Of a DNA stretch of 64,000 nucleotides, positions 1 to 64,000 are shown piece by piece. The number at the start of each line of letters is the position of its first letter. Position 1 is the first letter of the stretch. The notes beneath the pieces were generated by a model that worked only from the letters and a program-made list of their open reading frames with translations, had not been told where the DNA came from and did no database searches. The translations under genes were made by a program, and so were the position numbers. The DNA is taken from contig JADGNY010000006.1 in NCBI GenBank assembly GCA_017883235.1, forward strand, positions 1 to 64,000, read 5' to 3'. Origin of the DNA: Thermoanaerobaculia bacterium (GTDB taxonomy: Bacteria > Acidobacteriota > Thermoanaerobaculia > Gp7-AA8).

Positions 1-214
1 GCGGCTCAAGAAGGTAGCCAGGGGTGCGAGCGCTTTTTGCGAGCACCCCTGGTCTGCGTTGTCTCTTGAAAGCGTGCCGCGTCAGCGGCACTGGATGGAA
101 TCCCCGATTACTCCAGTGCCGCTGACGCGGCACCAAACCACGACATCTCGTTACCAGGGGTGCTCGCAAAAAACGCTCGCACCCCTGGCTACCGTCTGTT
201 GCCGCTAACGCGGC
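1..214. repeat. Nested palindromic element PAL-1, left copy
   Basis: An extended palindrome. Two outer arms each carry the inverted word CCAGGGGTGC...GCACCCCTGG around an A/T-rich loop, and an inner pair GTGCCGCGTCAGCGGCAC / GTGCCGCTGACGCGGCAC sits in the middle, so the whole element can fold on itself or form separate hairpins. It ends in the small hairpin GCCGCTAACGCGGC at 201-214. The left edge is cut by the window. A nearly identical copy in inverted orientation lies at 61682-61904. There is no coding potential and no transposase; a non-autonomous mobile element or a structured RNA are both possible. Confidence 0.85.
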
Positions 215-244
215 AAAGGGGTCATGAATAACCGCGCAACCCCC

Positions 245-1186
245 CTACACCGGAATCCGACTCTTGTTCCCCACCAGCCACTGATCGAAGGTCTGCATTT
301 CCGGGTTGAGCGACCGGGCTACCGTAGCGCTTCTCGCGCCGAGGAGCTCTGCTTCGAAGTCGCGATACACCTGGAACATGTTTCCCATCTCGTCGGCGCC
401 AGGGAAGCCAAAGCCGCGATACGCATCCGCATCGACGGCGCTGTACTCCACTTTGATGCCCAGACCCTTGCCGAGCTGCTCGCTCATTTGAGTCATGGTG
501 AGGTTCTCGCTGGTGATCCCGACGGTCTTGCCGATGTACTGCTGGCCTGCCTTGAAGATTCCGTAGGCCACCTTTCCGATGTCCGCGGCGGCGAGGCCGG
601 CCATCTTCGCGTCGGCGAGGGGAAACGCCCAGCGATACACGCCGTCGTCACCCTTCTTCGGGGCCATACCGAACATGTAGAGGTTGTCCCAATAGAACGA
701 CGTCACGAGGAACGTCACCGGCAGGCCATGGAAATAGGCGTCCGCGTCGGCCTTGGCGTCGAAGTGAGGGACGCGATATTTCTCCTGCAGAAACGGCATT
801 CGCTTGTCGTCAGGCGCCATCAGCTTGCGCGTGTCCTCGAGCGTCGACCAGATGACGTGCTTCACGCCGGAGGCCCTGGCCGCATCGGCGATGTTCTTTG
901 CCTGCGCCTTTTCCTTCTCCGCCGAAAAGTGCTCCCAGAAATTGGTGACGCCGTAGACGCCGTACGCCCCCGCGAACGCCTTCTCCAGGCTCGCTGCATC
1001 GTCGAGGTCGGCGCTCACCACCGAGGCACCCTTCGCCGCCAGAGCCTCGGCCTTCTCCTTGCCTGGATCGCGAGTGATGGCGCGGCAGGCGAAGCCGCCG
1101 TCGGGGTCACCGAGGATTGCCTCGCACAGTCCGCCGCCCTGCGAACCGGTCGAACCGATGACGGCGATGATCTTCTTCTCAGCCAT
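245..1186 (-). CDS. NmrA-like NAD(P)-binding family protein
   Basis: A 313-aa single-domain Rossmann protein. The N-terminus has the dinucleotide-binding loop GSTGSQGGG near residues 11-19, as in NmrA/HSCARG-type atypical short-chain dehydrogenases, followed by an ARASGVKHVIWSTLED segment typical of the family. Members bind NAD(P) and act as redox sensors or reductases of unknown substrate; the substrate cannot be read from sequence. The ATG at 1186 is preferred over an in-frame ATG seven codons upstream because AAGGAG lies just 5' of it. The gene is isolated, with palindromic repeats on both sides. Confidence 0.85.
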   Translation of the reverse strand: MAEKKIIAVIGSTGSQGGGLCEAILGDPDGGFACRAITRDPGKEKAEALAAKGASVVSADLDDAASLEKAFAGAYGVYGVTNFWEHFSAEKEKAQAKNIADAARASGVKHVIWSTLEDTRKLMAPDDKRMPFLQEKYRVPHFDAKADADAYFHGLPVTFLVTSFYWDNLYMFGMAPKKGDDGVYRWAFPLADAKMAGLAAADIGKVAYGIFKAGQQYIGKTVGITSENLTMTQMSEQLGKGLGIKVEYSAVDADAYRGFGFPGADEMGNMFQVYRDFEAELLGARSATVARSLNPEMQTFDQWLVGNKSRIPV

Positions 1187-1220
1187 AACGTCTCCTTGTG
1201 CGGCCACTTTGTATCACCAA

Positions 1221-1285
1221 CTCACGCGGAGACGCGGAGGAGACCGAGGAACTTCTTCTCCGCGCACTCCGCGCCTCCGCGTGAG
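1221..1285. repeat. Imperfect palindrome, CTCCGCG family, copy 1
   Basis: CTCACGCGGAGACGCGGAGG on the left is mirrored by CGCCTCCGCGTGAG on the right, around a short centre. The same words recur as a longer palindrome at 61989-62064. It lies between the starts of two divergent genes, so it is not simply a transcription terminator. Confidence 0.75.
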
Positions 1286-1440
1286 TCCTTCAGTCCCTGA
1301 CCGTGCAAAATTGGAAAGCAAACCGGCGGGCGGCAAACCATTGCATGTGACAGACGAGCGCGCGCGCCAAAACGGACCTACGTTAGTACGATCCGGTTCA
1401 CCTTTCAGGGGGCTCCAAACAACCAATGGAGATCACGGCG

Positions 1441-3903
1441 ATGAAACATCGTTCTTTGTTTCTGTTCGCAACGCTCTTTTTCGCATCCTCGGTCATTGCC
1501 CAGCAAACGCAACCGTCGCCCGGCATCGGCAACGCCGTGCTTCTGGCGACGAACAGCATTCAGATCGACAACGCCGTGGTGGTGGTCTCGGGCGATCTGA
1601 TCGTGAACAATGCCACGAGCGGACCGTTCCTCGGCAACCAGGCATTGTCGCTCAGCAACTCCGTCACCACGCCCGCGGGGTACAAGCTCGCCGCGACATC
1701 GGTCGGACTCGGTCATTCGGCAGTGGTGCACGGTGACGTCTACTACAACACGCTGTCGAATCAAGGCTCGATCACGGGCACGTCGTTCACACCGCTGGCG
1801 TTGCCTGTATACGCGAACCTTCCGACAGTGTCCGTTCGCCCTTCCGGTTCAACGAACGTCACCGTCGCCAATGCCGGTCAGGTCACCCTGGACGAAGGCG
1901 CGTACGGCGATCTCGTCGTCGGCAATTCGGGGACGGTGCATTTGACCGGCGGCGCCTACGCCTTTCGATCGATCACGATCAGGAACGCCGCCTCGATACG
2001 CTACAACGCGCCAGCCGACATCGTCGTGAACGGGCGCGTCGACCTGGGCAACGCCTCCATCGTCCAGCCTGAGAACAACTCGGGCCTCACCGCAGCGGCC
2101 ATGCGCATCCAGGTCAACGGCATCAACGGCACAAACGGCGGGCTGCTCTCGACGCCTCCCTCCGTTCACGTCGGGAACGCCAGCAAGGTGTTCGCCAACC
2201 TTTACGCGCCCGCGGGCTCGATCGTTCTCGATCAGTCCGTGGACGCAACCGGCGCGTTTCTCGCGCGCGACATTCACATCTCACAGGCCTGCCATCTCAC
2301 CATCAGCAGCGCCTTCAATCTGCCGCCGGCCGCTGATCCGCAGAGCGTCTCGACCAACGGCTCGGCTCCGCTGCAGATCACTCTGACCGGATCTGATCCC
2401 GAGGGGGGACCGCTGACGTTCAGCATCGTCTCCGGACCACATGCTGGATCACTCTCCACGCCGGTATCTGTGTCGCCGGCGAGCGCGAACGTCACCTACA
2501 CGCCAACCTCCGCGAACGTCGCCGATTCATTCACCTTCCGCGTGCGCGATCTGACAGGAGCCACCGGCGATGCCATCGTGACCATCAATGCGACGCCGGA
2601 AGATGCGCCGCCTCCCGCTCCGACGACCGTGGTGGCCACCGACAGCGCAGCCCAGACGACAAAGGACGTCCCCGCGACGCTGCTGCTCGGCGGCACGGCG
2701 CCCGCCGGCGTCGGGCTCACGTTCTCGATCGTTCCGAGCACCGGACCGTTCCATGGATCACTCGGCGCGGTCACGCAGGGCGCCGAGGTTCCGCAGCGCA
2801 GCGCGACGGTCGTCTACACGCCCGACGCCGGATACACCGGTCCGGACTCGTTCCAGTTCCAGGCCTGCGGCGTGATCGCCGGCGTCACCGTCTGCGATAC
2901 GGCGCTGTTCGCCATCACCGTGCAGGCGGCGCTGTCCGATCCGCCCGGCATCATCGCCCACGACGTGGAAGTCTCGACACCGGCCGACACGAGTGTTCTG
3001 GTCTCGCTTGGCGAGAATTCGATCCTGACCGCGAGCCGCCGCTTCCTGATCAGACCCCTGGCCGCCACGCTCGACCCGGTCACGATCGCGGGCAATGTCG
3101 CCGATTCAAACGGCGATCACCTCGGCGACAACGCCAATGCCCTTCCGGGCTCATCGCCTGTCTTCATGAGCGCCGGCGTGAATCAGTCCGGCGGCGCGGG
3201 CTCGAACGGAACCGTGCGGATGCAGTTCGAATGGGACATCTCGAACATCGCCGGTTCCGCCGGCGCGCTTCAGAGCGCACAGGTGGTCCTTCCCACGAAC
3301 CGCGGTACGACCGATTCGCTCGACACGTTCTTCTACTGGGTGGCCGCCAGCGGCGACGGCAACCTCACCAACTCGGATTTCGAGGCTCCGGCGGAACAGA
3401 TCCCCGACGCGGTCATGCCGGTCCCGGCGACGATGCCGATCGGCAGCGACGGCACCTTCAGCTTCAGCGTGCTCGATCAGTTACGCGCCTCGGCACAGAA
3501 CGGCTTCACCTTCTTCGCCATTCAAGGCCGCGTGAACGAAAGCCTCACCGGCCCCGCGCGCGGTCTCCAGGTGCGCACGACGGCGAGCGGAAACGTGAAC
3601 AACAACGATGTCCCGATGCTGTCCCTGGCAACCCCGGGCATCACCGCTCCGCTAACCTACACGATCACCGCCCTCCCTCCCGGCGGCGTCCTTCGCGACA
3701 GCACGAATCAACTGATCAGAAGCGTCCCGTACGACCTGCCGAGCCCGCAGGTGAGCTACACCCCGAACACGGGCTTCCTCGGCGTCGACACGTTCTCGTT
3801 CAACGTGAGCAACGGCACGATCAGCAGTTCCGCGTTCGGGAAGATCACGGTGTTCGTCCCGAATTGCCAGACGAGTGCGCAGGGGTGCAACAACGGGAGG
3901 TGA
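1441..3903 (+). CDS. Large secreted protein with cadherin/Ig-like repeats
   Basis: An exported protein of 820 aa. Residues 1-20 are a signal peptide with cleavage likely after SSVIA. The next ~280 residues are rich in N, S, T, G and V, with NA(S/A)xI-like periodicity suggestive of a beta-helix or adhesin head. From about residue 295 and again from about 400 there are Ig/cadherin-like units (SDPEGGPLTFSI, then TYTP and DSFTFRVRD), and a similar unit closes the protein. Such repeats are used in surface adhesion or matrix proteins; no enzyme motif is visible. No C-terminal anchor or sorting signal is seen. GGAG nine bases upstream supports the ATG at 1441 rather than 1426. Confidence 0.8.
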   Translation: MKHRSLFLFATLFFASSVIAQQTQPSPGIGNAVLLATNSIQIDNAVVVVSGDLIVNNATSGPFLGNQALSLSNSVTTPAGYKLAATSVGLGHSAVVHGDVYYNTLSNQGSITGTSFTPLALPVYANLPTVSVRPSGSTNVTVANAGQVTLDEGAYGDLVVGNSGTVHLTGGAYAFRSITIRNAASIRYNAPADIVVNGRVDLGNASIVQPENNSGLTAAAMRIQVNGINGTNGGLLSTPPSVHVGNASKVFANLYAPAGSIVLDQSVDATGAFLARDIHISQACHLTISSAFNLPPAADPQSVSTNGSAPLQITLTGSDPEGGPLTFSIVSGPHAGSLSTPVSVSPASANVTYTPTSANVADSFTFRVRDLTGATGDAIVTINATPEDAPPPAPTTVVATDSAAQTTKDVPATLLLGGTAPAGVGLTFSIVPSTGPFHGSLGAVTQGAEVPQRSATVVYTPDAGYTGPDSFQFQACGVIAGVTVCDTALFAITVQAALSDPPGIIAHDVEVSTPADTSVLVSLGENSILTASRRFLIRPLAATLDPVTIAGNVADSNGDHLGDNANALPGSSPVFMSAGVNQSGGAGSNGTVRMQFEWDISNIAGSAGALQSAQVVLPTNRGTTDSLDTFFYWVAASGDGNLTNSDFEAPAEQIPDAVMPVPATMPIGSDGTFSFSVLDQLRASAQNGFTFFAIQGRVNESLTGPARGLQVRTTASGNVNNNDVPMLSLATPGITAPLTYTITALPPGGVLRDSTNQLIRSVPYDLPSPQVSYTPNTGFLGVDTFSFNVSNGTISSSAFGKITVFVPNCQTSAQGCNNGR

Positions 3904-3908
3904 GGCCG

Positions 3909-3968
3909 GCAGACGAGGAATCTGCAGATGAGAGGATTCGCTTCCCTCTCAATCTGCGTTCGTCTGCG
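3909..3968. repeat. Imperfect palindrome, ATCTGCG family, copy 1
   Basis: Words such as GCAGACGAGGAATCTGCAGA and AATCTGCGTTCGTCTGC face each other immediately after the stop codon of the secreted protein. A relative lies at 52751-52819. It may act as a transcription terminator but lacks a T-tract. Confidence 0.65.
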
Positions 3969-4007
3969 TCGTCAGCGATGTTCTCCGCAGCGACGTAAAA
4001 TACGCTG

Positions 4008-4247
4008 ATGACCGACGACGATCTGAAACGCCTCTCCGACGCAGTGCGGCAGCAGCTCGAAGAGACGGCGAACCGACCTTCGGCCGAAAACCGGCATTAC
4101 TTTGAGGTCGCCACGGAAGCATTTAGAGGTCAGGTGCAGCTGATCGCCGAGAGGATCATCGGAGTCACGGAGGAACTGCGACGCGAGACCGCCGACATTC
4201 GGCTGGAAATGCGCACCGGCTTCGCCGATACGCAGGCGATGATTTAG
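4008..4247 (+). CDS. Small coiled-coil protein, probably frameshifted
   Basis: 79 residues with charged heptad-like helices (LSDAVRQQLEET, VTEELRRETADIRLEMRTGF). Reading stops at TAG 4245-4247, but a second frame directly downstream continues the same kind of protein for about 38 codons (VDRRVRALESKEQ ... MQARIERLESS) to a stop at 4364-4366. A one-base indel near 4240-4250 would restore a coiled-coil protein of about 117 aa. I do not recognise a function. Either the gene is decaying or the assembly has an error here. Confidence 0.6.
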   Translation: MTDDDLKRLSDAVRQQLEETANRPSAENRHYFEVATEAFRGQVQLIAERIIGVTEELRRETADIRLEMRTGFADTQAMI

Positions 4248-4663
4248 TCGTCTCACGCGGAGTCGATCGCCGGGTTCGCGCGCTCGAAAGTAAGGAGCAA
4301 GGGTTCGAAACAACCCTCGCCGATATGCAAGCCCGCATCGAACGCCTCGAATCGTCTACTCACTAACAGCGCTGGGTCTCCGCGGGATTCAGAGGTGAAT
4401 CCGGCTGACTCCACCTGCCGCAAGAGGAATGCGGACGACGCGCCCGCCGGCTGAGGGCTGCGTTTTTGCCTCAAAGAGGCGAATCGGACAACCGACAACG
4501 CGCGAAGCGCAGAAACGACCCGCCGGCGCCAGCACCGACGCCAGAACCTGCGCCTTCACCGGCGCCGAACACGGACGACGGCGTCGCACGTCTGATGAAG
4601 TAGCAAGTAGCAAAGCGGGGCCGGGCGTGTGCCGATTCGCGGGCGCGACCGCGCCAGCACCGT

Positions 4664-4711
4664 TCTGCTGGAAAGTTCCATTTTTGGAGGTATGGAAATC
4701 TTTCCAGCAGA
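4664..4711. promoter_or_regulatory. Strong hairpin upstream of the DUF11-repeat protein
   Basis: A 12-bp perfect inverted repeat (TCTGCTGGAAAG / CTTTCCAGCAGA) continues into an inner 6-bp stem (TTCCAT / ATGGAA) with a loop of about 10 nt containing GGAGG. It lies about 100 bp before the start at 4816, so it could be a 5' leader structure. A 16-codon ORF (MEIFPADTPILDSSVR) starts within it, though its GGAGG is too close to the ATG to be convincing. The rest of 4367-4815 shows no gene. Confidence 0.45.
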
Positions 4712-4815
4712 CACTCCCATATTGGACTCTTCGGTAAGGTGATGTGGAAAGCGAATTCGGCTCCGTCTCTGTGCTTCGCGCGGAGCCGATATTGCGACTC
4801 CACCAGGAGGTTCTC

Positions 4816-7800
4816 ATGCGGATTCGGATCACTCTGTTCGCGTTGATGTCATTGACCTTGACCTTCGCATCGCCTGCGATCGCCCAGATCCCATTCGCAC
4901 AGCTCACTGATCCGACGAAGGACGCGCTGATCAACGACACGTTCAAGTTCTGCGTCACGTTCCAAAACACCGGGACTGCTCCCGGCTTCGCACCGTTCAT
5001 CGATCTCGTGATGCCGCTCGATCCGATGAACGGGAACAGCCCGTGCGACGGAATCTCGTTCGTCGCCGCGACGGTGACGAGCACGACTCCGAACGTACCG
5101 CTCACGCCGGAGCCGCTCGTTCCGAGCGGATGCACGTCCGCCCTGACGACAATCACGCATCCGTTCTATCCGCAGGTGATATCGCCGACCGCGCTCGCCG
5201 CCGGAATGCAACTCGTCACACTCGCGCTGCCGTTCGGAAGTTACCAGCCGCTGCCGCAGCCGAAGATCATGATCGAGGTGACGGCGAAGATCAACGCGTT
5301 CGCCGACGTGAATAAGCCGATGACCATCTACGTGCGGGGCGGCTTCCGCTACGGAGCGAACCCCGGGCCGGGGCCTGCGATCGTGCAAACGAGCTCCCCG
5401 CCGGGCCCAACGGGCGTCTGGCAGACCGAAACGATTACTCCGCGCGTCGTCATCCTCCACAACACCTACTCCGGGGACGATCAGGAAACAGTGCCCGGTC
5501 CGAACTTCCCGCAGCAGTTCACGATCACGGCTGATGTCGCGCCGGGGGCGATTCTCAACGGTCTCACACTGCAGAACTGCCTCCTCTCAGGCGGCGTTTG
5601 GAGCGGAGCACCGACCATCACGACCATCACACCCGCTTCGACGAGTTGGGCCGCTGCACCCAACCCATTGTGTTTTGCGGTGAGCCTCTTGAACATCTCG
5701 GGTTTTCATGTCTCGGGCATCACTGGCGCCGGCGCTGGCACGATCGTGGTGACGCGGTCCTTTACGATCGACAGCACGCTGCTCGGTTTGACGAAGTGCT
5801 CCGCGCCAATGACCAACTCCGCGGTCATCTCGAACGGAACGTGGCAGCCAGCCGACCCGCTCGATCCGCTCGTGCAGTTGTGGGGAACGCCACAGTCGCC
5901 GTCTCCCGCCAACACTGTGATTCAGGTGAAGGCGCTCGCTGTTCAGAAAAAACCGCGGCCGGGACCGACGACACCGGGAAGCACGATCACCTACGACATC
6001 CCGTTCCAGGGTTCAGACTACCTTCGTTTCAGCAATCTCGTGATCACCGACACCATGTCGGACGGTTTGCAGCTCGTATCAGCATCATTGACAGTGACCG
6101 ACAAAAACAGCACGAGGACGCTGTCCCCTTTCCCGGCGAGCTTCATCCATTCTGCGCCGACGGCGGTCAACGGCACGTTCACCTGTCCGCCGCTCGGTGG
6201 TGGTTCCAGTAGCTCCTGCGTGCCGCCGGGCCCTGCCGGCCCCGGCATCGTCAGTCTCCCGAGCACGCAATACGTGTTCGACATCTCCGGTGCGCTGGCC
6301 CCAAACAGCGGCTTGCTCTGGGGCGGGTTGGTCGGCGGCACGTCGACGGTCGCCGCGCGCGGCACGCTGACGATCACCGTGAAGGTCCTCGATGCCTTCC
6401 TCTACGGCAAACACGGTGGAAAGGACAACAAGGTCGATAAAGATGACCCGCTGCTCAACCACGTCGACATCACCGGCCAAGTCACCGGCGGCGGTATGAC
6501 CTGCGGCGACGACGGCAACAGTTGTCTGGCCGTCCCCAGCGACATCCTGCACAAGGAGGTCGTCGCGGTGAACAACAGCTATCTATCATCACCAACGACC
6601 CTCGGCGGACCGAAGGTCACTGTCGGCGACAAGGTGACCTTTCGCTTGTCGAAGCGGATCCCGTCCGGCGACGCCGAGTCTCTGACGATTCAGGACTTTT
6701 ACCCACTGCCAGTGATCCAGGCACAGACCCTTCCGAACGTGCTCCCGTGCTTCCCGGCTCCGCCGCTTCTGCCGACCCTGCCGCTACCGTTACCATCGCC
6801 GAGCGCCTGCTACTCTTTTTTTTCTCCTCCAGCCCAACCTCCGACGTCCCCTTCCACAGACAACAGCGTCATCTTCGACTTCCAGACGTTCGACGACCCG
6901 CTTAACCAGCCACGCGACCTCGCGATCTACACGACGCACACCATCTCGAACCTGCCGTTCGCCGACGGTCTGCTGCTGACGAACGAGGCCCAGGAGTGCG
7001 AGAAGAACTCGTACGGCGCGACGTTCTGCCAGGCCGCCATCGCGCAGTTCAAACTGGAGGAGCCGTATCTGAAGATCCTCAAGGGCGTGTGCGGTGGCTC
7101 GTGCCAGAACGGAAACACGAATTCAAGCTGTCCGAGCTGCCCGAACGGCGGTTTCAATTCGTCTACTGTCGCCGGCCTCCTAGGCTCACCGATGATTTAC
7201 GCCGACGCGAGCGATCACGTGCAATTCGCCATTGCCGTCGAGAACACTGGCAGCGGTCCGCTTGGAGCGTTCGGCGTCCAGATCTCTGACAGCCTCGGGA
7301 CGTTCCCAGGACACATGACGTACGCCAACTTCTGTGTGAAACGCGGCGATGGTGCGCCGGTCAACTGGTCGTTCAATGGCACGAACCAGCCCAAATCGTT
7401 CACGCTGTCGCTTTCGAATCCACTTCCCGCGTCAACGAACACTGGCGCCAACGTCATCCTCATCATGTACGACGTCGTCCTCGACCCGCCGCAGAGCATG
7501 GTGAACGGCTGTTACTCGAATAAAGGGCACATCGCCCACTATGCAAACTCGCCCGGCGGACCCGACTTCGTCAGCGCCGGCTACGTCGGACCCGACGCCT
7601 CCGCGACGGTCTGCGTCATGCCCCACGATCTGCAGAAGTCCCTCCTGTGGACCTCGGAGCCCGACCCGGTCTCGCCGAAGGTGACGATCGGAGAGCTCGT
7701 TCAATACCAGTTGAGCGTCATCGTGCCGGAGGGGATCTCGACCTTCACGATGGCCGACACCCTGCCGCCGGGACTGGCGATGGTTAACGGCCCAGCGACG

Positions 7801-9216
7801 GTCACTGCCGTCGGCTTCACTCCCGTTCCCGCCATCCCCACTGTCCTTAACAGCGGAAGCCCGACGAGTCCGCAGTTCACATTCACCAATCTTCTGAATC
7901 CCAACATCAACGGGGCGTGCGCGCGGCTCAACGTCAGGTTCTACGCGCAAGTCATGAACAACGCCCTTACGCTGAACAACGACGGCGTAACGAAGACGAA
8001 TACGTTCAGCATCGGCAGCCAGACGTCAAATCCGGTCCCGGTCACGATCGTTGAGCCAAAGCTCACCGTGACGAAGAACGTGACGTACGGGCGGGGAGGA
8101 GCCGGCCCCGTCGCGATTTACGACATCACGATCACGAACACCAGCCCGACGGCCGCGACGGCGTTCGACATCACCGTTCAGGATGCGCTGCCAGCGTGCA
8201 TGGTGCTGAGTCCGACTTCGCCCCCGAAAGTCGTCGTCCCCCCCGGCGTGACCTCGATGCCAATCCCTTCGGGGATCACTATTAATCTCCTTAAGGCCGG
8301 TCAGAGCGCGAAGATCACTCTCTTCGCGGGACAAACGTGTGCCGACTGCGCAAATCTGACCAACAGCGTACGGGTCGAGTGGACGAGCGAGCCAGGTCTG
8401 CAGGGAACCGCCAACGCCACACCCGGCGGAAGCTGTGGCGTCAATGGGGAACGGTGCGGCAACGGAAACCCGCACAACAACTACTTCGCCCTTGCCACGG
8501 CGAGCGTCTGCGGCAAGGTGTGCGGCGTGAAGTACGCGGACCTCAACGGCGACGGCATCCAGAATGTCAACGAGCCGCCGCTCGCTGGGTGGACGGTCAA
8601 TGCCGGATCCGTTTCGGCGACAACGGACGCGAATGGCAAGTACTGCATCGATCTCGTCCCCCACCTCCCGCCGAGCCCCTACACCGTGTGCGAAGGTACA
8701 TTGCCTAGCTGGACATCGACGACGACGCCCTGCACTCCGGTGACGGTCGTCGCGAACACGACATCGCCCCCCGTCAACTTCGGCAATCGGCCGCTATGCA
8801 GCGCGACGCTTTGCGGCAAGAAGACAACCCCTCCTCCGAACTCGCAACCCGTCGGCGGCTGGACAATCACAGCCACAGGCAATGGACCTGTCGTCACCGC
8901 CACGACGCATCCCGACGGCACGTATTGCATGACGCTCTTCGGCCCCGGCGGTTACACGATCACCGAAGCAGTGCAGACGGGATGGGCGCAGATCGTCCCG
9001 GCGTCAGGCTCCTACAACGTAAAGGTCAACTGTGTCGTGCCAACGGCCGGCTTCCCACTCATCACCGGCGTCCCCGATCCGAACCATGTCGACTTCGTCA
9101 ACCAGAACGTCTGCATCAATGTCAAGTGCCCGACCTTCCCGAACTCTGAACACTGCGTTGTCGGGCCGAACAACAATCCGACGTGCGTGTCCGACATCAT
9201 CAACAACCCGAATTGA
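4816..9216 (+). CDS. Giant secreted DUF11-repeat protein with SdrD-B-like C-terminus
   Basis: 1466 aa. Signal peptide at residues 1-24, cleavage after SPAIA. The body is a series of DUF11-like beta-sandwich repeats, recognisable by the pattern of a fixed opener (TVTKNVT, LHKEVV, LQKSL), a GDxVxFxLS-type strand and a later TIxDxLP. From about residue 1236 (CGVKYADLNGDGIQN) there are two SdrD-B/Cna-B-like domains, the first with a DxNxDG calcium-type loop. Many cysteines occur in pairs. No sorting signal or membrane anchor is seen, so it may be released or non-covalently held on the surface. AGGAGG five bases before ATG 4816 fixes the start. Confidence 0.82.
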   Translation: MRIRITLFALMSLTLTFASPAIAQIPFAQLTDPTKDALINDTFKFCVTFQNTGTAPGFAPFIDLVMPLDPMNGNSPCDGISFVAATVTSTTPNVPLTPEPLVPSGCTSALTTITHPFYPQVISPTALAAGMQLVTLALPFGSYQPLPQPKIMIEVTAKINAFADVNKPMTIYVRGGFRYGANPGPGPAIVQTSSPPGPTGVWQTETITPRVVILHNTYSGDDQETVPGPNFPQQFTITADVAPGAILNGLTLQNCLLSGGVWSGAPTITTITPASTSWAAAPNPLCFAVSLLNISGFHVSGITGAGAGTIVVTRSFTIDSTLLGLTKCSAPMTNSAVISNGTWQPADPLDPLVQLWGTPQSPSPANTVIQVKALAVQKKPRPGPTTPGSTITYDIPFQGSDYLRFSNLVITDTMSDGLQLVSASLTVTDKNSTRTLSPFPASFIHSAPTAVNGTFTCPPLGGGSSSSCVPPGPAGPGIVSLPSTQYVFDISGALAPNSGLLWGGLVGGTSTVAARGTLTITVKVLDAFLYGKHGGKDNKVDKDDPLLNHVDITGQVTGGGMTCGDDGNSCLAVPSDILHKEVVAVNNSYLSSPTTLGGPKVTVGDKVTFRLSKRIPSGDAESLTIQDFYPLPVIQAQTLPNVLPCFPAPPLLPTLPLPLPSPSACYSFFSPPAQPPTSPSTDNSVIFDFQTFDDPLNQPRDLAIYTTHTISNLPFADGLLLTNEAQECEKNSYGATFCQAAIAQFKLEEPYLKILKGVCGGSCQNGNTNSSCPSCPNGGFNSSTVAGLLGSPMIYADASDHVQFAIAVENTGSGPLGAFGVQISDSLGTFPGHMTYANFCVKRGDGAPVNWSFNGTNQPKSFTLSLSNPLPASTNTGANVILIMYDVVLDPPQSMVNGCYSNKGHIAHYANSPGGPDFVSAGYVGPDASATVCVMPHDLQKSLLWTSEPDPVSPKVTIGELVQYQLSVIVPEGISTFTMADTLPPGLAMVNGPATVTAVGFTPVPAIPTVLNSGSPTSPQFTFTNLLNPNINGACARLNVRFYAQVMNNALTLNNDGVTKTNTFSIGSQTSNPVPVTIVEPKLTVTKNVTYGRGGAGPVAIYDITITNTSPTAATAFDITVQDALPACMVLSPTSPPKVVVPPGVTSMPIPSGITINLLKAGQSAKITLFAGQTCADCANLTNSVRVEWTSEPGLQGTANATPGGSCGVNGERCGNGNPHNNYFALATASVCGKVCGVKYADLNGDGIQNVNEPPLAGWTVNAGSVSATTDANGKYCIDLVPHLPPSPYTVCEGTLPSWTSTTTPCTPVTVVANTTSPPVNFGNRPLCSATLCGKKTTPPPNSQPVGGWTITATGNGPVVTATTHPDGTYCMTLFGPGGYTITEAVQTGWAQIVPASGSYNVKVNCVVPTAGFPLITGVPDPNHVDFVNQNVCINVKCPTFPNSEHCVVGPNNNPTCVSDIINNPN

Positions 9217-9227
9217 TCGAGCCGGTG

Positions 9228-9908
9228 TCACATCTCGGGTGGGAGGACCTTCGCGCCGAGGCGCTTCTTGATGAACAGAGGTATCGCGATCAGCGCCAGG
9301 AGCAGGGCGCAGACGATGGCCAGGCGGCGCAGGGCGTCGCCCTGCGTCATCGTGCCGTTGACGAGGGAGTCGGCGCAGTAGGTGAAAACGATGTGGGAGG
9401 GGATGACGCCGAGGAGGGTGGCCCAGAAGTAGTCGCGGAAGCGCATGCGGGCGATGCCGGCGGCGTAGTTCCAGACAGCGAAGGGGGGGCCGGGGATGAG
9501 GCGGACGATCAGCATGGAGGTGAAGCCTGCGTTCTCGACCTGCCGGCGGACGGCGTGGCCGGCGCTGCCGAATTTCTCGAGCAGACCTTCGCCGAGGAAT
9601 CCGCCGACGTAGTACGAGGCGATGGCGCCGAGCATGCCGCCGGTGATGGCGTAGACCGCGCCGAGTTTCCATCCCCAGATCACGCCTGCGGCGATGACGA
9701 AGATGCTGGCGGGAACGGCAAAAACGCAGCCGACGGCATAGAGAACGATGAGCACGATCGGTCCGTACCAGAGTCCGCGAAGCCAGATGATCAGATCTTT
9801 CAGATGCGCCTTCGTGAGATAGGCGCGCAGCGGCGAGAAGTAAAGCGCCACCACGCCTCCGGCGAGAATCGCCAGGATCGCCAGCTTGATCGCGCCGCGC
9901 CGGTTCAT
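9228..9908 (-). CDS. TVP38/TMEM64 family (VTT domain) membrane protein
   Basis: 226 aa with about six hydrophobic segments. The central VTT/DedA-like signature is clear: AVPASIFVIAAGVIWG, then a glycine-rich stretch (ITGGMLGAIASYYVGGFLG), then the amphipathic re-entrant region ENAGFTSMLIVRLIPGPPF and the FRDYFWATLLGVIPSH turn. Family members are linked to lipid scrambling or undecaprenyl-phosphate recycling. Its ATG overlaps the stop of the upstream STN-domain gene by four bases, so the two are translationally coupled. It converges with the giant secreted protein, with only 11 bp between the stops. Confidence 0.85.
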   Translation of the reverse strand: MNRRGAIKLAILAILAGGVVALYFSPLRAYLTKAHLKDLIIWLRGLWYGPIVLIVLYAVGCVFAVPASIFVIAAGVIWGWKLGAVYAITGGMLGAIASYYVGGFLGEGLLEKFGSAGHAVRRQVENAGFTSMLIVRLIPGPPFAVWNYAAGIARMRFRDYFWATLLGVIPSHIVFTYCADSLVNGTMTQGDALRRLAIVCALLLALIAIPLFIKKRLGAKVLPPEM

Positions 9909-10231
9909 CGAGGCCGGACCGCCACGAGGGTGCCGGAGTCGGTCGTCGCCGCCAGCCCGTTCACGCGCAGCACGGTGTCGAGCGCGGTTCGGCACGGCAC
10001 GTTGCGGAAGAGGAACGTGCCACCTCCCGTCACGCCGGGATCGATGATCAGGTTGCGGATGCCGCACTGCTTCTGGATCGATTTGAGGACGTCATGCACA
10101 TCGGCATCTTTCACGTCGAGGGTCACGCCCGCATGTTGCGCGGGCGCAGCGATTGCCGCGGAACAGACGAGCAGCAGGGATGCGATGAGAAGGACCGGTC
10201 TCACGCGTCGCCACAACGAGCGGGCGCGCAT
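9905..10231 (-). CDS. Exported single STN-domain protein
   Basis: 108 aa. A signal peptide (residues 1-28, ending SAAIA) is followed by one secretin/TonB short N-terminal (STN) module: VTLDVKDADVHDVLKSIQKQCG, then IIDPGV, GTFLFRNVPCRTALDTVL and a final GTLVAVRP. STN domains usually sit at the N-terminus of secretins, TonB receptors or FecR partners; here the module stands alone. Coupling to a VTT membrane protein suggests a shared envelope function. The ATG at 10231 gives a proper signal peptide; in-frame starts further upstream would add an arginine-rich tail. Confidence 0.75.
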   Translation of the reverse strand: MRARSLWRRVRPVLLIASLLLVCSAAIAAPAQHAGVTLDVKDADVHDVLKSIQKQCGIRNLIIDPGVTGGGTFLFRNVPCRTALDTVLRVNGLAATTDSGTLVAVRPR

Positions 10232-10331
10232 CGGGCATTCCGAGGCGTGCGGATGGAGATCTGCCGCGCAGACCTCAGAACGGCTTTCTTCGCGCGCTGC
10301 GCGGCAACGCGCCGCGGAGCGGCGCCCTGAA

Positions 10332-10361
10332 GATTGGACGTTACGACGCCGCAATAGCGGC
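10332..10361. repeat. Left inverted repeat bounding array 1
   Basis: GATTGGACGTTACGACGCCG followed by CAATAGCGGC. It is the reverse complement, with few changes, of 10902-10930, so the two flank the 21-bp-period array like terminal inverted repeats. The same word also follows PAL-1 at 61891-61920. Confidence 0.7.
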
Positions 10362-10410
10362 AAATTCGCAGCCGGCTTCGCCGGCAAAGAGGCAGTAAGC
10401 AGCTTCACCA

Positions 10411-10898
10411 GAAGCAGTTGACTCGTTCCCAGAGTCAGTTACTCGTTCCCGGAGGCTGTTAACGGCCTCCGGGAGGCGGTTAAACTGCCTCTCGGAGGCA
10501 GTTAATACGCTCCTGAAGGCAGTTAACACGCTCCCGGAGGCAGTTGAACTGCCTCTCGGAGGCAGTTAACACGCTCCTGGAGGCAGTTAACACGCTCCCG
10601 AAGGCAGTTGAACTGCCTCTCGGAGGCAGTTAACACGCTCCTGGAGGCAGTTAACACGCTCCCGAAGGCAGTTGAACTGCCTCTCGGAGGCAGTTAATAC
10701 GCTCCTGGAGGCAGTTAACACGCTCCCGGAGGCAGTTGAACTGCCTCTCAGAGGCAGTTAATACGCTCCTGGAGGCAATTAACACGCTCCCGGAGGCAGT
10801 TGAACTGCCTCTCGGAGGCAGTTAATACACTCCTGGAGGCAGTTAACACGCTCCCGAAGGCAGTTGACGGACTCCGGGAGGCAGTTTGACTGCCTCCA
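10411..10898. repeat. 21-bp-period tandem array 1 (64-bp higher-order unit)
   Basis: Monomers of 21, 21 and 22 bp built on GGAGGCAGTTAACACGCTCC alternate in a fixed order. The palindromic third monomer (GAGGCAGTTGAACTGCCTC) recurs at 10479, 10543, 10607, 10671, 10735, 10799 and 10863, exactly 64 bp apart. The ends of the array are degenerate and the middle is nearly identical, as expected from unequal exchange. It fills most of the gap between the STN gene and the next CDS and carries no gene. Confidence 0.9.
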
Positions 10899-10901
10899 GC
10901 G

Positions 10902-10930
10902 GCGCGATAGCGGCGTCGTAACCTCCAATC
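10902..10930. repeat. Right inverted repeat bounding array 1
   Basis: GCGCGATAGCGGCGTCGTAA followed by CCTCCAATC, the inverted partner of 10332-10361. The stretch after it (10940-10975) belongs to the GGCGAGACGCC family also seen at 47612-47640 and 49185-49450. Confidence 0.7.
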
Positions 10931-11015
10931 CTCCAGAAGCGCGGGGGCGAGACGCCAGCGCTCCGTTCGGTAGGCTTCGCCGCCGCGCTTGCGCGCAACG
11001 AACGTTGCACGCTCA

Positions 11016-11918
11016 TCACGGCTCCGAGGTCAGCATCTCCCTTGCCCGCACCTCGGTGGTCAACGAGGGCGCGTCCGGTCCTTTGGGATGGGTGATGCCG
11101 GTGAGCGTCGTCACTGTGACGCGGCTCCATCGGGCCGGGATGTCGAGCGTGACTTCGATGGTCGACGTCACCGCCGCGTCGGCGGGGGTGTCGAAGACGA
11201 GCGCGCCGATGCGGTCGACGGAGCGTACGAACGACAGCTCGATGATGGCCACCGGATGGCCGGCACGCTGTTCGATCGTGCGAAGCGTGGCCCGGGCCGG
11301 GATGGTCTTCACACCGTGGCCGAGCGAGTCGTAGCAATCGGCGAGCTGCGAGGCCGGAACGGTCCACGATGCGCCGACGACCAGCGGATAGTTGGCGATG
11401 CAGAGATTGGTCGCCTCCACGCGGAGCGATCGCTGCGCGAGCTCGACCAGTCCCATCCGCTCATCGTCGTCGAGCGGCTTGCCGTCGCCCGACGTGACGT
11501 CGATGTTCTTCCCCTTCACCACGAACTGCAGCGTGCGTCCGTTCATGGCGCCGAATTCGCTGGCGTTCTCATCGCCGTGGAGCACGCGGCCGTAGACGCG
11601 GCGCGAATGCACGCCTGCCGCATCGCGCGTGAGCGTCGTGTCGGTGTACTCCTCGCGGTCCATCTGCGAGATGCGCTTGTTCGAGAGCTCTTTCCCATCG
11701 ACGGCGCGGACGATGCTCGTTCCGCTGATCTGCAATTCGGCCGCGCCATGCACGGCCGTTCCTACGGGAGGGTTGATGATCGGAGCAATGCGAACCGTGT
11801 CGACGGCGAAGGCGGAGGATGCCAGTCCCAGCAGCGCGGCTGCCAGCAGGATTCTGGAGTAGCCAGCACAGACAAGAGTGTCTGTGCCACATTGGTCCTG
11901 CTTTGCCGGCACAATCAT
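11016..11918 (-). CDS. Exported protein of unknown function
   Basis: 300 aa. A hydrophobic segment (ILLAAALLGLASSAFA) after a 22-residue polar start looks like a signal peptide. The mature part is a mixed beta-rich domain without enzyme motifs that I can recognise. The ATG at 11918 overlaps the stop of the thiolase gene (TGATG), so the two are probably co-translated. The first codons lie in a palindromic repeat (CACAGACA/TGTCTGTG at 11867-11886), which encodes the CGTDTLVCAG part of the long n-region. Loss of the original start by repeat insertion is therefore possible. Confidence 0.65.
   Translation of the reverse strand: MIVPAKQDQCGTDTLVCAGYSRILLAAALLGLASSAFAVDTVRIAPIINPPVGTAVHGAAELQISGTSIVRAVDGKELSNKRISQMDREEYTDTTLTRDAAGVHSRRVYGRVLHGDENASEFGAMNGRTLQFVVKGKNIDVTSGDGKPLDDDERMGLVELAQRSLRVEATNLCIANYPLVVGASWTVPASQLADCYDSLGHGVKTIPARATLRTIEQRAGHPVAIIELSFVRSVDRIGALVFDTPADAAVTSTIEVTLDIPARWSRVTVTTLTGITHPKGPDAPSLTTEVRAREMLTSEP
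11867..11886. repeat. Short hairpin repeat CACAGACA-AGAG-TGTCTGTG
   Basis: A perfect 8-bp stem with a 4-nt loop lies inside the 5' coding end of the exported protein gene. It has the form of a REP-type hairpin. Only one copy is present in this window. Confidence 0.5.
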
Positions 11919-13087
11919 CAAGCCAGGCTCTCGACGATGATGGCGATGCCCTGTCCGCCACCGATGCATGCCGAGGCCAGACCGTAGCGCTTCCGTCGGC
12001 GGCGCAGCTCGTAGAGCAGGGTGATGACGAGGCGCGTTCCGGAGGCCGCCAGCGGATGGCCGAGGGCGATCGCTCCGCCGTTGACGTTCAGCTTCTCCAT
12101 GTCGACGCCGAGCTCCTTCGATACGGCCAGGATCTGGCCGGCGAAGGCTTCGTTGATCTCGATCAGATCGATGTCGGGGAGCGACATGCCTGCTTTCTTC
12201 AGCGCGATCCTGGTCGACGGCACGGGCCCGATGCCCATGATGTCGGGATCACAGCCGGCGATGCCCCACGAGACGATGCGTCCGAGCGGCTTCTTGTTCT
12301 TCGCGTTGTCCGCCGAGGTGACCACGACCATGGCCGCGCCGTCGACGATGCCGCTGGCGTTGCCGGCGGTGACGAAGCCGTCTTTGGCAAAGGCCGGTTT
12401 CAGCTTCGCCAGCCCTTCCATCGTCGTGTCGGGGCGCAGGTGATCGTCGGCGGTGATCTGCTCGCCCTTGCGGCCGACCGGCACGACCACGATCTCGTCC
12501 TGCAGGCGTCCCGCGCTCGCGGCATCGGCGGCGCACTTCTGGCTGCGCAGGGCGAACTGGTCCTGCTCCTGGCGCGAGATGTTGTACTTCCGCGCCAGGT
12601 TGTCGGACGTCTGCGCCATGTACAGGCCGACGTAGCTGTCGAGGAGAGCCACCATCAGCGAGTCTTCGAGGGCTCCCTGGCCGAGTTTGAGCCCCTTGCG
12701 CGCGCCGCGGATGACGTGCGGCGCCTGCGACATGTTCTCCATGCCGCCGGCGAGGATGGTGGTGGCCTCATCGAGCTGGATCTGCTCGGCGGCGCTGATG
12801 ATCGACTGGATGCCGGAGCCGCAGAGGCGGTTCAGGGTGAGCGCCGGAACCTCTTTGGGCACGCCGGCCTTGAGTCCGACATGACGGGCGCCGTAGATGG
12901 CATCGCCCGATGTCTGCAAGGCGTTGCCGACGATGACGTGATTCACTTCCTCCGGCGCGACGCCGCTGCGCGAGAGTGCTTCCTTCGCGGCGATGACGCC
13001 GAGGTCGATGGCGGTGATGTCGCTGAAGGAGCCGTTGTATTCGGCCATCGGCGTGCGTGCCCCGTCGAGGATGACGATGTCTTTCAT
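11918..13087 (-). CDS. Acetyl-CoA acetyltransferase (thiolase)
   Basis: 389 aa, the usual thiolase length. It condenses two acetyl-CoA or cleaves 3-ketoacyl-CoA. All catalytic elements are present: acyl-accepting Cys89 (LNRLCGSG), His344 (GGAIALGHPLAASG) and Cys374 (ACIGGGQG). The fold starts with ILDGARTPMAEYNGSF. An arginine-rich turn (ELRRRRKRYG) precedes the last motif. It leads a two-gene unit with the exported protein downstream. It could serve fatty-acid, branched-chain or polyhydroxyalkanoate metabolism; the context does not decide. Confidence 0.95.
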   Translation of the reverse strand: MKDIVILDGARTPMAEYNGSFSDITAIDLGVIAAKEALSRSGVAPEEVNHVIVGNALQTSGDAIYGARHVGLKAGVPKEVPALTLNRLCGSGIQSIISAAEQIQLDEATTILAGGMENMSQAPHVIRGARKGLKLGQGALEDSLMVALLDSYVGLYMAQTSDNLARKYNISRQEQDQFALRSQKCAADAASAGRLQDEIVVVPVGRKGEQITADDHLRPDTTMEGLAKLKPAFAKDGFVTAGNASGIVDGAAMVVVTSADNAKNKKPLGRIVSWGIAGCDPDIMGIGPVPSTRIALKKAGMSLPDIDLIEINEAFAGQILAVSKELGVDMEKLNVNGGAIALGHPLAASGTRLVITLLYELRRRRKRYGLASACIGGGQGIAIIVESLA

Positions 13088-13101
13088 GAGCTCTCCTGTG
13101 G

Positions 13102-13241
13102 GAAAGCAGAAGGCAGAAGGCAGAAAGATGAAGGCTGAGGGATCAATTGCTGCGATCCCTTACTATGCCTTCATCCTTCATCCTTCATCCTTCATCCTTC
13201 CGCCTTCTGCCTTCTGCCTTCTGCTTTCTGCTTTCTGCTTT
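13102..13241. repeat. Imperfect palindrome, GGCAGAAGGCAG family, copy 1
   Basis: GAAAGCAGAAGGCAGAAGG on the left is mirrored by CCTTCTGCCTTCTGCTTTC on the right; the centre contains ATGAAGG/CCTTCAT words. It fills the whole gap between the S9 peptidase stop and the thiolase start. A second copy is at 40705-40783. Confidence 0.85.
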
Positions 13242-15383
13242 TCAAAAGCCTTTCGGCAACGTCATGCCGAGGTTCTTCACGAGGAAGGCCATCTGATCGG
13301 TGGTTTCCTCGATGATCTTCCCGGTCGGTTTGCCGCCGCCGTGTCCGGCCCGGGTCTCGATGCGGATCAGCACCGGCGCGGGGCCGGCCTGTGCTTCCTG
13401 GATGGACGCGGCGAACTTGAAACTGTGTCCCGGCACGACGCGGTCATCCGTGTCGGCCGTGGTGATGAGCGTGGCCGGGTACTTCGTTCCCGGCTTGATG
13501 TTGTGGTACGGCGAGTAGGCATAGAGGGCCTTGAACTCCTCGGGATTCGCGGACGAGCCGTAGTCGTCGACCCAGTAACGGCCGGCGGTGAACTGATTGA
13601 AACGGAGCATGTCCATGACGCCGACCGCGGGCAGCGTCGCGCCGAAGAGGTCCGGACGCTGCGTCAGCACCGCGCCGACGAGCAAGCCGCCGTTGCTTGC
13701 CCCCTGCACGGCCAGCTTGGCGGGCTTCGTGTAGCCGTTCTTCGTCAGATACTCGGCAGCAGCGATGAAGTCATCGAAGACGTTCTGCTTGTGCAGCTTC
13801 ATCCCCCCTTCGTGCCACGCTTCGCCGTATTCGCCGCCGCCGCGTAGGTTCGCCACCGCGTAGACGCCGCCCATGTTCATCCAGGTGAGGCGCGAGACGG
13901 AGAAGCCGGGAGTCATCGAGATGTCGAATCCGCCGTAGCCGTAGAGGAGGGTCGGGTTGTCGCCGTTGAGCTTGAGTCCCTTCTTGTACGAGATGAACAT
14001 CGGCACCTTGGTGCCGTCCTTGGACGTGTAGAAGACCTGCTTGACGACGTAATCCTCGGGGTTCATCGCCACTTTGGCGCGGAAGAGAAGCTGCTTCTCG
14101 CCGCTGGCGAGGTCGTAGCGATAGACGCTCGGCGGCGTGGCGAAGCTGGAGAAGGTGTAGAAGGTCTCGTTGTCGTCGGAGCGGCCGCTGAAGCCGCCGG
14201 CGCTGCCGATGCCGTCGAGCTCCATGGTGCGGACGAGCTTGCCGCCGGTGTCGAACAGGCGGATCTCGCTGTGCGCGTCGCGGAGGTAGTCGGCGACGAA
14301 ACGATGGCCGATGTAATCGACGCCCTGCAGCTTGGCGTCGCTCTCGGGAACGATCTCTTTCCAGTTCTCGCGGGCCGGGTTGCGGAGATCGATGGCGATG
14401 AGGCGGCCCTTCGGCGCGTTGAGATCGGTTCTAAAGTACAGCACCGGCCCGTCGTTGCCGACGAACGAGTAGTCGTTCTCGATCTTGTCGACGACCGTGA
14501 CCGGCATGGCGTACGGGTCCTGAAGATCTTTGACGTGGACCTGATTCTTCGCCGCGGTCCCGGAGGAGGTGCCGATGATCAGGTAGCGTCCGCCCTCGGT
14601 GACCTCGGCGCCGTGATTCCACTCCGGCTGCGCGGGGTCGTAGTAAACGACGACGTCGTCGGACTGAGGCGTGCCGAGCCGATGGTAGTAAACCTTCTGG
14701 TCGCGGTTGAGGCTCTGGTACGCCTTCCCTGCCTCAACGGCCGGGAAGCGCGAGTAGAAAAAGCCCTTGTCGTCTTTCGTCCATGAGATGCCGGAGAACT
14801 TGACCCACTTGATCTCGTCGGGGAGCTGCTGTCCGCCGGCCACATCGACCACTCGGATGATTTCCCAGTCCGATCCGGCCTCGGCCACCTGATACGCGGC
14901 GTACTTGGCGTCGTCGCTGATGGCCAGACCGCCGAGCGCCACGGTGCCGTCCTTCGACCAGCCGTTCGGATCGAGCAGCACGCGCGGCGTGTCGCCCCAC
15001 TTGTCGACCGTGTAGACGACAAATTGGTTCTGCAGGCCGTTGTTCTTCGAGAAGAAGTAGCGGCCGCCGCGCTTGAAGGGCGTGGAGTATTTCTCGTAGT
15101 TCCAGAGCGTGGTGAGCTGCTTGCGGATCGGCTCACGCGAGGGGATGGCGCCGAGGTAATCGAAGGTGATCTTGTTCTCGGCCGTAACCCAGTCGGCGAC
15201 CTCCTTCGAGGTGCGGACGTCGGTTTCCAGCCAGCGATAAGGGTCGGCGACTTTCGTGCCGTGGTAATCGTCGACCTGGTCGACCTTCTTCGTCTTCGGA
15301 TAGTCGATCGGCGCCGCGGATGCAACGAAGGTGACGAGCGCCAGCGCGGCAATCAGGGTGACCGCGAACTTGCGGAGATTCAT
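13242..15383 (-). CDS. Prolyl oligopeptidase family S9A serine peptidase
   Basis: 713 aa. Residues 1-23 are a signal peptide (ending VASAAP), so the enzyme is probably periplasmic. An N-terminal beta-propeller (starting PYRWLE) is followed by the alpha/beta-hydrolase domain with nucleophile GASNGG, the Asp loop TTADTDDRVVPGHSFKF and the His loop RAGHGGGKP. The family hydrolyses short proline-containing peptides after Pro. AAGGAG eight bases upstream fixes the ATG at 15383; the open frame extends further 5' without support. Confidence 0.95.
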   Translation of the reverse strand: MNLRKFAVTLIAALALVTFVASAAPIDYPKTKKVDQVDDYHGTKVADPYRWLETDVRTSKEVADWVTAENKITFDYLGAIPSREPIRKQLTTLWNYEKYSTPFKRGGRYFFSKNNGLQNQFVVYTVDKWGDTPRVLLDPNGWSKDGTVALGGLAISDDAKYAAYQVAEAGSDWEIIRVVDVAGGQQLPDEIKWVKFSGISWTKDDKGFFYSRFPAVEAGKAYQSLNRDQKVYYHRLGTPQSDDVVVYYDPAQPEWNHGAEVTEGGRYLIIGTSSGTAAKNQVHVKDLQDPYAMPVTVVDKIENDYSFVGNDGPVLYFRTDLNAPKGRLIAIDLRNPARENWKEIVPESDAKLQGVDYIGHRFVADYLRDAHSEIRLFDTGGKLVRTMELDGIGSAGGFSGRSDDNETFYTFSSFATPPSVYRYDLASGEKQLLFRAKVAMNPEDYVVKQVFYTSKDGTKVPMFISYKKGLKLNGDNPTLLYGYGGFDISMTPGFSVSRLTWMNMGGVYAVANLRGGGEYGEAWHEGGMKLHKQNVFDDFIAAAEYLTKNGYTKPAKLAVQGASNGGLLVGAVLTQRPDLFGATLPAVGVMDMLRFNQFTAGRYWVDDYGSSANPEEFKALYAYSPYHNIKPGTKYPATLITTADTDDRVVPGHSFKFAASIQEAQAGPAPVLIRIETRAGHGGGKPTGKIIEETTDQMAFLVKNLGMTLPKGF

Positions 15384-15423
15384 CGGATGAGCTCCTTTTG
15401 GTGCGGTGGAAGGTGAGTAGGTC

Positions 15424-15491
15424 AGGTGGATCGGTAGATTAGTAGATTCGTGGCAGTCGAAGAAACGTGATCCTAATCTACTAATCCACTG
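15424..15491. repeat. Imperfect palindrome with GATTAGTAGATT words
   Basis: GATTAGTAGATT (15437-15448) faces AATCTACTAATC (15475-15486), with GTCAG/CTGAC at the outer edges. It covers the 3' end of the downstream protease gene, which ends inside the repeat, so its last residues are repeat-encoded. Confidence 0.7.
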
Positions 15492-16330
15492 ACCGACGGG
15501 TCCACTACTTTCCGCGGTAACAGCAATGCGATGCCGGCAAGTTCCACGACCACGATCCAGACGCTCCCCTCGATGCCGAACATGCCGCCGGTGAGCCATG
15601 GTGAGCCGCGGCCGATCGTCCGCAGGACGGTCGCGCCCGAGACGTAACCGCTGACGTTGTAGCCGAGGATCGGACCGGAGAGAAGGTTCCAGCCGAGGTG
15701 GATCCCGATCGGGAACCAGAGCCGCTCGTAGCGCGCATAGGCCAGGGCAAGCAGGATGCCGGCGAAGAACAGATTGGCCATCGCCAGCAGCGAGACGGCG
15801 TTGTTGCCCGCGTGAAGGGCAGCGAAGACGACGGACGAGAAAAGCACCGCGCCGAGGCGGTGGGTGCGCCAGATTTTCTGGAACGGATAGCCGCGGAAGA
15901 GCAGCTCTTCATGGAAGACCGCCGGCAGAAACACGGCGAGGAGCTCGAACCATGGGAAGCCGTTCCCCGCCACGTGCCGCAGCCGCGTGGTCAGCAGCAC
16001 GAGGCCGTCCGCGGCGCCGATCAGGAGAACGGCGGCGCCGCAGCCGAACAATGTCTCGCGAACGGCAAGAGCCGGCCGAACGAAAAGACCGAGAGGCCAG
16101 AGGCCATGCTCCAGGATGCCGATCGTTCCGATCGTGGCCGCGCAGACGCTGAGCAGGGAGACCCACTGCCCGAAGTAGGCATCGGCGGCCGCGGTGACAT
16201 ATCCCGCGACGAAGAAGGTGGCCAGATAGAGCGCCACGAACAGGCTGAGCGCGGCCACGAGATGCCAGAAGCCGCCCTGGCGGACATCGGGCCGGGTGGA
16301 AAACGTCGCCGCGCCGTATTCGGATTTCAT
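15473..16330 (-). CDS. CPBP family intramembrane metalloprotease (Abi/CAAX-like)
   Basis: 285 aa, multi-spanning. The CPBP motifs are in order: EELLFRGYPF (EExxxR, motif 1), FAALH (motif 2 His) and GIHLGWN (HxxxN, motif 3). Homologues range from type II CAAX prenyl endopeptidases to bacteriocin-immunity proteases; the substrate is unknown. Start choice is uncertain: the ATG at 16330 gives a compact N-terminus, while the frame is open to an ATG at 16372; neither has a clear Shine-Dalgarno. It lies head-to-head with the HAD phosphatase gene. Confidence 0.85.
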   Translation of the reverse strand: MKSEYGAATFSTRPDVRQGGFWHLVAALSLFVALYLATFFVAGYVTAAADAYFGQWVSLLSVCAATIGTIGILEHGLWPLGLFVRPALAVRETLFGCGAAVLLIGAADGLVLLTTRLRHVAGNGFPWFELLAVFLPAVFHEELLFRGYPFQKIWRTHRLGAVLFSSVVFAALHAGNNAVSLLAMANLFFAGILLALAYARYERLWFPIGIHLGWNLLSGPILGYNVSGYVSGATVLRTIGRGSPWLTGGMFGIEGSVWIVVVELAGIALLLPRKVVDPSVSGLVD

Positions 16331-16429
16331 CCCCGCACATGATGACGCAGAGAGTCGCGATTTAGTTTGCATTCATGAAGTTACACGTGCCGAGGCGTAT
16401 TGGCGATGGTATAAAACAAACAGGACTGA

Positions 16430-17140
16430 TTGTCGTCCACCCCCTTTATGCTCTTCATAATCGACTTCGATGGAACCGTCGCTCCGGCAGACACGGTGGA
16501 CGCCCTTCTCGAGCAATTCGCCGATCCGGAATGGCGGAGGATCGAACTGGAATGGGTCGCGGGGCGGATCAACTCCCGGGAGTGTATGGCGGCACAACTG
16601 GCTCTCGTGGCGGCCGAACGCCCCGTTCTCGAGAGTTTTCTTCGTTCCGTACCGATCGATCCGGCCTTTGCGGCGTTCGTTCGCCACGCAACGACCTTCG
16701 CCGATCTTGCCATCGTCAGCGATGGCCTCGATTACCCGATCCGGCAGGCATTGCAGGGACTGCGCACCCCGCCAATCCCGGTCTTCGCAAACCGCCTCAG
16801 CTTCCGGCCCGGCGGCCTCGAGCTCTCGTTCCCGTATGCCGATGCGGCCTGCAGCGTGAAGAGCGGCCTCTGCAAGTGCGCCGTGACGCGCGCCGTCGAC
16901 GCCGGACGGGGGCTGACGACCGTCCTGATCGGCGACGGCCGGTCTGATCAGTGTATCGCCCGCCGCGCCGATTACGTCTTCGCGAAGGGTTCTTTGATCC
17001 GATTCTGCGAAACCGAGCAGATCCCGTACATACCATTCGAATCATTCAGTGACGTATTAGCCATTGTGAAGGGGTGGAACATACGTCAACCCGGCGATCA
17101 ACGAATTGAGGAGAAGTCATGTCCCTTGGCAGTTTCCTAG
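16430..17140 (+). CDS. HAD-family phosphatase (PSP/MtnX-like)
   Basis: 236 aa. Motif I is DFDGT (Asp12 nucleophile, Asp14), motif II is the IVSDG segment and motif III/IV is LIGDGRSDQC followed by a KGSL loop, as in phosphoserine-phosphatase/MtnX-like HAD enzymes. It dephosphorylates a small metabolite that cannot be named from sequence. TTG at 16430 with AGGA upstream is the likely start; ATG 16448 is an alternative. It is the first gene of the ACP-centred cluster and overlaps the next gene by 22 bp. Confidence 0.8.
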   Translation: MSSTPFMLFIIDFDGTVAPADTVDALLEQFADPEWRRIELEWVAGRINSRECMAAQLALVAAERPVLESFLRSVPIDPAFAAFVRHATTFADLAIVSDGLDYPIRQALQGLRTPPIPVFANRLSFRPGGLELSFPYADAACSVKSGLCKCAVTRAVDAGRGLTTVLIGDGRSDQCIARRADYVFAKGSLIRFCETEQIPYIPFESFSDVLAIVKGWNIRQPGDQRIEEKSCPLAVS

Positions 17141-18540
17141 AGCCGGATGTCGTTTCATCCGAACGTACAGAACTGAGCACCGAGGAGCTCCTCGAAAAAG
17201 ACAGCCGCTACTGTTCCTATGGCGACACCGTTCATTATGCCAACCCTCCCAAGATCTTCTCCGGTTGCGAGGGCAGCTATCTCTTCGACGACAACCAGAC
17301 TCCCTATCTCGACCTGCAGATGTGGTATTCGGCGGTCAACTTCGGCTACAAGAACCGCCGGCTGAACGATGCGTTGAAACGGCAGATCGACACCCTGCCG
17401 CAACTGGCCTGCCAGTACCTGCATAAGGAGAAAGTCGAGCTTGCCGAGGAGCTGTGCAAGATCATGGAATCGCGCCTGGGCGTGAAAGGGCGCGTCCACT
17501 TCAACGTCGGCGGCGCGCAGGCGGTCGAGGACTCATTGAAACTCGTCCGGAATGCAACGGGCAGGAATCTCAATTTCGCCTTCATGGGCGGCTACCATGG
17601 CCGCACGCTCGGGGCGAGTGCAATCACCTCCAGCTACCGCTACCGGCGCCGCTACGGGCATTTCTCCGACCGGGCCCAGTTCATCCCCTTTCCCTACTGC
17701 TTCCGCTGTCCTTATGACCTGAAGAAGGAAGACTGCGGGCTGTACTGCGTCAAACAGTTCGAGAAGCTGTTCGACACGGAGTATCACTCGGTATGGGACA
17801 GTAAGGCCCAGCAGTGCGAATTTGCGGCGTTTTACATCGAGCCGATCCAGGGCACCGGCGGATACGTCATCCCTCCGAAAGGATACTTCGAAGAATTGAC
17901 GCGCATCCTCAACGAACGCGGCATTCTGATCGTGGTCGACGAGATCCAGATGGGCATTCACCGGACCGGGAAATTCTGGTCATTCGAGCACTTCGGCCTG
18001 AAACCGGACATCGTGGTCTTTGGCAAGGCGCTGACGAACGGCCTGAATCCTCTGTCGGGAATCTGGGCGCGGGAAGGCCTGATCTCTCCCGAGAAGTTTC
18101 CGCCGGGCTCCACGCATTCGACCTTTTCTTCGAACACCCTCGGCACGGCGACCGCGCTGGAGGTCGTGCGCATGGTTTCCGAATCGGACTACGAAGGGAA
18201 GGTCAACGAGAAAGGCGCCTATTTCCTCTCCCGCCTGCAGGACTTGAAGGGACGGTGGCGGATGATCGGCGACGTCGACGGGCTGGGGCTGGCGATGCGC
18301 ATCGAGATGTGCCAGTCTGACGGCTTCACACCCAACCAGGCACTGACCAACGCGATCTTCGAGGAGGGGCTGAAAGGCGACATCGCGGCGCGCGGAAAGC
18401 ACTATGGACTCGTACTCGACGTCGGCGGCTATTACAAGAATGTCTTCACCCTGGCCCCCTCGCTCGAGATCACGAAAGACGAGATCGATCTTGGGATCGA
18501 CCTGCTGGAGAGTCTGTTCCAGCGTTGCGGCGCATCCTGA
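17119..18540 (+). CDS. Class-III PLP-dependent aminotransferase
   Basis: 473 aa. Fold-type I, class-III signature: GGAQAVEDSLKLVR, the GGYHGRTLGA phosphate region, IEPIQGTGG, VVDEIQMGIHRTGKFW and the PLP lysine Lys303 in VFGKALTNG. It resembles acetylornithine, diaminobutyrate and gamma-aminobutyrate aminotransferases, which move omega-amino groups. A cysteine-rich insertion (CFRCPYDLKKEDCGLYC, around residue 195) is unusual for the class and could bind metal. AGGAG precedes the ATG. It probably makes or consumes a diamine or omega-amino acid for the ACP pathway. Confidence 0.88.
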   Translation: MSLGSFLEPDVVSSERTELSTEELLEKDSRYCSYGDTVHYANPPKIFSGCEGSYLFDDNQTPYLDLQMWYSAVNFGYKNRRLNDALKRQIDTLPQLACQYLHKEKVELAEELCKIMESRLGVKGRVHFNVGGAQAVEDSLKLVRNATGRNLNFAFMGGYHGRTLGASAITSSYRYRRRYGHFSDRAQFIPFPYCFRCPYDLKKEDCGLYCVKQFEKLFDTEYHSVWDSKAQQCEFAAFYIEPIQGTGGYVIPPKGYFEELTRILNERGILIVVDEIQMGIHRTGKFWSFEHFGLKPDIVVFGKALTNGLNPLSGIWAREGLISPEKFPPGSTHSTFSSNTLGTATALEVVRMVSESDYEGKVNEKGAYFLSRLQDLKGRWRMIGDVDGLGLAMRIEMCQSDGFTPNQALTNAIFEEGLKGDIAARGKHYGLVLDVGGYYKNVFTLAPSLEITKDEIDLGIDLLESLFQRCGAS

Positions 18541-18543
18541 TCG

Positions 18544-19413
18544 ATGAACTCTATGACTACAAACCAACACGGACTCTTCGAAAAGCGCGGGAAGACGGGC
18601 GTACTGCTGGTTCACGGCATTACCGGCTCGCCGGCGGAGATGCGACCTCTGGTCAGGAAGCTGGCAGCACAGGGCTTCAGCGTCTCCTGCCCGCAACTTG
18701 CCGGCCACTGTTCGAACCTGGCGGATCTGAAACGGACGCGCTGGACCGATTGGTACAAGTCGCTGGAACGGGCGATGGAGAGTCTGGCCGAGGAGTGCGA
18801 TACGATTTTTGTATCCGGATTGTCGATGGGTGCGTTGCTGGCATTGAAGCTGGCGGCCAATCACCCAGACCGCGTCCAGGCCGTTGCTACGCTCTCGGCC
18901 ACGTTCTTCTATGACGGATGGAACATCCCACATCTGCGGCAGCGATTCCTGCTGCCGCTCGCAATCTACTCACCCCTTCGCTACTTCTGGTCGTATCACG
19001 AGCCGCCGCCCTATGGCATCAAGGACGACCGCATCCGAAACATGATCGCTGCCGTGTACCAGAACAGCAGTCTCAGCCTGCCGGAGAAGTACGGCTATTC
19101 CGAATTTCCCGGGGTCACGATCCGTGAGACCTTCCGGCTGATCAAAGACGTGAAACGGGAACTGGCGAACCTCGTCGCCCCGCTTCTCATCGTTCACGCC
19201 ACGGAAGACGACATGGCCAGTGTAAAGAATGCCACCTTTCTTGCCTCACAGGTCTCCTCCGCCGACGTGGATACGTTCTATGTCGACGACACGTATCACG
19301 TGCTGACGCTCGACAAGCGCAAGGACGACGTAGCCGCGCGCGTGGCGGAGTTCTTCCTGCGCATCCGCGCGGCGTCATTGGAACCGGTCACTATGAGTCT
19401 CAGCGGCGCATGA
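18544..19413 (+). CDS. Alpha/beta hydrolase, Est30/lysophospholipase-like
   Basis: 289 aa. LLVHGITGSPAEM forms the oxyanion loop, Ser94 lies in GLSMG, the acid is in HATEDDMAS and the His in DDTYHVLTLD, an arrangement close to carboxylesterase Est30. It starts three bases after the aminotransferase stop and ends 19 bp before the ACP, so a thioesterase role releasing product from the carrier protein is plausible. That role is inference; the fold also fits a simple carboxylesterase. ATG 18544 or the ATG three codons later may be used. Confidence 0.82.
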   Translation: MNSMTTNQHGLFEKRGKTGVLLVHGITGSPAEMRPLVRKLAAQGFSVSCPQLAGHCSNLADLKRTRWTDWYKSLERAMESLAEECDTIFVSGLSMGALLALKLAANHPDRVQAVATLSATFFYDGWNIPHLRQRFLLPLAIYSPLRYFWSYHEPPPYGIKDDRIRNMIAAVYQNSSLSLPEKYGYSEFPGVTIRETFRLIKDVKRELANLVAPLLIVHATEDDMASVKNATFLASQVSSADVDTFYVDDTYHVLTLDKRKDDVAARVAEFFLRIRAASLEPVTMSLSGA

Positions 19414-19432
19414 GCCGGAAATAGGAAGAATC

Positions 19433-19690
19433 ATGGCCACCATATTCGAAAGAGTTCAGACGATCGCGGCAAAGAAGTATTCTCTGGATCCGGCAACGAT
19501 CACCCCGGAGTCGACGCTGGAGAGTCTCGGGCTCGATTCACTCGACCTGATCGAGCTCCTGTTCGACGTGGAAGACGAGTTTCAGATTCGCGTTCCGCAG
19601 GAAGGCGGCTCGGGTCTGAAGACGGCTACGATCGCCGATATCGTCGAAAGCATCCGGAAGCTCGTCCCCGAGGAAATGCCGGCCACGTGA
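19433..19690 (+). CDS. Acyl carrier protein
   Basis: 85 aa. The phosphopantetheine attachment site is LGLDSLDLIELLFDVEDEF with Ser36, and the acidic helix II/III pattern is typical of discrete ACPs. No fatty-acid synthesis gene is near, so this is a dedicated carrier rather than the housekeeping AcpP. It lies between a hydrolase and a pair of small transporters. No ligase that would load it is encoded in this window. Confidence 0.93.
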   Translation: MATIFERVQTIAAKKYSLDPATITPESTLESLGLDSLDLIELLFDVEDEFQIRVPQEGGSGLKTATIADIVESIRKLVPEEMPAT

Positions 19691-19694
19691 GTTC

Positions 19695-20051
19695 ATGTCA
19701 AACCAGGCTCTCTTTTTCTGGATAGCGAACATAGTCCTCGATACGGTGGGGCATCTAGCATTCAAGTCCGCCGCGTCCGCCCATGACGAAAACGAGCTGC
19801 AGCGCTGGAAACAGATGTTCCGCTCGCCGCGATTGTGGATCGGCATCACCTGCTTCGTTCTGGAGTTCGCGGTCTGGTTCGCGTTGCTGTCGCTCATCCC
19901 TTTGTCACAGGCGGTGCTGATCGGGTCGATCAATATCGTGGTGGTCATGCTGGCCGGGAGGCTGCTTTTTCATGAGCGCCTCGATCGGTTGCGGGTGGCG
20001 GGAATGTCGCTGATCGCGATCGGCGTCGCACTCGCCGGAGGGCTTGTGTGA
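19695..20051 (+). CDS. Small multidrug-resistance/DMT-type transporter, ArnE-like
   Basis: 118 aa with four predicted membrane helices. SLIPLSQAVLIGSINIVVVMLAGRLLFHERLDRLRVAGMSLIAIGV is a typical second half of the EamA/SMR fold, with the conserved glutamate after the third helix. It starts four bases after the ACP stop. Paired with the next gene (GTGA overlap), it resembles the ArnE/ArnF heterodimer that flips undecaprenyl-phosphate-aminosugar, or an SMR pair for cationic compounds. The pairing suggests export of the cluster product. Confidence 0.82.
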   Translation: MSNQALFFWIANIVLDTVGHLAFKSAASAHDENELQRWKQMFRSPRLWIGITCFVLEFAVWFALLSLIPLSQAVLIGSINIVVVMLAGRLLFHERLDRLRVAGMSLIAIGVALAGGLV

Positions 20052-20434
20052 ACCGGCGGCAATTCTATCTGGCCGGGTTCGGCGCGCTGATGTTGGCGGA
20101 CACCTGGACCCAGACGGCGTTCAAACTGGCGTCACGGGCGACCGGCGAATTCGCGCCGAACATGATCTGGCTGCGAGCCGCAGCCCTCAGTCCCTGGATT
20201 TATGGTGCCATCGCCGGCTACCTCGTCGCCTTCCTGACCTGGATGACCCTGCTCGAGCGCGCTCCTATCGGACCGGCCTTTGCGGCATCGCATCTCGAAG
20301 TAGTCACCGTTCTCATCGTCTCCGTCGTGCTCTTCGGCGAACGCCTCTCCCCCGCGAAGCTGGCCGGCGCCGCGTGCATCGTGCTGGGCGTCATTCTCCT
20401 GAGCCTCAGCGAGTCGAAGCACAGCCATGCCTGA
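20048..20434 (+). CDS. Small multidrug-resistance/DMT-type transporter, ArnF-like
   Basis: 128 aa, four hydrophobic segments; ERAPIGPAFAASHLEVVTVLIVSVVLFGERLSPAKLAGAACIVLGVILL is the SMR/EamA C-terminal half. GTG start overlaps the preceding stop by four bases (translational coupling), consistent with a 1:1 heterodimer. Near the N-terminus DTWTQTAFKLAS is the EmrE-like first-helix end, with a polar rather than acidic substrate-site residue. The 3' end overlaps the next gene by eight bases. Confidence 0.82.
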   Translation: MNRRQFYLAGFGALMLADTWTQTAFKLASRATGEFAPNMIWLRAAALSPWIYGAIAGYLVAFLTWMTLLERAPIGPAFAASHLEVVTVLIVSVVLFGERLSPAKLAGAACIVLGVILLSLSESKHSHA

Positions 20435-21647
20435 CCGCTGGCGTGAGATCCCGCCAACAGCAGGCCTTCCCCTGCGTTGGAGAGATTTCCTGCCGCGAGC
20501 AGGAGCCAACGTTCTGGAATCGACACTCGCCGGGATCCTGGACGTTCCTTCCGTGCAGATCGAATGCTCAGGGACCGCGGCGCTGGTCATCGCCATGACC
20601 ACACTCAAACAGATGAGCGGCCGCCGCTCCGTGGTCATTCCGGCCTATACCTGTCCTCTGGTGGCGCTGGCAGTGATGCATTGCGGCCTGCTTCCCGTCG
20701 TCTGCGATCTGCAACGCAATCACTTCGACGTCTCACCGGAAGCATTGGAGCAATCCTGCAATGACGACACGCTGGCGATCGTTCCCACCCACCTCGGGGG
20801 AAGAGTGGCCGACCTGAACATGGTCTCCGCCGTGGCAAGGCGCAACGGCGCGTGGGTGATCGAGGATGCGGCTCAATCGCTTGGAGCGACGTATCAGGGC
20901 CGGCCTGTTGCAACGCTCGGCGATATCGGCTTCTGCAGCCTTGCCGTCGGCAAGGGCCTCACTCTCTATGAGGGTGGTGTGCTGGCCGCGCGTGACGAAA
21001 ACCTGCGCCAGGCCTTGCGCGAGACCAGCGCACAGGCTGTCCCGTATCGCGCGGCCTGGGAGGCTCTGCGCCTGGCCCAGCTGTTCGCGTACGGGATGCT
21101 CTATCGGCCGGGGGGTCTTCGCCTCGCCTATGGGGTGCCGCTGCGACGGGCATTGAAACGTAACCGGTTGATCGATGCGGTCGGCGACGACTTTCCTCCC
21201 AGCATCCCCATTCACCGCGTCGGGACCATCCGGCGGATGATCGGAGGGAATGCCGCGATCCGCCTTGCCTCATTTCTGGCGATGCTTTCCGAGCAAGCCA
21301 TCGCTCGAAAGAAAGACCTCGAACGGATTTCCGGCCTCACGGTCATGGGCGATTCGCATGGGAACGACGGTACCTGGCCGTTTCTCATGGTTCTGATGCC
21401 GACGGCACGGGCTCGCGACGCGGCGCTGGCTCGCCTGTGGACCGCCGGCCTCGGTGTGAGCCGGCTGTTCATCCACGCGTTGCCGGACTATCCGCGCCTG
21501 GCCGGGAAATTCGGAACACCGGACGTTACCAATGCGCGCGACTTCGCGGCCCGTATGCTGACCATCTCCAACAGCCCGTGGCTACTCGATCGCGACTTCG
21601 CGACGATTCAATCAGTCCTGGCCGGCGTCATCGACGCCGCGGCATGA
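20427..21647 (+). CDS. DegT/DnrJ/EryC1-type PLP aminotransferase
   Basis: 406 aa. VVIPAYTCPLVALAV, THLGGRVADLNMV, VIEDAAQSLGATYQG and the PLP-lysine segment SLAVGKGLTLYEGG (Lys176) are the family landmarks. DegT enzymes transaminate keto-sugars (ArnB, PseC) or act as dehydratases. The C-terminal domain is more divergent than in sugar aminotransferases. As second aminotransferase of the cluster it may act on a different amine. It is the last gene of the plus-strand run; a long palindrome follows. Confidence 0.85.
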   Translation: MPDRWREIPPTAGLPLRWRDFLPRAGANVLESTLAGILDVPSVQIECSGTAALVIAMTTLKQMSGRRSVVIPAYTCPLVALAVMHCGLLPVVCDLQRNHFDVSPEALEQSCNDDTLAIVPTHLGGRVADLNMVSAVARRNGAWVIEDAAQSLGATYQGRPVATLGDIGFCSLAVGKGLTLYEGGVLAARDENLRQALRETSAQAVPYRAAWEALRLAQLFAYGMLYRPGGLRLAYGVPLRRALKRNRLIDAVGDDFPPSIPIHRVGTIRRMIGGNAAIRLASFLAMLSEQAIARKKDLERISGLTVMGDSHGNDGTWPFLMVLMPTARARDAALARLWTAGLGVSRLFIHALPDYPRLAGKFGTPDVTNARDFAARMLTISNSPWLLDRDFATIQSVLAGVIDAAA

Positions 21648-21659
21648 CCGCATTTCTCG

Positions 21660-21934
21660 CACTCTCACTGGAATCATCAGCACTCTGTTACTCGTCGAGA
21701 GCCTTCTCCCCCGCGGATTTCTTGCGGGGGAGAAGGTGCCGACAGGCGGATGAGGGGGCGTATGCGCGATATGCCGATGTACCGACGCTGGTATGAGAGC
21801 GGTTGATGCGTCGCGTTACATCCGCGTGAAGCGCCCCCCTCATCCGCCTTCGGCACCTTCTCCCCCCGCAAAAAAACCGCGGGGGGAGAAGGCTCTCGAC
21901 GGGTAACAGGGTGCCAACGATTTAAGTGAGAGTG
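21660..21934. repeat. Long imperfect palindrome between convergent genes
   Basis: Arms run inward from ACTCTCACT/AGTGAGAGT through CTGTTACTCGTCGAGAGCC and CTTCTCCCCCGCGG to a centre near 21800; GCGGATGAGGGGG words occur on both sides. It separates the convergent halves of the ACP cluster, and its right arm encodes the last residues (SHTLT) of the arginase-fold protein. Confidence 0.85.
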
Positions 21935-22803
21935 TGAGAAATGCTGCCTAGAACCGACAGCAACTCACGATTCACCTCCTGATGCCGTATCTGCCACTCC
22001 TCCAGCAGATGATCCGGAATCGGCGGCTGACGATCCAGACCGCTCAGCAATCGCTTGAAGCGGCCGCGGTATCGGTACGAGGAAACGTCGCCGGTCACGT
22101 CGCTGCCCACCAGCCGTCCTCGTAACAGCCGGATGGCGGAGGTGAGCTCCTCGAGCCGCATGACCCCCTGATCCCAGTTCGTGTTGACGACATCGGCCGC
22201 CAGCACGTCCTTGTCGATCGTGAGATAGATGGGCTCGACGGAGGCCGCCATGGCATCGCTGAAGGCATCGAGCAGCGAAGGCATCGACGCAAACGAGCGG
22301 CTGTGTCGAATACCCAGTGTCCTCATCGCGCGCAACTTCTTTTGCACGCACCAATAGCGCACCTTGCCCGAGTAGAGCGGCAGGAGGTGGTTTTCCCACA
22401 GATGGCCGCCCTCGACGTCGTTCGACGTGATGCCGACCACGTGCACGCGCGCAACGAACGGCAACCGGCTCACATGCCAGACCCATGAACCGCAATGGAT
22501 CCCGAAGGGATAGCGCATGTTGTCCGGATGATTGTCGAAGACGACGATCTGGAGCCGCTCGCCCAGGCTCCGCAGACGTTCGATGAGGAGGTAACTCACG
22601 TGGTGATAGTCGCCGCTGCCGAGGAAGACCGCCGCCGGCGACAGCGCATCGAGGACCGGGGCAAGTTGCCGGCCCAGGGCGCGCAGAACGGCCAAGCCGC
22701 AACCGAAACGGATGGCTTCCTGGCTGTCGCCCAAAGGAACGACGTCGGCGTCCGCAAGCGGCCGGACCGACGCGTCGAAATCAAGAATGAGCGATCGAGA
22801 CAC
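21922..22803 (-). CDS. Arginase-fold (ureohydrolase-like) protein
   Basis: About 293 aa. All metal-ligand positions of the dimanganese arginase/agmatinase family can be matched: GSGDYHH (His67 or His68), FDNHPDN (Asp90, His92, Asp94) and TIDKDVL (Asp197, Asp199). The spacing and the AxH-to-NxH change differ from true arginases, so the substrate may be another guanidino, formamide or amide compound. GTG 22803 with AGGA upstream is preferred; an ATG at 22833 is in frame. It overlaps the stop of the transferase gene by 23 bp, so the two are co-translated. Confidence 0.72.
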   Translation of the reverse strand: MSRSLILDFDASVRPLADADVVPLGDSQEAIRFGCGLAVLRALGRQLAPVLDALSPAAVFLGSGDYHHVSYLLIERLRSLGERLQIVVFDNHPDNMRYPFGIHCGSWVWHVSRLPFVARVHVVGITSNDVEGGHLWENHLLPLYSGKVRYWCVQKKLRAMRTLGIRHSRSFASMPSLLDAFSDAMAASVEPIYLTIDKDVLAADVVNTNWDQGVMRLEELTSAIRLLRGRLVGSDVTGDVSSYRYRGRFKRLLSGLDRQPPIPDHLLEEWQIRHQEVNRELLSVLGSISHTLT

Positions 22804-23857
22804 TCGCGTCCTGCCACCGGCGGTCCGCCTCAAACAAACGTTTGAACGGCCGCAAAAGTGTTCTCAGCACCGGATTGCGCACATAGACGGCATGCTCGGT
22901 AAAGGTGAAGCGTGCACCGAGCTCGCGTTTGATCTCGGGATCGGTCCACCCGGCGACGTAGTAGCGAAAGCCATGAGCCAGCGCATATTCGAGATTGTGA
23001 AACCAGCTCACCGCATAGAGATTGTAGTGGCGTGACTGCGGATAGGCGAAGCCAACGTACTTGTCGATGAGCATCAACTCCCGGAAGACACAGAAATTGA
23101 AGCCGATCAGCGCGCCCTCGACCCGATAGGTGAATACCACTCCCCCCATGTTGCCATCCTGGAGCACGGCCCGGAAGAACGCCGGGGTCAGGAGATCAAA
23201 GTGCAGGTCGCTCTGCCGGTAGACGTTCAGGTAGAGCTCGTACAGCTCGCGCAACCGCGTCTCGTCGCTGAAATACGCGTGACCCGTCCGAAGCTCCTCG
23301 ATCACCATCCGCGAGGCGCTTTTCAATTTGCGCCGCACGTTCCTCCGGCGGGTGTGCGACAAGGTTGAAAGAAATTCGTCCGTGGTCGCGAAATCGATCG
23401 GCACGTAGGCAAGGGCCTGGCCGTCGACCAGGACAAACCCCTCCTCACTGCAAACATCGGCCACCCCGCGGGAAAACGCGCACGCCGCGTCACCGACCAG
23501 CGTGGCCTCCGTCGGAAGGTCCTTGATGATGAGAAACGGGTAGCGTGGCGCCAGGTCTGCCAGGAGCGCGCGCACCAGTTGCTCCGGCGCGGCCGAATCC
23601 GGCAGCAGGACATACTCCGAGACAGTGGTACCGACGAAGCACGTCGTCGCATGGAGGAAACGCCTCCACCTTCGCGCCAATGGCCAGCGATCCATTCTTC
23701 TCCGAAGCGGCGGCTCGACGGTGGTCAGGAGATCGAACGGCGCGGAAAACGCTGGTGCTCCACCATTCAAATCGACCGTCGAAAATCCCTCGGGAGGATG
23801 GGCCTGGAAATGCCGGACAAGATTGGCAGGCTCGATGAGGTTATGAAGCATCGGCAC
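22781..23857 (-). CDS. FemAB/GNAT-like acyl or aminoacyl transferase
   Basis: 358 aa. The C-terminal half has the GNAT_6/FemAB pattern: RRRNVRRKLK, a tyrosine-rich helix (LYELYLNVYRQSDLHFDLL), GVVFTYRVEGALIGFNFCVF, DKYVGFAYPQSRHYNLYAVSWFHNLEYALAHGF and a DPEIKRELGA loop. Such enzymes transfer acyl or aminoacyl groups to amines, some from carrier proteins. Beside a dedicated ACP and two aminotransferases, an acyl-ACP:amine transferase is a reasonable guess. First gene of a two-gene minus-strand operon. Confidence 0.7.
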   Translation of the reverse strand: MPMLHNLIEPANLVRHFQAHPPEGFSTVDLNGGAPAFSAPFDLLTTVEPPLRRRMDRWPLARRWRRFLHATTCFVGTTVSEYVLLPDSAAPEQLVRALLADLAPRYPFLIIKDLPTEATLVGDAACAFSRGVADVCSEEGFVLVDGQALAYVPIDFATTDEFLSTLSHTRRRNVRRKLKSASRMVIEELRTGHAYFSDETRLRELYELYLNVYRQSDLHFDLLTPAFFRAVLQDGNMGGVVFTYRVEGALIGFNFCVFRELMLIDKYVGFAYPQSRHYNLYAVSWFHNLEYALAHGFRYYVAGWTDPEIKRELGARFTFTEHAVYVRNPVLRTLLRPFKRLFEADRRWQDASVSIAHS

Positions 23858-23893
23858 GGTGGTCGGCCTGAGCGCGAATCTTAGTACACGCTG

Positions 23894-23925
23894 AAAAGGA
23901 AGAGCACGGCCTTGCAGCCGTGCTC
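23894..23925 (-). terminator. Rho-independent terminator of the TonB operon
   Basis: On the minus strand GAGCACGGC-TGCAAG-GCCGTGCTC is a 9-bp perfect stem followed by TTCCTTTTC. It lies 26 bp after the last ExbD gene. Confidence 0.75.
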
Positions 23926-23950
23926 CAGGCGAACAGCAATCGTCGCGTTA

Positions 23951-24358
23951 CTACTGCGCGGCCTCGACGATGATGCCGATGTTCTTCGCTCCGCTGGCGC
24001 GGGCCATGTCGAGGAACCGGATCGTGGAGTCGTAATCGACGTCGGGCGAGCCCTGGAAGAAGACCATCTTCGACTGATTGCCGTGCATGATGTCGCGGAT
24101 GCGTATGGGGAAATCTCCGGGCGTCACTTCATCCTTGTTGATGAAGATGTGGTTGTCCGGCAGCAGGCGCAGGATGATCTGATCGTTGACCGCGGACGGA
24201 GGGAGTCCGGGGGGCGCCTTTGGCGGAACACGCACGAGATAGCCCATCTGCACGACCGGCGTGATGACCATGAAGATGATGAGGAGCACCAGGACGACGT
24301 CAACGAGCGGCGTGACGTTGATATCCGACTTGATTTTGCCGCTGCCACCTACCTGCAT
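23951..24358 (-). CDS. exbD: Biopolymer transporter ExbD/TolR (second copy)
   Basis: 135 aa. A short cytoplasmic start is followed by the single membrane helix with the essential aspartate (SDINVTPLVDVVLVLLIIFMVI) and a periplasmic domain. Works with ExbB and TonB to couple the proton gradient to outer-membrane transport. It starts three bases after the first ExbD copy. Two divergent ExbD copies in one operon are common in Acidobacteriota and Bacteroidota, and probably form a heteromeric motor. Confidence 0.93.
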   Translation of the reverse strand: MQVGGSGKIKSDINVTPLVDVVLVLLIIFMVITPVVQMGYLVRVPPKAPPGLPPSAVNDQIILRLLPDNHIFINKDEVTPGDFPIRIRDIMHGNQSKMVFFQGSPDVDYDSTIRFLDMARASGAKNIGIIVEAAQ

Positions 24359-24361
24359 TGC

Positions 24362-24808
24362 TTAGATCCCCGATTGTGATTTCTTCGGCTGAGCGATCAG
24401 ACCGACGTTATTGAACCCCACCTCGCGGCAAGCCTTGAGCGCTTCGAGCACAGCGCCGTACTTCACGAGTTTGTCGCCCTTGACCGCGATCTCACGGTCG
24501 GGGGTGCGCTCATGAATTTTCTCGAGCTCGCTCTGCATCTGTTGCTTGAGCACGGGTAACGAGCCGAGGTAAACGGTACCGTCGGCCTTCACCGAGATCT
24601 GCAACTGCTTGTCCGTATCGGGCGTTTTCTCCGGCTCTTCCGTCACCGGAAGATTGACCGGCACGCCTTTCTGCAGCATGGGCGTGACGACCATGAAGAT
24701 GATCAGGAGCACCAGACAGACGTCGACCAACGGCGTAACGTTGATGTCGGAGGTCAGCGCGGTTGCGCTGAACTTTCCGAGTGAGCTATGCCACCGATGA
24801 GTTGCCAT
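24362..24808 (-). CDS. exbD: Biopolymer transporter ExbD/TolR (first copy)
   Basis: 148 aa. ALTSDINVTPLVDVCLVLLIIFMVVTPML contains the proton-path aspartate in the sole membrane helix; the periplasmic part (TDKQLQISVKADGTVYLG ... DREIAVKGDKLVKYG) is the ExbD fold. It overlaps the ExbB gene by 23 bp. Its periplasmic domain carries an acidic EEPEKTPDTD linker that the second copy lacks. Confidence 0.93.
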   Translation of the reverse strand: MATHRWHSSLGKFSATALTSDINVTPLVDVCLVLLIIFMVVTPMLQKGVPVNLPVTEEPEKTPDTDKQLQISVKADGTVYLGSLPVLKQQMQSELEKIHERTPDREIAVKGDKLVKYGAVLEALKACREVGFNNVGLIAQPKKSQSGI

Positions 24809-25478
24809 GTGTGCCGGCTTCCTTCAGCAAGTAGATGGACATCTCCGAGCCGGAGTTCGACATCTCGACCGTGAAGCGGTCGACGCGGTTCTGGAAGTAG
24901 TTATACGCCCAGACCGCCGGGATGGCGACGAAGAGGCCGAAGGCAGTCGTCAGGAGTGCTTCGGCGATACCGGCGGAGACCGAGGCGATACCGCCGCCGG
25001 ACGTAGCCATCTTTCCGAATGCGTGCATGATGCCGATGACGGTGCCGAAGAGACCGACGAACGGTGCCGTGGCGCCGATCGTGGCCAGAACACCGAGGTT
25101 CTCCTTCAGCTCTGCCACGGTGATCATGGCCGTACGGTCCATACCCTGACGGGCGGCTTCGACCGCGACTTCCGGGTCGCTGTAGCGTTTGTCACGCCGC
25201 GCGGCCTCGAACTCGAGCAGACCGGCCGAGATGACCTTGGCCAGATGCGACTGCTTGTACTTCTTGGTGATGTCGATGGCCTGTTGATAATCGCCCTTCG
25301 TCAGCACGTTCGAGAGCGCACCGAGGAGTTTGAGTGACTGGTTCTTGGCCTGATTGAAAGTGATGAAACGCTCGATCATGACCCAGATCGAGTAGACCGA
25401 CATGATGATCATGACGATCACGATGCCTTTGGCCGCGTTCGACATAGAAACCCACAACGCTCCGAAACTCATATCCAT
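24786..25478 (-). CDS. exbB: MotA/TolQ/ExbB proton channel protein
   Basis: 230 aa with three membrane helices. The family core is present: VAELKENLGVLATIGATAPFVGLFGTVIGIM, then GIAEALLTTAFGLFVAIPAVWAYNYFQNRVD. It forms the pentameric stator around ExbD. Third gene of the operon TPR lipoprotein-TonB-ExbB-ExbD-ExbD. Confidence 0.95.
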   Translation of the reverse strand: MDMSFGALWVSMSNAAKGIVIVMIIMSVYSIWVMIERFITFNQAKNQSLKLLGALSNVLTKGDYQQAIDITKKYKQSHLAKVISAGLLEFEAARRDKRYSDPEVAVEAARQGMDRTAMITVAELKENLGVLATIGATAPFVGLFGTVIGIMHAFGKMATSGGGIASVSAGIAEALLTTAFGLFVAIPAVWAYNYFQNRVDRFTVEMSNSGSEMSIYLLKEAGTHGNSSVA

Positions 25479-25522
25479 GGTGCAGTTCCCTCCAAATGAC
25501 CGCCGGCCGGGCCGGACGTTCT

Positions 25523-26260
25523 TTAATTCAGTTTGAAATTAACCGTGAGGTTGAAGATAACGTCCACCGGCTGCCCGTTGAGAGTACCCGGCTTGAATTT
25601 CCAGCGTTTGACCGCGTCGACGGCGGCTTGATCGAGACCGAACGGCAACGGCTTGAGGACATGGATGTCTGTGACGTCGCCGCCCTTGCTGATCGTGCAC
25701 TCGACGATGACGATGCCGGAGATGCGAGCCTTCCGGGCCACCTCGGGATATTGGGGCTCAACCCGATTGAGAACGACCGGCGCCTTGACATCGCCGCCGA
25801 CGCGCAGCGGCGCATCCTGTTTCGGCGGAGGAGCCTCAGTGATGACGCCGCCGATCACGCCGCCGACGACACCGCCGGGCACACCACCTTCGACACCACC
25901 TTCGACGCCGCCTACCACTCCGGCGCTCGTCGCCGGTGTCGCCACCGGCACCACCTTTTCGGGAACTACGCTCGGCGCCATCTCCTGAATGTTCTTCGGA
26001 ACCTCAACCGACTTGACCACCTGAGTGGCAGTCGCTGCCTTGGGCGGAGGAGGAGGCGGAGGAGGAGGGGGTGGCGCGGCAGCAACGGAATACTGCGCCA
26101 CCTGCGCGGGAGAGTTCATCGGGAACTCGACGGTCCAGATCGTTCCGACGACGAGTCCCACGACCACGACCACGTGGATTGCCACCGACACCGGCAGCGT
26201 CATGAGCTTCTGGATGCCGACTTTCTGCTTCTTCGATTCAACGACGGTAGTTTCGAACAT
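25523..26260 (-). CDS. tonB: Energy transducer TonB
   Basis: 245 aa. One N-terminal membrane helix (VSVAIHVVVVVGLVVGTIW), a polyproline stretch (about eleven prolines near residue 72), a glycine/valine repeat linker (GGVEGGVEGGVPGGVVGG) and a C-terminal TonB domain (EPQYPEVARKARISGIVIVEC ... AVKRWKFKPGTLNGQPV). The ATG at 26260 is used; upstream in-frame codons encode an arginine-rich non-family sequence. Confidence 0.93.
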   Translation of the reverse strand: MFETTVVESKKQKVGIQKLMTLPVSVAIHVVVVVGLVVGTIWTVEFPMNSPAQVAQYSVAAAPPPPPPPPPPPKAATATQVVKSVEVPKNIQEMAPSVVPEKVVPVATPATSAGVVGGVEGGVEGGVPGGVVGGVIGGVITEAPPPKQDAPLRVGGDVKAPVVLNRVEPQYPEVARKARISGIVIVECTISKGGDVTDIHVLKPLPFGLDQAAVDAVKRWKFKPGTLNGQPVDVIFNLTVNFKLN

Positions 26261-26294
26261 TGTCTTGGCCTGTATCGACTCGAACGCGTTTCCG

Positions 26295-27116
26295 CTAGCT
26301 CTTCTTCGCGGCCGCGGCCTTTCTTGCGGCAAAGATCTGGATCGCCTTGTCACGGAGAACAACCGCCTGGGCGACATCGGCCTGCGCCTTCACGGGATCG
26401 GTCAACGTGTCGACCAGCGCCTGCTGGCGCCAGAGCAGGCTGAGGTAGACCATGGCCTCGGAGTAGTCCGGCTTCATGTCGACGGCGCGCTGCAGCGCTT
26501 CCTTGCCGCGATTGATGATGTCCATCTTCTGCGCGACGTCGGCGGGCGGGTTCTTCGCCACTTTTTCGTAGCAGACGACGCCGAAGATGTAGAAGGCCTC
26601 GGGGTTCTTTGAGTCGAGCAGGGTGATCTTCTGATACCAGTTCAGCGACTCGTTGAAGTCACCCTGCTTCGCGTACAACGTGGCCACCGACTTGACCGCC
26701 TCGAGATCCGCAGGATGGGCAACGAGGTAGTTGCGGAAGTAGTCGATGGCCTGCGACGTCCGGTTCGCGTTGAGATACATGTTGATCAGCGCGTCGCGGG
26801 CGATGCGGTCTTCGGGCCGTTTCTTCAGGTAGTTGTTCAACTCCTGAATGGCGGCGTCGGCGTGCGCTTCGTTCTTCGCACTCTTGTCGTCCGGAACGTA
26901 CAGTCCGATCTCCGAGTAGCCGACCAGCCGATCGAGATCGGCGAAGCTCGGATCGATGGCGCGAGCCGCTTTGTAGTGCGGGAGAGCCCCGGCGTAGTCT
27001 TCCTTCTGATAGGCCTCGTTGGCGGCCTTGATCTCCATCCGCGCCTGGATCTTTTTGCAGCCGAGCGAGGAGAGGGCGAGAGTCAGTGCCGCCATCAGGC
27101 ACAACACCTTTTTCAT
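26295..27116 (-). CDS. TPR-repeat lipoprotein of the TonB operon
   Basis: 273 aa. Signal peptide with a lipobox-like SLGC near residue 20 suggests lipid anchoring, though the -3 position is not canonical. The rest is tetratricopeptide repeats (AYQKEDYAGALPHYKAARAI, QAIDYFRNYLVAHPADLEAV, SLNWYQKITLLDSKNPEAFYI). First gene of the operon, so it may scaffold the Ton complex or its client. GGAG lies ten bases upstream of the ATG. Confidence 0.85.
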   Translation of the reverse strand: MKKVLCLMAALTLALSSLGCKKIQARMEIKAANEAYQKEDYAGALPHYKAARAIDPSFADLDRLVGYSEIGLYVPDDKSAKNEAHADAAIQELNNYLKKRPEDRIARDALINMYLNANRTSQAIDYFRNYLVAHPADLEAVKSVATLYAKQGDFNESLNWYQKITLLDSKNPEAFYIFGVVCYEKVAKNPPADVAQKMDIINRGKEALQRAVDMKPDYSEAMVYLSLLWRQQALVDTLTDPVKAQADVAQAVVLRDKAIQIFAARKAAAAKKS

Positions 27117-27380
27117 GAAATGTCTTACTCCAAGCGTAGTGGTCGTCGCGGATCGGATACTGAAGCGACCTGTCAGGCTGTCCGGGCGGTTGGCCGGCCC
27201 CCTCCGAGACAATGGCGTGCGACTATACCCACGGAGTTTTGCACCGTCAAGGCGTTCGTAACACCTGATACCGAAAGTTTTAGTTGACATCGTCCGCTGT
27301 TATTTTTTGCATCCTGCCCGATGGTTGGACACGCGAGGGTTCACCGAGGAAACCGGAACCTGGCGAAGCCGCGCAGATCG

Positions 27381-27563
27381 TCAATACGTCGGCTTGAACT
27401 CCTGAGTCAGCGAGCTGATCGTTTCCCACAATTCGGGAAACAACGGCTCCCGCGTCCCCCGGATGACGTGGTAGTCGGCGGGCGCCATCGTTTCCAGAAT
27501 CACGATCTGCTGCCGCAGCAGATTGATGATCCGCGCGCAGCGGTCGAACAGACAACCGACAAC
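27381..27563 (-). pseudogene. Tryptophan 2,3-dioxygenase-like gene remnant
   Basis: About 60 codons read CARIINLLRQQIVILETMAP then ADYHVIRG, matching the conserved QxxxLETMxPxDFxxFR region of tryptophan 2,3-dioxygenase, followed by EPLFPELWETISSLTQEF to a stop at 27381. No ATG, GTG or TTG start is in frame before the preceding ribBA stop, and the haem-ligand regions are absent. It looks like an internally deleted relic downstream of ribBA. The match is from memory of the family and should be tested by search. Confidence 0.4.
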
Positions 27564-27579
27564 GCTGCGAACGCAGCAG

Positions 27580-28782
27580 TTACACCAGCTCCAAAATATG
27601 TCCCAGCTTCTTCTTCTTCGCCTCGAGGTATTTGCGAGTGTCGTTCGAGGGGGCGATCTCCAGCGGCACGCGCTCCACGATCTCGAGGCCGAAGCCTTCG
27701 ATGGCGACGTACTTGGCGGGATTGTTCGTCATCAGACGGATCTTGCGGACGCCTAGGTCGCGGAGGATCTGGGAGCCGGTACCGTACTCGCGGATATCGG
27801 GAGGAAAACCGAGCTTCGCATTCGCTTCGATCGTGTCGTGCCCCTGCTCCTGCAGCTCGTACGCCTTGAGCTTGTTCAGCAGGCCGATGCCCCGCCCTTC
27901 CTGCAACAGATAGAGGATGACGCCCTTCCCTTCCTTAGCGATCAGCTCGAAGGCACGGTCGAGCTGGTCGCCGCAATCGCAGCGCGCCGAATGGAAAACG
28001 TCGCCCGTCAGGCAGGATGAATGGACGCGGACCAGAATCTCATCCTGCTCGCCGATCTCCCCCATCACCAGCGCCACATGCTCTTCGCCGGTGATGTCGC
28101 TCTTGTACGCATGAACGCGGAAGTCCCCGTACGGCGTCGGCATCCGCGGGGAGGCCATGCAGTGCACATGCTTCTCGGTCTGCATCCGGTACTGGATGAT
28201 GTCGGCGACCGAGATGATCTTGAGGCCATGCTGGATGGCGAACTGCTGGAGATCAGGCAGCCGCGCCATCGTGCCGTCTTCGTTCATGATTTCGCAGATG
28301 ACCGCGGCTTCGGTCATCCCGGCGATGGTGGCCAGATCGACGGAGGCCTCCGTCTGACCGGCGCGTTTGAGCACGCCCCCTTTTTTCGCCCGCAGCGGAA
28401 AGACGTGCCCGGGGCGGAGCAGATCGGCAGGCTTCGTCCTCGGATCGATGGCCACGCGCACCGTCTCGGCCCGATCGTGCGCCGAGATGCCGGTAGTGAC
28501 CCGGCCACGCGCTTCGATCGACACCGTGAAGGCCGTGCCGTAGTTCGAGGTGTTGTGCTCGACCATCAGCGGCAGATCGAGCTCCTGGCAGCGCTCCTCG
28601 GTCATGGCCAGACAGATCAGACCGCGGCCGAAACGGGCCATGAAGTTGATCGACTCCGGCGTCACCTTCTCGGCGACGATGCAGAGGTCGCCTTCGTTCT
28701 CGCGATCTTCGTCATCGACGATGATCACGACCTCGCCGCGCCGGTACAGCGCGGCCGCTTCTTCGACTGTGGCAAAGGGCAT
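27580..28782 (-). CDS. ribBA: Bifunctional 3,4-dihydroxy-2-butanone-4-phosphate synthase / GTP cyclohydrolase II
   Basis: 400 aa, both riboflavin branch-point enzymes fused. Residues 1-200: DHBP synthase with [12 protein letters not shown] and the [12 protein letters not shown] and [10 protein letters not shown] loops. Residues 205-400: GTP cyclohydrolase II with zinc ligands in [18 protein letters not shown] and the active-site segment LQEGRGIGL. No FMN riboswitch is recognisable upstream; a palindromic repeat sits there instead. The last codons lie beside the dioxygenase-like relic. Confidence 0.97.
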
Positions 28783-28809
28783 GGGAGGATTGTACAGCGG
28801 TCTCGCGGC

Positions 28810-28956
28810 GAAGAAGTCCCATCCTGACGGCGAGCGTAGCGAGGCCTGTCAGGATCTCTGGTGGAATCGCGAGGTCCCTGCTGGAACCGACTGACGCGCG
28901 GTCTCACCGGAGATCCTGACAGACTCGCTACGCTCGCCGTCAGGATGGACTTCTTC
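28810..28956. repeat. Imperfect palindrome, CATCCTGACGGCGAGCG family, copy 1
   Basis: GAAGTCCCATCCTGACGGCG with GCGTAGCGAG on the left is mirrored by CTCGCTACGC and CGCCGTCAGGATGGACTTC on the right. It sits between ribBA and the GWxTD gene. Relatives lie at 30825-30930. Confidence 0.85.
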
Positions 28957-28980
28957 AAACCGCGAGACCTCGTAACCCCG

Positions 28981-30516
28981 CTATCCAGACACCTTAAAGC
29001 TCTGTTCCACCGTATACGACTGTTTCGACACGGTATCGACGATCTTCATCTTCAGCGTGTAATCGCCCGGCTTCAGGGCCGGTTTGATCTCGGCAAGCGG
29101 AACTGCGCTGATGATCGCGTAGTGGCCGGGGCCCGGGGTGCCGGTCAGCGGCAGGGCCGGAGCGTCCATCAACGGTGCGGGGATCGTCACCTTATCAGGG
29201 CCGCCGGTAAGGTCGAGCTTGAACTGCAGCTTCGGCATGTTCGTGGCCGCATCGATGCCGGGGTTGTTGACCTCGACGAAGTAATTCAGCTCATCGTTGG
29301 CTTTGAATGTCAGGTTCCCCTTCGGCACGATCTTCAGCTTACCGAAGGCGAAGGGCGCTTTCGGGGGCTCGGCTACACCGAGCTCGTAGACGTTGTCCGA
29401 CAGAATCAGGCGGGACGTTCCGACCGATTCCTTCGACGGACCGGCCACTTCGATCGGGCCGGAGGTGACCAGTACCGGCTGGCCGCCCTTCGCCAGGCCG
29501 ACGATGGCTGTGTACTTGCCCGGTTGGAGGGTCAGTGTCTTGTCGACGAAGAAGTCGATGCGCGAGGCGGTCAGCTTGGCAGGCTCTTCGAAGGTCGTCA
29601 CGCGGGTTCCGGCCGCATCCTCGACCGCGCCGAAGATCGTGTCGGCACCGTCCGCGGCGATGCCTGCCGACGACGGAACGTAGACCACGACCGGGACGAA
29701 TGGATCACCCGCGGGAGAGACGAACTCGGCATAGGCGAAGGCCGCGCCATGATTCGAAGCCTTGCCCGCTTTCGCATCGGCCAGGGCCGACTCGAGCGCC
29801 GGCGTCTTGACGCCGGCCACAGGCGCCGCCGGCAAGGCGGCCTTCGGCGCGCCGCCGACGGGGAACGTCGGAACCTTGGTCAGCGTCGGCTGGGTAACAA
29901 AGCTCATCAGCATTCGGTTCGTGGCCGCGGTCAAGTCGAGTCCCGGCGGTGAGACCAGTTTGAACGTTCCGTCGTTGAACTGATCGTGAAAGATGAACTC
30001 GGCGCGCGGAACCCCGAAGAGCTTCACAGACAGGTCGCCGTCATACGTAAACGTCATGTCCGCCGAGCCGGCGGTCGAAAATGCGGCGCCGACCTCGGCG
30101 TCCCGCATGTTGGCTCTCGTGTTTCCCTGGGCCGAAGCCGGCTTCGTAGTCCGCGCGATGGCGTGGTTCGGGGGTCCGAAAAGGGTGGCGATGCGGCCCG
30201 GATCGGTCATCGAGCCGTGCGTGCGGCCACGACCGAATGCGTCGTCGGCGGCCTTCACGCGGGCCTCGAAATCCTCGCGGAACTCATTGCGCGGCGTGGC
30301 CGGCGTCGGATCGCGGCGCGCCCAGAAAAGCTCGATGAAGGCATCGGCCTGGGCATCGGTCTGCACCGCCAGCCAAGCCGCCTTTTCATCGGTGGTCATC
30401 AGGTACTGCACCGGCCCTTTGCCCCAGTCTGCTTTGGCGGGCGAGAGCGCGGCCAACGCGCTCGTGGCCACGGCGGCGACGAGCATGGCGGCAATCAACA
30501 AGCTGCGAGTTTTCAT
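28981..30516 (-). CDS. Exported GWxTD-domain protein
   Basis: 511 aa. Signal peptide (ends SALA), then a GWxTD domain: WGKGPVQYLMTTDEKAAW, FIELFWARRDPTPATPRNEF and MTDPGRIATLFGPP. The C-terminal half (from ~residue 240) is a series of beta-sandwich-like segments (LTLQPGKYTAIVGLAKGG, LKPGDYTLKMKIVD). GWxTD proteins are common in Acidobacteriota; their role is unknown. GGGGAG precedes ATG 30516. Confidence 0.88.
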   Translation of the reverse strand: MKTRSLLIAAMLVAAVATSALAALSPAKADWGKGPVQYLMTTDEKAAWLAVQTDAQADAFIELFWARRDPTPATPRNEFREDFEARVKAADDAFGRGRTHGSMTDPGRIATLFGPPNHAIARTTKPASAQGNTRANMRDAEVGAAFSTAGSADMTFTYDGDLSVKLFGVPRAEFIFHDQFNDGTFKLVSPPGLDLTAATNRMLMSFVTQPTLTKVPTFPVGGAPKAALPAAPVAGVKTPALESALADAKAGKASNHGAAFAYAEFVSPAGDPFVPVVVYVPSSAGIAADGADTIFGAVEDAAGTRVTTFEEPAKLTASRIDFFVDKTLTLQPGKYTAIVGLAKGGQPVLVTSGPIEVAGPSKESVGTSRLILSDNVYELGVAEPPKAPFAFGKLKIVPKGNLTFKANDELNYFVEVNNPGIDAATNMPKLQFKLDLTGGPDKVTIPAPLMDAPALPLTGTPGPGHYAIISAVPLAEIKPALKPGDYTLKMKIVDTVSKQSYTVEQSFKVSG

Positions 30517-30588
30517 CCGTTTCTCCCCTTGATTAACCGCCCGGTCCAAACATTTGAGGACCGGACCTATTCCACGCCAGCGGGCAAC

Positions 30589-30780
30589 TCATTCGCCGTC
30601 GAATTTCTCCATCTCGTCGTACAGCTTGTCCATCTCGGCGTCGATCTCTTCCTGTTTGATGATGCCCTTGCGCACCAGCAGCGCGGCGAGGCTGTGGAGC
30701 AGAATGCTGTTCTCCACGATCATCTGCTCGAACTGTTCGTCGTCGTCGCTACCATTGCCTTCGCGATCGATGTCGTCCAT
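30589..30780 (-). CDS. Small acidic hypothetical protein
   Basis: 63 aa. An acidic start (DDIDREGNGSDDDEQ) leads into a helical LLHSLAALLVRKGIIKQEEIDAEMDKLYDEME segment. AAGGAGG upstream of ATG 30780 and a coherent helical composition support a real gene. It is 72 bp upstream of the GWxTD gene on the same strand, so they may share a transcript. I do not recognise a family. Confidence 0.65.
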   Translation of the reverse strand: MDDIDREGNGSDDDEQFEQMIVENSILLHSLAALLVRKGIIKQEEIDAEMDKLYDEMEKFDGE

Positions 30781-30824
30781 GCGTTGCGCCCTCCTTCCAG
30801 CGCGGGGAGGATGTACCACAAAAC

Positions 30825-30930
30825 TTCAGAAGTCCATCCTTCAGAAGTCCATCCTGACGGTGAGCGCAGCGAGCCGAAGTCCCATCCTGACGGCGAGCGT
30901 AGCGAGCCCTGTCAGGATGGGACTTCGGGA
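30825..30930. repeat. Imperfect palindrome, CATCCTGACGGCGAGCG family, copy 2
   Basis: Two direct copies of AGTCCATCCTGACGGTGAGC-like words face a right arm CCTGTCAGGATGGGACTTCGG. It lies in the shared upstream region of two divergent genes, 22 bp before the BMP lipoprotein start. Confidence 0.8.
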
Positions 30931-30951
30931 CGCGCAGTTACAATCCGCGCC

Positions 30952-31923
30952 ATGAAACGACTTGCCGTTCTGGCTCTGCTTCCCTTCCTTCTGCTCGCCT
31001 GCCCGCGCCGCGAGTCCGCCTCTTCGGCGATGAAGGTGGGCCTCCTCACCCCCGGCTCCGTCAACGACGGTGGCTGGAACGCCATCGCGTACGAGGGTTT
31101 GCAACAGATCCACAAACAGCTCGGCGCGGAGATCTCGAATCAGGAGACGAAGACGCCGGCCGAGATCGATGAAGGGTTCCGCTCGTACGGCGCGAAGGGA
31201 TTCGATCTCGCCTTCGGCCACGGCTTCGAGTTTCAGGACGCCGCGCTCAAAGCAGGGAAGCAATATCCGAAAACGATCTTCATCACCACCTCCGGCAGCT
31301 CTGTCGCGCCGAATGTCTCACCGATGGTGTTTCAGTTGGAACAGGCCACCTACCTGCTCGGCGTGATCGCCGCGCGCGAGTCGAAGAGCGGCAAGGCCGG
31401 GCTGGTCGGGGGCATCAACCTGCCGTCGATCGCATCGACGTTCCTCGCCTTCAAAGCCGGCGCGCAATCGGTGAATCCGAACTTCGAGGTGAAGGAGATC
31501 TACACCGGAAACTTCGATGACGCCGGCGCCGCGAAGCTGGCCACGCTCTCATTGATCAATGCCGGCTGCGACTTCATCTTCCATCAATCCAACGAGGCCG
31601 GCCGCGGCGTCTTCCAGGCCTGCCAGGAGCGCAAGGTCCGCTGCTTCGGCTCGAACAAGAATCAGAACGATATGGCTCCCGACGTCATCGTGGCCTCGGC
31701 GGTCCTCGACGTCCCGGGCGCATTCGTCTACATGGCCCGGCTGGTTCATGACCATCAGTTCCAGCCGCACGTCTACTGGCTCGGCATGCACGAGAACATC
31801 GTCTCGCTGGTCTGGAATGACAAGCTGAAGGCGGCGCTATCGCCGCAGACCGTGGCCGAGGTGACGCGCATCGAGGCCGATATCCGCAGCGGCAAGTTCG
31901 AAGTACCGCGCGGCAAGTTCTAG
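30952..31923 (+). CDS. BMP-family ABC transporter substrate-binding lipoprotein
   Basis: 323 aa. Lipobox LLAC at residues 14-17. The mature protein has the PnrA/Med fold of nucleoside-binding BMP proteins: VGLLTPGSVNDGGWNAIAYEGL, AKGFDLAFGHGFEFQDAA, GVIAARESKSGKAGLVGG, ADFIFHQSNEAGRG-like and YWLGMHENIVSLVWN. It captures a nucleoside or similar compound for the ABC importer downstream. The frame is open far upstream but ATG 30952 gives the lipoprotein signal. Confidence 0.92.
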   Translation: MKRLAVLALLPFLLLACPRRESASSAMKVGLLTPGSVNDGGWNAIAYEGLQQIHKQLGAEISNQETKTPAEIDEGFRSYGAKGFDLAFGHGFEFQDAALKAGKQYPKTIFITTSGSSVAPNVSPMVFQLEQATYLLGVIAARESKSGKAGLVGGINLPSIASTFLAFKAGAQSVNPNFEVKEIYTGNFDDAGAAKLATLSLINAGCDFIFHQSNEAGRGVFQACQERKVRCFGSNKNQNDMAPDVIVASAVLDVPGAFVYMARLVHDHQFQPHVYWLGMHENIVSLVWNDKLKAALSPQTVAEVTRIEADIRSGKFEVPRGKF

Positions 31924-31935
31924 TCGCCGGAGCTC

Positions 31936-32390
31936 ACGCTCTTACCGTGGCTCTTACCATGGCATGAGCGCGCGCTCCGTTTTGATCCTCGCGTGCTTCG
32001 TTTCGATCCTCGCGTGCTTCGTTTCGATCCTCGCGTGCTTCGTTTCGATCCTCGCGTGCTTTGTTTTGATCCTCGCGTGCTTTGTTTTGATGACCGTGTG
32101 CTTTGTTTTGACGCTTCCGCTCTTACCATGGTGAGAGTGCGCGCTTCGTTTTGACCCTCGCGTGCTTCATTTCGATGCTCGCGAGCTTCGTTTTGATGCT
32201 CGCGCGCTTCATTTCGATGTTCTCGTCCCTCGTTTTGATGCTCGCGAGCTCTGTTTTGAAGCTCGCGCTCTTACCATGGAATGAGCGCCCACTTCCTTTT
32301 CGAATCTCGCTCCTTCGGTGCAAGCATCTCTTGTTTCGTTTCGCTGCTCGTGTGCTTCGTTTCGAACCTCGCTTCTTTCGGGACCAGGCG
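31936..32390. repeat. 21-bp-period tandem array 2
   Basis: Degenerate units built on CTCGCGTGCTTCGTTTCGAT recur every 21 bp (for example at 31988, 32009, 32030, 32051, 32072). A second interspersed word, GCTCTTACCATGG, followed by TGAG and GCGC, marks block starts near 31939, 32119 and 32268. The array occupies the whole 500-bp gap between the BMP lipoprotein and its ATPase. Because 21 is a multiple of three, heptapeptide-repeat ORFs appear on both strands; I do not count them as genes. Confidence 0.85.
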
Positions 32391-32430
32391 CAAAGCCAAG
32401 CGTAGCTTCTACCTACTACACTGAATCCAG

Positions 32431-33792
32431 ATGCGCCTGTCGCACATCACCAAGCGCTTCGGCGCAAACGTCGCCGTCGATGACGTTTCCCTCGACTTCG
32501 CGCCGGGGGAGATCGTCGGACTCGTCGGCGAGAACGGTGCAGGGAAGACGACCCTGATGTCGATCGCCGCCGGGGAGCTGGCGGCGGACGAGGGAACGAT
32601 CGAAGACCGCCTCGCCGCCGGGGTCGTCCATCAGCACTTTCTCCTGGTCAGTGAGTTCACCATCGCGGAGAACCTGGCGCTGGCGATGTGGGGCCGCAAC
32701 GCGGAGGAGATCATCCACGACTCCGGGATCGAGCTGCGCGACGTCAGCCGGCGCGTCGGCGATCTCTCCGTCGGCGAGAAGGCCAAGCTCGAGCTCATCA
32801 AGGCGATTGCCCGGCATCCGCCCGTTCTCATCCTCGACGAACCGACTTCCGTGCTGGCGCCGACGGAGGCGCGAGAGTTGTTCGATGTCATGCGCCGTCT
32901 CGCCGCCGCCGGCACGACCGTCATCTTCATCAGCCACAAAATCCCCGAGGTGCTGGAAGTGGCCACGCGCATCGTCGTCATGCGGCGAGGAAAGATCGTC
33001 GTCGACGGCGGCGTGATGAGCGCCGCGGAGTTGGCCGAAGCGATGGTGGAACGGCGGGCCAAACGTAGGTCGGACTCACGTAGGTCGGACTCTCTAGTCC
33101 GACCGGTGCTCGCGCGGGCGTCAACGACAGGCAGTCTATCCATTACCGATCTCCCGAGCACAGGTCGGACTGGAGAGTCCGACCTACGTAAGTCCGACCT
33201 ACGTATCGCCGGTATCGACGTTCATCGCGGCGAGATCGTGGCCATCATCGGCGTCGCCGGCAACGGGCAGTCTGAGCTGGCGGCGTCGCTACGCGATTCC
33301 CTCCGCGGACATGTCGCGCATATCCCCGAGGATCGCGCGCGCGACGGACTGATCACCCAGATGACCATTGCCGAGAACATCGCACTTGCCGAGCCTCGCT
33401 GGAGGCCGCGCGAAGCGGCGCAGAGAGCCGCCGCGCTCATCGAGCGATTCAACATCCGCGCGCAGTCGCCGCTGCAGCGCGCCGGCTCCCTCTCCGGCGG
33501 CAACCAGCAGAAAGTCATCCTGGCCCGCGAGCTTGAGCGGCAACCGGAGATCATCGTCGCCGCCGAGCCGACGCGCGGCCTCGACATCGAATCGACCCGG
33601 TTCATCCACGACGAACTGCGCGCCGCCGCCGGCCGCGGCGCCGCCATCCTTCTCATCACGTCCGATCTCGACGAAGCCTTTGCCCTCGGCGATGCCATTC
33701 ATGTGATCTATCGAGGGACGCTGAGCGCGCGGCTGACACCCGGTGACGCGGCAGACCAGGCGCCGATGTTGATGGCGGGGGTCGGAGCATGA
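32431..33792 (+). CDS. BMP-type ABC importer ATP-binding protein (two ABC domains)
   Basis: 453 aa, short for this ~500-aa family. First ABC domain: Walker A GENGAGKTT, Q-loop VVHQHF, signature LSVGEKAKLE, Walker B VLILDEPTSVL, switch His FISHK. Second domain: degenerate Walker A GVAGNGQSE without the Lys (usual for the family), signature SLSGGNQQK and Walker B-like IIVAAEPTRGLD. The linker, residues ~212-258, is encoded by a palindromic repeat (RRSDSRRSDSLVRP ... ESDLRKSDLR). Likely inserts two ATPase sites for nucleoside uptake. It overlaps the next gene by four bases. Confidence 0.93.
   Translation: MRLSHITKRFGANVAVDDVSLDFAPGEIVGLVGENGAGKTTLMSIAAGELAADEGTIEDRLAAGVVHQHFLLVSEFTIAENLALAMWGRNAEEIIHDSGIELRDVSRRVGDLSVGEKAKLELIKAIARHPPVLILDEPTSVLAPTEARELFDVMRRLAAAGTTVIFISHKIPEVLEVATRIVVMRRGKIVVDGGVMSAAELAEAMVERRAKRRSDSRRSDSLVRPVLARASTTGSLSITDLPSTGRTGESDLRKSDLRIAGIDVHRGEIVAIIGVAGNGQSELAASLRDSLRGHVAHIPEDRARDGLITQMTIAENIALAEPRWRPREAAQRAAALIERFNIRAQSPLQRAGSLSGGNQQKVILARELERQPEIIVAAEPTRGLDIESTRFIHDELRAAAGRGAAILLITSDLDEAFALGDAIHVIYRGTLSARLTPGDAADQAPMLMAGVGA
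33064..33205. repeat. Palindromic repeat inside the ABC ATPase gene
   Basis: CGTAGGTCGGACT occurs twice at the left edge (33064, 33078) and its reverse complement AGTCCGACCTACG twice at the right edge. The element sits exactly between the two ABC domains and keeps the reading frame, so it is translated. Confidence 0.88.
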
Positions 33793-34802
33793 GCCGTCTG
33801 TTTCGCCGACTCCGACCCCCGACACCCGACTCCCGGCTCCCCCGCATCGCCATCGCCATCGGCGCCGCCCTTCTCTCTCTCGTCCTTCTCGCCCTCTCCG
33901 GCATCGCCTTCGGCCACGCGCCCGGCGAGCTTCTTTCGATCCTGATCAGCGGCTCGGTCGGATCGAAGTTCGCGCTGGAAGGGACGCTTCTGAAATCCGT
34001 ACCGCTGCTCCTCACCGGCCTCTCGGTTGCCATCGCCTTCCGAGCCGGGGTCTGGAACATCGGAGGCGAGGGGCAGTTCCTGGCGGGTGCGCTCGGCGCG
34101 TTTCTCGGTGCGCGATACGGGATGGCCGCTGCATTGGCGGCATCGCTGATCGCCGGCGCGCTATGGGCGTCGATCGCCACGGCCATGCGGTTGTGGCGCA
34201 ACGCCCCCGAGGTGCTGACGACGATTCTTCTCAACTTCATCGCCATTCACCTCCTTGGCTACGCCGTCAACGGACCGCTGCAGGAAGCGAGCGGGAAGTA
34301 TCCGCAGAGCGACGTCGTCGCCGCGTCGCTGCCGGCGATCGGTTCGAGCGAGCTGCACGCCGGCATCGTCATCGCTGTCGTGGCCGCCATCGGAGCGTGG
34401 TTTCTGTTGTATCGAACGGCGGAGGGATTGCGGCTGCGCGCATCGGGATTCAATCGCTCCGCGGCGAAATGGGCGGGCGTCAATGTCGATGCTCAGCTCG
34501 TGCGCGCCATGGCTATCTCCGGCTCGATGGCCGGCCTGGCCGGGGGCATCGAGCTGCTCGGGGTCACGCATCGCCTCTTCGAGCGCTTCGCCGCCGGCTA
34601 CGGCTACGCCGGCATCGCCGTGGCACTCCTGGCGCAGCTCCACCCGCTCGGAACGCTGGCGTCGGCATTCTTCTTCGGTGCGTTGACGACTGGCGCGGGC
34701 GAATTGCAGAGGACGGCCGGGATTTCGTCGACCGTGGCGACGTTCGGCCAGGCGATCGTGATCCTGGCGATGATCGCGCTGACGAGGCGCAGGAACGCAT
34801 GA
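33789..34802 (+). CDS. BMP-type ABC importer permease 1
   Basis: 337 aa, about nine membrane helices, BPD_transp_2 family. Key segments: GVWNIGGEGQFLAGALGAFLGA and AGLRLRASGFNRSAAKWAGVNV (the EAA-like cytoplasmic loop). ATGA overlap with the ATPase gene. Codons 7-19 (RLRPPTPDSRLPR) come from the low-complexity word CGACTCCGACCCCCGACACC, a repeat type also found intergenically in bacteria, so the N-terminus may be a repeat addition. Confidence 0.92.
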   Translation: MSRLFRRLRPPTPDSRLPRIAIAIGAALLSLVLLALSGIAFGHAPGELLSILISGSVGSKFALEGTLLKSVPLLLTGLSVAIAFRAGVWNIGGEGQFLAGALGAFLGARYGMAAALAASLIAGALWASIATAMRLWRNAPEVLTTILLNFIAIHLLGYAVNGPLQEASGKYPQSDVVAASLPAIGSSELHAGIVIAVVAAIGAWFLLYRTAEGLRLRASGFNRSAAKWAGVNVDAQLVRAMAISGSMAGLAGGIELLGVTHRLFERFAAGYGYAGIAVALLAQLHPLGTLASAFFFGALTTGAGELQRTAGISSTVATFGQAIVILAMIALTRRRNA

Positions 34803-35644
34803 CAAACGCACTGATCGCCGCCATCCCTCTCGCCATCGTCGCCTCGACGCCGCTGCTGCTGGCCGTCCTCGGCGAGTTGGTGGTCGAGCGCGCCGGAATG
34901 ATCAACCTCGGCATCGAAGGGATGATGCTCACCGCGGCGATGACGGCCGTGGTGACCGCGCAGCTCACCCACAGCGTCGTGCTCGGATTTCTCGGCGGCA
35001 TCATCGGAGCAGCGGCGGTCGGCGCTCTCTTCGGATTGTTCGCTCTTCGTTTTGCCGCGGACCAGATCGTCACCGGAACGGCCATCGTTCTTCTCGCGCA
35101 AGGCCTGACCGGATTTGTGTACCGCGAGCTTCAGCTTTTCAATCAGCCGGTCCCCCGGCTGGAGATCGATCCGATCGTTCCTCTCGCCTGGATCGCCATC
35201 CCGATCGCTCTCGCTCTGCTGCTGTGGCGTACGCGGTTCGGCCTCCGTCTCCGCGCCTGCGGCGAACTTCCCGCGGCTGTGACCGCGAACGGCGCTTCGG
35301 TGGCGGTGCATCGCTGGACGGCGTTGGCCATCGAGAGCGTGCTGACCGGCATCGCCGGCGCCTATCTATCGTTAGCGCTATCGAGCGGCTTCGCCGAGAA
35401 CATGGTGGCCGGCCGCGGCTTCATCGCCCTATCGATCGTGATCTTCGGCCGATGGAAGTTCAAAGGCGCGCTGCTCGGCACCGCCGTCTTCGGCATCGCC
35501 GCGGCCGCGCAATACGCGATGCAGGCCGGCGGCCACGGCGTGCCGTTTCATCTGCTGCTGGCCGTGCCCTACGTTGTGACGCTGCTGATTCTCTGCGGCA
35601 TCGCCGGAAGAGTGCGCGCGCCGGAGAGTTTGGGGAAGACGTAG
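34799..35644 (+). CDS. BMP-type ABC importer permease 2
   Basis: 281 aa, about eight membrane helices. LLAVLGELVVERAGMINLGIEGMM is the diagnostic start of the second permease of nucleoside (NupQ/YufQ-like) importers; the loop RTRFGLRLRACGELPAAVTANG contacts the ATPase. ATGA overlap with permease 1 shows that ATPase, permease 1 and permease 2 form one translational unit. The frame is open upstream through permease 1 but this start matches the family. Confidence 0.92.
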   Translation: MTNALIAAIPLAIVASTPLLLAVLGELVVERAGMINLGIEGMMLTAAMTAVVTAQLTHSVVLGFLGGIIGAAAVGALFGLFALRFAADQIVTGTAIVLLAQGLTGFVYRELQLFNQPVPRLEIDPIVPLAWIAIPIALALLLWRTRFGLRLRACGELPAAVTANGASVAVHRWTALAIESVLTGIAGAYLSLALSSGFAENMVAGRGFIALSIVIFGRWKFKGALLGTAVFGIAAAAQYAMQAGGHGVPFHLLLAVPYVVTLLILCGIAGRVRAPESLGKT

Positions 35645-35656
35645 ATAGGAACGACG

Positions 35657-35733
35657 AAATGTTGAATGTTCAATGTTGAATGGCCCGGGGTTCATTCAAC
35701 ATTCGACATTGAACACTCAACATTCAACATTCG
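35657..35733. repeat. Imperfect palindrome, TTCAACATTCAACATT family
   Basis: GTTGAATGTTCAATGTTGAA faces TTGAACACTCAACATTCAAC around GCCCGGGG. AT-rich in a GC-rich genome. It lies between the convergent permease and biotin carboxylase genes and could act as a bidirectional terminator. Confidence 0.75.
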
Positions 35734-35738
35734 CTTTC

Positions 35739-37214
35739 CTACATCCGACCCCATTCCCCCACTGAATCCCACACGCTGGCAACGCCGCTTACGCGCTTCG
35801 TCGCCTCTGGACGCTGCGCCGACGACAGCACCGCGGCGATCGCGGGAATGATCTCCGGCGTTGTCCTGCGAAGCGATTCCTCGTGATCGGCGATGAAGCG
35901 CGTCGAGACGCGCCCGTCGCGAAAGGCGGGATGCGTGACCACGCGCCGCAGCCAGGAGATGTTGGTCTTCGTACCGAGGACGATGTAATCGCGCAGGGCG
36001 CGGTCGAGGCGGTCGTTGGCGGCGTCGCGCGACTCCGCGTGGCAGATCAGTTTCGCCAGCATCGGATCGAAACTGACCCCGATCTCAGTCCCCTGCGAAA
36101 CGCCGGCATCGACGCGGACGCCCGGGCCGGACGGCTCGCGATAGAAAGCGATCGTGCCGCTCTGCGGAAGGAAGCGGTCATCGGGATCTTCGGCGTAGAT
36201 GCGCACCTCGATGGCATGGCCGCGCTGATGCAGTTCGTTCTGGCGCCATGGCAGCGGCCCACCGGCGGCGACGGCGAGCTGCGCGCGGACCAGATCGACA
36301 CCGGTCACCTCCTCGGTGATCGGGTGCTCGACCTGCAACCGCGTGTTCATCTCCAGAAAGTAGAAGTCGTTCTCCGGGGTGACGATGAACTCGACCGTGC
36401 CGGCGCTTCGGTAGTCGACACCGCGTGCCGCTTCCACGGCCGCCGCGGCCATGCGCCGGCGCAGATCGTCGCTGTAGCGCGGCGCCGGCGTCTCCTCGAT
36501 CACCTTCTGATGCCGCCGCTGGATCGAACAATCGCGCTCGAAGAGATGGACGACGTTGCCGTTGCCATCGCCGAAGATCTGAAACTCGACGTGGCGCGGC
36601 TCCTCGATGTAGCGCTCGAGCAGAAGCCGGTCATCGCCAAACGATTTCTTCGCCTCGCGCTGCGCCGACTCGATCGCGCCGCGCAGCTCACCGGCGGAGC
36701 GGACGATCTTCATCCCCTTCCCACCCCCGCCCGCGCTCGCTTTCACCAGCAGTGGGAATCCGACGCGCGCCGCCTCGGCGGTGAGGACTTCGATGTCTTG
36801 CCCCTCGCCGTCGTAGCCCGGCACCACCGGAACGCCGAGCCGCTGCATCAGATGACGCGACTCCGCTTTCGATCCCATCGCCGCGATCGATCTGGCCTTC
36901 GGTCCGACGAACACGATCCCCGCGTCATCGCACGCCGCCGCCAGCTCGGCACGCTCGGAAAGGAACCCGTAGCCGGGATGGATCGCGTCTGCACCGCACC
37001 GCAGCGCGGCGTCGATGACACGTGCGATGTTGAGATACGTCGCCCTCGCGTCGCCGATGCCGAGAGGAACGGCATCGTCGAAGTAGCGTCGGACGTAGCG
37101 AATATCGTCCGCTTCCGAATAGCCGAGGATCGACTCGATGCCCGCCTCGCGGCACGCACGCGCGACGCGGACCGCGATCTCGCCGCGGTTGGGAATGAGA
37201 AGGCGACGGATCAT
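35739..37214 (-). CDS. Biotin carboxylase subunit of an acyl-CoA carboxylase
   Basis: 491 aa. Biotin carboxylase fold: LIPNRGEIAVRVARACRE, carbamoyl-phosphate-synthase-like ATP-grasp with KASAGGGGKGMK, and EFIVTPENDFYFLEMNTRLQ. No biotinyl-lysine (MKM) domain follows, so the carrier must be elsewhere; methylcrotonyl-CoA carboxylase alpha subunits are usually ~660 aa with the carrier fused. Thirteen bases after an enoyl-CoA hydratase, which favours acetyl/propionyl/methylcrotonyl-CoA metabolism. The C-terminal tail (~45 aa) is divergent. Confidence 0.92.
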   Translation of the reverse strand: MIRRLLIPNRGEIAVRVARACREAGIESILGYSEADDIRYVRRYFDDAVPLGIGDARATYLNIARVIDAALRCGADAIHPGYGFLSERAELAAACDDAGIVFVGPKARSIAAMGSKAESRHLMQRLGVPVVPGYDGEGQDIEVLTAEAARVGFPLLVKASAGGGGKGMKIVRSAGELRGAIESAQREAKKSFGDDRLLLERYIEEPRHVEFQIFGDGNGNVVHLFERDCSIQRRHQKVIEETPAPRYSDDLRRRMAAAAVEAARGVDYRSAGTVEFIVTPENDFYFLEMNTRLQVEHPITEEVTGVDLVRAQLAVAAGGPLPWRQNELHQRGHAIEVRIYAEDPDDRFLPQSGTIAFYREPSGPGVRVDAGVSQGTEIGVSFDPMLAKLICHAESRDAANDRLDRALRDYIVLGTKTNISWLRRVVTHPAFRDGRVSTRFIADHEESLRRTTPEIIPAIAAVLSSAQRPEATKRVSGVASVWDSVGEWGRM

Positions 37215-37227
37215 CGAGCGCCGCTTC

Positions 37228-38001
37228 CTACCTCGCCCACGGCGCTTTCTCCTTCTTCAAAAACGCCCCCATCCCGCCCTGTCCTTCTTCGCTGACACGA
37301 CGCGTGGCAATCGCCTCGATCGTGTAGGGAATGGCGTCGATCAGATCGTGCGACGCGACGTAGGCGATCAGTTTCTTGCATTCGCGGACGGCCTCGGGGC
37401 CGGACGTTTTCAATAACGCGATCGTCTCAGCTACCGCGGCGTCGATGTCATCCACAACGCGGTGCACGAGGCCGATGCGGAGCGCGCGCTCGGCGTCGAA
37501 TCGCTCGCCGGTCAGGAAAAGCGCTCGCGCATGCGTCTCGCCAATCCTGGCGATGACATATGGCGAGATGACCGCGGGAAGGATGCCGAGCTTGACCTCG
37601 GTTAGGCCGAACTTCGCATCGCGGGCGGCGATGGCGATATCGCAGACGGCAACCAGGCCGACACCGCCGCCGACGGCCGCCCCCTGAATCCGGCCGATGA
37701 CCGGCAGCGGGCACTCATTCATCAGCGCGTACATCCGGGCCAGTTGCGAGGAATCGCGGACATTCTCGTCGCGCGTGTAGCTGACCATGCGCGACATCCA
37801 GTTGAGGTCCGCGCCGGCGCAGAAATTCGGGCCCGTGCCGCGCAACACCACCACCCGCGCCGTCGACGCGCCGAGGCCGCTGAAGAGATCCACCGCCTCA
37901 GCGATCAGCTCCTCATTGAAAGCGTTGTGAACGTCAGGCCGGTTCAGCGTGACCGTCAGCACACCATCCGCTTCGTCGACGAGCAGCGTTTTGTAGCTCA
38001 T
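37228..38001 (-). CDS. Enoyl-CoA hydratase/isomerase family protein
   Basis: 257 aa, crotonase fold. TLNRPDVHNAFNEELI, the oxyanion-hole segments GTGPNFCAGADLNWM and IQGAAVGGGVGLVAVCDIAIA, and the active-site glutamate region LTEVKLGILPAVISPYVI. The DLNWM and LGILPA pattern is like methylglutaconyl-CoA hydratase, and with the biotin carboxylase it would fit leucine breakdown (inference). The ATG at 38001 matches the family start. Confidence 0.9.
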   Translation of the reverse strand: MSYKTLLVDEADGVLTVTLNRPDVHNAFNEELIAEAVDLFSGLGASTARVVVLRGTGPNFCAGADLNWMSRMVSYTRDENVRDSSQLARMYALMNECPLPVIGRIQGAAVGGGVGLVAVCDIAIAARDAKFGLTEVKLGILPAVISPYVIARIGETHARALFLTGERFDAERALRIGLVHRVVDDIDAAVAETIALLKTSGPEAVRECKKLIAYVASHDLIDAIPYTIEAIATRRVSEEGQGGMGAFLKKEKAPWAR

Positions 38002-38047
38002 GGAGAGGGGATTGTATGCGGGGTGGGATTGCTCCCCACCCCGGCAA

Positions 38048-40513
38048 TCAATGCTTCGACGAATGCTTGCGCGGCGTCGACGTGAACGTGAAGTGCGACG
38101 TGAGTGTGTAGGTCCCGCTGCCAACCGTGCCATTCGCTTCGACGCGGATGAAGAAGGGAACGCTCGGCGTCGGCGAGACCAGCGTGTTGATATTCGTCGT
38201 CAGCGTGGCCGAGTTGTTCGCGGCGATCGTTTGGACCACAGTCGTCGACAAGACGCTCGAAAGCGTGACCTTCAGAGGCGTGTCGGTCGCGGCGACGGTC
38301 ACGGAGATCGTCGACGCCGAATTCGACGTGAACGTGTAGTAGTCGATGTCGGCGCTGCTGCAGATCTTCGGCGTGATCGGCTGGCCGTTCACGAGATTGC
38401 CGAACGCCGTCGCCTGCGTATCGTTCGGCTCGTAGTTGTCGGAACACGGCAGCGGCGGAGCGCCGCCGCTCAGAGCGAGGACGAAATCCTGCGTGGTCGA
38501 CTTCGTGTCGCCGATCGCTCCATGAATGATGACGTGGTACGTGCCCGGAACCGCGTTCGCGATCTCCACCTCCTCGGTGGTATCGGTGTTATTGACGCCG
38601 CGAGTGGCCACCGCGCTCGGGTTGTTCATGTCGAGCACGTACGGCAGGACGGTCGCGCCGGTCGAATCGACGACGCGAAGGTCGAGATCGTTGATCAGGG
38701 TCTTGTCAGCCAAAGGATCGGGATCGTCCGGACTGGGCACCAGCAGGACCTCGGGATCGAACCATCCGAGGACGGCGCGAAAGTTCTGGGTCGATGACAA
38801 TACGACAGGGATGTCGATGTCCTGTCCGTTGGCGATCGTACCCGTACGGATCCGCGAGCCGGCACCGTTGTCGCCGAGGATGAGATCGACCGACGCCTTC
38901 GCATCGGCCAGACCGAAGCCATAGATGTAGTCTGGTCCGGGGTTGCCGAGGTCGTCGGCACCCGCGATCAGGAGCGTCTTGAGGACAGCCGCACTCGGCG
39001 TCTTGCCAAACGTCTTTCGATACTGCTGGGTGACGAGAGCGGCGATGCCGGTGACGACCGGAGTGGCCATCGACGTCCCCTGAATCGCAGAGTAGCTGTT
39101 ATTCGGGAAGGTCGAGAACTGATTGACTCCCTTGGCGACGATCTCCGGCTTTATGCGACCGTCGACCGTGGGGCCGTGCGAGCTGAAGAACGCGATGGCT
39201 GTGCCGCTGGGCTGCACCGCGCCGACGGTCAGTGAGTTCTTCGTGCTACCCATCAGCCCGATGGTCGTGTCCGCGGTGTGCGTGGGATGCTTGGTGGTCT
39301 CGCAATAGGTGGTTCCGACCGAGCAGTTGTTCGGCTCGGCAGCCGGACAGTCGGTGCCGCTGCCGTTCTGGGAGTAGCAGAAGATGTGAGTGAACTCCTT
39401 CGGCGTGTCGTCGAGATGCCTGTGTGGCGCCCACGGCTGAGCCAGAGCGGGATTGCCTTGCGTGGCGTCATTGCCGGCGGCGTGGACGATGAGCGGAGCT
39501 CCCGATGCCCTCATCAGCGCGTCATACGGCTCGGACTCCAATGCGCTGTAGGCGCCATACGCGTCTTCGTTCCCCCACCAATCGAATTCCGAGAAACTGG
39601 CCTGCTGCCAGCTCAAGCCGAAGTCCCATGAATTGTTGTCGGCCACGCTACCGAAGGAGGACGGCCCGGTCCGTTTCGTGTTCAGAACCACGTCGAAATC
39701 GGGGCCGGCGTCGAAGGCGTGCAACGTCGCCGCAGGAGCCATCCCCTTCGCGGCGGGGTTGATCCCAGCGGCGATCATCGTGCCGGAGGTATGAGTGGCA
39801 TGAGTGTCCGGCGTCGTGGAGGTGAAGTGGCTGGTGAGGCGGCCGCCGAACTCCACGTGCGCCGTGTCCGGCGGCCCGTCCGGCTCGAAGATCGACAGCA
39901 CCACGCCGCTGCCGCTGAGGTTGTAGGGCGCGCTGAAGAGCGGCGTGACTTTCGAGACCTGCGCGGCGACGGCATTCATGCTCTTCGGACGAAGCGGCGG
40001 GCCGTAGACCCCGAAGACCCGCTCGTCCCTCGCCAGATCGGTCACGGACATCGACGGCACCCGCACGGTGAGACGCTGCGGATGGGCGTAGGCGATGGCA
40101 AGCGGCGTGTCGATCGTCCCGCCGACCGCGTCGATCGCGGCCTGAGCGTCCTCGAACGTCACCTCCGATTGAAAAACGATCTGCAGCCGCGCGAAGGCCT
40201 TCCCTTTCGTTGCCTCGGCATAGGCCGCACGCGCGATCTTGCGCGACGCGTCATACGCCCGGAGCGAGCGGATGCGCGCATCGGTCGGAGGCGTCACGTC
40301 GTCGCGCATGCGTACCAGGTAGCGGTTATTGGCCAGCGGCCGCTGGACTTCGATCCCCTGCGCGGCGAGCTCGGCGCTGGCGAAGGCATCGAGCGGAACC
40401 GCGCTATCGAGGATGTAGTGCCGCACGGGCACACCGTCGCGCTGCGGCGGCAGTGCCTGCGCAACGAGCGGCAGGAAGAGAAGGGCGATGATGGCTGCGA
40501 AGTGGCGGCGCAT
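38048..40513 (-). CDS. Secreted subtilisin-like serine protease (S8)
   Basis: 821 aa. Signal peptide (ends AQALP), an inhibitor-like propeptide to ~residue 150, then the S8 domain with Asp in SIFEPDGPPDTAH, His in DTHATHTSGTM and Ser in QGTSMATPVVTGIAALV. An insert rich in Cys and Asn (CSQNGSGTDCPAAEPNNC) lies between His and Ser. The C-terminus has a P-domain-like and a PPC-type beta domain (DNYEPNDTQATAFG). Degrades extracellular protein. Confidence 0.92.
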   Translation of the reverse strand: MRRHFAAIIALLFLPLVAQALPPQRDGVPVRHYILDSAVPLDAFASAELAAQGIEVQRPLANNRYLVRMRDDVTPPTDARIRSLRAYDASRKIARAAYAEATKGKAFARLQIVFQSEVTFEDAQAAIDAVGGTIDTPLAIAYAHPQRLTVRVPSMSVTDLARDERVFGVYGPPLRPKSMNAVAAQVSKVTPLFSAPYNLSGSGVVLSIFEPDGPPDTAHVEFGGRLTSHFTSTTPDTHATHTSGTMIAAGINPAAKGMAPAATLHAFDAGPDFDVVLNTKRTGPSSFGSVADNNSWDFGLSWQQASFSEFDWWGNEDAYGAYSALESEPYDALMRASGAPLIVHAAGNDATQGNPALAQPWAPHRHLDDTPKEFTHIFCYSQNGSGTDCPAAEPNNCSVGTTYCETTKHPTHTADTTIGLMGSTKNSLTVGAVQPSGTAIAFFSSHGPTVDGRIKPEIVAKGVNQFSTFPNNSYSAIQGTSMATPVVTGIAALVTQQYRKTFGKTPSAAVLKTLLIAGADDLGNPGPDYIYGFGLADAKASVDLILGDNGAGSRIRTGTIANGQDIDIPVVLSSTQNFRAVLGWFDPEVLLVPSPDDPDPLADKTLINDLDLRVVDSTGATVLPYVLDMNNPSAVATRGVNNTDTTEEVEIANAVPGTYHVIIHGAIGDTKSTTQDFVLALSGGAPPLPCSDNYEPNDTQATAFGNLVNGQPITPKICSSADIDYYTFTSNSASTISVTVAATDTPLKVTLSSVLSTTVVQTIAANNSATLTTNINTLVSPTPSVPFFIRVEANGTVGSGTYTLTSHFTFTSTPRKHSSKH

Positions 40514-40611
40514 GTTCTGGATCTGCCTCCGTTAGTTATTTGAGCAACGGAACGTCCCGGCGACGCCGTGCATTGCAACGCCCCGAGGCGTTACGGTCTG
40601 TTCACATCAAA

Positions 40612-40698
40612 TGGTGCCCGAGGTCGGACTCGAACCGACATGAGGGTTTACCTCGGCAGATTTTGAGTCTGCTGCGTCTGCCATTTCGCCACTCGGGC
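40612..40698 (-). tRNA. tRNA-Leu (CAA anticodon)
   Basis: On the minus strand GCCCGAG...CTCGGGC forms the acceptor stem with A discriminator and encoded CCA; the anticodon loop is CTCAAAA (CAA, reads UUG), with a long variable arm (class II) and a TTCGAGT T-loop. The 40575-40592 hairpin AACGCC-CCGA-GGCGTT follows it. Confidence 0.95.
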
Positions 40699-40746
40699 AT
40701 ACCAAAGGCAGAAAGCAGAAGGCAGAAGGCAGAAGGACTTATCCTT

Positions 40747-42018
<1,272 letters not shown>

Positions 42019-42065
42019 CGCTGACGAATACTAGCAAGGGTGGAGAAGTTTCGAGCGGCGGACCA

Positions 42066-42088
42066 GAAAAAGCCTCCCGGAAGAGGCT
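42066..42088 (-). terminator. Rho-independent terminator of the TrlF locus
   Basis: On the minus strand AGCCTC-TTCCGG-GAGGCT is followed by TTTTTC. It lies 19 bp after the stop of the AlbA/Schlafen-type gene and marks the end of that operon. Confidence 0.75.
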
Positions 42089-42106
42089 GGGAGCCTCCGG
42101 TCCGAG

Positions 42107-43387
42107 TTAATCACTCTGAATCTCCGCGCTTGCTGTTGCGGCAAAGATTGTGAGACGCAGTTCCGCATCGTCGACAGAGACGTACTCGGGCCGATGGCCT
42201 GAAAGCTGTTCGCTCCGCTGAAGGATGATCGTCACCCCTTCGCCGCGCCGATCCATCATCGTTCCTCGTGATGTGTGTATCCACTCGACGTTGTCCGGAA
42301 TCACACACTTCGCGAGAAGACTGGTGATCGCTTCGTTGCGAGCCGCCTGCCGATACGGCAGACTGCCGACATCCATCGTGTTCGGCAGCGAGCCTGGCGA
42401 GAAGAGCTCGATGCGGTTGCTGAACATCCGCAGCCTCACCTTCGAGCCATACATCGAGTAGTCGCGATGCGCAACAGCGTTCACGACGGCTTCGAAAACA
42501 GCACCCAGGTCGTACTGCGGCACATCTGATCTGCCAACGCGCTTCGTTGCTGATGTCAGCATGTTGCGATATACAAACCGGCACGCATCGACGATCTGCT
42601 GATCAAGCGGCCCGGTAATATCGGATGCGTCAAGCTGGTAGGGATCGACTCGAGCATCGTCTATCGTTTCGCCACGGTACGCAACAGCTTGAATGAAAGC
42701 ATTCGGAAGCAATCGTTCCGGAGCTTTGCAGCCGAGAAGAACTCCCGCGACCGTTGGACGAAACACGCCCTCCGTATCTTTTCGCGCCATCCCGACTTTC
42801 TGAAGAAAAGTGGCGTCATCGTCCGAGGTTCGATCAGTTCGAAACCGGTGATATAGCGCTTCGTCGAGGTCAGTCATGTCCGAGCTGCGGACGATCTCCT
42901 CGTCGAACCGGATCATGTGGCTCTGGTTCCGTTGCTGAAACAGCCGATTCAGCAATTCCGACGGCATGTCACGCTTGGAGCTACCGAAACGATAGAAGTA
43001 GCCGCCAGCGCTTTTGTGCACGAACAAACCCGGTTCGATCGTGACCTTAAGCACTGGCTCGATCGTTCCCCTGGTTGATGGCAGGGTAATCTTCTCGACT
43101 GTAGCGGCCAGCGGCGGCCGAATCGAGTCATGCAGCACATCGCGCACGAACGTCTCCACTGAGTCCAGACGGTCGATGGGAATTCCTACAATCTCCTTCG
43201 ACTCGTCCTCAACGCCCAGGAGACAGACACCGCCCTTGGCATTCGCGAAGGCCGCCAGCTCATCCGAGAGTTCATCGCGTCCCGGTCCCACAATTTTCCT
43301 GCCACTGAAGCGAACCTCCTTTAACTCAAGGAAGCTGTCTTCACCCAGTCGGATTTTTTCCAGGAGTTCGGCAGGTATGTCAAACAC
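42107..43387 (-). CDS. AlbA/Schlafen-type putative DNA-binding protein
   Basis: 426 aa. The N-terminal AlbA_2 (Schlafen AAA_4) domain has EDSFLELKEVRFSG and LAAFANAKGGVCLLGVEDE; the C-terminal part has the HATPase_c_4-like AVVNAVAHRDYSMYGSKVRL and ELFSPGSLP. Such proteins accompany phage-defence and stress loci as nucleic-acid-sensing or effector parts. GTG 43387, preceded by GGAGG, overlaps the stop of the TrlF gene (GTGTTTGA), so the pair is co-translated. Confidence 0.8.
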   Translation of the reverse strand: MFDIPAELLEKIRLGEDSFLELKEVRFSGRKIVGPGRDELSDELAAFANAKGGVCLLGVEDESKEIVGIPIDRLDSVETFVRDVLHDSIRPPLAATVEKITLPSTRGTIEPVLKVTIEPGLFVHKSAGGYFYRFGSSKRDMPSELLNRLFQQRNQSHMIRFDEEIVRSSDMTDLDEALYHRFRTDRTSDDDATFLQKVGMARKDTEGVFRPTVAGVLLGCKAPERLLPNAFIQAVAYRGETIDDARVDPYQLDASDITGPLDQQIVDACRFVYRNMLTSATKRVGRSDVPQYDLGAVFEAVVNAVAHRDYSMYGSKVRLRMFSNRIELFSPGSLPNTMDVGSLPYRQAARNEAITSLLAKCVIPDNVEWIHTSRGTMMDRRGEGVTIILQRSEQLSGHRPEYVSVDDAELRLTIFAATASAEIQSD

Positions 43388-46130
43388 CGCGACCTCCGTC
43401 GAGGCGTTCGAAACGCCTTTTGAATGCTTCCCGACCACCTTCCATAACTCTGAAGACGTCTTCGCGAATGTCCGGGTCCTGCAAACATCCCGAGTTCGCC
43501 ACAACGCACTGGCCGCCTTTGAAATCCATGACGAAGACCAGCTCGGCAAAACCATTCACGACAACATTCGGGTTGTGGGTCACGACGATTACCTGACGCC
43601 GCTTTTTACTCTGTCGCAGTTGCTGAACAATGAGGCTGTAGATGACCTGGTTGTCGAGAGCGTCTTCCGGCTGATCGAGCACAAGGGGTTCGTCGCCATA
43701 CGCCAGAAAGAACGCGAGCACAGCCGCAGAACGTTGTCCGGCCGAACCCTGCGACATGGGTTCGAAGTCTTTCCCGTCGCTCTTCTTGCTATATTCGATT
43801 CGCACCCCGTCTTCAGGAGCCCACAGCGCAATGCGGTCCATAAGTTCTGGCCTCCTCTCGCCCTCCCTGGTGACGAAATTTCGAAAGTGGCCTCCCAACT
43901 CGCCGCTTTCGACGCGGCGCTGGAACCGGCGCAGACGCTCGCTGACTTGTTTACATCGCTCATTCGGATCGGACGCCGCCTCGCGGAACAGGTCGACGAC
44001 TAGATCGTTAATATTGCTGGCAAACACCACGTCGTTCACGCCAATGAGCTCCCGGAACGAGCGTTCAGCGGCCTCTGCATTTCCACCATATGGCTCGACA
44101 CTGATCTGAACGTAGCTGTTACCGCTTAGAGTTCCGTCTACCCACTGCTGGCGTTTTTCCCAGAGGCGCTGTCTTAGATCGGAGATGGCCGCCAGGACTT
44201 CGTCACTCTCTATCGCCACTTCGGCTGCACGCTCTTGCGCACTGGATAGGGTCTTCAGCTCGGTTTCGAGACGCTGACGTTCCTGAACGAGGATGCCGAA
44301 TTTATCCGGGTCGGCCGCTCCATCGCTGCGTAGAGCATTAACGACTATGTCGTAACGCGAGCGAGACTCTTCAACCTCCGGACGGATTGTCCCTTCGATC
44401 GCTTCTGTCGTGAATCTCTGCTCGGCGTTTTCGATACCTCCCGCAGAAATCTCCAAAGAGGCTGCGGCCGATTCAATCGCACGGCGCAACGTCTCGAACT
44501 CCGCCAGAACCTTTCCTTCCACATTGTCGCTGCTATCAAAGAGGTCCTGAGGGATATCGGCGATCGCCAACTCCTGCGCCAGAGCACGAATCCGCGCTGC
44601 CTTGGCTCGCGCGTCATCGCGCGCTCTCTCAAGCTCACGGATCTGCCTGTTCCGTCGCTGGTGCTCCCTAAGCACGGTCGAGTGCTGCGACTGCTCAAGT
44701 AACGCAAGCGTGTGCTGAACGTCTTCGAGCCGTGCCCGAACGGTGTCGAAGTTCTGAGCCTTCTGGCTAAGCTCGCGGCCCCTTGCGCGAAGGGTCATGA
44801 ATCGGGATTGCTCCTCCTCAATGCGCACCATCAGCGAGCCGGCACCTGAAGCGTCGTCGATGCGTTCCAGCAGCGCCGTGGGGTCGCGCGTGAACTCGAG
44901 GATCTGGCCCTGACTGAAGATCTGTACCGGGAATCGGCGTACGGCCTGTGTTTGCGCTGTCACCCAGTCGTCCGCGAGCTGCTCCTCCACGTGCGTTTGC
45001 TTCTCAGTCCATCGGATTTGAAATCTTTTCCCCGTATGTCGGAACACGAGTCGCGCCGTGGTCTTCTCAGTCAAGCCGCCCGGCTCGTGCCGATTGCCAG
45101 GGCTGTTAAGGAACCGGTCGAAATCCTGGCGGGGCTCGGCGCCCTCCGAAAGGCGTCGAATCTCATCCTCGCGATGTAGCGCCGCTCGTAGAAGGTGAAT
45201 CAACGTGGACTTACCCGTACCACGCCCTCCGACAATTGCGTTCAGCGACGAGTTGAACTGAAGCCTCGCGGGGGCGCCACGACCCATCACCTTTGCATCA
45301 TCCACTTCGATCGACTCGATCCAGTCGTTAGGAGTCGTGTTCGGATCAAAGCCAGGCCTCACGGCATCACTGCGCAGTACGGAAGCGCCATCGCCATCGA
45401 TGAGCGCAAGTCGGAGCCCTTCGAGTGTCGGCTCACACATTTTGATCCAGGTGAAGTGGGAGCCCGGACACTTCGGTCCCGTCGATCCGTCAAGGTGGTG
45501 GCAATCGGACCCAAGGACCTGTGGAAGTGGACGACTAGGGTCTCGAAGAGCCGACTTTAACGTTGCACCTGTATCACAGACCTCGATCGCATCAATCCTT
45601 TCAGCCGCGATGAGCAACCCCAGTGACTCTCCGGCAACGTTCGCTCCGGACGGGCCGTCTACGTGTGCCAAGACCGTAAGGCCGTTTTGTTTTCGAACCA
45701 CCTCAGCCACATCAGCGGTCGATTTCGCGACTGGTGTCCCTTCCCCTTTCTTGCCTTGGAGGTCAACCGCTCCCAGGAAACCATCGATGTGAGCTTTCGA
45801 AGTTCCGGGCTTGAAGATCGTCAGCATGTGACAGGCAGCGTTCGAGGTGACCTCCGCGCCGGGGAAGAGCGTGATCGGGCGAAAGCCGGCTGGAGCCTCC
45901 CTTCGTAGCTCATCAAGCGCGACACTCAACTTGTCGATCCACTCGCCCGAGTTGTGATCCGTCACCGCAACGCAATCGATTCTCGCCCGCATGAAGGCGA
46001 GAAGCCACTCCCGTGGTGACACTTGACACTCGACACCCTGGTTCCGACCCTTGCCGAAGTCGCTCGAAGCGGGAGTGTGCGTATGGAAATCGAATCTCCA
46101 CCATCGAGCGCCCCGGCACGTGTCAGACAC
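43380..46130 (-). CDS. TrlF-type PHP-domain ATPase
   Basis: 916 aa. Residues 1-250 are a PHP metal-dependent phosphoesterase: FDFHTHTPASSD, AVTDHNSG, PGAEVTSN, VLAHVDGPSG and SDCHHLDG supply the metal ligands. Then an SMC/RecF-type ATPase: Walker A VGGRGTGKST, coiled-coil stretches (QHTLALLEQSQHS to LSSAQERAAE), signature SQGSAGQRSA, Walker B LVLDQPEDALDN and VTHNPNV. A nuclease-coupled ATPase fits phage defence. GTG start, overlapping the small upstream gene. Confidence 0.85.
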   Translation of the reverse strand: MSDTCRGARWWRFDFHTHTPASSDFGKGRNQGVECQVSPREWLLAFMRARIDCVAVTDHNSGEWIDKLSVALDELRREAPAGFRPITLFPGAEVTSNAACHMLTIFKPGTSKAHIDGFLGAVDLQGKKGEGTPVAKSTADVAEVVRKQNGLTVLAHVDGPSGANVAGESLGLLIAAERIDAIEVCDTGATLKSALRDPSRPLPQVLGSDCHHLDGSTGPKCPGSHFTWIKMCEPTLEGLRLALIDGDGASVLRSDAVRPGFDPNTTPNDWIESIEVDDAKVMGRGAPARLQFNSSLNAIVGGRGTGKSTLIHLLRAALHREDEIRRLSEGAEPRQDFDRFLNSPGNRHEPGGLTEKTTARLVFRHTGKRFQIRWTEKQTHVEEQLADDWVTAQTQAVRRFPVQIFSQGQILEFTRDPTALLERIDDASGAGSLMVRIEEEQSRFMTLRARGRELSQKAQNFDTVRARLEDVQHTLALLEQSQHSTVLREHQRRNRQIRELERARDDARAKAARIRALAQELAIADIPQDLFDSSDNVEGKVLAEFETLRRAIESAAASLEISAGGIENAEQRFTTEAIEGTIRPEVEESRSRYDIVVNALRSDGAADPDKFGILVQERQRLETELKTLSSAQERAAEVAIESDEVLAAISDLRQRLWEKRQQWVDGTLSGNSYVQISVEPYGGNAEAAERSFRELIGVNDVVFASNINDLVVDLFREAASDPNERCKQVSERLRRFQRRVESGELGGHFRNFVTREGERRPELMDRIALWAPEDGVRIEYSKKSDGKDFEPMSQGSAGQRSAAVLAFFLAYGDEPLVLDQPEDALDNQVIYSLIVQQLRQSKKRRQVIVVTHNPNVVVNGFAELVFVMDFKGGQCVVANSGCLQDPDIREDVFRVMEGGREAFKRRFERLDGGRGV

Positions 46131-46469
46131 TCCTCACCTCATCCTCTCGACACATCGGCATGACGGGGAAGATGTTGATGCGGACGCGTCGTCGATGTTG
46201 GGATCTCCCATCCCGAAAACTACGGACGGAGCGCCTACCGGCGGAAGAACGAGTCCTACGATGGTTCCGCTGGACAATCGTCAGGAACTCCTCGCGAGGA
46301 TAACCGGCAAGAGGGAGCCCCTTTTTGATCTCTTCCCAACCATTCTGAACTCCCCGATGCCCTCTAGCAACTGAAGAACTCTGTCCCGACCAACGATCTG
46401 CGCAAGCGTAATCCAGCGCCGAGTGAAAGGTGTCTTGATCGGGTCCACGTCGGGATTATACCCATCCAT
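46123..46469 (-). pseudogene. Small frameshifted gene upstream of the TrlF gene
   Basis: The first part (62 codons, MDGYNPDVDPIKTPFTRRW, then TLAQIVGRDRVLQLLEGIGEF) stops at 46281. The +1 frame continues coding-like (REEFLTIVQRNH ... RVRINIFPVMPMCREDEV) and ends with a TGA inside GTGTCTGA, overlapping the TrlF start. Third codon positions in 46135-46190 are nearly all G/C only in that frame. A one-base indel near 46300 would give a ~115-aa protein of unknown function. Confidence 0.45.
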
Positions 46470-46506
46470 ATCAGACCCGACAGTTGATCGAGAACTTCAC
46501 GCTTTC

Positions 46507-46571
46507 TGGTGAATGTTGATCTGGCGCGAGAGCGCTCCAGCGAGGACTCCGACGAACATCTCGAAGGGATG
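46507..46571 (-). pseudogene. Txe/YoeB toxin relic A
   Basis: About 22 codons read PFEMFVGVLAGALSRQINIHQ, matching the conserved PPFEKLVGDLxGAxSRRINIxHRLVY segment of Txe/YoeB mRNA-cleaving toxins. Both ends are lost. A second relic lies at 47399-47560. Confidence 0.5.
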
Positions 46572-46816
46572 GGAGATTGGAAGGGGTCATCGCGGACGAG
46601 GCTTCGCCTCTGACCGACGATCGTGAGCGAGCTGCCATGCAACGCGGCCGACCGCCGGGAGCGAAACGGGCGTCGCTAGCCTTCCTCCCCCTCCCCCCGT
46701 TCCGGCCTCGAGTCCGTTGCTCTGGGGAATACACGAGGCGCATCGTGGCACCTGCTGGCCGTTTTTCGGCCCAGTCCTTTCCAAGATCAGGTGCTTTCGA
46801 GTCCAGATTTGTCTCC

Positions 46817-47165
46817 GTCAACAAAAATGTGTTGACGCCAACAAAACACCTGTTGACCGCAACAAGAGGTGTGTTGGCGGCAACACCCGATTTGTTGGCG
46901 GCAACATCCAACTTGTTGACGTCAACTCCGAGCCCGTTGACGGCAACAAACGAAGTGTTGGCGGCAACACCCAGGTTGTTGACGGCAACTCCGCGGGTGT
47001 GACGGCAACAAAGACTTTGTTGACGTCAACTCCGAACTTGTTGACGGCAACCCGGCGCGAGTTGACGCCAACTCGGCAGGTGTTTGCGCCAACTCGGCAG
47101 GTGTTTGCGCCAACTCGAGTCTTGTTGGCGGCAACTCGATGTTTGTTGCCGGCAACTCGAAACGG
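46817..47165. repeat. 21-bp-period tandem array 3 with palindromic core
   Basis: Sixteen units with core GTTGRCGNCAAC (often the perfect palindrome GTTGACGTCAAC) plus a variable 9-bp spacer begin at 46831, 46852, 46873 and so on to 47145, strictly every 21 bp apart from one 1-bp deletion at 46999. Spacers differ between most units; two consecutive units share CTCGGCAGG. The region 46470-47642 otherwise holds only toxin relics and a GGCGAGACGCC repeat. Confidence 0.92.
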
Positions 47166-47398
47166 TGTGGCCGAGGCTTGACTCGGCGGCTGGGTGATCT
47201 CGTTGCCGGTGTTGCCCGGTCGTCCGAGCGGTGTGTGACTCCGTCGCCGTGTTGCGGGCACACGGTGATTCAGCCTTGCAGCAGGCTCCGGAGCGCCCCG
47301 ACTCCGCGGTGATATGACCGGACAACACGGCCACTTGGCGACCCCAAAACCGCGAGTCAGCGCGTCACACAAGGAACGTCTCGTCGTCGAGCCGTTGC

Positions 47399-47560
47399 TC
47401 ATTCGTAGGTGCGTCCACATCCGGATGACTTTCACCATCCGCTCGCGGCGGAGGACCTGATAGACGAGACGGTGGTGAATGTTGATCCGGCGCGAGAATG
47501 CTCCGGCGAGGTCTCCGACGAGCTTCTCAAACGGAGGGTATATTGAAACTCCGGACCGGC
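47399..47560 (-). pseudogene. Txe/YoeB toxin relic B
   Basis: YPPFEKLVGDLAGAFSRR continues with INIHHRLVYQVL and VIRMWTHL. The true end WTHYE-stop is restored by removing one C from the CACCTACGAATGA region, so the gene has lost its N-terminal half and carries a frameshift. No antitoxin gene is nearby. Same family as relic A. Confidence 0.7.
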
Positions 47561-47642
47561 GAAAAATGCAACAGCAAGAGGCTTTAAGCTTTAAGCCCCT
47601 CATGGGGTAGTCGCGGGCGAGACGCCCGCGCTCCCACGGACG

Positions 47643-49136
47643 TCATCTAGCCATGAAGCGTTCGATGTCGTCGGATTTTCTTGGCGAGCCCGACGACAGT
47701 AGCCGCGCGCCGGTCTCGGTGATCACGACGTTGTCTTCGATCCGGACGCCGATGCCGTCGTAGCGATCGAGGGCTTTGGCGATCGAGGCTTGCTCCTCTT
47801 TCGACAGCTTTGCGTAGACGGGACTGGCCAGGACGTCGTTCTTGCGGACGTAGATCCCCGGCTCGACGGCGAAGACCATGTTCGGTTCGATCTTGCGGTC
47901 GCGGTCGGCGACGTCGTGGGTCTCGAGGCCGATGTGGTGGCCGGGGACGTGGCGGAAGTACATGAAGATCTGCCGCGGCTCAGCGTTGGAAATCAATCCC
48001 AATCGCGCCAGCTCGCGGCCGATGACGGCGATGGCGGCGTGATCGGCGTCGCGGAAATGGCCGCCGGGCTTGAGCGCGGCGATGGCCGCTTCCTGCGCGG
48101 CGAAGACGGCGTCGTGGATGGCGCGCTGGTCGGCGGAGAACTTGCCGCTGGCGGGATAGGTGCGGGTGACGTCGGCCGAGTAGCCGAGATACTCGGCGCC
48201 GAGGTCGGTGAGAAAGAGACCCTGGCGGTCGACGGGGCCGTTGTTGGTCATGTAGTGCAGCGTGGTGGTGTTCTTTCCTGATGCGGCAATCGAAGGAAAG
48301 GCCCAGCAGCAGGTCCCCAGATCCTTGTAGGTGAAGTCGATTACGGCATCGACCTGGTTTTCGCTCGTGGCCGTCAACACCCGTTTCATGGCCGCCTTCT
48401 GCGCGGCCTCGGTGATGTCGATGGCGTGCTGGATCACGGCGATCTCTGCCGCGCTCTTGACCTCGCGCATGTGGACGAGCATCGGCTGTGCTTCGCGGAA
48501 CAGGAGAGAGGGGTGACGCTCGCGCAGATCGCGCACGAACAACTGCTCCTGGGTCGCCGGCGCGGTGGGGTCGGGGATGCGGGCCTCGTCGACCGTCCAG
48601 ATCTCCGCGCTGCCTTTGACGATGGCGTCATAGAAATGGGGCAGGGAGCGCGGCGGCAACCGTTCGGTGAGGGCATCGAAATTCGTAACCCATGGCCAGC
48701 CGGTGATGGCGGTATTGATGAAGTTTCGCGCGACACGCGACGACTCGACCCGTTGGATGCCGCTGACCTTGGTGATCTCCTCGTGGGAGGGGATCCGCCC
48801 GGTCCACACCTCCTGCTGCGGATTGCGGTCGCGGACGAAGAGGACCTCGGCGAATTCAGGATCGCCGGGGACCATCACCAGCGTGGTCTCTTCCTCGTCG
48901 ATTCCGGTGAGGTAGAGCAGGTCGTTGCTCTGCCGGAAGGGCCACTCCTGATCGCCGCTGCGGATCTGCAGCTTCGGCGAGAAAAGGACGAGCATGCCGT
49001 TCGGCCCGATCTCTTTGGCCACCCGCACCCGCCGTGCCGCGTACTCGGATGGGTCGATGGCAGGCTTCGTAACCGTCTGCCCGAACAGGTAACCGGCGGA
49101 GAGGAAGACGAGGAGAAGCATGATCGATCGGCGCAT
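47643..49136 (-). CDS. Aminopeptidase P family (Xaa-Pro) metallopeptidase
   Basis: 497 aa. Signal peptide (residues 1-20, SAGYLFG). The N-terminal creatinase domain is followed by a pita-bread fold with metal ligands in TDLGAEYLGYSADVTRT (Asp, Asp), FRHVPGHHIGLETHD (His), FAVEPGIYV (Glu) and GVRIEDNVVITE (Glu). Removes an N-terminal residue before proline, here probably in the periplasm. The ATG at 49136 gives the signal peptide. Confidence 0.92.
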   Translation of the reverse strand: MRRSIMLLLVFLSAGYLFGQTVTKPAIDPSEYAARRVRVAKEIGPNGMLVLFSPKLQIRSGDQEWPFRQSNDLLYLTGIDEEETTLVMVPGDPEFAEVLFVRDRNPQQEVWTGRIPSHEEITKVSGIQRVESSRVARNFINTAITGWPWVTNFDALTERLPPRSLPHFYDAIVKGSAEIWTVDEARIPDPTAPATQEQLFVRDLRERHPSLLFREAQPMLVHMREVKSAAEIAVIQHAIDITEAAQKAAMKRVLTATSENQVDAVIDFTYKDLGTCCWAFPSIAASGKNTTTLHYMTNNGPVDRQGLFLTDLGAEYLGYSADVTRTYPASGKFSADQRAIHDAVFAAQEAAIAALKPGGHFRDADHAAIAVIGRELARLGLISNAEPRQIFMYFRHVPGHHIGLETHDVADRDRKIEPNMVFAVEPGIYVRKNDVLASPVYAKLSKEEQASIAKALDRYDGIGVRIEDNVVITETGARLLSSGSPRKSDDIERFMAR

Positions 49137-49154
49137 ACCGGTATCGTAAACCGG

Positions 49155-49199
49155 GTGAACTATCTGGCGCATCTCTTCCTGGCCGGGACGGAGAGCGGG
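49155..49199 (+). pseudogene. Start fragment of an ACP-phosphodiesterase-like gene
   Basis: GTG at 49155 begins VNYLAHLFLAGTESG, which resembles the conserved MNxLAHLxLAG start of AcpH-type ACP phosphodiesterases (DUF479). After 15 codons it runs directly into the GGCGAGACGCC repeat and no more of the gene follows, so it appears truncated by the repeat. Confidence 0.35.
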
Positions 49200-49450
49200 C
49201 GTCTCGCCTGCTCCCGCCGTGGCGTCTCGCCCGGCGGTGGGTTCTCGGAGCAGCAAGGTTGAACCTGAAAACGCGGATGGGGACATCGCCGTCATTACCC
49301 AACATTTACGTTCGCCTTCGTCCCCACCGCCGGGCGAGACGCCCGTCGGGAGCAGGCGCGGACGCCTGCTCTCCTTTCGAAGCGCGCATGGGAGTGATCA
49401 ATCCGCGGGGGCGAGACGCCCAGCGCTCCGTGGCTACGCCAGCGCTCCGG
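49185..49450. repeat. Composite GGCGAGACGCC-family repeat block
   Basis: Inverted words GGGCGTCTCGCC, CCGCCGGGCGAGACGCCCG, GGAGCAGGCGCGGACGCCTG and GGGGCGAGACGCCCAGCGCT form several overlapping palindromes. The same words occur at 10940-10975 and 47612-47640. The gap between aminopeptidase P and the thioesterase contains this repeat and the AcpH-like fragment only. Confidence 0.8.
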
Positions 49451-49463
49451 TACAATCTCCCCC

Positions 49464-49925
49464 GTGACCGAAAAAAGCATCCAGGAAACGTGGGCTCCTC
49501 AGAACCGCTGCTTCGGGTGCGGGCCGGCGAACGACAAAGGGCTGCGCATCCGCAGCTTTCGCGAGGGGGACGAGTTCGTCTGCGACTGGACGCCGGAGCC
49601 GCATCACGCGGCGTTCGACAACGTCCTGAACGGCGGCATCATCGGTGCGCTGCTCGACTGCCACAGCAACTGGGCGGCGACGATGGTGCTGATGGAGCGC
49701 AGCGGAAGTGCGGCACCACCCTGCACGGTCACCTCCGATTTCCACGTCGTCCTGAAACGTCCGACGCCGATGGCGCCGCTGCGCGTCCGCGCCCGCGTCG
49801 TCGAGGTGACCGGCGGCCGCGCCGTGGTGGAGGCGTCGATCGAGTCGAACGGAAAGGTCACCGATACGTGCCGCGGGACGTTCGTGGCGGTGAAGGAAGG
49901 GCATCCGGCGTATCACAGATGGTGA
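49464..49925 (+). CDS. PaaI-family hotdog thioesterase-like protein
   Basis: 153 aa, hotdog fold. [16 protein letters not shown] and [24 protein letters not shown] are the substrate-pocket segments; [14 protein letters not shown] follows. Probably hydrolyses an acyl-CoA. GTG start; four bases before the glucosidase gene, so the two may be co-transcribed by chance of packing rather than function. Confidence 0.82.
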
Positions 49926-49929
49926 TCCC

Positions 49930-52725
49930 ATGACCGCCGAAAGCGCCCGCATGTCCGGCGCCCCGCACGACGTCGCCCGCTGGCGCAAGTGGGGGCCGTA
50001 CCTCGCCGACCGCGCCTGGGGGACGGTGCGGGAGGACTACAGCGCGAATGGCGATGCCTGGTCGTACTTCCCTCACGATCTGGCCAGATCGAAGGCCTTC
50101 CGGTGGGGCGAAGACGGCATCGCCGGCTTCTGCGACCGCTACCAGATCCTCTGCTGGTCGCTGGCGCTCTGGAACGAGCAGGATGCCATCCTCAAGGAGC
50201 GCTTCTTCGGCCTCGTGCCGGGCGAGGCGAACCACGGCGAGGACGTCAAGGAGTGCTACTTCCATCTCGACGCGGTGCCGAGCCATTCCTACCAGCGGCT
50301 GCTCTACAAGTATCCGCAGCGGGCCTTTCCGTACACCCAATTGATTGACGAGAACCGCCGCCGCGGCGCGCACGATCCCGAGTTCGAACTGATCGATACC
50401 GGGATCTTCGACGATGGCCGCTACTTCGACGTTGTCATCGAGGTGGCGAAGGAAAACGCCGAGTCGCTGCTCTTCCGTATCACCGCGCACAACCGCGGCC
50501 CCGAACGCGCTCCGCTGCATCTGATCCCGCAACTCTGGTTTCGCAATACGTGGAGCTGGAGCTGCGAGGCGGTGCCGGCACCGTCGATCAAGGCGATCGA
50601 GGTCGATGGCCGCCCCGCCGTGCTCGCGGACGACTCGAACACCCCCGCTCTGGCCGGCCTGCTCCACAACGCCCACCTCGGGCCGCACGTGCTGGAGTTC
50701 CCGGCCGGGACGGAGCTGCTCTTCACCGACAACGAGACCAATGGGCCGCGGGTCTGGGGGGCGCAATCAAAGAGCCGCTACGTGAAGGACGCCTTTCATC
50801 GCCGCATCGTCAACGGCGAGCACGAGGCGGTGAACCCGGCACGAAGCGGAACGAAAGCCTGCGGCTGGATGCGCGTCGAGATCGATCCGGGAGCGTCGTA
50901 CAGCATGACGATGCGGATGGGGCCGGGTGGGGCGTTTCCGGCCACATCGCCGGAGTCGATCGTCGACCTCCGCCGCGCCGAAGCCGACGAGTTCTACGCC
51001 GCCATCCACCCTCCCCGCGCATCCGCCGAGGAGCGTCACGTGCAGCGGCAGGCCTTCGCGGGGCTGCTCTGGTCGAAACAGAGCTACCTGCTCGACGTCG
51101 ACATCTGGCTCGACGGCGACGATCCCAACCTGCCTCCGCCGGCGGAGCGGCAGCACGGGCGCAATGCGCGCTGGCGTCATCTCAACTCGATGCGCATCCT
51201 GTCGATGCCGGACAAGTGGGAGTACCCGTGGTTCGCGGCGTGGGACCTGGCCTTCCACACCGTGGTCATGGCGCTCATCGACGCGCATTTCGCCAAGGAG
51301 CAGCTCTGGCTGATGCTGTTCGAGCAGTTCCAGCATCCGAACGGCCAGATCCCGGCGTACGAGTGGGAGTTCTCGGACCTCAATCCGCCGGTGCACGCGT
51401 GGGCGGTATGGCGTGTCTACAACATGGACCGCATCCGCAACGGCGCCGACCGGCCCTTCCTCGAGAAGTGCTTTCACAAGTTGATGCTGAATTTCACCTG
51501 GTGGGTGAACAAGGTCGACCGCGAAGGGAACAACGTTTTCGAGGGGGGGTTCCTCGGCCTGGACAACATCACCGTGATGGACCGCAGCGAGACACTGCCC
51601 GGCGGCGCCTCGATCGATCAGAGTGACGCCACCGGCTGGATGGGGATGTTCTGCCTGGTCATGATGCGCATGGCCCTGGAGCTCGCCGAGGAGAACGCGG
51701 CGTATGAAGGACTGGCCACGAAGTTCTTCGAGCACTACGTCTACATCGGCGCGGCCATGAAGATGATGCGCGGTGACCGGACGCTGTGGGATGAGGCCGA
51801 CGGCTTTTTCTACGACCTGCTGCGCTTCCCCGACGGGACGAACGTCCCCTTCCGCGTCCGCTCGCTGGTCGGTCTGATTCCGCTGTACGCCATCGAGCGA
51901 TTGGAGCGGAAGTGGATCGAGCCGTTCGAGGTGTTCCGCGAGAACTTCGACTGGTTCATGAAGCATCGCGCCGACATCGTCGAGCACTGCGTCACGACCG
52001 TCCATCACGACGGCGAGACGACGCACGTGCTTGCCGTGGTCGATCAGAATCAGTTGCAGCATCTCTTGGCGCGCGTGGCCGATCCGGAAGAGTTCCTCTC
52101 GACGTTCGGCCTGCGCAGCCTGAGCAAGGCGCATCAGCAGCAGCCCTTCGTCTTCGGCAATGCCTCGGTGACGTACGAGCCGGCCGAGGCAGCGACAAAG
52201 CTGAAGGGGGGCAACAGCAACTGGCGAGGCCCGGTGTGGTTTCCGACGACGTTCCTGATGATCGAGACGCTGCGCAAGCTGGAGAAGGCCTACAGCGGCA
52301 ACGTACGCGTGGCCCTGCGCAACGGCCACGATGTTCAGCCGCGCAATGATCCGGAATCGACGTTCGCCGATACTCGCGCCGACGAAGGCCTCGGCGCCGG
52401 CAGCGCCCGCCCCCGCCACCGCGGTATGACGCTGACGAACGTCCCGGTCCCCCCACCCGAGAACACGACCACGCTGACCGGCCTGGCCGCCGACCTGGCC
52501 CGGCGTATGACCAGCATCTTCGTCCCCGACGCCGACGGCTACCGCCCCGCCCACGGCCCCCGCGGAAGCCGCAAGGCGGAGCTTTTCGCCCGCGACCCGC
52601 ACTGGAAGGATCTGATCTGGTTCTTCGAGTACTTCAACGGGGATACAGGGGAAGGATTGGGGGCATCGCACCAGACAGGATGGACGGCGCTAGTGGCGAG
52701 TTTGATCGATGAGTGGAGTGGGTGA
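49930..52725 (+). CDS. GH63/MGH1-like glucosidase
   Basis: 931 aa, cytoplasmic, no signal peptide. An N-terminal beta-sandwich with [19 protein letters not shown] is followed by an (alpha/alpha)6 barrel with [48 protein letters not shown] and [12 protein letters not shown]. These match GH63 alpha-glucosidases and mannosylglycerate/glucosylglycerate hydrolases, so it may degrade a compatible solute or alpha-glucoside. GlgX further along supports alpha-glucan metabolism. Confidence 0.88.
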
Positions 52726-52750
52726 TTGGTCCGTCTCGTTCAAAAGGCTA

Positions 52751-52819
52751 TCCGCAGATGGCGCAGATGGACGCAGATAAAAGCATCTCAAATCTGTGTC
52801 CATCTGCGTCATCTGCGGA
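52751..52819. repeat. Imperfect palindrome, ATCTGCG family, copy 2
   Basis: TCCGCAGATGGCGCAGATGG faces TCCATCTGCGTCATCTGCGG. It lies between the glucosidase and a hypothetical gene on the same strand. Copy 1 is at 3909-3968. Confidence 0.85.
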
Positions 52820-52863
52820 TCGTCGTCGCCTCCATGCCCTAGAATCGTGAAGCGAGTTGACGA

Positions 52864-53199
52864 ATGCGACGAGCCCTCCCGGATGAATTGAACGAAGACG
52901 CGAGACCCATCGCTCTTCTCCGGCTATCGAAAGACCGTCTCGAAGAACTGTTCCCTGTCGAATTGTCCGAGGCTGATCCTCTTTCAGCAGCAGAGCCGTC
53001 GATCGGCGCGCTCGTTCAGCTTGATAGCGGACCGTATGCGATCGTCATGTACGGCGAGGTGTCGTGCGAAGCCGAGGTTTCTTTGCCGGTCAGCGCGCCG
53101 GTGGCTCGTCATTGGGCGGCGTTCCTCAGTGAAGTTCCTCTGGTTGCGGAGGAGATTGTCTGGACATTCCCTACTACCCAGACTTTCACGCGGGAATGA
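52864..53199 (+). CDS. Conserved-looking small hypothetical protein
   Basis: 111 aa, acidic, with a likely beta-rich fold (GALVQLDSGPYAIVMYGEVS, VEISLPV-like strand, PLVAEEIVWTF). No motif that I recognise. Its 3' end overlaps the VapC stop on the other strand by 14 bp. Start ATG 52864 has no clear Shine-Dalgarno. Confidence 0.55.
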   Translation: MRRALPDELNEDARPIALLRLSKDRLEELFPVELSEADPLSAAEPSIGALVQLDSGPYAIVMYGEVSCEAEVSLPVSAPVARHWAAFLSEVPLVAEEIVWTFPTTQTFTRE

Positions 53200-53626
53200 C
53201 TTCGAGACTCTCTCGATCAGCATTGATGACCGCATGCGCCGGAATATGTCGATCAAACGTCGCGAACCTGCCACCGTTTTCGACGGCAAGACCCAGAAGA
53301 TATACATCGGTAATCTGCCGATGGGTTACTCCCGAAAGTCTGAACTGCCGATCATCACGAAGGGACACTCCATCGGGCCAAAACACATGATTCCCGGCTC
53401 GACAGAATGTCTCGAGGCGAAGGCGCACCGAGACCGCTGATTCATGCACAGCCATCGTTGCTGAATTGGTAAGTATCCGCACCAGTCCGTTTTCGGTCAT
53501 CGGACACGTCGCCCAGCCACCTTCTCGGTTTGCCACAAACCACGTGTGCGCGGTTTCGTGATGGACGTGATCCGGGTGAAACAGAGCCACCAGTACGTTC
53601 ACGTCGAGTAATGCGATGCTGCTCAC
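53186..53626 (-). CDS. vapC: VapC-type PIN-domain toxin
   Basis: 146 aa. Acidic residues of the PIN nuclease site are in LLDVNVLVALFHPD (Asp8), the ENGLVR segment (Glu), ITDVYLLGLAVE (Asp) and FATFDRHI (Asp). Cleaves tRNA or rRNA when not neutralised. ATGA overlap with the antitoxin gene. Confidence 0.88.
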   Translation of the reverse strand: MSSIALLDVNVLVALFHPDHVHHETAHTWFVANREGGWATCPMTENGLVRILTNSATMAVHESAVSVRLRLETFCRAGNHVFWPDGVSLRDDRQFRLSGVTHRQITDVYLLGLAVENGGRFATFDRHIPAHAVINADRESLEVIPA

Positions 53627-53850
53627 GGTTCGTCACGAAGGCGGTTAACGATCTCCATCGTAAGCGGGGTACTTCCCTCCGGACGCCGCGGCATCAGTGG
53701 TACACCGTTGCGAATCTCGGGGATTTCCGTCGGCTGAAGAGCTTTTCTGGCGAGGTCTGACAGAACACGTCCCGCGGTTATGCCGCTGTTCGCGGCGATT
53801 TCGTTCGCGGCTTCGAGTACATCGTCATCCACGTCGAGCGTTGTTCTCAT
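53623..53850 (-). CDS. vapB: VapB-type antitoxin
   Basis: 75 aa. MRTTLDVDDDVLEAANEIAA is a ribbon-helix-helix DNA-binding start; the C-terminal RPEGSTPLTMEIVNRLRDEP would wrap the toxin. The ATG at 53850 is preferred to an in-frame one eight codons upstream. Probably autoregulates the pair. Confidence 0.85.
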   Translation of the reverse strand: MRTTLDVDDDVLEAANEIAANSGITAGRVLSDLARKALQPTEIPEIRNGVPLMPRRPEGSTPLTMEIVNRLRDEP

Positions 53851-53896
53851 GATGCAAATCGTAACATCACGCATCCGATGGAGTAATCCGCGCCTA

Positions 53897-54604
53897 TCAA
53901 TACAACCGCGCCGCCAGATACGGCACCGCCGTCTCCACCCTCAGTATCCGTTCGCCGATCGACACCGCCGTGAACCCCGCCCGCTCCAGCGACGCGATCT
54001 CGGCGTCGATGAATCCTCCCTCGGGGCCGATGACGAGCGTGACCGGCTCGCGGACATCGCGCGGGCAGACCTCGGATGCGCGCGGGTGGGCGACGAGCGC
54101 GCGCGTGCCGTGCGCGAGGGCAGGCAGTTCATCCTCGACGAACGGGCGGAAGAGGCGGCGGGTCTCGATCGAGGGGAGGACGGTGTCGCGGGCCTGCTCC
54201 AGGCCGAGGATCGATTGCGCGCGGAGGTTATCGGGAGAGAGACGCGGCGAGCTCCAGTAACTCTTCTCCACACGCCATGCGTTGAGAAGGACGATGCGCT
54301 TGATGCCGAGGGATGCCGCACCGGCGATGACGCGGTTCAAGACTTTCGGACGCGGGAGTGCCAGGATGAGCGTCAACGGCAGCGGCGGTGGTGGGTCGCG
54401 GTCGAGCACGACGTCCATCTCCAGCGCCTCGGCATCGAGCCTCGTAATCGTCCCGCGTCCAATGCGGCCATCAGCGGCGCCGGCCGCGAGCTCCTCCCCC
54501 ACGGCGGCGCGATGAACGTCCGTCACATGCTGCAGGCGGCGGCCGGTCAGCCGGACGCGCGAGCCGCCGAAGAAGTCGTCGTCGAAGAGAAGGATCAGGT
54601 TCAC
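53897..54604 (-). CDS. rsmE: 16S rRNA (uracil-1498-N3)-methyltransferase
   Basis: 235 aa, SPOUT fold. N-terminal PUA-like HVTDVHRAAVGEEL, then LILALPRPKVLNRVIAGAASLGIKRI and the knot motifs VTLVIGPEGGFIDAEIA and SIGERILRVETAVPYL. Methylates U1498 of 16S rRNA. Its start is only 26 bp from the divergent methyltransferase gene, so the two promoters must overlap. Confidence 0.93.
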   Translation of the reverse strand: MNLILLFDDDFFGGSRVRLTGRRLQHVTDVHRAAVGEELAAGAADGRIGRGTITRLDAEALEMDVVLDRDPPPPLPLTLILALPRPKVLNRVIAGAASLGIKRIVLLNAWRVEKSYWSSPRLSPDNLRAQSILGLEQARDTVLPSIETRRLFRPFVEDELPALAHGTRALVAHPRASEVCPRDVREPVTLVIGPEGGFIDAEIASLERAGFTAVSIGERILRVETAVPYLAARLY

Positions 54605-54630
54605 GGCGTTGCAACGATAATCCCCCGCGC

Positions 54631-56643
54631 ATGAAGGTGCAGCCTGACCGGAGATGGGAATCGTTCGCGAAGCGCGAGCCCTACTTTGCCGTCTTCACCG
54701 ATCCGAAGTTTCTGAGCGCGAACCGGACGGCGAACAACGAGCGCGAATTCTTCGACAGCGGCGAGCTGCTGGCCGATGCGATTTTCTACACCATCAAACG
54801 GCGGCTGGTGCACGATTACGCGCCGCAATCGATCCTCGAGTACGGCTGCGGGCCGGGGCGGCTGGCCATCCCCTTCGCCCGGCGCGCCGTCTCCATTACG
54901 GCGGTCGACCGCTCTCCGGCCATGCTCGCGGTGGCGCGCCGCGAAGCGGCGAAGCAATCGATCACGAACATTCACTTCACCACCGCTTCCGCGTTTGATC
55001 CGGCGCATCGCAGGTTCGATCTCGTCAATGCCTACCTTCTCTTCCAGCGCCTTCCGCCCACGCAGGGGCTGGCGCTCTTCCGCGAGATCCTCGGATGCAT
55101 CGGTTCCGGCGGCATCGGCGCGTTTCATTTTCTCTACCGAGGATCGGCGTCGCCGCTGGTCGGGATGACGCGTGCTGTTCGTGAACGGCTGCCCGCTGTC
55201 AACGGCATCCTCAATCGCATGCGCGGCAAGGCGGCCGATGAGCCGTTCATCCCCAGCCATACCTACGATCTCGATGATGTCTTCCGCATCGTGGCCGAGG
55301 CCGGGATCGAAACGAGCCACGTCACGTTCCAATATGACGAGGAGATGACCAGCGCGATCGTCTTCGTTCAGGCACCGCTGTCGGTTCCGGCGAGCGACGA
55401 GGCTGAAACCGCGATGCAGGCCGGCGAACCCGCGGCCGAGGGGGTGATCGATGTCCGCGACCTGATCGCACACACGTCGATCGACGAGCTGAATCGCACC
55501 GCCGAGGAGTACTTCGCGTCGTTGAAAGAGTGGGAGCACCACCTCGCCAAACCGTTCAGCAAAGCGGATGAGACGCCGCCGATTCTGATCGCCTTGGCCA
55601 CTCTGCTGCAGGGACTGCGGCTCACGCCGGGGACGACCGTGCTCGAATTCGGCGCCGGCACCGGATGGCTGTCGCGATTTCTGACACAGCTCGGCTGCCG
55701 GGTCATCCTGCTCGACGTATCCCCGACCGCGTTGCGGATCGCGCGCGAGCTGTACGAGAAACAACCGCCGATCGGCGAACGGCCCGAACCTCGGTTTATC
55801 CCGTTCGACGGGCGCCACATCGATCTTCCGGACGGCAGCGTGGAGCGGATCATCTGTTTCGATGCCTTCCACCACGCGCCGAATCCCGACGACGTGCTGC
55901 GCGAATTCGGCCGCGTGCTGACCCCGGGCGGCATCGCCGCTTTCGCCGAGCCTGGACCGCGGCACTCGCGCACGCCGCAATCGCAATTCGAGATGCGGAC
56001 CTACGGCGTGGTCGAGAACGACGTCGACATCCATGCCATCTGGCGCACAGCGTGGAGCTGCGGATTCCGCGATCTGAAGCTGGTCGTTTTCAACGGATCT
56101 CCTTTTCACGTCTCGCTCGACGATTATGAAGACCTGCTCACCGGAGGATCCACGAACGCGAAGTGGGTGGCCTCCACGCGGACCTTCCTCCGCAACGTCC
56201 GCAGCTTCTTTCTATACAAGGAAGGGTCGGAGCGGATCGACAGCCGAAGCGCATCCGGCCTTGCCTGCGAGATCGCGGCGGCGCTCATCACCTCGCCGGC
56301 GATCGAGGGGCAGACGATCATCGTCGAGGCCACGGTCACGAATCGCGGCACGGCGATCTGGCTTCCGTCGAACGCGACATCCGGCGGCGTCGCCATCGGC
56401 GCGCATCTTCACGACGCGGCCGGTAAACTGGTCACCTTCGACCTTCACTGGGAGCGGCTGACCGATCCGCCGCGCGAGATCGCGCCGGGCGAAACGGTGA
56501 GAGTCCGCATGTCGCTTCCGGCACAGCCCGCGGGGAGATATCTGCTCGAAATCGACTGCGTGTCCGCCGGTGTGTCGTGGTTCGCACAGCTCGGATCGCA
56601 GCCGGCCCGGCTCGCCGTCGATGTCGTTCGCGCCGATGTATGA
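54631..56643 (+). CDS. Two-domain class I methyltransferase with C-terminal beta domain
   Basis: 670 aa. First SAM-binding domain: SILEYGCGPGRLAIPFA (residues 68-84), AVDRSPAML. Second: TVLEFGAGTGWLSRFL and LDVSPTALRIA, with CFDAFHHAPNPDDVL and LTPGGIAAFAEP. The last ~120 residues (EGQTIIVEATVTNRGTAIW) form an Ig/CARDB-like beta-sandwich. Tandem methyltransferase domains plus a beta domain occur in polysaccharide O-methylation clusters; here no such cluster is adjacent. Confidence 0.85.
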   Translation: MKVQPDRRWESFAKREPYFAVFTDPKFLSANRTANNEREFFDSGELLADAIFYTIKRRLVHDYAPQSILEYGCGPGRLAIPFARRAVSITAVDRSPAMLAVARREAAKQSITNIHFTTASAFDPAHRRFDLVNAYLLFQRLPPTQGLALFREILGCIGSGGIGAFHFLYRGSASPLVGMTRAVRERLPAVNGILNRMRGKAADEPFIPSHTYDLDDVFRIVAEAGIETSHVTFQYDEEMTSAIVFVQAPLSVPASDEAETAMQAGEPAAEGVIDVRDLIAHTSIDELNRTAEEYFASLKEWEHHLAKPFSKADETPPILIALATLLQGLRLTPGTTVLEFGAGTGWLSRFLTQLGCRVILLDVSPTALRIARELYEKQPPIGERPEPRFIPFDGRHIDLPDGSVERIICFDAFHHAPNPDDVLREFGRVLTPGGIAAFAEPGPRHSRTPQSQFEMRTYGVVENDVDIHAIWRTAWSCGFRDLKLVVFNGSPFHVSLDDYEDLLTGGSTNAKWVASTRTFLRNVRSFFLYKEGSERIDSRSASGLACEIAAALITSPAIEGQTIIVEATVTNRGTAIWLPSNATSGGVAIGAHLHDAAGKLVTFDLHWERLTDPPREIAPGETVRVRMSLPAQPAGRYLLEIDCVSAGVSWFAQLGSQPARLAVDVVRADV

Positions 56644-56652
56644 TGCGCCTGC

Positions 56653-56994
56653 ATGAACATCGAGACCCGCAAAAAAGGTGACGTCGTGATCGTCGATTTT
56701 CAGGGGCGCCTGGCGGTAGGCGTCGGCGACGATCTGTTGCCGCGACTCATCGAGCAGCTCCTGGACGAGGGCAACCGCAAGATCCTCCTCAACCTTTCTG
56801 ACATGGATTACATCGACAGCAACGGCCTCGGCGAGCTGGTGCAGAGCCTCAAAGTCTCCGGCCGCCACGGTGCGTCGCTCCGCCTTCTCAAACCACAGGA
56901 CCGCGTGAAGAAGACGCTCAAGCTGACCAATCTCCTGCCGATGTTCAGCGTCTACGACACCGAGGCCGAAGCGATCAAAGCCTTCGACGCTTAG
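56653..56994 (+). CDS. STAS-domain anti-sigma factor antagonist
   Basis: 113 aa. GDVVIVDFQGRLAVGVGD, then LLNLSDMDYIDSNGLGELV with the phosphorylatable Ser56, and LLKPQDRVKKTLKLTNLLPMFSVY; a standard SpoIIAA-like protein. Its kinase partner is not in the window. Ten bases after the methyltransferase. Confidence 0.92.
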   Translation: MNIETRKKGDVVIVDFQGRLAVGVGDDLLPRLIEQLLDEGNRKILLNLSDMDYIDSNGLGELVQSLKVSGRHGASLRLLKPQDRVKKTLKLTNLLPMFSVYDTEAEAIKAFDA

Positions 56995-57053
56995 AGGGTT
57001 TGATTTACAGAAGGCAGTCTATAGATTAGACTCTCTGGCGAAATAGGAGAGTC

Positions 57054-57101
57054 ATGAACCCCTTCCTGACAGCCGTCCGCGCCGCCTGCATCACCAAGTA
57101 A
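57054..57101 (+). other. 15-codon ORF with good ribosome site, possible gene stub
   Basis: AGGAGAGTC-ATG begins MNPFLTAVRAACITK and stops at once. The start resembles those of inositol-monophosphatase/CysQ-type proteins, so this may be a stub left by deletion. Evidence is weak. Confidence 0.2.
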
Positions 57102-57127
57102 GTCAGGCACGCGCGAGGCGATCGGCC

Positions 57128-57307
57128 TCAACCTGCCGCGACTGAGCACCGAAGAAGATTCCAATCGACGTCAATGCCGACAACCTCGCCGTCGGCGCCG
57201 ATATCGACCACGACACCCGGTGAGATCTCGCGCGACGTCGCCGCCGCGGCGCCTCGCAACTCGACATACAGCGAATCGGTGTCAGCGTAGTAATTAGCGC
57301 GCATCAT
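57128..57307 (-). CDS. DUF2283-like small protein (antitoxin candidate)
   Basis: 59 aa. NYYADTDSLYVELRG, then SREISPGVVVDIGADGEVVGIDV is the DUF2283 pattern. After GIDV the expected tail is not seen in frame, but another frame encodes SRQVEADRLARA, so the end may be frameshifted. ATG overlaps the upstream stop (TGATG). Confidence 0.65.
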   Translation of the reverse strand: MMRANYYADTDSLYVELRGAAAATSREISPGVVVDIGADGEVVGIDVDWNLLRCSVAAG

Positions 57308-57537
57308 CAGATCTCCGCGTCACGATCGGGAAATGCGTTGTGGATCGTCTCACCGTCTTCCAGCGTCCCAACGCGCAAGTACTTTTGCAATTCCTCGATC
57401 CAGATCCAGTGGCGAATCCGGCCATCGGCCTGAATCATCCGCCGCGCGGGCCGGCGGATCGCCGCTTCGCACCATTCACGCCGGAGGTACGGACGCTTCC
57501 GCATGACTTCCCGTTCGAAGTAGTCCGTCGCCCGCAC
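57307..57537 (-). CDS. DUF4258-like small protein (toxin candidate)
   Basis: 76 aa. YFEREVMRKRPYLRREWCEA, then IRHWIWIEELQKYLRVGTLEDGETIHNAFPDR is the pattern of small DUF4258/RelE-like proteins that sit before DUF2283 genes. GTG start; a downstream ATG at 57504 is possible. Pairing suggests a toxin-antitoxin module (inference). Confidence 0.65.
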   Translation of the reverse strand: MRATDYFEREVMRKRPYLRREWCEAAIRRPARRMIQADGRIRHWIWIEELQKYLRVGTLEDGETIHNAFPDRDAEI

Positions 57538-57565
57538 ACAAGGATTTTACCCACAACGGTGCGGC

Positions 57566-59728
<2,163 letters not shown>

Positions 59729-59787
59729 GTCGGATAAAGTCCTGATGTGGATACCGACCCACATGGTCATAGCGATACAATCGCGGC

Positions 59788-60018
59788 ATGAAAACGGTGC
59801 AAATGACGCTGGATGAGGAACTGCTTGTGCGCGTAGATCGCGCCGCCCGCCGGTTGAAGACGACTCGGTCGGAGTTCACTCGGCAGGCACTTCGCGAAGC
59901 CTTGAAACACATCACGACATTGCAGCACGAAGCACAGCACCGGCGCGGCTACGCGGCACACCCGGTGGAAGAGGGCGAGTTCAGCGAGTGGGCGACCGAA
60001 CAGGTGTGGCCGGAATGA
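59788..60018 (+). CDS. Ribbon-helix-helix antitoxin
   Basis: 76 aa. MKTVQMTLDEELLVRVDRAA, then RSEFTRQALREAL is a CopG/MetJ-like DNA-binding domain; EGEFSEWATEQVW is a toxin-binding tail. ATGA overlap with the MazF-like gene. Confidence 0.85.
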   Translation: MKTVQMTLDEELLVRVDRAARRLKTTRSEFTRQALREALKHITTLQHEAQHRRGYAAHPVEEGEFSEWATEQVWPE

Positions 60019-60326
60019 AACGGGGGGAGATCCGCTGGTACCGTTTCAGGGCACCGGACAAGCGCCGCCCTGTCGTCATTCTCACGCGAGACTCGGTGTT
60101 GGACTATCTGGGTGAAGTGACGGTGGCACCGATCACGAGCACCATCCGCGACATTCCGTCGGAGGTCTTGGTCGGCCCTGAAGACGGTGTACCACGGCCC
60201 TGTGCGATCAATCTCGATCACCTTCAAACAGTCTCCAAGGATCAATTGGGTGGAATCGTCGCCACTCTGCCGGAAGCCCGGATGGACGAGGTTCGCGACG
60301 CACTCTTGTTCGCCCTCGGGTATTGA
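60015..60326 (+). CDS. MazF/PemK-type endoribonuclease toxin
   Basis: 103 aa. GEIRWYRFRAPDKRRPVVIL, then TVAPITSTIRDIPSEV and CAINLDHLQTVSKDQL are PemK/MazF landmarks with the catalytic Arg and Thr. Cleaves mRNA at short motifs. The ATG at 60015 overlaps the antitoxin stop. Confidence 0.88.
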   Translation: MKRGEIRWYRFRAPDKRRPVVILTRDSVLDYLGEVTVAPITSTIRDIPSEVLVGPEDGVPRPCAINLDHLQTVSKDQLGGIVATLPEARMDEVRDALLFALGY

Positions 60327-60404
60327 TCGTCCGACGGTGTGCGCCTTCGTCATCTGCTACGCTTCGCGAAACGCTACGCGTGTTTCCCGCGTCTCACAAT
60401 CAAT

Positions 60405-61157
60405 ATGACAAGAAGAACCGTTCTCCAGACCGCGGCGATCATCGCCGCCGGCGTCGTCCTTGCCCTCGTCGCCAACGCCTTCGCGCCGCGCGAGCGAAAG
60501 CTGGCGATGGCTGGCTCGTATCCAAGTGCGCTGAAGGTGCCGGCGCGGGAAACCACCCCAATGGGGTCGATTCCTCCCACTCGCATTGCGCAAATGCCCA
60601 TCGTCCCGATGACGTCGACAGCGCCCGTAACAGCGACCACCGCAACGCAGCCGACTGCGACTGCCGCCATCACCACCGTCGGCCTCAACCCGGCGGCAAA
60701 GACGCCCGCCGCGCCAGCGACGACGACGGCCGCCCCCGTCCCCCACCCGCCACTCCCAACTCCCCCATCAGCAGACCGCTTCCTCCCCCATCCCGACAAA
60801 CCGTTCGTCGAGATCACATTCGCCGACGTGAGCTCTCTGCACGCGAAGAATGTCCTCTTTCTCGATGCGCGCCGGACGTCGGTCTACGAGCAGGGCCACA
60901 TCGCCGGCGCGCGGCCGTACTCGGTTTGGGAATCGGACATCGACGACAAGGTGCGGAAACTGTTCGACGAGCGCAGCGATCCGAGCGCGCAGGCGCTGCC
61001 GATCGTCATCTACTGCAGCGGCGGCGACTGCGAGGATTCCCACATGCTGGCGCAGAAGCTGTGGGGCATCCAGTTTAATAACATCTACGTCTACAAAGAC
61101 GGCTTCCCAGACTGGCAGCAGCACGGTGCGCCGGTTCACACAGGAGCGAATCCGTGA
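60405..61157 (+). CDS. Membrane-anchored rhodanese-domain protein
   Basis: 250 aa. One N-terminal membrane segment (TAAIIAAGVVLALVANAFA), a ~90-residue linker of Thr, Ala and Pro, and a C-terminal rhodanese domain: VLFLDARRTSVYEQGHI and the active-site loop IVIYCSGGDCEDSHM (Cys). Handles sulfane sulfur or acts as a single-turnover phosphatase-like domain. Four-base overlap with the MauE-like gene. Confidence 0.85.
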   Translation: MTRRTVLQTAAIIAAGVVLALVANAFAPRERKLAMAGSYPSALKVPARETTPMGSIPPTRIAQMPIVPMTSTAPVTATTATQPTATAAITTVGLNPAAKTPAAPATTTAAPVPHPPLPTPPSADRFLPHPDKPFVEITFADVSSLHAKNVLFLDARRTSVYEQGHIAGARPYSVWESDIDDKVRKLFDERSDPSAQALPIVIYCSGGDCEDSHMLAQKLWGIQFNNIYVYKDGFPDWQQHGAPVHTGANP

Positions 61158-61612
61158 AGCGTCTTCTGGCTCATCCCTGGCTCACGATCCGCGTCCAGAT
61201 CGCCCTCGGCGCGATCTTCATCATCGCCGCTCTGCCGAAGATTGCCGATCCACCGTCGTTCGCCCACATGATCTACAACTACCGCCTCGTGCCGTCGCCG
61301 CTGATCAACATCAGCGCGCTGGTGATGCCGTGGGTGGAGTTGCTGGCCGGCCTGGCGCTGATCCTCGGCGCCTGGAAAGCAGCAGCGCGAACGGTGGTGG
61401 CCATCATGCTGGCCGTCTTCATCGTGGCCATCTCGATCAACTTCTTCCGCGACAACGCCATCGACTGCGGCTGCTTTAACGTCGCCGACCGCGGCAAGAC
61501 ACACGAGCAGCGGATCTTCGATATGAAAGTCGATGTGTTCCGCGACCTCGGAATGCTGCTGATGGTGGGGCAGCTCTGGTATGCGGGGAAAAGGGAAGAG
61601 GACGAGGCGTAA
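61154..61612 (+). CDS. MauE/DoxX-family membrane protein
   Basis: 152 aa, four membrane helices. RVQIALGAIFIIAALPKIADP and MPWVELLAGLALILG are the DoxX/MauE pattern and NAIDCGCFNVAD holds a CxC pair as in MauE and methylamine-utilisation-type thiol oxidoreductases. Coupled to the rhodanese gene, so a sulfur or disulfide function at the membrane is likely. Confidence 0.88.
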   Translation: MKRLLAHPWLTIRVQIALGAIFIIAALPKIADPPSFAHMIYNYRLVPSPLINISALVMPWVELLAGLALILGAWKAAARTVVAIMLAVFIVAISINFFRDNAIDCGCFNVADRGKTHEQRIFDMKVDVFRDLGMLLMVGQLWYAGKREEDEA

Positions 61613-61651
61613 GGCCGGAGGCCAATCATAAGCGGGAGTTGGCCGAGGATT

Positions 61652-61678
61652 CAGTTGTTAAGGAATCCTTAACAACTG
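61652..61678. repeat. AAGGAATCCTT palindrome, copy 1
   Basis: CAGTTGTTAAGGAATCCTTA continues to AACAACTG, a 27-bp near-perfect palindrome. Copies 2 and 3 are at 61927-61953 and 62095-62119, all in one 540-bp gap. Confidence 0.85.
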
Positions 61679-61681
61679 CTG

Positions 61682-61904
61682 GCCGCGTTAGCGGCAACAA
61701 GACGGTAGCCAGGGGTGCGAGCGTTTTTTGCGAGCACCCCTGGTAAAGAGATGTCATGGTTGGTGCCGCGTCAGCGGCACTGGAGTGATCGGGGACTCCA
61801 TCCAGTGCCGCTGACGCGGCACGCTTTCAAGAGACAATGCAGACCAGGGGTGCTCGCAAAAAGCGCTCGCACCCCTGGCTACCTTCTTGAGCCGCTATCG
61901 CGGC
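61682..61904. repeat. Nested palindromic element PAL-1, right copy (inverted)
   Basis: Reverse complement of 1-214 with only a few changes; begins GCCGCGTTAGCGGC and ends GCCGCTATCGCGGC. Followed at once by GCGGCGTCGTAACGTCCAAT, the word that also bounds array 1. Confidence 0.88.
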
Positions 61905-61926
61905 GTCGTAACGTCCAATCTCCAGT

Positions 61927-61953
61927 CAGTTGTCAAGGAATCCTTGACAACTG
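61927..61953. repeat. AAGGAATCCTT palindrome, copy 2
   Basis: CAGTTGTCAAGGAATCCTTG continues to ACAACTG. Core GTCAAGGAATCCTTGAC is shared with copy 3. Confidence 0.85.
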
Positions 61954-61988
61954 CCACTGACGAAAGGAACTACACGACGAAATCAGGA

Positions 61989-62064
61989 CTCACGCGGAGG
62001 CGCGGAGGACGCGGAGGAAGAGAAGTGCTCCCTCGAACCTCCGCGTCTCCGCGTCTCCGCGTGA
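61989..62064. repeat. Imperfect palindrome, CTCCGCG family, copy 2
   Basis: CTCACGCGGAGGCGCGGAGG faces CTCCGCGTCTCCGCGTGA; relative of 1221-1285. Confidence 0.8.
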
Positions 62065-62094
62065 ACCAACGGATCAGAGGACTTTGCAGATGGC

Positions 62095-62119
62095 AACTGT
62101 CAAGGAATCCTTGACAGTT
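62095..62119. repeat. AAGGAATCCTT palindrome, copy 3
   Basis: AACTGTCAAGGAATCCTTGA continues to CAGTT, a perfect palindrome around GGAATCC. Confidence 0.85.
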
Positions 62120-62149
62120 CAACAGAAAGGCACATGTTCCTGGAACTTC

Positions 62150-62575
62150 CTACTTCATCTCTGTCCCGTCGCACTCGCCCATGAACTTGCCGGCGTAGGT
62201 GGCGGAGATGTCCTTGTCCTGCATTTTCATGTGCATGGAACCGTCGTAGGAGTCGCCGCCGTAGGTGATCTTGCCCTCGCCGGCCATGCCGTTCTCACAG
62301 GTCATCTTCCAGGAGATCGTGCTGCCGTCGACCTTCACGTCGGTGTAGGTACACCCGCCGCTTTTATCGCCGGCTTTGGGGATCAGATTCTCGGGTTTCT
62401 CGGCCTGCTCCTTGGTGACGCAGGTGACGACTGTGCGAGACGGCATCTTCATCGGCATATCGGTCATTTCCATCTGAATGGTCGTTTGCCACCGGCCCGG
62501 CTTGGCCAGGTTGCCGGCGAAGAGCGGGAGAGCGATCGAAACGACCGCGAACAGCGCAAGATTGCGAAGCTTCAT
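62150..62575 (-). CDS. DUF3617-family exported protein
   Basis: 141 aa. Signal peptide (ends PLFAG), then KPGRWQTTIQMEMTDMPMKM, a CVTKEQAE segment and WKMTCENGMAGEGKITYGGD, the DUF3617 pattern with paired cysteines. Function unknown. GGAGG six bases upstream. Confidence 0.88.
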   Translation of the reverse strand: MKLRNLALFAVVSIALPLFAGNLAKPGRWQTTIQMEMTDMPMKMPSRTVVTCVTKEQAEKPENLIPKAGDKSGGCTYTDVKVDGSTISWKMTCENGMAGEGKITYGGDSYDGSMHMKMQDKDISATYAGKFMGECDGTEMK

Positions 62576-62609
62576 CAGTATCCTCCGTTGGTTTTCGGAG
62601 GAGTATACG

Positions 62610-63881
62610 TCAGAGCTTTTTCACACCGCGCGAACGGGTAGTCGGCTCGATTCGGAGCGCCCCGGTCAGCGCGGCGGACTCGTTGCCGCTCTTCACCATC
62701 ACCACGAGGGATCCGGCCGGCGTCGAAGCATCAATCTGGAACGTGGCACTGACGTAGTTCCCCGCCCACTTGAAATCGGAGATACGGTGGAAGCCGGGAT
62801 TGGGGACATCGAAGGTGGTCATGCCGCTCGTGAAGCCATCGCCGCCGATGCCCAGGGTTATCGTCGAACCGGCGTGCAGCGTGGCCGGCATGGCCAGAAG
62901 GGTAACGTTGTCTGATCCGGCCGCCCAAGCGCCGATCCACTTCGGATTCAGGAGCACGGATCCGGAGCCATCGACGTTGAGATTGCCATAGATGCGCCCG
63001 TTTTCGACGCGAAGGGCGCCGCCGCCGGCGAACTGCGTCGGGAACGAAGTCACCTTCGCGCTCTGCCAGGACCCGGAGAGATTCTGGATGTTGAACGGGC
63101 CATCGAGTGGCTCCGCATAGATGCGATAGGTTCCCGCGGGAACACCCTGCAGGGAGAAGTTGCCGTTCTTGTCCGAAAGAGCCGTCACCACCGGCTCGCC
63201 CTCGTCGTTCTCAGCCACGACCTGTGCGGCGTAGATGCCACCGTCATCGCCGTAGACGCGGCCCTCGAGCGTGGCGCCCGACGCCGGTTTCGTTTTCGCG
63301 TAGGCGGTAGTAATGGCCACGCGATCGTCGCTGTCCAATCCTACCGTGGTGCCGGTGCCGATGTAGGGATACATGACGGAGGACAACACCGCGGAATGGT
63401 CGAGGCCGAGGATGTGACCCATCTCGTGCTCGACGAGTTGCTGCAGGTTGTAGCCGCCCGAGACAGCCGTAGGATCGATCTGCATATCGGCCTCGAGGAG
63501 GCGGCCGCTGTCGTCGTACCAGTTCGTGGTCAGGGCGATGAACTTCTGATCGGCGAAGAGATCGTCGGCCATCGAAACCGTGTTGCGTCCGTCCTTGCCG
63601 GCGGAGGCGCCATCGACGATGCCGAGGGATTGGAAGGAGAGACTAGCGTCAGGAGTCGCCGCCCAATCTTTCCCCGCCCGGTCGAGCAACGAAGCGACTT
63701 GCGGGATCGCCTGCACAACGCGGCGGTCGATGGCGTAGCGGATCGGGAAGGAGCCATCAGGCCAGGCGACAGGAATCAGCGTGCCGTTGTTGAAGTAGGT
63801 CAGACGGGCAGCTCCGAACGCCGGCACGGCGGCGATGATGGCGATGGTTACAACGAGGAAAAAGTTTCGGAGGGCGGGCAT
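62610..63881 (-). CDS. Secreted matrixin-like metalloprotease
   Basis: 423 aa. Signal peptide (ends VPAFGA). Zinc motif in LVEHEMGHILGLDHS (HExxHxxGxxH) with Met-turn SSVMYP marks the matrixin fold, ~residues 50-210. The C-terminal part has a carboxypeptidase-regulatory-like beta domain (GRVYGDDGGIYAAQVVAEN, SLQGVPAGTYRIYAEP) and an Ig-like end. Minus-strand neighbour of the DUF3617 gene, 34 bp upstream of its start. Confidence 0.88.
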   Translation of the reverse strand: MPALRNFFLVVTIAIIAAVPAFGAARLTYFNNGTLIPVAWPDGSFPIRYAIDRRVVQAIPQVASLLDRAGKDWAATPDASLSFQSLGIVDGASAGKDGRNTVSMADDLFADQKFIALTTNWYDDSGRLLEADMQIDPTAVSGGYNLQQLVEHEMGHILGLDHSAVLSSVMYPYIGTGTTVGLDSDDRVAITTAYAKTKPASGATLEGRVYGDDGGIYAAQVVAENDEGEPVVTALSDKNGNFSLQGVPAGTYRIYAEPLDGPFNIQNLSGSWQSAKVTSFPTQFAGGGALRVENGRIYGNLNVDGSGSVLLNPKWIGAWAAGSDNVTLLAMPATLHAGSTITLGIGGDGFTSGMTTFDVPNPGFHRISDFKWAGNYVSATFQIDASTPAGSLVVMVKSGNESAALTGALRIEPTTRSRGVKKL

Positions 63882-63937
63882 GGCTTAGCCAGTGAACTGC
63901 AACCGAGGTGCCATTGCAATAACTATTTTTCGGCCGT

Positions 63938-63995
63938 GTGGTCTGGTCTCGCGGTCTCGCGGTTACGCGGTCTCGGGGTTGCTGGGTTGCCAAGT
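63938..63995. repeat. Low-complexity TCTCGCGG repeat at the window edge
   Basis: TGGTCTCGCGGTCTCGCGGT, then ACGCGGTCTCGGGG. Only one arm is inside the window, so it may be half of another palindrome. Confidence 0.4.
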
Positions 63996-64000
63996 CAGTG

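Follow-up and report, generated by a model that had tools for sequence, protein, structure and literature searches.

Intergenic tandem arrays of constant 21-bp period and variable sequence, and a linked family of small basic proteins, in a Thermoanaerobaculia genome

Arrays in the window

The window analysed here (64,000 nucleotides; positions 1 to 64,000 of contig JADGNY010000006.1 of a Thermoanaerobaculia bacterium) contains three tandem arrays, the first of which is flanked by an inverted repeat.

10408..10905, no strand assigned: array 1 (family f0), 64-bp super-unit of 21+21+22 bp, GGAGGCAGTTAAC-type; solo
31936..32400, no strand assigned: array 2 (family f1), 21-bp units, CTCGCGTGCTTCGTTTTGATC-type; solo
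46817..47165, no strand assigned: array 3 (family f2), 21-bp units; solo copy
10332..10352, + strand: inverted repeat, left copy, flanking array 1, GATTGGACGTTACGACGCCGC
10910..10930, - strand: inverted repeat, right copy, flanking array 1

A first-pass annotation had described three arrays with a basic unit of 21 bp (21+21+22 in array 1), and TRF recovered all of them: array 1 at 10408-10886 with a period of 64 (21+21+22) and 92% matches, and arrays 2 and 3 at 31950-32279 and 46819-47160, respectively, both with a period of 21 and multiples thereof. Lag identity was maximal at 64 for array 1, at 21 for array 2 and at 42/63 for array 3. Array 2 is broken up by copies of GCTCTTACCATGG, while the units of array 3 retain the core GTTGNCGNCAAC with a variable spacer. 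The inverted word GATTGGA...GCCGC borders some array-1 copies; since other loci carry it too, whether they have an array or not, it is no general array end.

The consensus units are unrelated to one another, as that annotation had it, with the correction that each array belongs to a dispersed family, having 35 places in its own genome for array 1 (27 of the 35 with E no worse than 1e-13), and 23 and 5 for arrays 2 and 3, respectively. A mechanism amplifying 21-bp steps, also proposed at the outset, may have produced these dispersed copies. No partner gene for array 1 was found in the window. Gene-linked relatives of the three arrays lie elsewhere in the genome, namely at C97:2177-2639 (90% identical to array 1, 1.0 kb upstream of gene L212), C43:17040-17318 (71% identical to array 2, upstream of gene L214) and C236:36778-37102 (71% identical to array 3, upstream of gene L208). 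Descent of the solo copies from the gene-linked array found no support: in families 1 and 3 another copy is more central.

One period with many sequences

Using thresholds of at least 100 bp and a score of at least 80, 34 arrays were discovered in 656,555 bp of the window's own genome, a sample which takes in the window itself and counts 4 kb twice. Arrays are also places where the contigs of this assembly end. The fundamental period was 21 in 17 arrays, 22 in one, 42 in one and 43 in two, giving 21 of 34 arrays at 21/22/42/43 bp with unrelated units; every other period occurred at most twice. Eighteen blind stretches (211,502 bp, all on contigs that the window arrays did not match) held seven of the counted arrays, or 33 per Mb. 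The scan of unit lengths in this sample bears out a common period without common sequence, with a peak at 21 bp in place of an even spread, and the period count rules out chance as its origin. These are not CRISPR arrays: the 21-bp units run head to tail and unique spacers are absent.

A filter removed arrays whose lags were strong at 24, 30 or 58 bp, and two loci, L145 in G012 (period 18) and L156 in G016 (period 6), were dropped before the family count as coding-like with a weak 21-bp signal. Splitting at 15/21 identical positions yielded 33 array families across three genomes. The intergenic location first claimed for the window arrays proved general, in that none of 36 arrays from the three genomes fell inside a gene predicted with our own gene caller. 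The surrounding genes were convergent in 10 cases, tandem in 18 and divergent in six, with two arrays at stretch ends; for the 36 arrays overall, gene-linked ones included, there is no excess in divergent (promoter) regions and the distribution matches the expectation from intergenic length.

Linkage to a protein family

A family of small proteins, unmatched in the libraries consulted, is encoded tens of times in the genome, and the majority of the copies looked at lie downstream of a 21-bp array. Among the 30 best loci of the window's own genome, 27 were testable and 22 of these have a 21-bp array upstream; leaving out the three seed genes the count is 19/24 (p 3e-20). In G002 an upstream array was found at 11 of 14 family loci, a fifteenth being cut by a contig end, and in G009 at 12 of 15, as against 18/329 upstream and 25/329 downstream of other genes taken as controls. 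All six family genes inside the stretches sampled from the own genome, three of them seeds, have an upstream array. The only repeats seen downstream of family genes were a heptamer array at L215 and a repeat within the coding tail of L248. Loci with no array within 1.5 kb number five in the own genome and three each in G002 and G009. The gap between array and family gene is approximately 80-1200 bp, and at six loci another gene lies between the two.

Over 47 genes, protein similarity correlates with array similarity (Mantel rho 0.182, matched by none of 1000 permutations); a correlation of this kind would also arise from shared descent alone. A strict protein-array code is unsupported because some close proteins have unrelated arrays, e.g. 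L240 and L244, which are 84% identical with an array similarity of 0.40.

Arrays and family co-occur across genomes. The window's own genome (G000) has 57 family places, fragments counted, and 32 arrays/Mb; G002 has 66 family matches and 31 arrays/Mb, and G009 has 28 and 30 arrays/Mb. Sampled stretches of genomes with few or no family genes contained no arrays; among them are 252 kb from the sister species G001 (8 family matches) and 80 kb from G016 (2 family matches). No family match at all was obtained in 54 of 60 genomes.

The proteins possess a predicted helical core and a basic Pro/Ala-rich tail (median pI 9.2), and their genes show dN/dS values of 0.12-0.56 in 13 pairs. None of 32 members matched Pfam or PHROG at E 0.01, and no DNA-binding, nuclease, recombinase, transposase, Rep or toxin-family domain was recognised among them; NCBIfam was searched with three members only. 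Against the PDB and viral models, Foldseek found no match with E below 1, and a second look at 16 chains with VIA-align returned Z-scores up to 4.0. By tblastn, one member had no match in phages and another none in plasmids. A PADLOC match to DruF (1/32 members, E 0.008) was treated as noise. Two other candidate partners were set aside on their distribution across genomes. RAYT-type transposases (PF01797) number 9 in G000, 8 in G001, 15 in G002, 1 in G009 and 14 in G010, and do not track the arrays. Reverse transcriptases (PF00078) occur in the three array-bearing genomes and also in G010, G012, G026 and G035, in whose sampled stretches there were no arrays.

Constraint on the step and the unit

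In 72 arrays we counted 824 steps of 21 bp, 198 of 22 bp, 21 of 20 bp and 9 of 23 bp. Step errors per substitution were computed without the 26 arrays (of 72) that are rich in 22-bp steps; they came to 0.012 for gene-linked and 0.0235 for solo arrays, compared to 0.039-0.045 in simulations that used the local indel rate (0.19). The most constrained arrays are the gene-linked ones. The indel test depends on its baseline: when the smaller value of 7 indels to 77 substitutions is used, the solo arrays are approximately neutral.

Dyad symmetry reached p<=0.05 in 10 of 33 families (combined p 8e-8). It was not significant in the other 23, the window's three among them; taken singly, arrays 1, 2 and 3 gave p values of 0.59, 0.07 and 0.16, respectively. 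Variable columns cluster within the unit (combined p 2e-5 over 26 families, p<=0.05 in six). The substitution spectrum is ordinary, with 43% transitions in arrays against 39% in other repeats; adenine-targeted or other special mutagenesis was rejected on this ground.

The first-pass annotation had proposed selection on helical phasing, possibly through a protein that reads one face of the DNA. In favour are the depletion of indels, the great excess of 22-bp over 20- and 23-bp steps, the clustering of conserved columns, the enrichment of dyads and the linked protein family; against it, none of the window arrays has a singly significant dyad.

At the RNA level, 12 of 33 families folded better than shuffled units. 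Covariation is weak, with 130 of 294 double changes compensatory, against 1232 single changes, counts which include some arrays twice (overlapping loci of the same array). RNA structure or a cruciform was rejected as a general rule on these folding results and on double changes without clear upkeep of pairing. Rfam gave no match in 10 loci.

Comparison with known systems

Plasmid-origin iterons are sites spaced at about two helical turns, close to the gene that encodes the protein binding them. The arrays described here differ in forming tens of paralogous pairs together with dispersed solo arrays, and in the lack of a recognised Rep domain in 32 members. REP elements, which are associated with RAYT transposases, are dispersed short intergenic palindromes; here the transposase counts given above do not follow the arrays. 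Phasin PhaF and the histone H1-like AlgP join a helical body to a tail that is basic and rich in Ala, Pro and Lys, and a similar architecture is predicted for the family proteins; unlike them, PhaF and AlgP are not known to be tied to repeats, and the 32 members lack a Pfam match.

The first-pass annotation knew of no bacterial system with these properties. In this it was mistaken: constant-size, variable-sequence bacterial satellites have been described by Subirana and Messeguer, in whose accounts, as drawn on here, they are non-coding and species-specific, with a period of 20-23 nt and several unrelated families per genome (PMC8161180, PMC6749651, PMC8625621). These accounts already suggest a role for two helical turns and for a protein that polymerises, and the part of the 2021 paper (PMC8161180) on a 52-nt class reports no evidence for an interacting Cas-like protein. 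The present arrays are likewise non-coding, share one period within a single genome although their sequences are unrelated, and are species-specific (arrays 1 and 2 checked in 40 genomes). They differ in the linked, co-amplified protein family, the depletion of indels and the 21/22 alternation. They are also acidobacterial, while the portions of the published accounts used here do not name Acidobacteria; published genomes with arrays of 20-21 nt include Bacillus simplex and Paenibacillus.

Type III toxin-antitoxin systems (ToxIN, CptIN, AbiQ) similarly place a tandem array ahead of the gene for a small protein. Their repeats, as given in the relevant part of one account (PMC5086642), measure 34-36 nt in the ToxIN family against 21 bp here, and number 2.8 to 5.5 in three examples against approximately 5 to 35. 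Here, moreover, no terminator was found, none of 32 members matched ToxN, CptN or TenpN, and solo copies are spread genome-wide.

Proposed system and alternatives

We propose a two-part, paralogous system of which the arrays form one half: each protein would bind its own array and control its own gene, a reading to which we give about an even chance. Protein-array binding, which we infer, would involve the helical core and basic tail; one contact with the unit of the protein's own array every two helical turns would bring adjoining molecules onto the same face of the DNA, where they could line up cooperatively. With the array upstream of the gene this might provide autoregulation. Solo arrays would be further sites, serving perhaps to compact or anchor the nucleoid or to titrate the protein. 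Selection would act on the 21-22 bp step and on part of the unit, whose sequence would shift along with the protein.

An arrangement resembling an RNA antitoxin, in which RNA repeats transcribed from the array would bind the protein and hold it in check, as ToxI does with ToxN, appears improbable. The order of repeat array and small protein gene is the same, and the ToxIN family, in the account cited for it, also keeps repeat length while its sequence diverges (PMC5086642). However, stems of at least 7 occurred at 14/59 family loci (one gene counted twice) against 35/158 control genes, and a T-tailed stem was present in 1/59 family loci against 1/158 controls (within 170 bp upstream), i.e. no terminator at the sensitivity used. 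The gap between array and gene, occupied by another gene in six loci, the restriction of fold gain to 12/33 families, the weak covariation and the helical model, with no toxin-family match in 32 members, also speak against it, and genome-wide solo copies are foreign to such a scheme.

We consider it similarly unlikely that the arrays are selfish satellites, with gene-array cassettes spreading parasitic solo arrays and a protein that aids copying or insertion and serves no host function. Consistent with this are the presence of array 1 in only 1/40 genomes and array 2 in 2/40, the lack of array 2 at the equivalent site in two relatives (approximately 100 bp there against 507 bp in the window genome), the similar copies at many places, and the occurrence of the protein family in 3 of 396 sampled genomes of the phylum. 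Against it stand the failure to recognise nuclease, recombinase or transposase domains in 32 members, and the strongest constraint falling on gene-linked arrays. Common terminal repeats were also rejected, flanking inverted repeats exceeding the top of the null range in 4/61 arrays, all f0.

Neutral birth, in which slippage or template switching yields 21-bp tandem duplications whose period is without function, is very unlikely. It would account for a constant period with inconstant sequence, and the ordinary substitution spectrum and the near-neutrality of solo arrays under the smaller indel baseline agree with it. It is already strained by the linkage to family genes in the own genome, G002 and G009, and leaves unexplained why one gene family is involved, why arrays are absent from the 252 kb sampled in G001 and why gene-linked arrays are depleted of indels. 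Protein-coding heptad repeats, suggested by 21 bp being seven codons and by an open frame in 14/21 own arrays, are refuted as a general account and scarcely credible, as none of 36 arrays lies in a predicted gene, 7/21 own arrays lack an open frame in all six readings and steps of 22 bp disrupt the frame.

Returning to the two-part system, a bolder and tentative version, which probably goes too far, holds that some fifty parallel protein-satellite pairs exist in this one genome, each protein recognising its own 21-bp array; the pairs would duplicate, diverge and gain new array sequences while solo arrays spread as a family-specific, chromatin-like network. If true, this would be the bacterial equivalent of satellite DNA and the cognate proteins that bind it, and the pairs would amount to a natural library of orthogonal protein-DNA specificities.

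What is new is the first candidate partner for bacterial constant-length, variable-sequence satellites, which were already in print with neither a known partner nor a known function. Array function becomes directly testable with a gene family that adjoins the arrays, varies together with them between species, and is rare or missing where the sampled DNA has no arrays. Should binding be confirmed, the dozens of diverged protein-array pairs of a single genome would reveal how a protein family alters its DNA specificity at a fixed two-turn step.

Array period and genomic context

Using TRF for the boundaries and lag identity for the step, the three arrays of the window were resolved as follows:

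Array 1: 10408-10886, step 21+21+22 bp
Array 2: 31950-32279, step 21 bp
Array 3: 46819-47160, step 21 bp

This confirms the common 21-bp step, and the 21+21+22 step of array 1, reported by the first-pass annotation. The even spread of unit lengths that it named as a refutation did not appear in a 656,555 bp sample of the same genome (window included; array cut-offs of length 100 and score 80), where 17 of 34 arrays have a fundamental period of 21, one has 22, one 42 and two 43, and any other period occurs at most twice. The genome comprises 6.92 Mb in 246 contigs, and its closest named relatives are Acidobacteriota/Thermoanaerobaculia MAGs. Eighteen stretches from contigs with no match to the window arrays held seven arrays in 211,502 bp. 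The arrays are intergenic, as had been stated: none of 36 checked for context lies inside a gene predicted by our own codon-score caller, which was used in place of annotation. Their neighbors are convergent in 10 cases, tandem in 18 and divergent in 6, with 2 at stretch ends, which matches the expectation from intergenic length. A GCTCTTACCATGG-type word recurs both within array 2 and at its edges (31938-31962, 32119-32131, 32267-32279).

The suggestion that no such bacterial system had been described does not stand. PMC8161180 describes species-special families of repeats, 20–21 nt or 52 nt long, that hold their size while their sequence varies. It finds 20–23 nt repeats across many bacterial groups, proposes a polymerising protein or small RNAs, remarks on two helical turns, and states that evidence is lacking for any Cas-like protein acting with the 52-nt class. 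A full-text literature search, with most subscription papers outside it, returned nothing on such repeats in Acidobacteria/Thermoanaerobaculia, on noncoding satellites or on a cognate protein; other queries did retrieve the satellite literature.

Dispersal among genomes

BLASTN against the own genome revealed that the window arrays belong to dispersed families: array 1 gave 62 matches at 35 places (with only short, weak matches at the last eight), array 2 gave 37 at 23 places, and array 3 gave 8 at 5 places. Among 40 genomes, array 1 was confined to its own and array 2 was shared only with G002, a member of the same genus. The site of array 2 is approximately 507 bp in the window and 100 bp in two relatives of identical gene order, which points to a gain in the window lineage or a loss in both relatives. 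By circular identity, 33 array families are represented in the samples of the own genome, G002 and G009 (same bacterial family) taken together with the arrays at array matches.

The density of 21-type arrays was 32 per Mb in the own genome, 31 per Mb in G002 (ten arrays, three of them in stretches chosen for an array match; leaving these stretches out gives seven in 262 kb) and 30 per Mb in G009 (99 kb only). The 252 kb sampled from G001 (same genus) contained no such array, where about 8 would be expected at 31 per Mb, and neither did the samples of G012 (212 kb), G010 (180 kb), G016, G028 and G035 (80 kb apiece) and G026 (27 kb), these zero counts being for sampled stretches rather than whole genomes. 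Contigs of the own assembly (for example C9, C25, C33, C158, C168, C171) often break off within a 21-bp array, next to one, or immediately ahead of a gene of the family described below; the assembly therefore probably undercounts arrays and separates family genes from their arrays.

Other repeats were also observed. Heptamer tandem arrays (13102-13238, 33806-33841, 35658-35732, 40705-40784), often inverted pairs between genes, would form long hairpins; the pair at 35658-35732 recurs in another stretch (L049, 8546-8637), and most members of the bacterial family that were sampled have heptamer arrays, among them G001, G012, G010 and G016, whose sampled stretches had no 21-bp arrays. The word GATTGGACGTTACGACGCCGC, possibly a MITE- or REP-like element, is present at 10332-10352, 10910-10930 and 61900-61920 and in stretches L007, L011, L014, L015, L091 and L102; inverted pairs flank some array-1 copies, and single copies lie elsewhere. 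Another dispersed repeat consists of long-period (100–187 bp) intergenic arrays built on palindromic CATCCTGAC...GTCAGGATCTCCGGTG (L079, 3201-3600; L105, 3878-4065; L106, 34-379).

A gene family downstream of the arrays

Comparison of 49 near-array genes with 351 others yielded one small cluster, all three members of which lie beside arrays, each of a different family (p 0.0017, uncorrected for the number of clusters). Since these three genes seeded the profile, their own arrays count as no evidence. The seed profile A2 gave 52 matches in the own genome; adding a second profile brings the total to 57 separate places, a figure that includes fragments and pieces at contig ends. The family was found in six of 60 genomes, namely the own, G002 (50 scored matches, 66 with the wider profile), G009 (22, then 28), G001 (8), G016 (2) and, marginally, G020. 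A draw of 396 genomes from the phylum, with at most eight candidates scored per genome listed, gave three matching genomes; G001 and G016 were not among the matches listed.

A 21-bp array lies within 1.5 kb upstream in 22 of the 27 testable loci among the 30 best own loci, three having been set aside with less than 160 bp of upstream sequence. Without the seeds the count is 19 of 24 (binomial p 3e-20 against the upstream rate of other genes). Among 329 other genes in the own sample, an array lies upstream of 18 and downstream of 25 at a distance of up to 1.5 kb. In G002 an array precedes 11 of 15 loci (11 of 14 gives p 4e-12); of the four without, one is truncated where its contig stops, and two belong to a tandem group as additional copies. 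G009 has 12 of 15 (p 3e-13), L256 only at lag 63. In array-poor G001 and G016, a short 21-bp array precedes two of three family genes examined (L229, L233). Downstream, covered for at least 1 kb in 26 of 30 own and 30 of 30 other loci, only two repeats were seen, an array of heptamers at L215 and, at L248, a repeat that is part of a coding tail. All six family genes within own stretches, three seeds and three non-seeds, carry an array; the 21 sampled own arrays divide into 6 gene-linked and 15 solo. Relatives of window arrays 1, 2 and 3 lie upstream of the family genes L212, L214 and L208, respectively.

Layout of family loci

No array within 1.5 kb upstream (own): L211 (array-1 relative 3.4 kb upstream), L213 (broken), L215, L222 (fragment), L224
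Second gene family, 226–241 aa with basic N-terminus, between array and family gene: L216, L217, L218, L220, L223, L225
Gene of one cluster downstream: L200, L210, L214, L228, L229, L230, L233

In the six own loci with an intervening gene the array stands at a fixed 816–843 bp; the four of these genes scanned had no Pfam match at useful score. The remaining own arrays are 83–552 bp upstream, or 1.0 kb (L212). The downstream cluster occurs in seven loci (three own, two G001, one G016, one G009), and all four members scanned are M4 peptidases of the protealysin type, with propeptide. This layout, present in array-poor G001 and G016 too, is perhaps the older form of the locus.

The proteins are mostly 180–265 aa, with AGGAG-type ribosome sites ahead of many of 21 starts inspected and dN/dS of 0.12–0.56 in 13 gene pairs. 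The median pI is 9.2 (range 4.7 to 11.5), and the tails are rich in Pro, Ala and Lys, in some G009 copies resembling histone H1. At a cut-off of 0.01, Pfam and PHROGs gave no match to any of 32 members. AlphaFold modelled L212 (32 sequences; mean pLDDT 81.6, core about 93; pTM 0.53) with six helices, one of them 54 residues long; Foldseek against PDB and viral models returned nothing below E 1, which does not by itself show a new fold.

Constraint on the unit step

Steps over 72 distinct arrays were 21 (824), 22 (198), 20 (21) and 23 (9). Other dispersed intergenic repeats of the own genome, whose matches are mutually non-independent, have an indel-to-substitution ratio of 0.17–0.22 in all bins of identity short of 100%. 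Simulation at this rate through the same pipeline gives a ratio of step errors to substitutions of 0.039–0.045; 0.018 was observed in 46 arrays poor in 22-bp steps (gene-linked 0.012, solo 0.0235). A handful of long-period arrays supply a lower baseline, 7 indels to 77 substitutions with four of the indels at one locus; simulation then gives 0.027–0.036, which leaves solo arrays near neutral. The selection on spacing suggested initially consequently gains support from indel depletion, firmly for gene-linked arrays only. A selfish satellite is a possible alternative, mostly for the solo arrays.

Variable columns are clustered within units: the combined p over 26 families is 2e-5, and 6 of them reach p≤0.05 individually. 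In 10 of 33 families dyads are in excess over shuffled sequence (combined p 8e-8), and the consensus of none of the three window arrays shows such an excess. Base pairing in itself shows no clear conservation: 130 of 294 double changes were compensatory, where a share of one third would give 98, and single changes numbered 1232.

Arrays and proteins as cassettes

Protein identity and array similarity are correlated among 47 genes with arrays (rho 0.182; none of 1000 permutations reached it, maximum 0.152). The share of pairs with array similarity above 0.5 is 2–3% where protein identity is below 50%, and it is 13% at 50–65%, 53% at 65–80% and 75% above 80% (8 pairs). Recognisable units are common to L205/L247, L209/L259 and L203/L249 across species; as a counter-case, L240 and L244 encode 84% identical proteins and have unrelated arrays. 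Since shared descent alone would yield such a correlation, it backs joint inheritance more than recognition.

The array could instead encode an RNA antitoxin to the family protein. Such systems have the same layout (PMC5086642); however, the terminator that helps define them was not found, a T-tailed stem occurring in 1 of 59 family loci. What is shown is that an array and a family gene make up a cassette, and that the two counts climb together across the sampled genomes. Because spacing is kept rather than pairing, the step equals two helical turns, the units resemble a binding site followed by a spacer, and the proteins are mostly basic and end in a tail like that of a histone, we favour the reading that the family protein binds the array.

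What the first reader, a model, noticed from the sequence alone, without database searches (positions are those of the whole stretch)
16430..23857. Unassigned ACP-centred biosynthetic cluster with paired small exporters
HAD phosphatase, class-III aminotransferase, alpha/beta hydrolase, dedicated ACP, two SMR/ArnE-ArnF-like transporters and a DegT-type aminotransferase are packed with overlaps or tiny gaps; an arginase-fold hydrolase and a FemAB/GNAT-like transferase face them. The set predicts an amine or amino-acid moiety made by two transaminations and possibly de-guanidination, activated or released on ACP, joined by an acyltransferase, and flipped or exported. No ketosynthase, NRPS or lipid-A gene is present. 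I cannot match it to a known pathway (butirosin, Arn, ectoine and ornithine lipid all differ).
Basis: partly seen in the sequence, partly recalled or inferred. Interest (0 to 1): 0.85.

Follow-up and report, generated by a model that had tools for sequence, protein, structure and literature searches.

The report
Conserved uncharacterised aminolipid gene cluster
A tightly packed set of nine genes, found again in soil, plant-associated and human-associated bacteria from many phyla, probably builds and flips an unusual amine-bearing membrane lipid whose structure nobody has yet described.

Summary
In 78 of 80 loci holding the class-III aminotransferase, the HAD phosphatase is beside it; the two exceptions are cut by contig ends. 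Among 72,556 plasmids, the phosphatase, ureohydrolase and transferase baits recover essentially the same records (16 Rhizobium, 11 Roseomonas, 10 Agrobacterium, 5 Bartonella and singles).
Three points change. (1) 'No ketosynthase' is true only locally: relatives carry a FabF-like ketosynthase beside this ACP, and this genome keeps the ortholog (75%) on another contig, as it does the sensor kinase (80%). (2) De-guanidination is not supported: the arginase-fold protein keeps the metal ligands but is a divergent subfamily. (3) The 'FemAB/GNAT' protein folds most like aminoacyl-tRNA-dependent transferases (streptothricin peptide synthases, FemX, MprF).
Relatives add fatty-acid desaturase, cyclopropane synthase, fatty-acid hydroxylase, two-component regulators and outer-membrane proteins. 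Best reading: a regulated operon that makes and flips an acylated amine lipid. The product is inferred, not shown. Nothing in the open literature searched matches it.

The parts
16430..17140 (+). MtnX-like HAD-IB phosphatase (HAD); an ATG at 16448 is an alternative start
   Evidence: TIGR01489 87.2 bits, above cut-off 81.55; MtnX equivalog cut-offs not reached; HAD motifs invariant in 23 sequences
17119..18540 (+). class-III PLP enzyme (AT3), distinct subfamily
   Evidence: PF00202 1.8e-71; 64-89% identical in 27 taxa from many phyla; Lys303 invariant; Thr246 and Thr444 replace the Glu and Arg of related enzymes
18544..19413 (+). alpha/beta hydrolase, esterase type (ABH)
   Evidence: PF12146 1.1e-20; GLSMG serine, Asp222, His252 conserved
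19433..19690 (+). dedicated acyl carrier protein
   Evidence: PF00550; DSL motif and pI 4.2; scores below the housekeeping-ACP cut-offs; next to a FabF-like ketosynthase in relatives
19695..20051 (+). SMR/ArnE-like small transporter 1
   Evidence: PF00892 1.1e-10; ArnE 36.3 bits against cut-off 92
20048..20434 (+). SMR/ArnF-like small transporter 2
   Evidence: PF00892 3.3e-10; ArnF 35.4 bits against cut-off 99
20427..21647 (+). DegT-type PLP aminotransferase, diverged in its C-terminal half
   Evidence: PF01041 3.8e-42 over the N-terminal half only; PLP lysine Lys176 invariant
21922..22833 (-). ureohydrolase(arginase)-fold metal hydrolase (ARG), divergent subfamily
   Evidence: PF00491; model pLDDT 90.9; Z 21.1 to guanidinopropionase; metal-ligand motifs GDxHH, DNHxD, DKD invariant
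22781..23857 (-). tandem-GNAT FemX/MprF-like transferase (GNAT)
   Evidence: PF04339 and PF13480; model pLDDT 89.5; Z 18.4 to Sba18, 17.5 to FemX, 16.8 to MprF

Best explanation
The locus is a horizontally mobile biosynthetic operon for an amine-bearing acyl lipid of the cell envelope. Shown here: the genes form one conserved functional unit, their catalytic motifs are intact, and relatives add enzymes that act on fatty acids plus envelope-type regulators. Inferred: AT3 and the HAD phosphatase supply an amino alcohol (amination of a phosphorylated carbonyl compound, then loss of phosphate); the ACP, with the ketosynthase encoded elsewhere in this genome, prepares the acyl chain; the alpha/beta hydrolase and the tandem-GNAT protein move acyl or aminoacyl groups onto the amine; the ureohydrolase-fold protein trims the attached group; the DegT enzyme adds a further amine in some lineages; the two small SMR-type proteins, as a heteromer, flip the finished lipid. 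Regulation by a two-component system in relatives suggests that the lipid is made under an envelope condition.
For: HAD lies beside AT3 in 78 of 80 loci, and the other two begin at the contig edge. Independent baits return the same plasmid set: HAD 47 of 48 hits in these genera, GNAT 48, ARG 50, AT3 34, of 72,556. In Bartonella the set is split, HAD-ABH and AT3-GNAT-ARG lying about 38 kb apart on one plasmid, yet all are kept. Fatty-acid enzymes sit inside the operon in relatives: desaturase and cyclopropane synthase in Rhizobium and Phyllobacterium, fatty-acid hydroxylase in L043 and L044, FabF-like ketosynthase next to the ACP in L028, L030, X. sacchari and Terriglobia. This genome keeps the ketosynthase ortholog (75%) on C114 and the sensor kinase ortholog (80%) on C97. 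GNAT folds like FemX, MprF and Sba18. OmpR-type regulators and MipA/OmpV proteins flank several clusters.
Against: No product is known and no enzyme was tested. Rhizobial clusters lack the ACP, the ketosynthase and DegT locally, so these may be accessory. A class-III enzyme without the usual Glu/Arg pair may not be a transaminase at all; the best PDB relatives by sequence are amino-acid racemases. The fold of the GNAT protein also fits acyl-CoA users (N-myristoyltransferases, Z about 13). SMR proteins could export a small soluble compound instead of flipping a lipid. No lipid acceptor or phosphate-bearing substrate has been identified.
Confidence: 0.45

Rival explanations
1. A small soluble amine-containing natural product (signal or antibiotic) is assembled and exported by the SMR pair; the fatty-acid enzymes in relatives are accidental neighbours or tailoring enzymes.
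For: The GNAT protein is closest in fold to the streptothricin peptide synthases, which make a soluble antibiotic; SMR proteins export small cations; the set is mobile and patchy.
Against: Desaturase, cyclopropane synthase, fatty-acid hydroxylase and ketosynthase recur inside or beside the operon in separate lineages.
Confidence: 0.25
2. An Arn-like pathway: an aminosugar made by the DegT enzyme is attached to an undecaprenyl or lipid carrier, modified by the transferase and flipped by the ArnE/ArnF-like pair.
For: DegT and the two small transporters form a repeated block; weak ArnE and ArnF similarity; in Roseomonas an undecaprenyl-diphosphate phosphatase gene lies near the block.
Against: ArnE and ArnF scores are far below cut-offs; no sugar-nucleotide gene and no glycosyltransferase in the window cluster; DegT matches sugar aminotransferases only in its N-terminal half; rhizobial clusters lack DegT.
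Confidence: 0.12
3. An arginyl-to-ornithinyl variant of the lipid model: the GNAT protein attaches arginine from Arg-tRNA to the amine and the ureohydrolase-fold protein removes urea.
For: GNAT and ARG strictly co-occur on plasmids and are usually close together; one GNAT homolog weakly matches an arginyltransferase model, E 1.6e-4; ureohydrolase fold with all metal motifs.
Against: At the position where arginases carry the guanidine-binding glutamate this family has an invariant glycine (Gly248), with an acid one residue later; new invariant residues Lys208, Cys114, Trp220 suggest another substrate.
Confidence: 0.1
4. A degradative operon for a lipid or phosphorylated amine.
For: Phosphatase, PLP enzyme and esterase could be catabolic; NtrC-type regulators and a porin flank some copies.
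Against: A dedicated ACP, ketosynthase and FemX-like transferase make sense mainly in synthesis.
Confidence: 0.08

Closest known systems
MprF (lysyl/alanyl-phosphatidylglycerol synthase and flippase)
   Same: Tandem-GNAT transferase fold (Z 16.8) combined with a flippase function; envelope context
   Different: Here the transferase is soluble and separate from two SMR-type proteins, and it comes with its own amine-forming enzymes, ACP and ureohydrolase-fold protein
Streptothricin aminoacyl-tRNA-dependent peptide synthases Sba18/Sbb17
   Same: Closest solved fold to the GNAT protein (Z 18.4, 17% identity) and the best PDB sequence match, weak (E 0.02)
   Different: No streptothricin genes; the lipid-type neighbours in relatives are foreign to that pathway
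Arn lipid A modification (ArnB, ArnE/ArnF)
   Same: DegT-type aminotransferase plus a pair of small SMR-like flippase subunits
   Different: ArnE/ArnF cut-offs not reached; no ArnA, ArnC or ArnT-type gene in the cluster
Ornithine lipid and similar aminolipid pathways (OlsB-type)
   Same: ACP-linked acylation of an amine is a plausible logic
   Different: No OlsA/OlsB-type gene among the nine; two PLP enzymes, a phosphatase and a ureohydrolase-fold protein are extra
Myxococcus homospermidine lipid genes (hslA-D, O-Q; PMC9548883)
   Same: Polyamine-type lipid thought to start from arginine
   Different: The cited text links them to ether-lipid genes; the hsl proteins were not compared here

Membership tests
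Canonical glutamate/2-oxoglutarate class-III aminotransferase | PF00202 fold with catalytic PLP lysine | tested here: met
   PF00202 1.8e-71; Lys303 invariant
Canonical glutamate/2-oxoglutarate class-III aminotransferase | Glu/Arg pair that handles the amino-acid carboxylate | tested here: not met
   Thr246 and Thr444 invariant where aligned relatives have Glu (EPIQGEGG) and Arg (IRLIPPL); the role of the pair is from general knowledge
MtnX (methionine salvage phosphatase) | NCBIfam MtnX equivalog cut-off and mtn neighbours | tested here: not met
   106.9 bits against 292 and 95.9 against 303.2; no mtn genes among the neighbours, whereas the one true mtn operon among the plasmid hits is Priestia
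Ureohydrolase superfamily | Fold and binuclear-metal ligand motifs | tested here: met
   Z about 21; GDxHH, DNHxD, DKD invariant in 21 sequences
Arginase/agmatinase proper | Guanidine-binding glutamate near the C-terminal end of the fold | tested here: inconclusive
   Invariant Gly248 followed by Asp/Glu249; no NCBIfam arginase or agmatinase model matches
FemX/MprF-type aminoacyl-tRNA-dependent transferase | Tandem-GNAT fold of that family | tested here: met
   Foldseek and VIA top ranks are nearly all members
FemX/MprF-type aminoacyl-tRNA-dependent transferase | Use of aminoacyl-tRNA as donor | not testable with these tools
   needs biochemistry
ArnE/ArnF flippase | NCBIfam equivalog cut-offs | tested here: not met
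   36.3 against 92 and 35.4 against 99 bits
Housekeeping fatty-acid ACP | TIGR00517 cut-off and fatty-acid gene neighbours | tested here: not met
   55.6 against 70.45 bits; the only fatty-acid-type neighbour of the ACP in relatives is a FabF-like ketosynthase
NDP-sugar DegT aminotransferase | Equivalog cut-offs and full-length match | tested here: not met
   91.4 against 375 bits and N-terminal half only
Homospermidine lipid (hsl) cluster | Orthology to HslA-D, O-Q | not tested
   sequences not compared; described only through PMC9548883

The most novel reading that the evidence does not exclude
The operon defines an undescribed class of bacterial membrane lipid with its own backbone amine (made by a class-III PLP enzyme that lacks the usual glutamate site), its own soluble FemX-type aminoacyl transferase and a two-part SMR flippase, spread by plasmids among rhizobia, Agrobacterium, Xanthomonas, Bartonella and Roseomonas mucosa and found in soil Acidobacteriota.
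Probability: 0.35. Interest if true: 0.8.

Novelty: new variant of a known kind. Interest (0 to 1): 0.62.

Why it matters
A nine-gene set that stays together across phyla, on conjugative plasmids of plant-associated bacteria and on plasmids of the human skin bacterium Roseomonas mucosa, is very likely to matter to its hosts, yet it carries no name. If it makes a cationic or zwitterionic lipid, it would add a new envelope modification with possible effects on antimicrobial-peptide tolerance, acid tolerance or host contact. The rhizobial copies make it testable at once in standard laboratory strains.

Tried and rejected
Literature: nine full-text searches; the six on the gene set or aminolipid genes, and one on bacterial ceramide synthase, found no paper; homospermidine lipids and serinol phosphate gave leads only. 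Most subscription journals are not in the library. Serinol (from dihydroxyacetone phosphate) was considered as the amine made by AT3 and HAD; it fits the logic but nothing tests it, so it is not claimed. Beta-amination of a ketoacyl-ACP by AT3 was considered; rhizobial clusters without ACP or ketosynthase speak against it, though these could lie elsewhere. Methyl-ketone amination (ketosynthase, hydrolase, AT3) was considered and leaves HAD unexplained. The ARG profile found no ortholog in 18 of 20 genomes whose fetched AT3 locus showed no ARG, so ARG/GNAT is a second module, not an obligate partner of AT3. A GNAT search of 274 genomes of the class around Extensimonas gave only 3 hits, so the set is patchy and rare there.

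Full report
WHAT IS THERE. The seven + strand genes overlap or are separated by at most 19 nt; the two - strand genes overlap each other and converge on the seven. An alternative ATG start exists for the phosphatase at 16448 (seen in the sequence). The upstream neighbour is a CPBP intramembrane protease on the other strand (15473-16372).

IS IT A UNIT? One scan of bacterial and archaeal genomes with the class-III enzyme as bait gave 80 loci from many phyla. The HAD phosphatase gene lies beside it in 78; the two exceptions (L031, L081) begin at a contig end. The alpha/beta hydrolase, small transporters, DegT, ureohydrolase-fold and GNAT genes recur in Acidobacteriota, Alpha-, Beta- and Gammaproteobacteria, Desulfobulbus and Omnitrophota. 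A reciprocal test used other genes as baits against 72,556 plasmids: HAD at E <= 1e-20 gave 48 records (16 Rhizobium, 11 Roseomonas, 10 Agrobacterium, 5 Bartonella, single Aureimonas, Xanthomonas, Phyllobacterium, Azospirillum, Sinorhizobium, and one Priestia record which is a true methionine-salvage operon); GNAT gave 48 with the same counts for these genera plus one Streptomyces; ARG gave 50; AT3 at 62-68% identity gave 34, the same set without Roseomonas, Azospirillum and Aureimonas. The comparison is by genus counts and by the rows listed; not every accession was printed for every bait. In Roseomonas a GSAM-like class-III enzyme sits at the place of AT3. In Bartonella the genes are split into HAD-ABH and AT3-GNAT-ARG about 38 kb apart on one plasmid, yet all are retained.

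MODULES. The widest core is HAD + AT3, often with the hydrolase and with ACP + ketosynthase (for example L045, L082, L086). A second module is ARG + GNAT + two SMR-type genes, often with DegT. Of 20 genomes whose fetched AT3 locus showed no ARG, 18 have none anywhere at E <= 1e-5, while Extensimonas and Legionella steigerwaltii carry it about 12 and about 50 kb away. Terriglobia and Pyrinomonas join HAD + AT3 to other partners: an MGDG-synthase-like glycosyltransferase, an AMP-ligase, a polysaccharide deacetylase and a radical SAM enzyme, in Terriglobia also ACP and ketosynthase.

THE MISSING KETOSYNTHASE. Next to the ACP in L028, L030, G012 (L133), Xanthomonas sacchari and others is a FabF-like ketosynthase. 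The window lacks it, but its own genome has the ortholog (75% identity) alone on contig C114, and the sensor kinase that precedes the operon in L030 (80%), with a regulator and a porin of the same kind, on C97. So the pathway looks dispersed in this genome.

LIPID EVIDENCE. Operons of Rhizobium sp. NZLR1 and Phyllobacterium contain a fatty-acid desaturase and a cyclopropane fatty-acid synthase between or after the shared genes. L043 and L044 contain a fatty-acid hydroxylase; L106 and L083 have a cyclopropane synthase homolog within a few kb. OmpR-type response regulators with kinases of the QseC/PmrB type (below equivalog cut-offs) and MipA/OmpV outer-membrane proteins flank many copies. These neighbours are why a lipid is preferred over a soluble product.

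ENZYMES. AT3 has mean column identity 71% over 28 sequences, with the PLP lysine invariant. Two positions held by Glu and Arg in aligned relatives (EPIQGEGGY; IRLIPPL) are invariant Thr246 and Thr444, which suggests that it does not handle glutamate in the usual way; the meaning of these positions is from general knowledge. HAD keeps all phosphatase motifs and is MtnX-like but not MtnX. The hydrolase keeps Ser, Asp and His. The ureohydrolase-fold protein models with pLDDT 90.9 and aligns to guanidinopropionase and agmatinase at Z about 21; the metal motifs are invariant, but Gly248 stands where arginases have the guanidine-binding glutamate (position from general knowledge of arginases), with an acid next to it, and Lys208, Cys114 and Trp220 are new invariants. 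The GNAT protein models with pLDDT 89.5 and is closest to Sba18/Sbb17, FemX and MprF (Z 18.4 to 15.6), ahead of N-myristoyltransferases at about 13. The two small transporters are far below ArnE and ArnF cut-offs.

HISTORY. In the AT3 tree the window does not join the Terriglobia but a group with Legionella and betaproteobacteria (support 100/97), and presence of ARG needs at least 11 changes on well-supported branches. With the plasmid locations this indicates horizontal spread.

CONCLUSION. A real, conserved, uncharacterised biosynthetic unit. Most likely it makes and flips an amine-bearing acyl lipid, in relatives under two-component control. The product, the amine, the donor of the transferase and the role of the ureohydrolase-fold protein remain inferred.

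Noticed in passing
G000 contigs C77, C35, C100: Very long ketosynthase-containing open frames (7557, 6267 and 4554 aa) suggest that this genome carries large modular polyketide or mixed assembly lines.
   Followed up: no
window 10377-10952, 31948-32399 and 46809-47177: Three arrays with a period of about 21 nt and different units (for example CGTTTCGATCCTCGCGTGCTT and TGTTGACGGCAAC...), found by repeat search; whether coding or not was not settled.
   Followed up: no
window 7-214 and 61698-61904: Near-identical hairpin-like elements (CCAGGGGTGCGAGCG...CGCTCGCACCCCTGG) occur near both ends of the window, and a short CATCCTGACGGCGAGCG element occurs at 28813, 30843 and 30876.
   Followed up: no
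L129 (Roseomonas mucosa plasmid) 4324-13906: Variant of the cluster in which a glutamate-1-semialdehyde-aminomutase-like class-III enzyme stands in for AT3; 11 Roseomonas plasmids carry the set, several from human skin.
   Followed up: partly
L052, L063 and other Acidobacteriota loci: HAD + AT3 sit in a different, also recurring cluster with an MGDG-synthase-like glycosyltransferase, an AMP-ligase, a polysaccharide deacetylase and a radical SAM enzyme; L052 also has ACP and a ketosynthase.
   Followed up: partly
L028: A contig labelled Gemmatimonadaceae carries the closest AT3 (89-90%) to this Acidobacteriota window; recent transfer or a mis-binned contig.
   Followed up: no

Follow-up and report, generated by a model that had tools for sequence, protein, structure and literature searches.

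A REPIN-type element in the inter-domain linker of an ABC ATPase gene from the Acidobacteriota

The window, that is, the whole 64,000-nucleotide stretch of DNA that was analysed, comes from a genome of 246 contigs (G000) and contains a BMP/PnrA-type transporter operon consisting of a Bmp substrate-binding protein, a two-domain ABC ATPase and a permease. The genes and domains are listed below; the start codon of the Bmp gene was picked by eye.

30952-31923 (about), + strand: PnrA-like substrate-binding protein (Bmp), upstream partner; PF02608, 187.6 bits
32431-33792, + strand: two-domain ABC ATPase gene of the BMP/PnrA (nucleoside or B6-like) transporter type, 453 aa; open ORF
32431-33051, + strand: first ATPase domain, residues 1-207; Pfam, orthologue alignment and AlphaFold2 model; dN/dS 0.11-0.13
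33208-33789, + strand: second ATPase domain, residues 260-453; Pfam, orthologue alignment and AlphaFold2 model; dN/dS 0.10-0.12
33789-34802, + strand: permease, downstream partner; PF02653, 124.7 bits

The permease start overlaps the ATPase stop. Pfam matches ABC_tran in two stretches of the ATPase (138.7 bits), the first domain carrying GENGAGKTT, which we take to be the Walker A motif, together with what is presumably the DEPTS motif, and the second carrying LSGGNQQK, presumably the signature motif. The best NCBIfam match is NF047930, ‘putative B6 ABC transporter ATP-binding protein’, which the ATPase matches at 282.6 bits, below the model's cut-off of 670. The Bmp and BPD_transp_2 neighbours support the transporter type but not a particular substrate. 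Outside the linker, dN/dS is 0.11 to 0.12 over 388 codons. Two congeneric sisters, recognised by the sequence they share, are G001 (Acidobacteriota bacterium CP_BM_ER_20) and G002 (Thermoanaerobaculia bacterium Chersky.9_17), and residue changes confined to one lineage number 9 in that of the window, 8 in G002 and 7 in G001. By these sequence comparisons both domains are conserved, purifying selection acts on them and the window lineage shows no acceleration, so that the ATPase looks functional unless the insertion described below is very young. In an AlphaFold2 model based on 14 sequences (mean pLDDT 77.3, pTM 0.51), both domains are folded with fair to high confidence and flank residues 208-259, which have a pLDDT below 50. 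The insert is therefore modelled as disordered, as expected for a loose linker; the low score arises partly because the insert has no homologues in the alignment.

This linker is encoded largely by a palindromic element with the following parts.

33063-33205, + strand: whole inserted element, a REPIN with duplicated ends, encoding residues 212-259; exact words, layout and inverted repeat
33065-33076, + strand: outermost left GTAG arm, in a 15-bp tandem with the next arm; exact GTAGGTCGGACT
33078-33189, + strand: complete inner REPIN, in the order outer arm, loop, inner arm, spacer, inner arm, loop, outer arm; alignment with the copies on C90 and C48 of the genome
33080-33091, + strand: left GTAG arm of the inner REPIN; exact GTAGGTCGGACT
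33096-33104, - strand: left inner arm AGTCCGACC of the first REP hairpin; element layout and inverted repeat
33105-33162, + strand: spacer separating the REPs, part of the element and not of the host; homologous spacers at other sites in the genome
33163-33171, + strand: right inner arm GGTCGGACT of the second REP hairpin; element layout and inverted repeat
33176-33187, - strand: right GTAG arm of the inner REPIN, reading AGTCCGACCTAC on the + strand; exact GTAGGTCGGACT
33191-33202, - strand: outermost right GTAG arm, in a 15-bp tandem with the previous arm; exact GTAGGTCGGACT

The original prediction described a full palindrome with paired words at 33064-33205, placed between two ABC domains and open throughout, and the analysis agrees. 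All four GTAGGTCGGACT words are exact, two on each strand, where 0.14 matches with up to one mismatch would be expected and four were reached in 0 of 100 shuffles. The arms form a 56-nt inverted repeat (33057-33112 and 33155-33210) that is 91% complementary, the ORF at 32431-33792 crosses the palindrome with no stop and no frameshift, and the predicted peptide (...ESDLRKSDLR) reads as given. The two ABC_tran stretches and the AlphaFold2 model place the palindrome between the domains. Its GTAGGTCGGACT-loop-AGTCCGACC units are GTAG-headed palindromes, and the inverted pair is predicted to form one long hairpin, both as RNA (-107 kcal/mol, z -12.9 against shuffles) and as DNA (z -12.0). Two of the six frames are stop-free, one per strand, and the palindromic symmetry of the element gives them almost identical peptides. 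The spacer encodes SLSITDLPS, which had resembled a domain strand; it is 87% identical to the spacer of the copy at C90 and 84% to that at C48 in the same genome, and so belongs to the element. This match to other REPIN copies rules out a spacer derived from the host's former linker, with a separate REP on either side of it. The 15-bp tandem copies are perfect at both ends, encoding RRSDS twice on one side and SDLRK then SDLRI on the other, and could have arisen either through a tandem duplication or because the element inserted into an older single REP. Duplicated ends are also found in other copies (L009 and L018 in the window's genome; L119, L126 and L137 in G002). From its layout and its relatives, the 143-bp palindrome at 33063-33205 is confirmed as one REPIN-type element and not a chance palindrome.

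The description of the repeat as mobile in style has likewise held up, since it belongs to a dispersed family. The exact 12-mer GTAGGTCGGACT occurs 55 times in the window's genome, compared with 0 for the reversed-word control, and is present in 9 of the 60 genomes searched: G002 has 95 matches, seven others have one each, and the sister G001 has none. A BLAST search of the window's genome with the element, in which hits on both strands were counted, returned 95 pieces at E values of up to 1. At 31 other loci in this genome the layout AAC-[GTAGGTCGGACT-CTCY-AGTCCGACC]-spacer-[GGTCGGACT-GGAG-AGTCCGACCTAC]-GTT recurs, and the family also includes single hairpins and broken copies. A candidate transposase is found in G002, where contig C55 encodes a 165-aa Y1_Tnp protein (PF01797, 24.7 bits against a cut-off of 23) flanked left and right by GTAGGTCGGACT REPINs, as the available text of PMC3116915 and PMC8266576 leads one to expect for a RAYT and its REPs. 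PMC8266576 also describes the cleavage of REP hairpins in vitro by E. coli TnpAREP. No such gene was found in the window's genome among eight of its nine PF01797 matches (L032 to L039; the ninth, on C181, was left out). A scan of these eight loci for the core GTCGGAC/GTCCGAC found none at five and isolated copies only, without a GTAG-headed REP, at L032, L035 and L039. The nearest homologue of the G002 RAYT in the window's genome, on C71 (51% identical), is surrounded by a different palindrome, GGCACAGACA...TGTCTGTGCC. With the eight scanned loci lacking GTAG-headed REPs and C71 carrying a different palindrome, none of the RAYT candidates examined in the window's own genome is accepted as the mobiliser, and we infer that the family is mobilised in the genus by a RAYT-type transposase. 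At the C71 locus (L038), the RAYT-like gene is flanked by GGCACAGACAAGAGTGTCTGTGCC palindromes (about 1070-1280 and 1830-1860), probably another REP family with its own transposase. Another RAYT homologue, 64% identical to that of G002, lies in G011 (L142) with GTAGGGCCGGCTCTCCAGCCGGCCC on either side (1418 and 1980), the same layout with another palindrome.

The comparison with orthologues lacking the repeat that was originally proposed was carried out with 12 ATPase orthologues. The repeat is absent from all 12 linkers, which differ in sequence and length; no linker sequence common to distant orthologues, the finding named in advance as one that would refute the original claim, was seen among them. 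At 64 residues the window's linker is the longest of the 13, the others ranging from 18 to 63. The host protein had been described as shorter than its family, which holds only against curated models of about 500 aa: at 453 aa the ATPase is longer than the matched stretches in G001 (421 aa) and G002 (437 aa), so the insert lengthens the protein. That the repeat has made the host short is not supported, since short linkers are, on these alignments, a trait of the clade. Similarly, the supposed replacement of the normal linker is partial. The addition of 142 bp (47 codons) brought a net gain of 31 residues over G001, which leaves about 16 residues of the G001-type linker without a clear counterpart. 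The exact ABC-linker insertion was found in one genome only. The linker of G002 is also longer than that of G001 and carries a GC-rich stretch which, used as a DNA query at E up to 0.01, gave 41 matches in G002, 53 in G001 and 11 in the window's genome; in most of the top-scoring ones the repeat covers roughly the first 49 bases of the stretch. On the reverse strand this stretch starts with CGTAGCGCCGGCGG and folds into two hairpins. Since it is a different dispersed repeat, this one linker has apparently received a repeat of a different family in each of two sisters, while being short in G001.

Copies of the family are also found in other genes. In the window's genome, 7 of the 33 elements examined lie in frame within conserved genes (the window copy, L007, L008, L009, L020, L021 and L025), the hosts being the ATPase, DnaE, PBP1C (pbpC), a geranylgeranyl-reductase-like flavoprotein, an FG-GAP protein and two glycosyltransferase-type membrane proteins. 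L020 and L025 are single REPs or half-elements only, the aligned protein of L025 has no extra length over its G001 and G002 orthologues, and L021, whose Pfam hits lie downstream, was counted by orthologue alignment. Open copies with no Pfam family (L005, L006 and L018) or with a family only downstream of the element (L028) were not counted, and other open, unscanned frames were left out of the seven. For G002, 31 elements in 29 loci were read among the matches listed, and 5 of them (L118, L127, L133, L136 and L139) are in frame within conserved families, namely the flavoprotein, PheT, DnaX, a Y-family polymerase and a YdiJ-like iron-sulphur protein. Those not counted have no Pfam family (L116, L126 and L128), have a family hit away from the element (L131 and L132) or were unscanned (L117, L120, L122, L130, L135 and L137); the G002 dnaE copy (L072) came from a separate search and is outside the 31. 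Four host genes were assessed by orthologue alignment, and the reductase site by flank match only, whereas the PheT, DnaX, Y-family polymerase and YdiJ-like hosts were judged from family models alone; for three further hosts, PDB sequence searches added little. The element lies between domains in the ATPase, DnaE and PBP1C and, by domain coordinates, also in DnaX and the YdiJ-like protein. The pheT copy (L136, G002:C48, 641-743) is a REPIN with an internal duplication. L005 in the window's genome and L122 in G002 are REPINs that share a site near a gene start, both lying immediately upstream of the same gene at an equivalent position.

Two intragenic sites are filled in both species. The dnaE element sits directly after QSSLFG at the same place in the window's genome and in G002, and is absent in G001, G003, G010, G012 and G013; the site in the geranylgeranyl-reductase-like flavoprotein is also filled in both. 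Between the two species, 3 of 55 aligned element positions differ at the dnaE site and 3 of 62 at the flavoprotein site, whereas the dnaE flanks are 83.4% identical (16.6% differing). Six differences in 117 positions have a binomial probability of about 1e-4 at an assumed 17%. Among half-elements, the base after AGTCCGAC, adjoining the inner arm, is C in 33 of 34 from the window's genome and in 2 of 65 from G002; each dnaE copy follows its own species' base, and the spacers differ between species. Given this species-specific signature and these spacers, simple inheritance alone is not an easy account of the shared sites, and re-insertion or conversion may have taken place.

Our preferred reading, to which we give a probability of roughly 0.85, is that a REPIN inserted in the variable inter-domain linker, mobilised by a RAYT-type transposase, and is translated as a neutral, flexible spacer. 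The element is dispersed and missing from the sister linkers, and it leaves the frame open between two conserved domains. The two inverted GTAG-headed REP palindromes and their spacer would have been moved by a RAYT-type transposase of the genus into the DNA for the linker, where they would be read as about 47 hydrophilic residues. Tolerance of the insertion can be explained by a linker that is variable and probably unstructured, by a stop-free frame on each strand of the element and by a net length that keeps the frame. An open frame is not remarkable in itself, since stop-free frames average 2.5 of 6 both over 17 complete elements of the window's genome and over 26 of G002; survival within a gene needs an open frame, a frame-keeping length and a tolerant site, and selection probably did no more than remove gene-breaking insertions. 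No sign was seen that the element gives the ATPase a special function. Points against this reading are the very stable hairpin that the insert would add to the mRNA (-107 kcal/mol), which could lower expression, the restriction of this exact insertion to one genome, and the negative search for a cognate RAYT among the loci scanned in the window's genome. The original view of repeat DNA becoming protein is thus well supported as far as the repeat being part of a coding gene is concerned (a dispersed repeat, absent from orthologues, between conserved domains); its translation we infer from the sequence.

A broader reading, which we hold only tentatively and consider rather unlikely, makes the REPIN family a standing source of translated linker DNA in the genus, with intragenic copies rewritten in place by conversion or re-insertion while their hosts stay functional. 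It draws on the shared dnaE and reductase sites, on the species signature in dnaE and on the two repeat families in the ABC linker. If rewriting in place were true, a mobile element would be driving protein segments to evolve in concert.

Less probable again is that the element acts as an RNA or DNA hairpin in the operon, through ribosome stalling or mRNA processing between the halves, and so tunes the downstream permease genes, the peptide being a by-product. The predicted folds (-107 kcal/mol and z -12.9 as RNA, z -12.0 as DNA) would suit such a role. The scarcity of differences at the shared dnaE and reductase sites relative to the dnaE flanks would suit it too, but recent or homogenised copies also predict high arm identity. 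Moreover, the family occurs in unrelated genes and at intergenic sites, which does not suggest one regulatory role, and a strong mid-gene hairpin is more likely to be tolerated than selected. Alternatively, a very recent insertion could have disrupted transporter function and left the gene in early decay. We find this improbable: the four perfect 12-mer outer arms are consistent with recency and the insert is absent from the congeners, but the ATPase ORF has no stop or frameshift, the window lineage has no excess of changes (9 against 8 and 7) and the partners in the operon are still recognised by their family models. Short-read assembly can be misled by palindromes, and the perfect 15-bp tandem copies at both ends might above all be an artefact of a 246-contig assembly, but this is very improbable given the duplicated ends of five other copies and an intragenic dnaE site present in two separate genomes.

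The REPIN insertion favoured here is a kind of event that has already been published, to judge from the available text of PMC3733652 (BMC Genomics 2013) and of accounts of the RPEs of Rickettsia; the additions made here are the group of hosts, the location in an ABC linker and the comparison between sisters. The accessible passages of PMC3733652 describe GTAG and CGTC REPs within ORFs of several species, more than half of the intragenic ones as dimers or groups encoding 20 to 30 residues, and many in replication and repair genes, including dnaE of R. conorii. Intragenic cases are given there for O. terrae, R. conorii, Thauera, Thioalkalivibrio, Xanthomonas and others, and the one passage on Acidobacteria in that text concerns TIR-flanked transposases. 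The elements studied here share with those REPs the GTAG-tagged, often paired palindromes within ORFs, the 20 to 30 or more residues encoded, the frequent location in replication and repair genes and the association with a RAYT. They differ in host group, being from Acidobacteriota (Thermoanaerobaculia relatives), in the ABC ATPase linker and in the availability of sisters with empty and filled sites. As in the REPINs of PMC3116915 (PLoS Genet. 2011), so far as its available text goes, an inverted REP doublet with a spacer forms one hairpin, the doublet is taken to be the replicating unit and there is a RAYT partner; those REPINs were defined from extragenic space, whereas a sizeable minority here is intragenic. 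The window copy itself lies within a gene and so lacks the extragenic location that gives REP its E; the accessible text of PMC3733652 counts intragenic GTAG REPs in the super-family and does not treat extragenic location as defining. RPEs (Ogata 2000, 2002, as described in available parts of PMC3733652 and of PMC10969869, a review of in-frame RPEs of Rickettsia) are in-frame palindromes in unrelated proteins, some reported to be expressed. On that description the present elements work like RPEs, 7 of 33 in the window's genome being in-frame insertions in conserved proteins, and the likeness is one of behaviour and not of identity: the host is different and these are GTAG REPINs with a RAYT. 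A literature search on REPIN/RAYT and intragenic REPs in Acidobacteria gave no report of intragenic REPs in Acidobacteriota among the matches listed.

These cases, from a little-studied phylum, show that palindromes linked to a transposase are able to turn into open stretches of conserved protein-coding genes. Sister species with an empty or a filled site allow comparison, and the dnaE and reductase sites, filled in two species, offer a way to ask whether intragenic REPINs persist by inheritance, re-insertion or homogenisation. To judge from the ABC linker, a single permissive position may accept repeats of different families in different species.

The window contains several other repeats. 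Just before the Bmp gene (30824-30933), GAAGTCCATCCTGACGGCGAGCGCAGCGAGCC is directly repeated and also has an inverted partner; this is another kind of short palindromic repeat. Between the Bmp and ATPase genes (31950-32380), a 21-bp unit, CGCGTGCTTCGTTTTGATGCT, occurs about 14 times in blocks with CTCTTACCATGG. Further away, a tandem array at 10408-10886 has a 64-bp unit in 7.1 copies with 92% matches, and arrays of 21-bp units such as TGTTGACGGCAACACCCGACT, each with a short palindrome, occupy 46819-47160.
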